A DNA stretch of 20,358 bases from Terramyces sp. JEL0728 (lineage: Eukaryota > Chytridiomycota > Chytridiomycetes > Rhizophydiales > Terramycetaceae). The notes beneath the pieces are model-generated. The model saw only the letters and a list, made by a program, of their open reading frames with translations, searched no databases and had not been told where the DNA came from. Location: the NCBI GenBank assembly GCA_027603945.1, contig JADIIU010000183.1, positions 1 through 20,358 on the forward strand, written 5' to 3'. This document shows, in pieces, positions 1 to 20,358 of this stretch. A program made the translations under genes and the position numbers. Each line of letters starts with the position of its first letter. Within the stretch, counting starts at the first letter, position 1.

Positions 1-29
1 CCAATTCATTAGTCAATAATCAACATAAT

Positions 30-656
30 TTATTCAAAAGAAGTCCATCCATCAGTATCAGACTTGAAATCCCCAAAATCATCCCACTTCTGGTTGCTTG
101 GAGGTGGTGCAATGACAAACTTTGAAAAATCGCCTACTTTATCCTTCTTTTCCTTATTGAATCCGTTCAGACTAATCTCAATTTTCTGGCCTTCTTTTAA
201 CGAATAATCAATAGATTCAAATTTAGGTTGCTCCTGGATCGCTCCTTTATTGTTTACCCGTCTATGTTAATACCAGAGTACTTTTGGTGGTCTTGTAGAG
301 CTACATTCATGTCAAATGCGTACGACCGTTCTTGGAATCCCAGTCCAACAAATGCATATTGGCCAGTCGGCGCGACTACTTTGATTACGAAATAACGAGA
401 TGAATCCAGAACCGGTTCAACCGCACCGTCAGTTATTGGACATTTTGCAAACAATTCTCCTGTTGTATTGTCCTCCAGATGAAGAGCTACATCATCACCT
501 ACCGATATCATTCTCAGTCTTCCGGTCCATAGAAATGAATTTACATCCCAATCCGATGCTCTGAATTAGTATAGTTTACCTGTATCCTTGTGCTGAATTT
601 CGTGGCGGTATTTTATAAACAAAACATTCTCTAATTACACAAAGTACAGATTCCAT
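30..656 (-). CDS. NECAP-like endocytic adaptor (adaptin-ear-binding coat-associated protein), 3 exons
   Basis: Predicted 195 aa cytosolic accessory factor of clathrin/AP-2 endocytosis. Exons are 580-656, 282-560 and 30-261; introns 561-579 (19 nt) and 262-281 (20 nt) are GT-AG. Splicing gives a continuous 588-nt frame. The N-terminal PH-like NECAP domain is clear: it opens MESVLCV, followed by YKIPPR, WTGRLR, TGELFA, DSSRYFVIKV and AFDMNVALQDH, then a shorter KEGQKIEISL stretch. Two WxxF motifs (WDDF about 178-181, WTSF 191-194) sit at the C-terminus; in the family such motifs bind the AP-2 ear. The protein is shorter than animal NECAPs (about 275 aa), mostly from a reduced proline-rich tail. 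The ATG at 656 is the family's expected start. The stop codon is embedded in an AATAAA (29-34, minus strand). Identification is from recognised family motifs. Confidence 0.93.
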
Positions 657-828
657 TTTGAAGATTCAAAGTTAAAATTCTCTGAAATTAGTACTAATCA
701 AAAAAGTACTTTTTCAACACTTTGGGAATACTAAGCGGCTGCTATAGACGCAAAGCATGATGAAAAGTCTGTCTATCAGACCGCCAAACTGTTTCAATAA
801 AGAACGAATACAATTTATTATCAATATA
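657..828. other. Short intergenic region, NECAP promoter / VPS27 3' end
   Basis: Non-coding on both strands as far as I can see. It must hold the NECAP promoter and the VPS27 3' end. An AATAAA lies on the minus strand at 814-819, ten bases past the VPS27 stop. No RNA gene or repeat was recognised. Confidence 0.6.
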
Positions 829-2834
829 CTAGAGCTCAATTAACGGTGCTTCTTGAGGTTTGGCTGGTGGATTTTGCTGCTGTTGATTTTGTTGTTGATT
901 TTGGTTTGGATACCCAGGTTGTGGGGGATGCGCTTGGTAGTGTGGACCATTTGGGTTATATTGTTGCGATTGCTGACCATATTGATTAGGTTGTGAGTTA
1001 AATTGCTGTGGATATTGTTGAGGTTGAGATGGTGCGTATTCTTGATTTCCTGCATATTCACCGGTTGGTGGTTGAGATGGGACATATTGGTTTCCTGGTG
1101 GTGCAGAGTATTGATCGTTTGCTCCTGGTTGACTAGGAGCGGTTGACTGTTCATACTGGGCTGTGTTTGGAGGATGTGAAGGAGTATATGGTTGATTGGC
1201 TGGTGGTTGGGACGGAGCGTATTGTGGGGTTGAAGTATTTGAAGTTTGCGATGTTGCATACTGGGCTGGTGGTGCATGGTGTACAGGATGGCCGCCCTGT
1301 GATTGTGGGGGATATTGTGCAGGAGAATATCCGCCTTGCACAGGATATTGCTGGCCGTATGACTGCGAAGGATTTGACTGATGTCCTGGAGCATACGGCG
1401 GGCCGGGATTAAAACTATGTCCTTGATAGGTTCCTATGATTAATATGAAATTACCATACGAAGGATATCCATATTGGGGATTTGATCCAAGTCCACCGGA
1501 AACACTTTGCGAATATTGTAATCTTTGCTGTAGCAATACATCATAATCTTTGATTACATTTGTTAGTTCAGTGTTCAGATCATATAAGGCTTTGTACTTG
1601 TCAGCCGCCTCTGACAACGAATCTACTAGTGGACGATGCAGTGAAGACACTTTGGCAAACGTCGTCTGTAGTGGGATTGGATTCAAATTTCCCAGTCCTC
1701 CTTGTTGAACATCCCGATCTGCTTTTTCAACCAAGTCACAGAAAATCCTGATACTTTCAACTTGAGATTCAGCCAATCCTCCTACTTTTGCTTCTGTCTT
1801 CGTTTGCTCATATCTAGTTTCATGCTTGGGGGTTGATTGTGGTCTTCCCTGTCTATCTGCCTCTTTTAGTGATTCCTGAATAGCCAATTCCAATTCTTCG
1901 TCTTCCTTTGATTTGGCTTTTGGTTTTTCTTCTCTTGGCCTTGGTAGGGAGGTAGATTTCTTTGCCAGTTCCAATGATTCTGCAATTGCTTTTGCTAAAT
2001 CTTCATCATCGTCTGAATCTACTCTTGCCGGCTTATTTAACTTTACAGGCGTAGATCCAACATCTCCTGTCTTTGTAGTGATCTTGTAATGGCAAGTGTC
2101 GCACACACGTACAGGATCTGTAATTCCCAACAGCGGCAAAGGAATACTTTTGGAAGAGCAATCCTGACAAAACGTAGATCCACAATTTCTACAATGATGC
2201 TTCCTATTGAAAGTTGTAAAATCCGTCCTACACCTCATGCAATAATCGCTGTCAGTCCATTCTGGTGCCTAAATAAGCATAGATCTTACAGTAGTTGTTT
2301 CAAAAAGCACTGCCAGCGAATTAGCCTTTTCAATAGGAGGGAATTGCATCCCTGTATTAGTAAACTAAACCTTCTCTTCTGAGCATATCGTAGGTTTCAC
2401 ATACAATTACAAATTCGGATCTTCCTTTGAAAGCGGCAGCCCATGTTTGGATCAACTCCAGAGATTTCTTTCGTACTTGCTCATGCGTATTCTATGTCAA
2501 CGATAATTACCAATTGGCGGGCTAGCGAGACTAAATTATCAACGAAATCCCGCGAAGTCACTTCCTGCAAGAGCAATTTCCCACTATTTTTCACACAGGT
2601 GTCGGTCAATTTCAAAGCTAAAAGAGTTACATTGGGGTTTTTATGGTTGATCCTCTTTTTAATGGCAGCGACATAGTTCTTTGGCGAAATCTTGCCAGAT
2701 TTGATTTTGTCCGCAATGTCCAAATTAGTCGCAAGGTCTTCAGTTCCAATGGGAAGATTCTCTGAAGTTGCTTTTTCTACGGTAAGCTAAAATTCACCAA
2801 TATCTTCGTCAGCTGGGTTTGCAAACAGATTCAT
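829..2834 (-). CDS. VPS27: Vps27/Hrs-like ESCRT-0 subunit (VHS-FYVE-UIM), 6 exons
   Basis: Predicted 634 aa ESCRT-0 component that binds PI3P and ubiquitinated cargo on endosomes and recruits ESCRT-I and clathrin. Introns: 2777-2797 (21 nt), 2492-2510 (19), 2352-2370 (19), 2269-2289 (21), 1434-1454 (21). The spliced CDS is 1905 nt. Domains in order: VHS (about 8-145, with ATSENLPIGTEDL and LKLTDTCVKN), FYVE (about 163-225, with the PI3P motif RKHHCR at 184-189, the RVC motif, and zinc cysteines from C172 to C221), two ubiquitin-interacting motifs (about 251-266 with AIAESL; about 285-300 with AIQESL), a helical segment, a long Gln/Pro/Tyr-rich tail with four PSQP repeats, and a terminal clathrin-box-like LIEL. 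The intron at 1434-1454 has no stop and is a multiple of three, so the tail reads through if it is unspliced. Start 2834 gives MNLFANPADED before the VHS. Confidence 0.95.
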
Positions 2835-2907
2835 TTTCAAAGTTTACAATATCAGCCACCTCTCCTCTGAAACGTTGCTTGACTGAAATTTTTTTTCTCA
2901 ACAGAAA
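2835..2907. promoter_or_regulatory. 73-bp divergent promoter region between VPS27 and TCTP
   Basis: The start codons of VPS27 (minus, 2834) and TCTP (plus, 2908) are only 73 bp apart, so both 5' UTRs and both promoters must share this stretch or overlap the neighbour. A T/pyrimidine-rich run ending in CTCAACAG lies just before the TCTP ATG. It resembles a TOP-like leader or a 3' splice site, but no matching upstream donor is evident. No TATA box was identified with confidence. Confidence 0.6.
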
Positions 2908-3434
2908 ATGATTATTTACAAGGACATTATCTCTGGGGATGAAATGGCTTCTGACGCTTTCGAAATCCGCGAAATTGACGATATCGCTATTGAAATAGAT
3001 TGCAAGGTAGTTACGTTTTAATTCAGAACATTACCGTCATGCCAGGTGCTGATGTCGACATTGGTGCCAATGCTTCCGCTGAAGAACAAGAAGAGCAATT
3101 GGAAGATGGCGCTGTTACTGTCAACAATGTTGTCTATACTTTCCGCCTCAGTGAAACCTCATTTGACAAGAAATCTTACATGTCATACATCAAAGGATAC
3201 ATGAAGACCATCAAGGCTCATCTTCAAGAACACAACCCAGATCGTGTTGCTACATTTGAAGCCAACGCTCCTGCATTCGTCAAGAAGATCCTAGGCAACA
3301 TCAAAGATTACGAATTCTTTGTCGGTGAATCTATGGATCCAGAAGGCGCTGTCGGTCTCTTGAACTACCGTGAAGACGGCATTACTCCTTACATTACTTA
3401 TTTCAAGGATGGCTTGAAGACTGAAAAGGTTTAA
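2908..3434 (+). CDS. TMA19: Translationally controlled tumour protein (TCTP/Tma19 family), 2 exons
   Basis: Predicted 168 aa, the standard TCTP length. Exon 1 is 2908-3006 and exon 2 is 3027-3434, separated by the 20-nt intron GTAGTTACGTTTTAATTCAG. The N-terminus MIIYKDIISGDEMASDA, the first TCTP signature (IGANASAE), the helical hairpin SYIKGYMKTIKAHLQE and the second signature region (FFVGESMDPEG through LNYREDG) are all present. TCTP is an abundant cytosolic, ribosome-associated protein linked to growth and stress responses. Without the intron the reading frame is interrupted by an in-intron stop, so this well-known protein is strong evidence that 20-nt introns are spliced here. It is convergent with the ASH-RhoGAP gene, the two stop codons being separated by only 51 bp. 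Confidence 0.97.
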
Positions 3435-3485
3435 ATATAAATTTTTACGTTTTAGTTGTGATCTCTTAGCCGACTGTAAATACAA

Positions 3486-4777
3486 TTACTTTATTTGAGT
3501 CTGGATCGCCAATCGATGTTCGACCAACTTTGACATGAATGAAATCATTGCTGGCAGTAACAGGTACATTTCAGCTGAATCTGCTGCGTCGCATAGATTT
3601 GGCACCACTGCTGTCACTAGAATTAAATTGGGCTACCTATACTCTTGATTCCCATTTCATTGTATTTTTCGTTGATCACTACCGTCGTCAGTAGGTCAAT
3701 GACCCACATTATTAGATTAATTTCAGTAGAGTTGTCTGCGAACGATAGGATAAGCCTATTCCAGCACAGCTGCGAAGACTGCGTTCCATAAATAATATCT
3801 TTGGGGATTTTCAAAAACGGAGCACTTGGGAGAGTTTTAAGATTGTTCTACTGTTAGTAACAAGTACTTTTAAACATGAGGCTATTGAGTAGCCATCTGC
3901 GCATGAATAATAAGTTCCCCTCTTCAAATGAGTTTCCAGCGCTTGAACTTCCCATGATTGCCCAGCTTCTCTAAATATGCCTTTTAACTTTATCCCATCA
4001 ACTGCAAACAACATTAGCCTCAGTCTAACTAGAGTTTTTGGTATACTAGCATTAAGATTGGCTACCTGTAGCTGGATCCGGGAAATATCGCATCCCTTTG
4101 ATTTATATCAGCTTCCATTGGTTGAGGAGGCAGCAGTTTATTGGTATCCTTTTTCCTGCATTTTATAACCACAAAATGTCTTGGCCCTCCTTGGATTTCA
4201 ATCTGTATCACCGCATTCAGCACCACTGCTGATTTGTTCAGACAATTTAATTTTACAACCAAATCAACCTCAGACTGTCTTCCTCCGAGCTTGCCTCCTA
4301 ATGGGTCGACCTGCAGTTCAAAATTTGTATCTACTTTTGGCATAATTAGTGAATATTTGACTGTATTTTGATACTTTGCTTTCAACCTGATGCTCTTTGT
4401 TTGAAATCTATTTAAATAGTGTGGAAATATTAGAGTATAATTATCGATTTCAATATCCTGCCCAAGTCGCGGCCGTGTTTTATACTGGAAATCATTCAAT
4501 GCGCTGGGTGTAAGCGATATCAAATATGTATACAATTGCTGCTGTTCTTGCAGAGTAATTTCCACAATCGCTGGTCTAATTTAGACTGTACATACCTCCT
4601 CAAGATTTCTGCAAAATCAGCAATCCTTGAAGTTGATTTCCGTAGTGCTCGAGGCGGAGATGTAGGCGCTTTGGGTGTGGGAAATGTTTCCAATAAATTT
4701 AATATTGAAGTATTTACATTTTCCTCCTTGTTCATTTTTGTCAAATATTTTACGGCGTTAAATGGGGCTTTACTCAA
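3486..4777 (-). CDS. ASH-domain RhoGAP protein (OCRL C-terminal-like, no phosphatase), 5 exons
   Basis: Predicted 403 aa. Introns at 4576-4595, 4046-4065, 3848-3867 and 3617-3636 are all exactly 20 nt; the spliced CDS is 1212 nt. After a short N-terminal region (with TFPTPKAPTSPP-like sequence from the first exon) comes an immunoglobulin-like ASH/MSP-type segment (about 95-190, with FELQVDPLGGKL), then a RhoGAP domain (about 230-400). The GAP arginine finger is present in GIFREAG (R256), the conserved lysine in CLK (K290) and the asparagine in VPNL (N367); the usual second arginine of LRELP is lysine (LKTLP). The ASH-RhoGAP order is that of OCRL/INPP5B C-termini, but there is no inositol 5-phosphatase upstream. 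Likely role: stimulating GTP hydrolysis by a Rho/Rac/Cdc42-type GTPase at membranes (inference). An AATAAA (3490-3495, minus) lies inside the last codons. Confidence 0.85.
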
Positions 4778-4866
4778 TTAACAAACTGCACTGTAAAAAT
4801 GACGCATGAAACCACTACCCAACAAGCCAAAAAGTATAGACTACAAAAACAACTGCCGTTTTAATT
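4778..4866. other. Spacer between RhoGAP start and tRNA-Pro
   Basis: 89 bp. It contains the RhoGAP promoter and the tRNA 3' flank. On the minus strand a T5 run (4845-4849) about 18 bases past the tRNA end is a likely Pol III terminator, with another T5 at about 4829-4833. Confidence 0.55.
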
Positions 4867-4939
4867 GGGGCTAACCCGGACTCGAACCGGGAACCTCCCG
4901 CACCCTAAGCGGAAATCATAACCCTTAGACCATTAGCCC
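4867..4939 (-). tRNA. tRNA-Pro(AGG): tRNA-Pro, anticodon AGG
   Basis: A 73-nt cloverleaf without intron reads on the minus strand. The acceptor GGGCTAA pairs with TTAGCCC, the discriminator is C, the anticodon stem TCCGC/GCGGG closes the loop TTAGGGT (anticodon AGG, decoding CCU/CCN proline), the variable loop is AGGTT and the T-arm is CCCGG-TTCGAGT-CCGGG. The C discriminator fits eukaryotic tRNA-Pro. The left edge of the 7.7-kb tandem duplication falls in the T-loop of this gene (about 4882), so this is the only intact copy in the window. Confidence 0.96.
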
Positions 4940-5067
4940 ACTGAAAATCCAGAAATCGTACTTTTATAAACCAATCACATTGAATATCAAACTTTTACGG
5001 CTCGGTTTATTAAACGGACACATGATAGAATTCAGCTTGTTGGTACTTTATTATGACATGGCTGAAA

Positions 5068-6681
5068 TCAATATTGCTTGCTTGAGGGCCGTTCATAGAA
5101 TTCTCTCCCTTGCCTGGCAACAAAGATTCCATAATAAATTACAGCATCTAGCAGCTCGCGCGTTTCCAACACTTCAAGGATAGAATGGAATTGGTTAATC
5201 TTTTGAAATGCCCTACTAAATTCCTTTATGCCATGGAGCATCTGCTTATAGTATTCGTCACTAAAGGGTATTCCAAGCTTCGAACAGCACAGCAAAAAGA
5301 AGCCAGTAGGGAATAGTGTCAAAAGAGCAGCAGTAGCAAAGAATTCAAAAGTGGGGTTGAATTGTATAACAAGTTTCACCAACAGTGTGCTCGTTACCGC
5401 TGCGTCCAAGGCATTTTTGAAATACATTAAATTTTGAACCTTCTTTCCTTTAATTACATTCCGCATCAGCGAGGGGAGTATCAGGTTTATGCGGATACTG
5501 CAGTATATAAGTGCGATATAAATGGTTAACCAGGCTGTATCTCGATGTTTGCAATGGTCACGTACACTATACATGCCTTTTTGAAGGACAGGGGAAAAGC
5601 CATCCATCCAATCATTCAGAGAAGCGTTAATTGCCCCCGCGGTATATAATGAATATGCATTTTCTTCTGTTAGTTCAAGTTCAAAATGGCGGTGGACTTT
5701 TGATTGTATCCGGTGCAGAATCGCGTGGTAAGCATTAACACCAAGCTCTCCAGTACTTGCTGTGTACCATTCGCTGCTAGTCATTATTTCAATTCCATAA
5801 TAATCTGCAGCAGAATGCATTTCAAAATATAAAGTGTTTGAGGGAAGGAATATCTGGTTTTCTTTGTCTTCAATCGATCCGTATCCTAGTACTTTAGATA
5901 GAAAGGTATAATTCCTATAGAGCAACCACCATGCCCTCCGAATGTTTTCCCTTTCGTAATCAAAGGAGGAAATTTTTGAAATTCCAACTTCAGTGTTAAT
6001 TTCGGAAATTTTTGCGTGTAGCAATGCCAGCCTAAAATACAGAATCGCTTCTTCAGTGCAATTAAGATCTATGTTAGGAAGAAATACTGTAGAGGATATT
6101 GAAAATGATTTCCAGGGTAAGTACAGTAAGGTGGTCACACTTGTGTGCAAAGTCGAAAGACTGCGCTTTCTGGAGGTATATATTGACAAGCACAATCCTG
6201 TCCGAGATCCCCAGTGGTAAAAGCTCTTGTGGGATGTACAATGCGCCGCTTGCAAATAACGCAAATCGAAGTGGTGGAAATATTTTTGCAGATCCCCTAT
6301 AGTACTGCTCTGTTACTCCGTAAATAACACTGGGAAACCTTTTGAATCTTAATTCCAGTAGATGATTGTGATCTTTCGTGAACAATTCTTGCTCCAATTC
6401 TTTAGATAGTACGATTTGTTTGATTTGTGGCCGCAGCTTTTCTCTACTTTGCAAGACGCTGTTGGTAGGACTCAGCAGGGTTTGCTCCATTTGTTTTATG
6501 CGTTCTTCAACCTTAAGCAAATGAAGTTCAAATTCCCATTGTTTGGAATACTCGCATTTTGAATGTCTGCTTTCACAAAACGAACATGGCTGCTTCCTAT
6601 CGCATCTGCGCTTCTAAATCAAACAGTTGGTACTCTTTTTGTGCAGAAATCGCAGGAATAAGTCATCTTTTTGAAAATCAT
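5068..6681 (-). CDS. Zn(II)2Cys6 transcription factor, paralogue TF1 (unit A)
   Basis: Predicted 524 aa nuclear regulator. Introns are 6614-6633 (GTACCAACTGTTTGATTTAG, 20 nt, inside the zinc cluster) and 6069-6087 (19 nt); exons are 48, 526 and 1001 nt. The binuclear cluster has the canonical spacing C-x2-C-x6-C-x5-C-x2-C-x6-C (C10, C13, C20, C26, C29, C36), with basic KRKRR between Cys2 and Cys3. A short coiled-coil-like linker (about 48-66, VEERIKQMEQ) suggests dimerisation. The rest is an alpha-helical fungal transcription-factor regulatory region: RRAWWLLYR (about 239-247) resembles the conserved RRxFWxLY motif of the fungal_trans domain, and FPTGFFLLCC plus LLDAVIYYGIF are conserved in all paralogues. 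AATAAA follows 16 bases after the stop (5047-5052, minus). Target genes are unknown. Confidence 0.9.
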
Positions 6682-6859
6682 GCTTTTCGGGGAAGTTGAG
6701 AAAATCCACTCCATGAAAATATTGGATTTTGTCAAGATGATTCTATTCGGTAGCAATCTACTATGCAACCAATAAATGGCTTTAATCAGACGAATATGAT
6801 CTTTTTCCCAATTCTATGTATGGCCAGATTCAAAATTGTATCTCAACTTTCGACTATAT
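6682..6859. promoter_or_regulatory. TF1 upstream region, unit A
   Basis: 178 bp between the TF2 stop and TF1 start. It holds the TF1 promoter and the TF2 3' end. Two CCAAT pentamers are visible on the plus strand (within AACCAATAAATGG and TCCCAATTC), but CCAAT-box function is not shown. Unit B lacks about 10 bp (CGACTATATT) present here just after the TF2 stop. Confidence 0.45.
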
Positions 6860-8504
6860 TTATTTAATATCTAATTCAGCAAATGTCCCAATATGGTGGG
6901 CAGCTGGCCTCTCCATGAGTTCTGTGTTCTGTCTGGTGATGAACATTCCATAATACATCACAGCCTCCAGCAAGTCCTTTGATTGCAAAAGCAATAAAAT
7001 GCCGTAAAACTGATTCAATTTTTGGAAAGCCCTGCTAAACTTCTTGATGCCATCCAGCAGTTGCTTGTAATATTCTTCGCATTTTGGTATTCCCATTTTG
7101 GCACAACACAGCAAAAAGAACCCCGTGGGAAACAGCGATAATAGTACAGCAGCCGCGAGAAATTCAAGTTTGGGATTAAATTGAATGACTACCTGTATTA
7201 AATTAGTACTCGTCACAGCGGATTCAATTGCTTCCTTGAAATACAACTGCTTCATGACCTTTTTGCCCTTAATCACATTCCGCATCATTGTTGGTATAAT
7301 CAAGTTCACCCTGATACTGCAGTAGACAAATGCCGTGTAGATTATAAACCAAGTTGTTTCTCGGTTTTCCAAGGCACCGCTCCGCACCGAATTAAATGCT
7401 TTTTGCAAATTGGGAGAGAATAAATGAATCCAGTCTGCTAACGATGCGTTAATAGCCCCAGCACTATAGAGTGATAAAGTGTCATTTTCAGATAGTTCTA
7501 TTTCAAAGTGGTGAAACATTTTAGACTGTATTCGTTGCAGCAACATATGGTATCCATCAACTTCTTGGCAAGGCAGACAGGCGGTATACCATTCATCACT
7601 GGTCATGATTTCTACCCCATAATAGTCACTAGAGTGAGCGGATTCAAAATAGAATTTGTTTGAAGGTAGAAACAGCAAATTTTCTTGGTCGTCCATCGTT
7701 CTAAATCCAATAATGTTGCAAAGAAATGAATAGTCTCTATACAGTATCCACCAAATCCTCCTGATATTCTCTTTTTCATAGTCAAATAAAGAGATCTTTG
7801 ATATTCCATGTTCAGAGTTGATTCCTGAAATTCTTGCTTGTTGTAATGCTAGCTTGAAATAAAGAATGGCTTCCTCGGTGCTGTTAATATCTAAATTAGT
7901 GAAAAGTACGATAACAGATATTGCAGATGACTTCCAAAGTGAGGACTGTTAAATGATCGCATCTTTCTCCAAAATTAAATGACTGCGCTTTTTGTAGATA
8001 TAAATTAACCAGCTCAATTCTGTCCGATACTCCATCCGGTAATTGATCCGGGGTAATAAATAGTGCTCCGCTGGCAAAAAGCGCGAACCTTAATGGCCAA
8101 AAAATTTTAGCTGATTGTCTGTAGAATTCCTCCATTATCCCAAATATTACGCAGGGAAACCTTTCGAATCGCAATTCCAGCAAATGTTCATGATCTTCTT
8201 CAAACAAACGATGCTCCAACTCTGGTGTTAAAGCAATATGCTTTATAATAGGCCGTACTTTATCCCGTTTCCGCAGGATACCATTATTTGGACTTAATAA
8301 ATTTATTTCCATCTGCTTAATCCGTTGTTCAATATCCGCCAGTTGTATTTCAAACTCTTTTTGCTGTGAGTATGTACAATGTGCCCGTTTACTTTCGCAA
8401 AAGCTGCAAGGCTGCATCCTATCACATTTCCGTTTCTATATAAATCCGAAATTTACTCTTTTAGTGCAGAAATCACAAGCATACTTTAGTTTTTTGAAAA
8501 TCAT
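6860..8504 (-). CDS. Zn(II)2Cys6 transcription factor, paralogue TF2 (unit A)
   Basis: Predicted 534 aa. Introns are 8436-8456 (21 nt, in the zinc cluster after CTKR) and 7891-7909 (GTACTTTTCACTAATTTAG, 19 nt); exons are 48, 526 and 1031 nt. Both introns contain in-frame stops or change the frame, so an unspliced reading looks like three broken ORFs. Zinc cluster cysteines are C10, C13, C20, C26, C29 and C36, followed by a coiled-coil-like linker (IEQRIKQMEINLL) and the same helical regulatory domain (RRIWWILYRDY, FPTGFFLLCC, LLEAVMYYGMFITRQ). Closest in look to TF1. The TAA stop lies inside an AATAAA (6859-6864, minus). No known target; family assignment is firm, biological role is not. Confidence 0.9.
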
Positions 8505-8772
8505 CAAGCGGATCTAAGTGGAAAAATGGAAAAAAAGGGAGCAAAATTGTCGCGATAAGGGTGGTTAAAGTACTACTGATGGGTTTGGTAACAGTGATGC
8601 CGTGGTCCATATGGTGATCTAGCTGCTTAGTTTCCGTATTTCCAAAGAATCAAACGATGGGCAGGTGAGTGATCTACTGCACAATAACGAAAGTTGCGGA
8701 ATTGACTTGGGTTGAAACTAGAAATTGAATTCTTATCAATATCCTTACAGCTAATTAACTAACACTACAGCT
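8505..8772. other. TF2-TF3 intergenic region, unit A
   Basis: 268 bp without a supportable gene. It includes the TF2 promoter. Compared with the unit B counterpart (16236-16530) it is the most diverged stretch of the repeat, including a replaced block after GTGATCTACTGCA. No RNA gene or transposon remnant was recognised. Confidence 0.6.
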
Positions 8773-10447
8773 TTATTTTTTACCAAGCGCTGAACCCAGC
8801 TTTACTTTACTGAAATTCTCTACTAGCTCGTCCTTGCTAGCAGCTGGTATTTCCATGATTTCATCTTTTACCCTCCCGATAAAAATACCATAATAAATAA
8901 CGGCGTCCAACAGATCCATTGATTCCATATACTGCATAATCTTATGAAACTGGTTTAGTTTTTGGAACGCAAAGCTGAACTGTCTGATCAGTCTAAGAAG
9001 ATTTTCATATGCTGGTTGGGCACCACTAATTTCCAACTTTGTGCAGCACTGCAAAAAGAAGCACGGCGGAAACAGCTTCAAAAGTGCAACCACTTCAAAG
9101 TACTCTAATCTAGGGTTATACTGTATGATTAATTCGACCAGTTTGGAACAACCAATTGCAGCGGCAAAGATTTCCTTGAAATGCAGCTGTTTTTGAACGC
9201 TCCTCCCATTTATTACATTTCTCATAATTGAGGGGATAACCAAATTGATCCTGATGCTGTAGTATAATATACATATATATACCGCGAACCATGCCCTATC
9301 CTGTTCTCCTGCTTGTCGGTGTTTGATAATGCCAATATACCGTTGAAACTTTGGAAGAAACCCAATCCTCCAATCAACCAATGAAGCATTAATGCTGCCA
9401 GCCGCATACAGAGATTCGATTGAATCCCCAGTTAGATCCAGTTCAAAATACCGTTTCGTTTTTAGCTGAATTCGAAGTAAAATGCTGTGGTAGGCTTCTA
9501 TTTCAAGATTTGGTATCGAACAAGTATACCAGTCAGGGCTAGTCATTACTTCTATTCCATAATAGTCTGTGCTTGTGGGCGATTCAAAATAGAATCTGTT
9601 TGAAGGCAAGAACAATTGATTATCACTTTCTTCTACAGTGTCATAATCCAAGTGTTTGGAAAAGAATGAAAAATCCCTATATAACACCCACCAAATCCTT
9701 CGAATATGCTCCTTTTCATAATCAAAAGTAGTGAGAGAAGATATCCCCATTTCTGAATTTATCCGACTAATTTTAGCATGCTGAACAGCCAATCTAAAAT
9801 ATAAATTACTAGCAGAGATCTTGTTCAATTCTAATTTAATCTTTTGTTTACGAAAACAGACACTTACGATGACTTCTAGAGTCAAAGCAGTAAGATAATC
9901 GCACCGCTGAGTGAAATTGAAAGATTGTGCTTTCTGCAAATAGATGCTGGCCAGTTCAATTCGATCAGACACTCCGTTTGGTAGCTGATGTTCTTCAATG
10001 AATAGTGCACCGTTTGCTTGCAATGCAAAGCGCAGTGGCCAAAATATCGTTGCTGATTGTCTGTAATATTGCTCAGAAATACCAAATACAACAGGTGGAA
10101 ATTTCTCGAAGCGCAGTTTTAGTAGGTAATCATGATCTGTTTCAAACAGATGCTTTTCCAATTCCGCTGTTAATGAAATATAGATTATTGTGGCTGGTTT
10201 GGTATATTTTTGTTCATTTGTATAGTTGGACGGACGCAACAGGCTCTGCTCTAGCCGCTTTATCCTCTGTTCAATCGACTGCAATTTCTTTAGTGCTTGT
10301 TCTTGCCCGGAATATTCACACCTCGCTCCTCTATTCTCGCAGTTTGAACAAGGCTGCTCCCTATCGCATCTGCGTTTCTTTTTAGTGATTGCTTACCCTT
10401 TTGGTACAATAATCGCACGAATACCGAATCTTTCTCTGGTTCAGCAT
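8773..10447 (-). CDS. Zn(II)2Cys6 transcription factor, paralogue TF3 (unit A)
   Basis: Predicted 544 aa. Introns are 10378-10396 (GTAAGCAATCACTAAAAAG, 19 nt, in the zinc cluster) and 9831-9851 (21 nt); exons are 51, 526 and 1058 nt. The second intron is a multiple of three without a stop, so the unspliced frame is open and would add seven residues. It is called an intron because position, phase and flanks match TF1/TF2 exactly. The zinc cluster (C11, C14, C21, C27, C30, C37) has NCENRG in its second half, unlike the SFCES of TF1/TF2. Regulatory-domain landmarks are RRIWWVLYRDF, FPPCFFLQCC and LLDAVIYYGIFIGR. The C-terminus ends KLGSALGKK; in unit B a one-base deletion removes the last six residues. 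The TAA stop sits inside an AATAAA. Confidence 0.9.
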
Positions 10448-10523
10448 AATAAAAAAATTAAACCCATTCTTGAATTTTATGTGTGGTGCCACACCAGCTA
10501 CTTGAATTCTGATTCAAAACAAT
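10448..10523. promoter_or_regulatory. TF3 promoter / TF4 3' end, with a 6-2-6 palindrome
   Basis: Only 76 bp separate the TF4 stop and the TF3 start, so the TF3 promoter must be here or within TF4. It contains the inverted repeat GTGTGG-TG-CCACAC (10481-10494), 34 bases upstream of the TF3 ATG. The repeat is kept in unit B as a 5-2-5 core. A dimeric regulator site is possible (inference). Confidence 0.45.
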
Positions 10524-12169
10524 TTATTTAATTAAAAGATATTCCATCAATTCTATATGGCTTGGTGCAGGTCGCTCCATAATCTCCCCCTTTTGGCGTC
10601 CAATAAAGATCCCGTAGTAAATCACAGAATCGATGAGATCCAGCAGCTCCATATGAAGCAAGATATTATGGAACTGGTTTAATTTCTGGAATGCGTGGCA
10701 GAATCGCTGAAATCCTTTTATAATGATTTTAAAAGAAATGGTAGCTTCGTCGATAAGCAGCTTTTTACAGCACAGAAGGAAAAATCCTACCGGGAATAGG
10801 GCAAACACCAAGATCATAGCCATGTATTTCAAATCCGGATTGAATTTCATGATAAGTTCAACAACTTGTGCACAGGATACAGCAGCGTCCAGCGCTTCCT
10901 TAAAATACAGCTGCTCCGTAACTTTTTTCCCGTCAATAACATTCCTCATAAAGGCTGGAAGAACTAAATTGATTCTAGCACTGAAATATACCATTGAAAT
11001 GTAAATAGTGAACCAAGCCTTGTCTTGATCTTTTTCAATTTGGTTTGTAATTGTAAACTTTGCTAACTGAAATTTGACAGTAAATACACTCATCCAGTCA
11101 ATCATAGATGCATTAATACACCCGCCAATATAATGCGATTCGTTGTTGTTGCCCGTTAGTTCAATATTGAAATAATGGTTTGTCTTTTCCTGAATCCTTT
11201 GGATGATCATGTGTAGTGCTTCGATATCCAGATCAGGCAACGTGTAGGTATACCACTCTTTACTCGACATTATTTCGATTCCAAAATAGTCTCTCGAGCC
11301 GGCGAATTCAAAATAAATGTTGCTTGATGGCAAAAATAGTTTGTTTTCTTCTGCCAAAATGCTTCCATACGGCACATGCTTGGGGAACGAGCAGTAGTCT
11401 CTATATACAAGCCACCATATTCTCCTAATATGCTCCCTTTCGTAGTCAAATAGTGTTATTTTCGATATTTGTTCCTCGCAACTTATTTTGGAAATTCTTG
11501 CGTACTGGATCGTCAGCCTGAAATACATTACGGCTTCGTCTATTGAATTGAGTTCTATATAAGCAAAGTGATTACGATAGCAGACGTTTGTTATCACCTC
11601 TAGGGTCATCACAGATATATGATCGCAGCATTTGGCATAATCGAACGACTGCGCTTTTTGGAGAAAAAGATTTACAAGGTCAAGCCTATTGGATATTCCA
11701 GGCGGTAATTGATGATCCTTTACAAATAATGCTCCGCACGAGTAGAGAGCGAATCGGAGTGGCCAAAATATTTTTGCAGACTGTCTGTAGTACTCTTCGG
11801 TGATTCCCAGGATTATCCCTGGAAACTTTTTAAATCGAAGTTCCAACAGGTATTCGTGGTCCCTTTCAAACAGCTCTTTCTGTAGTTCGTGAGACAGGGT
11901 AACATGTATAATAGTAGGATGCACCTGCTCTTTTTTCTCAAGATGGTACTTGGTAGTGACTAATAGCCGCCGCTCCATTTGCTTGATGCGCTGCTCAATC
12001 TTTTCCAGCTGTTCTTCCACTTCTGCTTGATTGGAGTATTCACACTTATTGCTCTTGGCAACGCAGAACGAACACGGCTGCTGCCTATCACACTTGCGTT
12101 TCTATATCAGTAATTTCGTACTCTTTTTGTGCAATAATCACAGCTGTAGCGAACTTTTTTGTAAATCAT
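10524..12169 (-). CDS. Zn(II)2Cys6 transcription factor, paralogue TF4 (unit A)
   Basis: Predicted 534 aa. Introns are 12102-12121 (GTACGAAATTACTGATATAG, 20 nt, in the zinc cluster) and 11555-11575 (21 nt, in-frame and stop-free, same position and phase as in TF1-TF3); exons are 48, 526 and 1031 nt. The zinc cluster has C10, C13, C20, C26, C29, C36. The linker (IEQRIKQMERRLL) is coiled-coil-like. The regulatory region shares RRIWWLVYRDY, FPVGFFLLCC and LIDSVIYYGIFIGRQ. A TAA stop lies inside AATAAA (10523-10528, minus). It is the gene next to the repeat junction; its upstream region is the 420-bp tail. Target unknown. Confidence 0.9.
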
Positions 12170-12583
12170 ATCCGAAAAATTTAGGGAAAATGCGGGAAAA
12201 TGTGATGAATGTATACCCAAATAAACATTTTTTATCGAAATTGGCAGGAAATTCGGATCTTTTTGTAGTTGTAGATGTGATTGGCTTTCCACCATATTTA
12301 GCTGTTGAGATCAGACGATTCGTTTGCTGCCGGATGATATTAGTTCAAATTTTGATTTCTCGATAGCCAGCCAAAATAAGCCTGTCTAGTACCGACTAGC
12401 ATAGCTAACATTTCCGCAAGTGATCTTTGCCAGCATTGGACTATATTGCAATAACCATATTTGTGGCGGGTTCGGGTGGAATTTCGCAAACCGCTTGAGT
12501 AAAACAATCAGCCAGCAACATCGGCTGCAGATAGCCAAGCAGCTGCCAATGCGAATGATGCAGCGATAATTGGAGATGAAAGC
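12170..12583. promoter_or_regulatory. Non-coding tail of unit A, TF4 upstream region
   Basis: About 414 bp with no gene I can support. It should include the TF4 promoter. A small minus-strand ORF (12386-12631) is not kept in unit B because of an indel and is rejected. The stretch CGGGTTCGGGTGG...AAACCG (about 12468-12494) contains CGG/CCG triplets, the kind of half-site Zn2Cys6 proteins bind, and is unchanged in unit B; this is only suggestive. Several differences from unit B are transitions at CpG. Confidence 0.5.
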
Positions 12584-12590
12584 AAAAAAT
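12584..12590 (-). terminator. Probable Pol III terminator (T6) of the 3' tRNA fragment
   Basis: The minus strand reads ATTTTTT directly after the proposed discriminator base at 12591. A T6 run in this spot is what a tRNA gene end would show, and it supports the tRNA origin of 12591-12609. Confidence 0.6.
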
Positions 12591-12667
12591 CGCTCCCAGG
12601 TGGGCTTGATCGAACCGGGAACCTCCCGCACCCTAAGCGGAAATCATAACCCTTAGACCATTAGCCC
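12591..12667 (-). pseudogene. Chimeric tRNA pseudogene at the A/B junction
   Basis: Bases 12610-12667 are identical to tRNA-Pro(AGG) from its 5' end through the T-loop TTCGA. Bases 12591-12609 read (minus strand) TCAAGC-CCACC-TGGGAGC-G followed by ATTTTTT (12584-12590): a T-loop end, T-stem 3' strand, acceptor 3' strand, discriminator and Pol III terminator of a different tRNA. The two halves cannot pair (CCCGG with CCACC; GGGCTAA with TGGGAGC) and the T-loop would be 11 nt, so it should not fold as a functional tRNA. The identity of the second tRNA is not known. The Pro-derived part is certain; the second-tRNA reading is inference from structure. Confidence 0.8.
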
Positions 12668-12808
12668 ACTGAAAATCCAGAAATCGTACTTTTATAAACC
12701 AATCGCATTTGAATATCAAGCTTTTGATGGCTCGATTTATTAAACGGACACATGATAGAATTCAGCTTGATGCCCAATTGTTGGTACTTTATTATGACAT
12801 GGTTGAAA

Positions 12809-14422
12809 TCAATATTGCTTGCTTGAGGGCCGTTCATAGAATTCTCTCCCTTGCCTGGCAACAAAGATTCCATAATAAATTACAGCATCTAGCAGCTCGC
12901 GCGTTTCCAACACTTCAAGGATAGAATGGAATTGGTTAATCTTTTGAAATGCCCTACTAAATTCCTTTATGCCATGGAGAATCTGCTTATAGTATTCGTC
13001 ACTAAAGGGTATTCCAAGCTTCGAACAGCACAGCAAAAAGAAGCCAGTAGGGAATAGTGTCAAAAGAGCAGCAGTAGCAAAGAATTCAAAAGTGGGGTTG
13101 AATTGTATAACAAGTTTCACCAACAGTGTGCTCGTTACCGCTGCGTCCAAGGCATTTTTGAAATACATTAAATTTTGAACCTTCTTTCCTTTAATCACAT
13201 TCCGCATCAGCGAGGGGAGTATCAGGTTTATGCGGATACTGCAGTATATAAGTGCGATATAAATGGTTAGCCAGGCTGTATCTCGATGTTTGCAATGGTC
13301 ACGTACACTATACATGCTTTTTTGAAGCACAGGGGAAAAGCCATCCATCCAATCATTCAGAGAAGCGTTAATTGCCCCCGCGGTATATAATGAATATGCA
13401 TTTTCTTCTGTTAGTTCAAGTTCAAAATGGCGGTGGACTTTTGATTGTATCCGGTGCAGAATCGCGTGGTAAGCATTAACACCAAGCTCTCCGGTACTTG
13501 CTGTGTACCATTCGCTGCTAGTCATTATTTCAATTCCATAATAATCTGCAGCAGAATGCATTTCGAAATATAAAGTGTTTGAGGGAAGGAATACCTGGTT
13601 TTCTTTGTCTTCAATCGATCCGTATCCTAGTACTTTAGATAGAAAGGTATAATTCCTATAGAGCAACCACCATGCCCTCCGAATGTTTTCCCTTTCGTAA
13701 TCAAAGGAGGAAATTTTAGAAATTCCAACTTCAGTGTTAATTTCGCAAAGTTTTGCGTGTAGCAATGCCAGCCGAAAATACAGAACCGCTTCTTCAGTGC
13801 AGTTAAGATCTATGTTAGGAAGAGATACTGTAGAGGATATTGAAAATGATTTCCAGGGCAAGTACAGTAAGGTGGTCACACTTGTGTGCAAAGTCGAAAG
13901 ACTGCGCTTTCTGGAGGTATATATTGACAAGCACAATCCTGTCCGAGATCCCCAGTGGTAAAAGCTCTTGTGGGATGTACAATGCGCCGCTTGCAAATAA
14001 CGCAAATCGGAGTGGTGGAAATATTTTTGCAGATTCCCTATAGTACTGCTCTGTTACTCCGTAAATAACACTGGGAAACCTTTTGAATCTTAATTCCAGT
14101 AGATGGTTGTGATCTTTCGTGAACAATTCTTGCTCCAATTCTTTAGATAGTACGATTTGTTTGATTTGTGGCCGCAGCTTTTCTCTACTTTGCAAGACGC
14201 TGTTGGTAGGACTCAGCAGGGTTTGCTCCATTTGTTTTATGCGTTCTTCAACCTTAAGCAAATGAAGTTCAAATTCCCATTGTTTGGAATACTCGCACTT
14301 TGAATGTCTGCTTTCACAAAACGAACATGGCTGCTTCCTATCGCATCTGCGCTTCTAAATCAAACAGTTGGTACTCTTTTTGTGCAGAAATCGCAGGAAT
14401 AAGTCATCTTTTTGAAAATCAT
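12809..14422 (-). CDS. Zn(II)2Cys6 transcription factor, paralogue TF1 (unit B)
   Basis: Predicted 524 aa, the unit B twin of the gene at 5068-6681. Introns are 14355-14374 (20 nt, identical to unit A) and 13810-13828 (19 nt, one substitution: GTATCTCTTCCTAACATAG). Exons are 48, 526 and 1001 nt. The six zinc-cluster cysteines are unchanged and the cluster differs only by a silent change (AAA to AAG). Amino-acid differences from unit A are few: for example KISE to KLCE, ENQIF to ENQVF, QKGMY to QKSMY, QMLHG to QILHG. The pattern fits a recently duplicated, still-functional gene. AATAAA lies at 12788-12793 (minus). Confidence 0.9.
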
Positions 14423-14590
14423 GCTTTTCGGGGAAGTTGAGAAAATCCACTCCATGAAAATATTGGATTTTGTCAAGATGATTCTATTCGGTAGCAATCT
14501 ACTATGCAACCAATAAATGGCTTTAATCAGACGAATATGATCTTTTTCCCAATTCTATGTATGGCCAGATTCAAAATTGTATCTCAACTT
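14423..14590. promoter_or_regulatory. TF1 upstream region, unit B
   Basis: 168 bp, essentially the same as the unit A counterpart but lacking the 10 bp next to the TF2 stop. Holds the TF1 promoter; no gene seen. Confidence 0.4.
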
Positions 14591-16235
14591 TTATTTAATA
14601 TCTAATTCAGCAAATGCCCCAATATGGTGGGCAGCTGGCCTCTCCATGAGTTCTGTGTTCTGTCTGGTGATGAACATTCCATAATACATCACAGCCTCCA
14701 GCAAGTCCTTTGATTGCAAAAGCAATAAAATGCCGTAAAACTGATTCAGTTTTTGGAAAGCCCTGCTAAACTTCTTGATGCCATCCAGCAGTTGCTTGTA
14801 ATATTCTTCGCATTTTGGTATTCCCATTTTGGCACAACACAGCAAAAAGAACCCCGTGGGAAACAGCGATAATAGTACAGCAGCCGCGAGAAATTCAAGT
14901 TTGGGATTAAATTGAATAACTACCTGTATTAAATTAGTACTCGTCACAGCGGATTCAACTGCTTCCTTGAAATACAGCTGCTTCATGACCTTTTTGCCCT
15001 TAATCACATTCCGTATCATTGTTGGTATAATCAAGTTCACCCTGATACTGCAGTAGACAAATGCCGTGTAGATTGTAAACCAAGTTGTTTCCCGGTTTTC
15101 CAAGGCACCGCTCCGCACCGAATTAAATGCCTTTTGCAAATTGGGAGAGAATAAATGAATCCAGTCTGCTAACGATGCGTTAATAGCCCCAGCACTATAG
15201 AGTGATAAAGTGTCATTTTCAGACAGTTCTATTTCAAAGTGGTGAAACATTTTAGACTGTATTCGTTGCAGCAACATATGGTATCCATCAACTTCTTGGC
15301 AAGGCAGACAGGCGGTATACCATTCATCACTGGTCATGATTTCTACCCCATAATAGTCACTAGAGTGAGCGGATTCAAAATAGAATTTGTTTGAAGGTAG
15401 AAACAGCAAATTTTCTTGGTCGTCCATCGTTCTAAACCCAATAATGTTGCAAAGAAATGAATAGTCTCTATACAGTATCCACCAAATCCTCCTGATATTC
15501 TCTTTTTCATAGTCAAATAAAGAGATCTTTGATATTCCATGTTCAGAGTTGATTCCTGAAATTCTTGCTTGTTGCAATGCTAGCTTGAAATAAAGAATGG
15601 CTTCCTCGGTGCTGTTAATATCTAAATTAGTGAAAAGTACGATAACAGATATTGCAGATGACTTCCAAAGTGAGGACTGTTAAATGGTCGCACCTTTCTC
15701 CAAAATTAAATGACTGCGCTTTTTGTAGATATAAATTTACCAGCTCAATTCTGTCCGATACTCCATCCGGTAATTGATCCGGGGTAATAAATAGTGCTCC
15801 GCTGGCAAAAAGTGCGAACCTTAATGGCCAAAAAATTTTAGCTGATTGTCTGTAGAATTCCTCCATTATCCCAAATATTACGCAGGGGAACCTTTCGAAT
15901 CGCAATTCCAGCAAATGTTCATGATCTTCTTCAAACAAACGATGCTCCAACTCTGGTGTTAAAGCAATATGCTTTATAATAGGCCGCACTTTATCCCGTT
16001 TCCGCAGGATACCATTATTTGGACTTAATAAATTTATTTCCATCTGCTTAATCCGTTGTTCAATATCCGCCAGCTGTATTTCAAACTCTTTTTGCTGTGA
16101 GTATGTACAATGTGCTCGTTTACTTTTGCAAAAGCTGCAAGGCTGCATCCTATCACATTTCCGTTTCTATATAAATCCGAAATTTACTCTTTTAGTGCAG
16201 AAATCACAAGCATACTTTAGTTTTTTGAAAATCAT
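14591..16235 (-). CDS. Zn(II)2Cys6 transcription factor, paralogue TF2 (unit B)
   Basis: Predicted 534 aa twin of the gene at 6860-8504. Introns are 16167-16187 (21 nt) and 15622-15640 (19 nt); exons are 48, 526 and 1031 nt. The notable change is in the zinc cluster: the residue after Cys5 is Lys (CSFCKSKR) instead of Glu (CSFCESKR), a charge reversal caused by a CpG-type transition. All cysteines are kept. Other changes are mild (FIIYT to FTIYT, TMMRN to TMIRN, EAIES to EAVES, GTFAE to GAFAE). The TAA stop is again inside AATAAA. DNA-binding preference could differ slightly from unit A (inference). Confidence 0.9.
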
Positions 16236-16530
16236 CAAGCGGATCTAAGTGGAAAAATGGAAAAAAGGGAGCAAAATCTGTCGCAATAAGGGTGGTTGAA
16301 ATACTAACTGATGGGTTTGGTAACAGTGATGCCGTGGTCCATATGGTGATCTAGCTGCTTAGTTTCCGTATTTCCAAAGAATCAAACGGTGGGCAGGTGA
16401 GTGATCTACTGCAATTTTTACACATCAATGAAGGTTGCGGAATTGACTTTGGTTGAAACTAGAAATTGAATTCTTATCAATATCCTTACAGCTAATTAAC
16501 TAACACTACAGCTTTATTTTTTACCAAGCG
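16236..16530. other. TF2-TF3 intergenic region, unit B
   Basis: 295 bp without a gene I can support. It contains the TF2 promoter. The piece AATTTTTACACATCAATGAAGG (about 16413-16434; described, not a gene) replaces a shorter, unrelated piece in unit A, marking a local rearrangement since duplication. The former TF3 3' codons and its AATAAA also lie here because the unit B TF3 stop is earlier. Confidence 0.55.
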
Positions 16531-18187
16531 CTAACCCAGCTTTACTTTACTGAAATTCTCTACTAGCTCGTCCTTGCTAGCAGCTGGTATTTCCATGATT
16601 TCATCTTTTACCCTCCCGATAAAAATACCATAATAAATAACGGCGTCCAACAGATCCATTGATTCCATATACTGCATAATCTTATGAAACTGGTTTAGTT
16701 TTTGGAACGCAAAGCTGAACTGTCTGATCAGTCTAAGAAGATTTTCATATGCTGGTTGGGCACCACTAATTTCCAACTTTGTGCAGCACTGCAAAAAGAA
16801 GCACGGCGGAAACAGCTTCAAAAGTGCAACCACTTCAAAGTACTCTAATCTAGGGTTATACTGCATGATTAATTCGACCAGTTTGGAACAGCCAATTGCA
16901 GCGGCAAAGATTTCCTTGAAATGCAGCTGTTTTTGAACGCTCCTCCCATTTATTACATTTCTCATAATTGAGGGGATAACCAAATTGATCCTGATGCTGT
17001 AGTATAATATACATATATATACCGCAAACCATGCGCTATCCTGTTCTCCTGCTTGTCGGTGTTTGATAATGCCAATATACCGTTGAAACTTTGGAAGAAA
17101 CTCAATCCTCCAATCAACCAAGGAAGCATTAATGCTGCCAGCTGCATATAGAGATTCGATCGAATCCCCAGTCAGATCCAGTTCAAAATACCGTTTCGTT
17201 TTTAGCTGAATTCGAAGTAAAATGCTGTGGTAGGCTTCTATTTCAAGATTTGGTATCGAACAAGTATACCAGTCAGGGCTAGTCATTACTTCTATTCCAT
17301 AATAGTCTGTGCTTGTGGGCGATTCAAAATAGAATCTGTTTGAAGGCAAGAACAATTGATTATCACTTTCTTCTACAGTGTCATAATCCAAGTGTTTGGA
17401 AAAGAATGAAAAATCCCTATATAACACCCACCAAATCCTTCGAATATGCTCCTTTTCATAATCAAAAGTAGTGAGAGAAGATATCCCCATTTCTGAATTT
17501 ATCCGGCTAATTTTAGCATGCTGAACAGCCAATCTAAAATATAAATTACTAGCAGAGATCTTGTTCAATTCTAATTTAATCTTTTGTTTACGAAAACAGA
17601 CACTTACGATGACTTCTAGAGCCAAAGCAGTAAGATAATCGCACCGCTGAGTGAAATTGAAAGATTGTGCTTTCTGCAAATAGATGCTGGCCAGTTCAAT
17701 TCGATCAGACACTCCGTTTGGTAGCTGATGTTCTTCAATGAATAGTGCACCGTTTGCTTGCAATGCAAAGCGTAGTGGCCAAAATATCTTTGCTGATTGT
17801 CTGTAATATTGCTCAGAAATACCAAATACAACAGGTGGAAATTTCTCGAAGCGCAGTTTTAGTAGATAATCATGATCTGTTTCAAACAGATACTTTTCCA
17901 ATTCCTCTGTTAGTGAAATATAGATTATTGTGGCTGGTTTGGTATATTTTTGTTCATTTGTATAGTTGGACGGACGCAACAGGCTCTGCTCTAGCCGCTT
18001 TATCCTCTGTTCAATCGACTGCAATTTCTTTAGTGCTTGTTCTTGCCCGGAATATTCACACCTTGCTCCTCTATTCTCGCAGTTTGAACAAGGCTGCTCC
18101 CTATCGCATCTGCGTTTCTTTTTAGTGATTGCTTACCCTTTTGGTACAATAGTCGCACGAATACCGAATCTTTCTCTGGTTCAGCAT
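16531..18187 (-). CDS. Zn(II)2Cys6 transcription factor, paralogue TF3 (unit B), C-terminus shortened
   Basis: Predicted 538 aa twin of the gene at 8773-10447. Introns are 18118-18136 (19 nt, identical) and 17571-17591 (21 nt, in-frame, stop-free); exons are 51, 526 and 1040 nt. Deletion of one base (plus-strand G, position 8792 in unit A) turns the end into KLG-stop and removes the last six residues; the rest is intact. Substitutions include TAELEKH to TEELEKY, SATIF to SAKIF, DWRIGF to DWRIEF and QDRAW to QDSAW. SAKIF matches the other paralogues, so unit A may carry the derived state there. The lost tail is basic and poorly conserved between paralogues, so function is probably kept. Confidence 0.9.
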
Positions 18188-18265
18188 AATAAAAAAATTA
18201 AACCCATTCTTGAATTTTATATATGTGGTGCCACACCAGCTACTTGAATTCTGATTCAAAACAAT

Positions 18266-19910
18266 TTATTTAATTAAAAGATATTCCATCAATTCTATAT
18301 GGCTTGGTGCAGGTCGCTCCATAATCTCCCCCTTTTGGCGTCCAATAAAGATCCCGTAGTAAATCACAGAGTCGATGAGATCCAGCAGCTCCATATGAAG
18401 CAAGATATTATGGAACTGGTTTAATTTCTGGAATGCGTGGCAGAATCGCTGAAATCCTTTTATAATGATTTTAAAAGAAATGGTAGCTTCGTCGATAAGC
18501 AGTTTTTTACAGCACAGAAGGAAAAATCCTACCGGGAATAGGGCAAACACCAAGATTACAGCCATGTATTTCAAATCCGGATTGAATTTCATGATAAGTT
18601 CAACAACTTGTGCACAGGATACAGCAGCGTCCAGCGCTTCCTTAAAATACAGCTGTTCCGTAACTTTTTTCCCGTCAATAACATTCCTCATAAAGGTTGG
18701 AAGAACTAAATTGATTCTAGCACTGAAATATATCATTGAAATGTAAATAGTGAACCAAGCCTTGTCTTGATCTTTTTCAATTTGGTTTGTAATTGTAAAC
18801 TTTGCTAACTGAAATTTGACAGTAAATACACTCATCCAGTCAATCATAGATGCATTAATACACCCGCCAATATAATGCGATTCGTTGTTGTTGCCCGTTA
18901 GTTCAATATTGAAATAATGGTTCGTCTTTTCCTGAATCCTTTGGATGATCATGTGTAGTGCTTCGATATCCAGATCAGGCAACGTGTAGGTATACCACTC
19001 TTTACTCGACATTATTTCGATTCCAAAATAGTCTCTCGAGCCGGCGAATTCAAAATAAATGTTGCTTGATGGCAAAAATAGTCTGTTTTCTTCTGCCAAA
19101 ATGCTTCCATACGGCACATGCTTGGGGAATGAGCAGTAGTCTCTATATACAAGCCACCATATTCTCCTAATATGCTCCCTTTCGTAATCAAATAGTGTTA
19201 TTTTCGATATTTGTTCCTCGCAACTTATTTTGGAAATTCTTGCGTACTGGATCGTCAGCCTGAAATACATTACGGCTTCGTCTATTGAATTGAGTTCTAT
19301 ATAAGCAAAGTGATTACGATAGCAGACGTTTGTTATCACCTCTAGGGTCATCACAGATATATGATCACAGCATTTGGCATAATCGAACGACTGCGCTTTT
19401 TGGAGAAAAATATTTACAAGGTCAAGCCTATTGGATATTCCAGGCGGTAATTGATGATCCTTTACAAATAATGCTCCGCACGAGTAGAGAGCGAATCGGA
19501 GTGGCCAAAATATTTTTGCAGACTGTCTGTAGTACTCTTCGGTGATTCCCAGGATTATCCCTGGAAACTTTTTAAATCGAAGCTCCAACAAGTATTCGTG
19601 GTCCATTTCAAACAGCTCTTTCTGTAGTTCGTGAGACAGGGTAACATGTATAATAGTAGGATGCACCTGCTCCTTTTTCTCAAGATGGTACTTGGTAGTG
19701 ACTAATAGCCGCCGCTCCATTTGTTTGATGCGCTGCTCAATCTTTTTCAGCTGTTCTTCCACTTCTGCTTGATTGGAGTATTCACACTTATTGCTCTTGG
19801 CAACGCAGAACGAACACGGCTGCTGCCTATCACACTTGCGTTTCTATATCAGTAATTCGTACTCTTTTTGTGCAATAATCACAGCTGTAGCGTACTTTTT
19901 TGTAAATCAT
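18266..19910 (-). CDS. Zn(II)2Cys6 transcription factor, paralogue TF4 (unit B)
   Basis: Predicted 534 aa twin of the gene at 10524-12169. Introns are 19844-19862 (GTACGAATTACTGATATAG, 19 nt, one T shorter than in unit A) and 19297-19317 (21 nt); exons are 48, 526 and 1031 nt. The one-base indel lies wholly within the intron, so the spliced protein is unaffected. The zinc cluster is unchanged. Substitutions include EEQLEKI to EEQLKKI, ERDHE to EMDHE, NLFLQ to NIFLQ, ENKLF to ENRLF and PAFMR to PTFMR, all outside the zinc cluster. Upstream lies the unit B tail. Confidence 0.9.
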
Positions 19911-20332
19911 ATCCGAAAAATTTAGGGAAAATGCGGGAAAATGTGATAAATGTATACCCAAATAAACATTTTTTATTGGATTTGAAATTGGTAGGAAATT
20001 CGGATCTTTTTGTAGTTCTAGATGTGATTGCCTTTCCACCATATTTAGCTGTTGAGATCAGACGATTCGTTTGCTGCCGAATGATATTAGTTCAAATTTT
20101 GATTTCTCGATAGCCAGCCAAAATAAGCCTGTCTAGTACCGACTAGCATAGCTAACATTTCCGCAAGTGATCTTTTGCCAGCATTGAACTATATTGCAAT
20201 AACCATATTTGTGGCGGGTTCGGGTGGAATTTCGCAAACCGCTTGAATAAAACAATCAGCCAGCACCATTGGCTGCAGATAGCCAAGCAGCTACCAATGT
20301 GGATGATGTAGTGTATAATTGGAGATGAAAGC
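19911..20332. promoter_or_regulatory. Non-coding tail of unit B, TF4 upstream region
   Basis: About 420 bp without a gene I can support, matching 12170-12583 with more differences than the coding parts, including about 6 extra bases near 19980 and one extra T near 20174. The CGGGTTCGGGTGG element is retained. Confidence 0.5.
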
Positions 20333-20339
20333 AAAAAAT

Positions 20340-20358
20340 CGCTCCCAGGTGGGCTTGA
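20340..20358 (-). pseudogene. 3' fragment of an unidentified tRNA at the window edge (possibly intact beyond it)
   Basis: Same 19 bases as 12591-12609: acceptor 3' strand TGGGAGC, T-stem 3' strand CCACC and T-loop end on the minus strand. The sequence is cut by the window end, so this may be either a second chimeric junction or the 3' end of the intact parental tRNA. Confidence 0.55.

Follow-up and report, generated by a model that had tools for sequence, protein, structure and literature searches.

The closest described counterparts of the introns reported here include those of the chlorarachniophyte nucleomorphs. In Bigelowiella, Lotharella, and Amorphochlora, the nucleomorphs are described as containing about 800–1,000 GT-AG introns per genome, mostly 18–23 nt in length, with two exceptional introns of 40 and 41 nt ascribed to the fusion of two units (PMC4494063). 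Bigelowiella natans was named in 2008, together with Paramecium and dicyemids, as a shortest-intron genome; that account reports no branchpoint signature for the three and, for B. natans, 5′ sites that are largely restricted to GT(A) (PMC2483917). Paramecium introns are given as about 25 bp (PMC5014332). The introns of Stentor coeruleus, 15–16 nt in length, hold the branch A at the 10th or 11th position in most cases; the description includes no strong branchpoint consensus and lists U2AF1 and U2AF2 as present and Slu7 and Prp18 as N/A (PMC9505925). Branchpoints located 2–4 nt from the AG, without a pyrimidine tract, are reported in Yarrowia, Trichomonas, and Giardia, which are treated as intron-poor, and the introns of T. 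vaginalis are often about 25 nt (PMC2483917).

The coding introns of the chytrid Terramyces sp. JEL0728 share features with each of these systems. Similar to the nucleomorph introns, they are GT-AG introns of near-20-nt length with double-length exceptions. The comparison with chlorarachniophyte nucleomorphs drawn in the initial annotation is apt, given the 18–23 nt introns reported there (PMC4494063). However, nucleomorphs are relict endosymbiont nuclei, whereas Terramyces has a 15-Mb fungal genome and a strong YTRAY at a fixed distance. The near-fixed length, the constrained position of the branch A, and the presence of both U2AF1 and U2AF2 are shared with Stentor as described, in contrast with which Terramyces harbors Slu7, Prp18, a strong branchpoint, and introns of 19–22 nt. 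The likeness to Paramecium and dicyemids lies in ultra-short introns in intron-rich genomes, the difference being the branchpoint signature of Terramyces. The anchored branchpoint recalls Yarrowia, Trichomonas, and Giardia, yet the coding sequence of Terramyces contains about 1.5 introns per kb. The strong branchpoint sets Terramyces apart from what is reported for the other ultra-short-intron lineages.

The window, a contig of Terramyces sp. JEL0728, comprises the whole analyzed stretch of 20,358 nt, and the inventory, limited to GT-AG introns, spans positions 262–19862. The initial annotation had proposed 28 introns of 19–21 nt in the window, with spliced coding sequences that are multiples of three; all 28 were re-derived at exact coordinates, and their removal yields open frames of the proposed kind. 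Ten introns are 19 nt, nine are 20 nt, and nine are 21 nt in length; 22 sequences are distinct, and 26 of the 28 start with GTA. If kept, 19 of the 28 would shift the frame, as read from the sequence, and four of the nine 21-nt introns would introduce an in-frame stop. Of the 12 gene products, six were scanned against Pfam (VPS27 as the first 455 of 634 residues only, TF1a and TF4a from an inner ATG), and all six match Pfam families.

Each intron lies on the strand of its gene, and the evidence is splice re-derivation unless stated otherwise. The NECAP-like gene (PF07933, E = 3.3e-58; 30–656, minus strand; spliced coding sequence of 588 nt) has two introns, at 561–579 (19 nt, GTAAACTATACTAATTCAG) and 262–281 (20 nt, GTACTCTGGTATTAACATAG). 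The VPS27 gene (829–2834, minus strand; 1905 nt when spliced; VHS, 4.2e-38; FYVE, 1.9e-19) has five, at 2777–2797 and 2269–2289 (21 nt, in-frame stop if kept), 2492–2510 and 2352–2370 (19 nt), and 1434–1454 (21 nt), the last of which is in frame, without a stop, and called by motif only. The single 20-nt intron of the TCTP gene (PF00838; 2908–3434, plus strand), located at 3007–3026 (GTAGTTACGTTTTAATTCAG), is chosen by all three TCTP proteins of other chytrids with GT-AG lengths of 10–200 nt at equal cost, and the 168-aa product is 100% identical to the public Terramyces sp. JEL0728 TCTP. The RhoGAP-domain gene (public HDV01_002528; 3486–4735, minus strand) encodes a product of 389 aa that is 100% identical to the public protein P0121, and has four 20-nt introns at 4576–4595, 4046–4065, 3848–3867, and 3617–3636, where a Boothiomyces JEL0866 model has a 7-aa insert at the last site.

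The eight Zn2Cys6 genes, all on the minus strand, have two introns each. TF1a (5068–6714; Zn_clus, 5.2e-08) contains a 20-nt intron within the zinc cluster (6614–6633) and a 19-nt intron at 6069–6087 (GTATTTCTTCCTAACATAG); the introns of TF1b (12809–14455) are located at 14355–14374 (20 nt) and 13810–13828 (19 nt). In TF2a (6860–8504) and TF2b (14591–16235), a 21-nt intron with an in-frame stop if kept (8436–8456 and 16167–16187) is accompanied by a 19-nt intron (7891–7909 and 15622–15640). TF3a (8773–10447) and TF3b (16531–18187) have a 19-nt intron (10378–10396 and 18118–18136) and a 21-nt intron in frame and without a stop (9831–9851 and 17571–17591); the former 21-nt intron shares an alignment column with 6069–6087, its phase being read from the sequence. 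TF4a (public HDV01_002532; 10524–12169, start taken from the public protein) has a 21-nt, in-frame intron at 11555–11575 that the public model keeps as coding (RNHFAYI), and TF4b (18266–19910, start by analogy with copy a) has one without a stop at 19297–19317. The other intron of this pair differs by 1 nt between the copies, with 20 nt in TF4a (12102–12121) and 19 nt in TF4b (19844–19862, GTACGAATTACTGATATAG). Five 21-nt introns would read through if kept, those in frame in VPS27, TF3a, TF3b, TF4a, and TF4b; at four of these five sites, the paralogues TF1 and TF2 contain 19-nt introns of matching phase that shift the frame.

Beyond the window, the sample comprises coding introns in 200 kb taken from two further contigs, out of the 15.0-Mb genome; UTR introns and rare long introns may be present outside it. 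Strings of the form GTA...YTRAY-N2-3-AG, tallied per length, number 5, 63, 91, 44, 19, and 5 at 18 to 23 nt, with a sharp floor below 19 nt. The mean at 23–60 nt is 8.6 per length, and this observed value is used as the comparison because a Markov-3 background underestimates it (about 6.7). Such counts are a lower bound, since the strict pattern fits 14 and misses eight of the 22 distinct window introns. The initial annotation had made its proposal depend on a length peak near 20 nt in the genome at large; in the 200 kb, the peak is present, and intron length is near-uniform and below about 25 nt. The uniform range of 19–21 nt that it described holds in the window, while beyond it the range is 19–22 nt with a few introns of 23 nt, plus three doubled sites of 40–44 nt.

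A gene finder that uses neither motif nor length places 77 of 152 GT-AG introns at 19–22 nt, compared with only 2–9 of 112–143 for seven control dinucleotide pairs; the peak is confined to GT-AG among the eight pairs run. The gene models used to train the coding model of this finder contained tiny introns, which it may favor mildly. Pass 1 of the first gene-finder run, trained on long open frames only, is free of this bias and places 14 of 29 introns at 19–22 nt; after retraining on these results, pass 2 places 15 of 31 there, and its model gives 0–1 of 29–33 for five control pairs. Among the 77 motif-blind introns, 70 start with GTA and 57 contain YTRAY-N1-4-AG, as opposed to 31% and 9%, respectively, of the full set of 4,823 GT-AG strings in this size range. 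Ten gene models, chosen by eye from the 20 most intron-rich of 121, were scanned and all have a Pfam match, with 40 of their 51 introns inside the best domain stretches. The density of about 1.5 introns per kb derives from 202 introns in 132 kb of coding sequence.

The introns share a common anatomy: they open with GTA, nt 5 to 9 are rich in T, and the YTRAY branchpoint and the AG follow, with position +5 mostly T and not G. Numbered from one within the intron, the branch A usually occupies one of nt 14–16, and 2–3 nt mostly separate YTRAY from the AG. In a tally of 224 introns, 202 of which were called with a motif model, the branch A is at position 14 in 92, 15 in 83, 16 in 19, 17 in three, 13 in none, and 8–12 in 21, and is unclear in six. 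The weak or absent branchpoint consensus reported for the ultra-short-intron lineages is not what is found here, the YTRAY being strong and at fixed spacing.

The initial annotation had also pointed to possible losses of splicing factors, which is not borne out for the four proteins that were sought. The genome retains U2AF1, U2AF2, Slu7, and Prp18, the latter two above their cut-offs, which rules out the loss of U2AF, Slu7, or Prp18 as an explanation. The U2AF2 profile score rises from 251.7 to 333.8 bits (cut-off, 310.3) after removal of four tiny introns, and the S. pombe U2AF23 protein selects introns of 19 nt at three places in the gene for U2AF1. A U2 snRNA match of 140 bits has the canonical GUAGUA box, which the YTRAY branchpoint fits. 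The canonical boxes that pair with the 5′ splice site are ACUUACCU in U1 and ACAGAGA in U6. Searches with Rfam models, DNA, and patterns, run without a positive control, recovered neither U1 nor U6 genes; this does not prove absence, and the assembly may lack them. The canonical U1 5′ end pattern has four matches versus 12 for the reversed control pattern, Rfam detects no U1 at these four loci up to E = 1, and a TTACCT plus loop I pattern has no match. By eye, two of the four loci resemble reverse-complemented 5′ splice sites and the other two resemble coding sequence. For U6, two Rfam matches fall under the cut-off (27.4 and 26.9 versus 44), and DNA and pattern searches gave nothing convincing, the single match being not U6 by context and without an Rfam match. 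Both sub-cut-off matches sit in what appears by eye to be a duplicated coding gene.

The failure to find U1 and U6 in the assembly would be in line with segments of 19–22 nt that stay in the mRNA and are hopped over by ribosomes (translational bypassing), or with non-spliceosomal removal. Such an explanation is very improbable, as GTA...YTRAY...AG corresponds to the consensus of spliceosomal introns and matches the U2 box, U2AF, Slu7, and Prp18 are retained, and the seven other dinucleotide pairs have no such length peak. Assembly or sequencing error as the origin of the frame-breaking inserts is so improbable as to be negligible, and nothing was found in its favor: inserts across contigs have a consensus and a length in common, they recur at identical positions in paralogues, proteins of the sister genus have 7-residue inserts at positions of this kind, and the length peak in the 200 kb disfavors error.

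It is also unlikely that the tiny introns are a mere subset coexisting with a missed class of normal, longer coding introns. The motif-blind finder makes 64 GT-AG calls above 23 nt, 16 of which end in the branchpoint motif; three sites are 40–44 nt in length, and single lengths, such as 30 nt with 16 counts, exceed the mean of the motif-string count. Against this, calls of 36–60 nt number seven versus 26–35 in the control pairs, and those of 61–200 nt number 43 versus 47–58. In 14 of the 16 calls ending in the branchpoint motif, the donor is probably misplaced because a GT...AG string of 19–23 nt that shares the acceptor lies inside, and the three sites of 40–44 nt each divide exactly into two units placed back to back. 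The Arf-family gene at C1:92202–92839 is an example of a gene with a doubled intron. Tandem introns occur as two pairs at gap 0, whereas gaps of 13–60 average 0.12 pairs each, an excess that is no more than suggestive. A separate longer class was not seen by the motif-string count or the motif-blind finder in the 200 kb.

The sequence evidence makes it highly probable that the segments are genuine spliceosomal introns of the GT-AG, U2 type, and that the coding introns of this chytrid nuclear genome have settled at 19–22 nt. With their fixed geometry, they are best read as an independent variant of the nucleomorph and Stentor kind, and the same geometry suggests a spliceosome adapted to tiny introns. 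Recognition would follow the intron-definition mode, in which U1 occupies the 5′ end while SF1, U2, and U2AF lie side by side at the branchpoint and AG. The floor of 19 nt may be set by a need for at least ∼14 nt separating the branch A from the 5′ splice site, while a short, fixed branchpoint–AG step would replace the downstream pyrimidine tract and set the ceiling; growth beyond one unit would occur only through back-to-back doubling. More tentatively, some 15,000 coding introns, a number obtained by extrapolation, may have been brought to a single geometry independently in this fungus, with 14–16 nt from 5′ splice site to branch A and 2–3 nt from branchpoint motif to AG. Splicing could then be a hard two-ruler process, and intron length therefore quantized as one ∼20-nt unit or two back to back that are removed in succession; since +5 is mostly T and not G, U1/U6 pairing with the 5′ splice site might be shortened or altered, and the rule that short-intron genomes lose the branchpoint would be broken. 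Weak 5′ sites need not imply altered snRNAs, because the U1 and U6 of the B. natans nucleomorph are reported to keep canonical boxes although its introns are without a 5′ motif (PMC6461891).

Very few lineages are known to have introns near 20 nt; Terramyces adds a fungus to them, and its introns of 19–22 nt in the sampled parts of the genome are among the shortest described. Intron shrinkage is here separated from the loss of splicing signals, U2AF, Slu7, and Prp18, which earlier cases confounded. Terramyces sp. JEL0728 is a cultured saprobe; minimal spliceosome distances, and the smallest piece that splicing can handle, become testable in a fungus. In this family, a number of public gene models retain 21-nt introns as protein, so that the predicted proteins contain false 7-residue inserts. 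The Boothiomyces model P0122 is without about 25 residues present in the Terramyces product, which may be a modelling error. As in the TF4 copies, another pair of duplicated copies (L022 and L023), compared by eye, probably differs by 1 nt inside an intron.

Terramyces belongs to the order Rhizophydiales (chytrids), and the assembly studied here comprises 15.0 Mb in 231 contigs, with the window representing bases 1-20358 of contig C183. Introns in the 12 window genes were derived by hand, and each was then subjected to a scripted test. The 28 introns of 19-21 nt claimed by the initial annotation are all recovered, with lengths of 19 nt (10 introns), 20 nt (nine) and 21 nt (nine), and their removal leaves a single open reading frame in 12 of 12 genes. 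The set contains 22 distinct sequences, and 26 of the 28 introns begin with GTA. Pfam scans covered six of the 12 products, and every one of these matches a family: NECAP (DUF1681, 3.3e-58), the first 455 of 634 residues of VPS27 (VHS, 4.2e-38; FYVE, 1.9e-19), TCTP (1.3e-74), the RhoGAP-like protein (RhoGAP, 1.5e-06) and two Zn2Cys6 transcription factors (Zn_clus), with TF1a and TF4a entered from an inner ATG. The 389-aa spliced RhoGAP-like product matches HDV01_002528 of Terramyces sp. JEL0728 at 100% identity from end to end, and the TCTP product is 100% identical to TCTP of the same strain and 94% identical to that of Boothiomyces sp. JEL0838; the introns of both genes are spliced out in the public protein models.

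As read from the sequence, retention would shift the frame in 19 of the 28 introns, introduce an in-frame stop in four others and permit read-through in five, each of 21 nt. In TF3 and TF4, the second intron of each repeat copy accounts for four of these five; at the same alignment column, TF1 and TF2 harbor a frame-shifting 19-nt intron of identical phase. The fifth, at 1434-1454 in VPS27, is a putative intron called solely on its motif. The public model of TF4, HDV01_002532, has 541 aa versus 534 here, the seven additional residues (RNHFAYI) being a translation of the 21-nt intron at 11555-11575. In an alignment of nine public homologues out of 14 found, these residues are absent from five (P0124, P0126, P0127, P0129 and P0130) and an insert is present in two, namely P0123, which is the public TF4 model itself, and P0132 from Boothiomyces; in the remaining two the alignment is blank ahead of the site. 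Seven-residue inserts occur at homologous intron sites in two proteins of Boothiomyces sp. JEL0866 (GRKLLNL in P0122, SKTVLTI in P0132). A 21-nt GT...AG string could encode either insert, and both are probably retained introns; these proteins suggest that the sister genus Boothiomyces has the trait too. The shortfall of P0122, ∼25 residues relative to the product here, is taken as a modelling error.

The genome-wide peak near 20 nt that the initial annotation sought is present in a 200-kb sample, consisting of the first 100 kb of contig C1 and the first 100 kb of contig C2, both distinct from the window contig. A search string built from the window introns, GTA...YTRAY-N2-3-AG, which covers 14 of the 22 distinct ones, matches 5, 63, 91, 44, 19, 5 and 3 times at 18, 19, 20, 21, 22, 23 and 24 nt, respectively, against a background at 23-60 nt that averages 8.6 per length and reaches a maximum of 16 at 30 nt. 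A motif-blind gene finder, which uses only coding statistics and the GT and AG ends and weights all lengths from 10 to 200 nt equally, places 77 of 152 GT-AG introns at 19-22 nt. The same finder run with control pairs places 9 of 134 (TG-GA), 2 of 123 (GA-TG), 3 of 118 (AC-CT), 4 of 143 (GT-GA), 6 of 112 (CT-AC), 2 of 128 (GC-AG) and 6 of 132 (AT-AC) in that range. At 36-60 nt there are seven GT-AG calls versus 26-35 for the controls, and at 61-200 nt there are 43 versus 47-58. GT-AG calls longer than 23 nt number 64, and 16 of them end in the branchpoint motif; since 14 of these 16 enclose a 19-23 nt GT...AG that shares the acceptor, the donor of the long call is probably misplaced. An earlier, stricter run of the finder placed 14 of 29 introns at 19-22 nt in its first pass, trained on long open frames only, and 15 of 31 in its second, with five control pairs giving 0-1 of 29-33.

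Motif-based gene finding in the sample yields 121 genes (132 kb of coding sequence) with 202 introns, whose lengths are 19 (48 introns), 20 (95), 21 (37), 22 (18) and 23 nt (4); scaling to 15.0 Mb gives a rough figure of ∼15,000 introns. Ten models, chosen by eye among the 20 with most introns, all match a Pfam family (protein kinase, Ku, flavodoxin/FAD, eIF3c, carboxyl transferase, dynamin, DAGAT, Arf, histone-like factor and RRM), and the best Pfam stretches enclose 40 of their 51 introns by hand count. Single genes were also examined by protein-to-genome alignment, in which GT-AG introns of 10-200 nt cost the same at every length. Three of three TCTP proteins of other chytrids (P0007, P0009 and P0023) pick the identical 20-nt intron. 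The first 190 residues of S. pombe U2AF23 pick three introns in the U2AF1 gene, each of 19 nt. The unspliced U2AF2 gene contains internal stops and scores 251.7 bits, below the family cut-off of 310.3, and removal of its four modelled introns (19-20 nt) brings the score to 333.8, above it.

The introns share a defined anatomy. YTRAY-N1-4-AG is present in 57 of the 77 motif-blind introns and a GTA start in 70, versus 9% and 31%, respectively, of all 4,823 GT-AG strings of that size. Across 224 introns, 202 of which came from a motif model, the branch adenosine, numbered from the first G of the intron, lies at nt 14 in 92, nt 15 in 83, nt 16 in 19, nt 17 in three and nt 13 in none; the best-scoring site is at 8-12 in 21, and six are ambiguous. 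YTRAY is mostly separated from AG by 2-3 nt, with 1 and 4 nt also seen. In contrast with the usual GTAAGT 5' site, T is far commoner than G at position +5 (54% and 19% in the 202 called introns; 36% and 23% in the 22 distinct window introns), and T is also most frequent at positions 6-9. Back-to-back double units with zero gap occur at three called sites (20+20, 21+23 and 20+20 nt). One 20+20 double lies inside the Pfam match of an Arf-family gene, probably Arl2-like, and its 40 nt are not divisible by three; the remaining two doubles are in two further genes. At a score threshold of 2, unit pairs number two at gap 0 and none at gaps 1-12, and over gaps 13-60 they average 0.12 per gap. In nucleomorphs, 40-nt and 41-nt introns that retain a relict AG at the centre are described as two-unit fusions (PMC4494063).

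The initial annotation proposed inspecting splicing factors, including U2AF, for losses. U2AF is retained, with U2AF1 recovered as four pieces and U2AF2 exceeding its cut-off after splicing. The U2 snRNA is canonical (140.2 bits) with its GUAGUA box, and Slu7 and Prp18 are both above their cut-offs. No U1 gene was found in the assembly by Rfam or two patterns, nor a U6 gene by Rfam, DNA or two patterns; these searches had no positive control and do not imply absence, and the genes may be outside the assembly, interrupted or divergent. The intron ends, branchpoint, two near-fixed distances, 19-nt floor, U2 and named factors are all present in this genome. The floor may reflect how near, sterically, the branch adenosine can lie to the 5' splice site, the AG would be chosen by proximity to the branchpoint, and the units of doubled introns would be excised one after another. 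The presence of Slu7 is unpredicted, because yeast Slu7 is dispensable where the branchpoint sits very near the AG.

The relation between intron length and sequence constraint has been treated by Irimia and Roy. In that work (PMC2483917), short-intron lineages are reported to be weakly constrained in sequence and to lack a branchpoint signature, and intron-poor lineages to be strongly constrained. This genome, being short-intron and intron-rich with a strong branchpoint, is a counter-example. In Stentor, introns of 15-16 nt have no strong branchpoint consensus; Slu7 and Prp18, both detected in Terramyces, are given as N/A for that ciliate (PMC9505925). The B. natans nucleomorph retains canonical boxes in its U1 and U6 even with introns that lack a 5' motif (PMC6461891). 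Neither Terramyces nor Gorgonomyces is named in the main text of a survey covering 644 fungal genomes, whose density table has two chytrids (PMC8476143). In a literature search, mostly of titles and abstracts with poor coverage of subscription papers, none of the matches listed describes introns of this kind in a chytrid, which is weak evidence of novelty.

The Zn2Cys6 genes lie in a tandem repeat of ∼7.7 kb (4940-12600 and 12673-20358), with four of them in each unit. A tRNA-Pro gene, complete at 4867-4939 and seen by eye as no more than a fragment near 12600-12672, spans the edge of the unit; the contig stops at that same edge, so the array may extend further. The public TCTP protein (100% identical) is recorded on two contigs of the same strain, the longest of 37,031 bases, and two related Zn2Cys6 proteins, HDV01_001098 and HDV01_001099, are on a 37,031-base contig of this strain, consistent with either another cluster of related genes or a duplication of larger extent. 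Alignment of the repeat copies shows 79 substitutions and a single indel (at 8792, among the final codons of TF3) in 6,428 exon bases, one substitution and a single indel in 159 intron bases, and 38 substitutions and 12 indels in 1,057 bases of other sequence. Through the single intron indel, the first intron of TF4 is 20 nt at 12102-12121 and 19 nt at 19844-19862. A coding-looking duplicated gene (L022/L023) is located near 4823 of contig C199 and near 34941 of contig C111 (assembly G000); judged by eye from the nucleotides alone, its intron probably differs in length between the two copies (21 and 20 nt).
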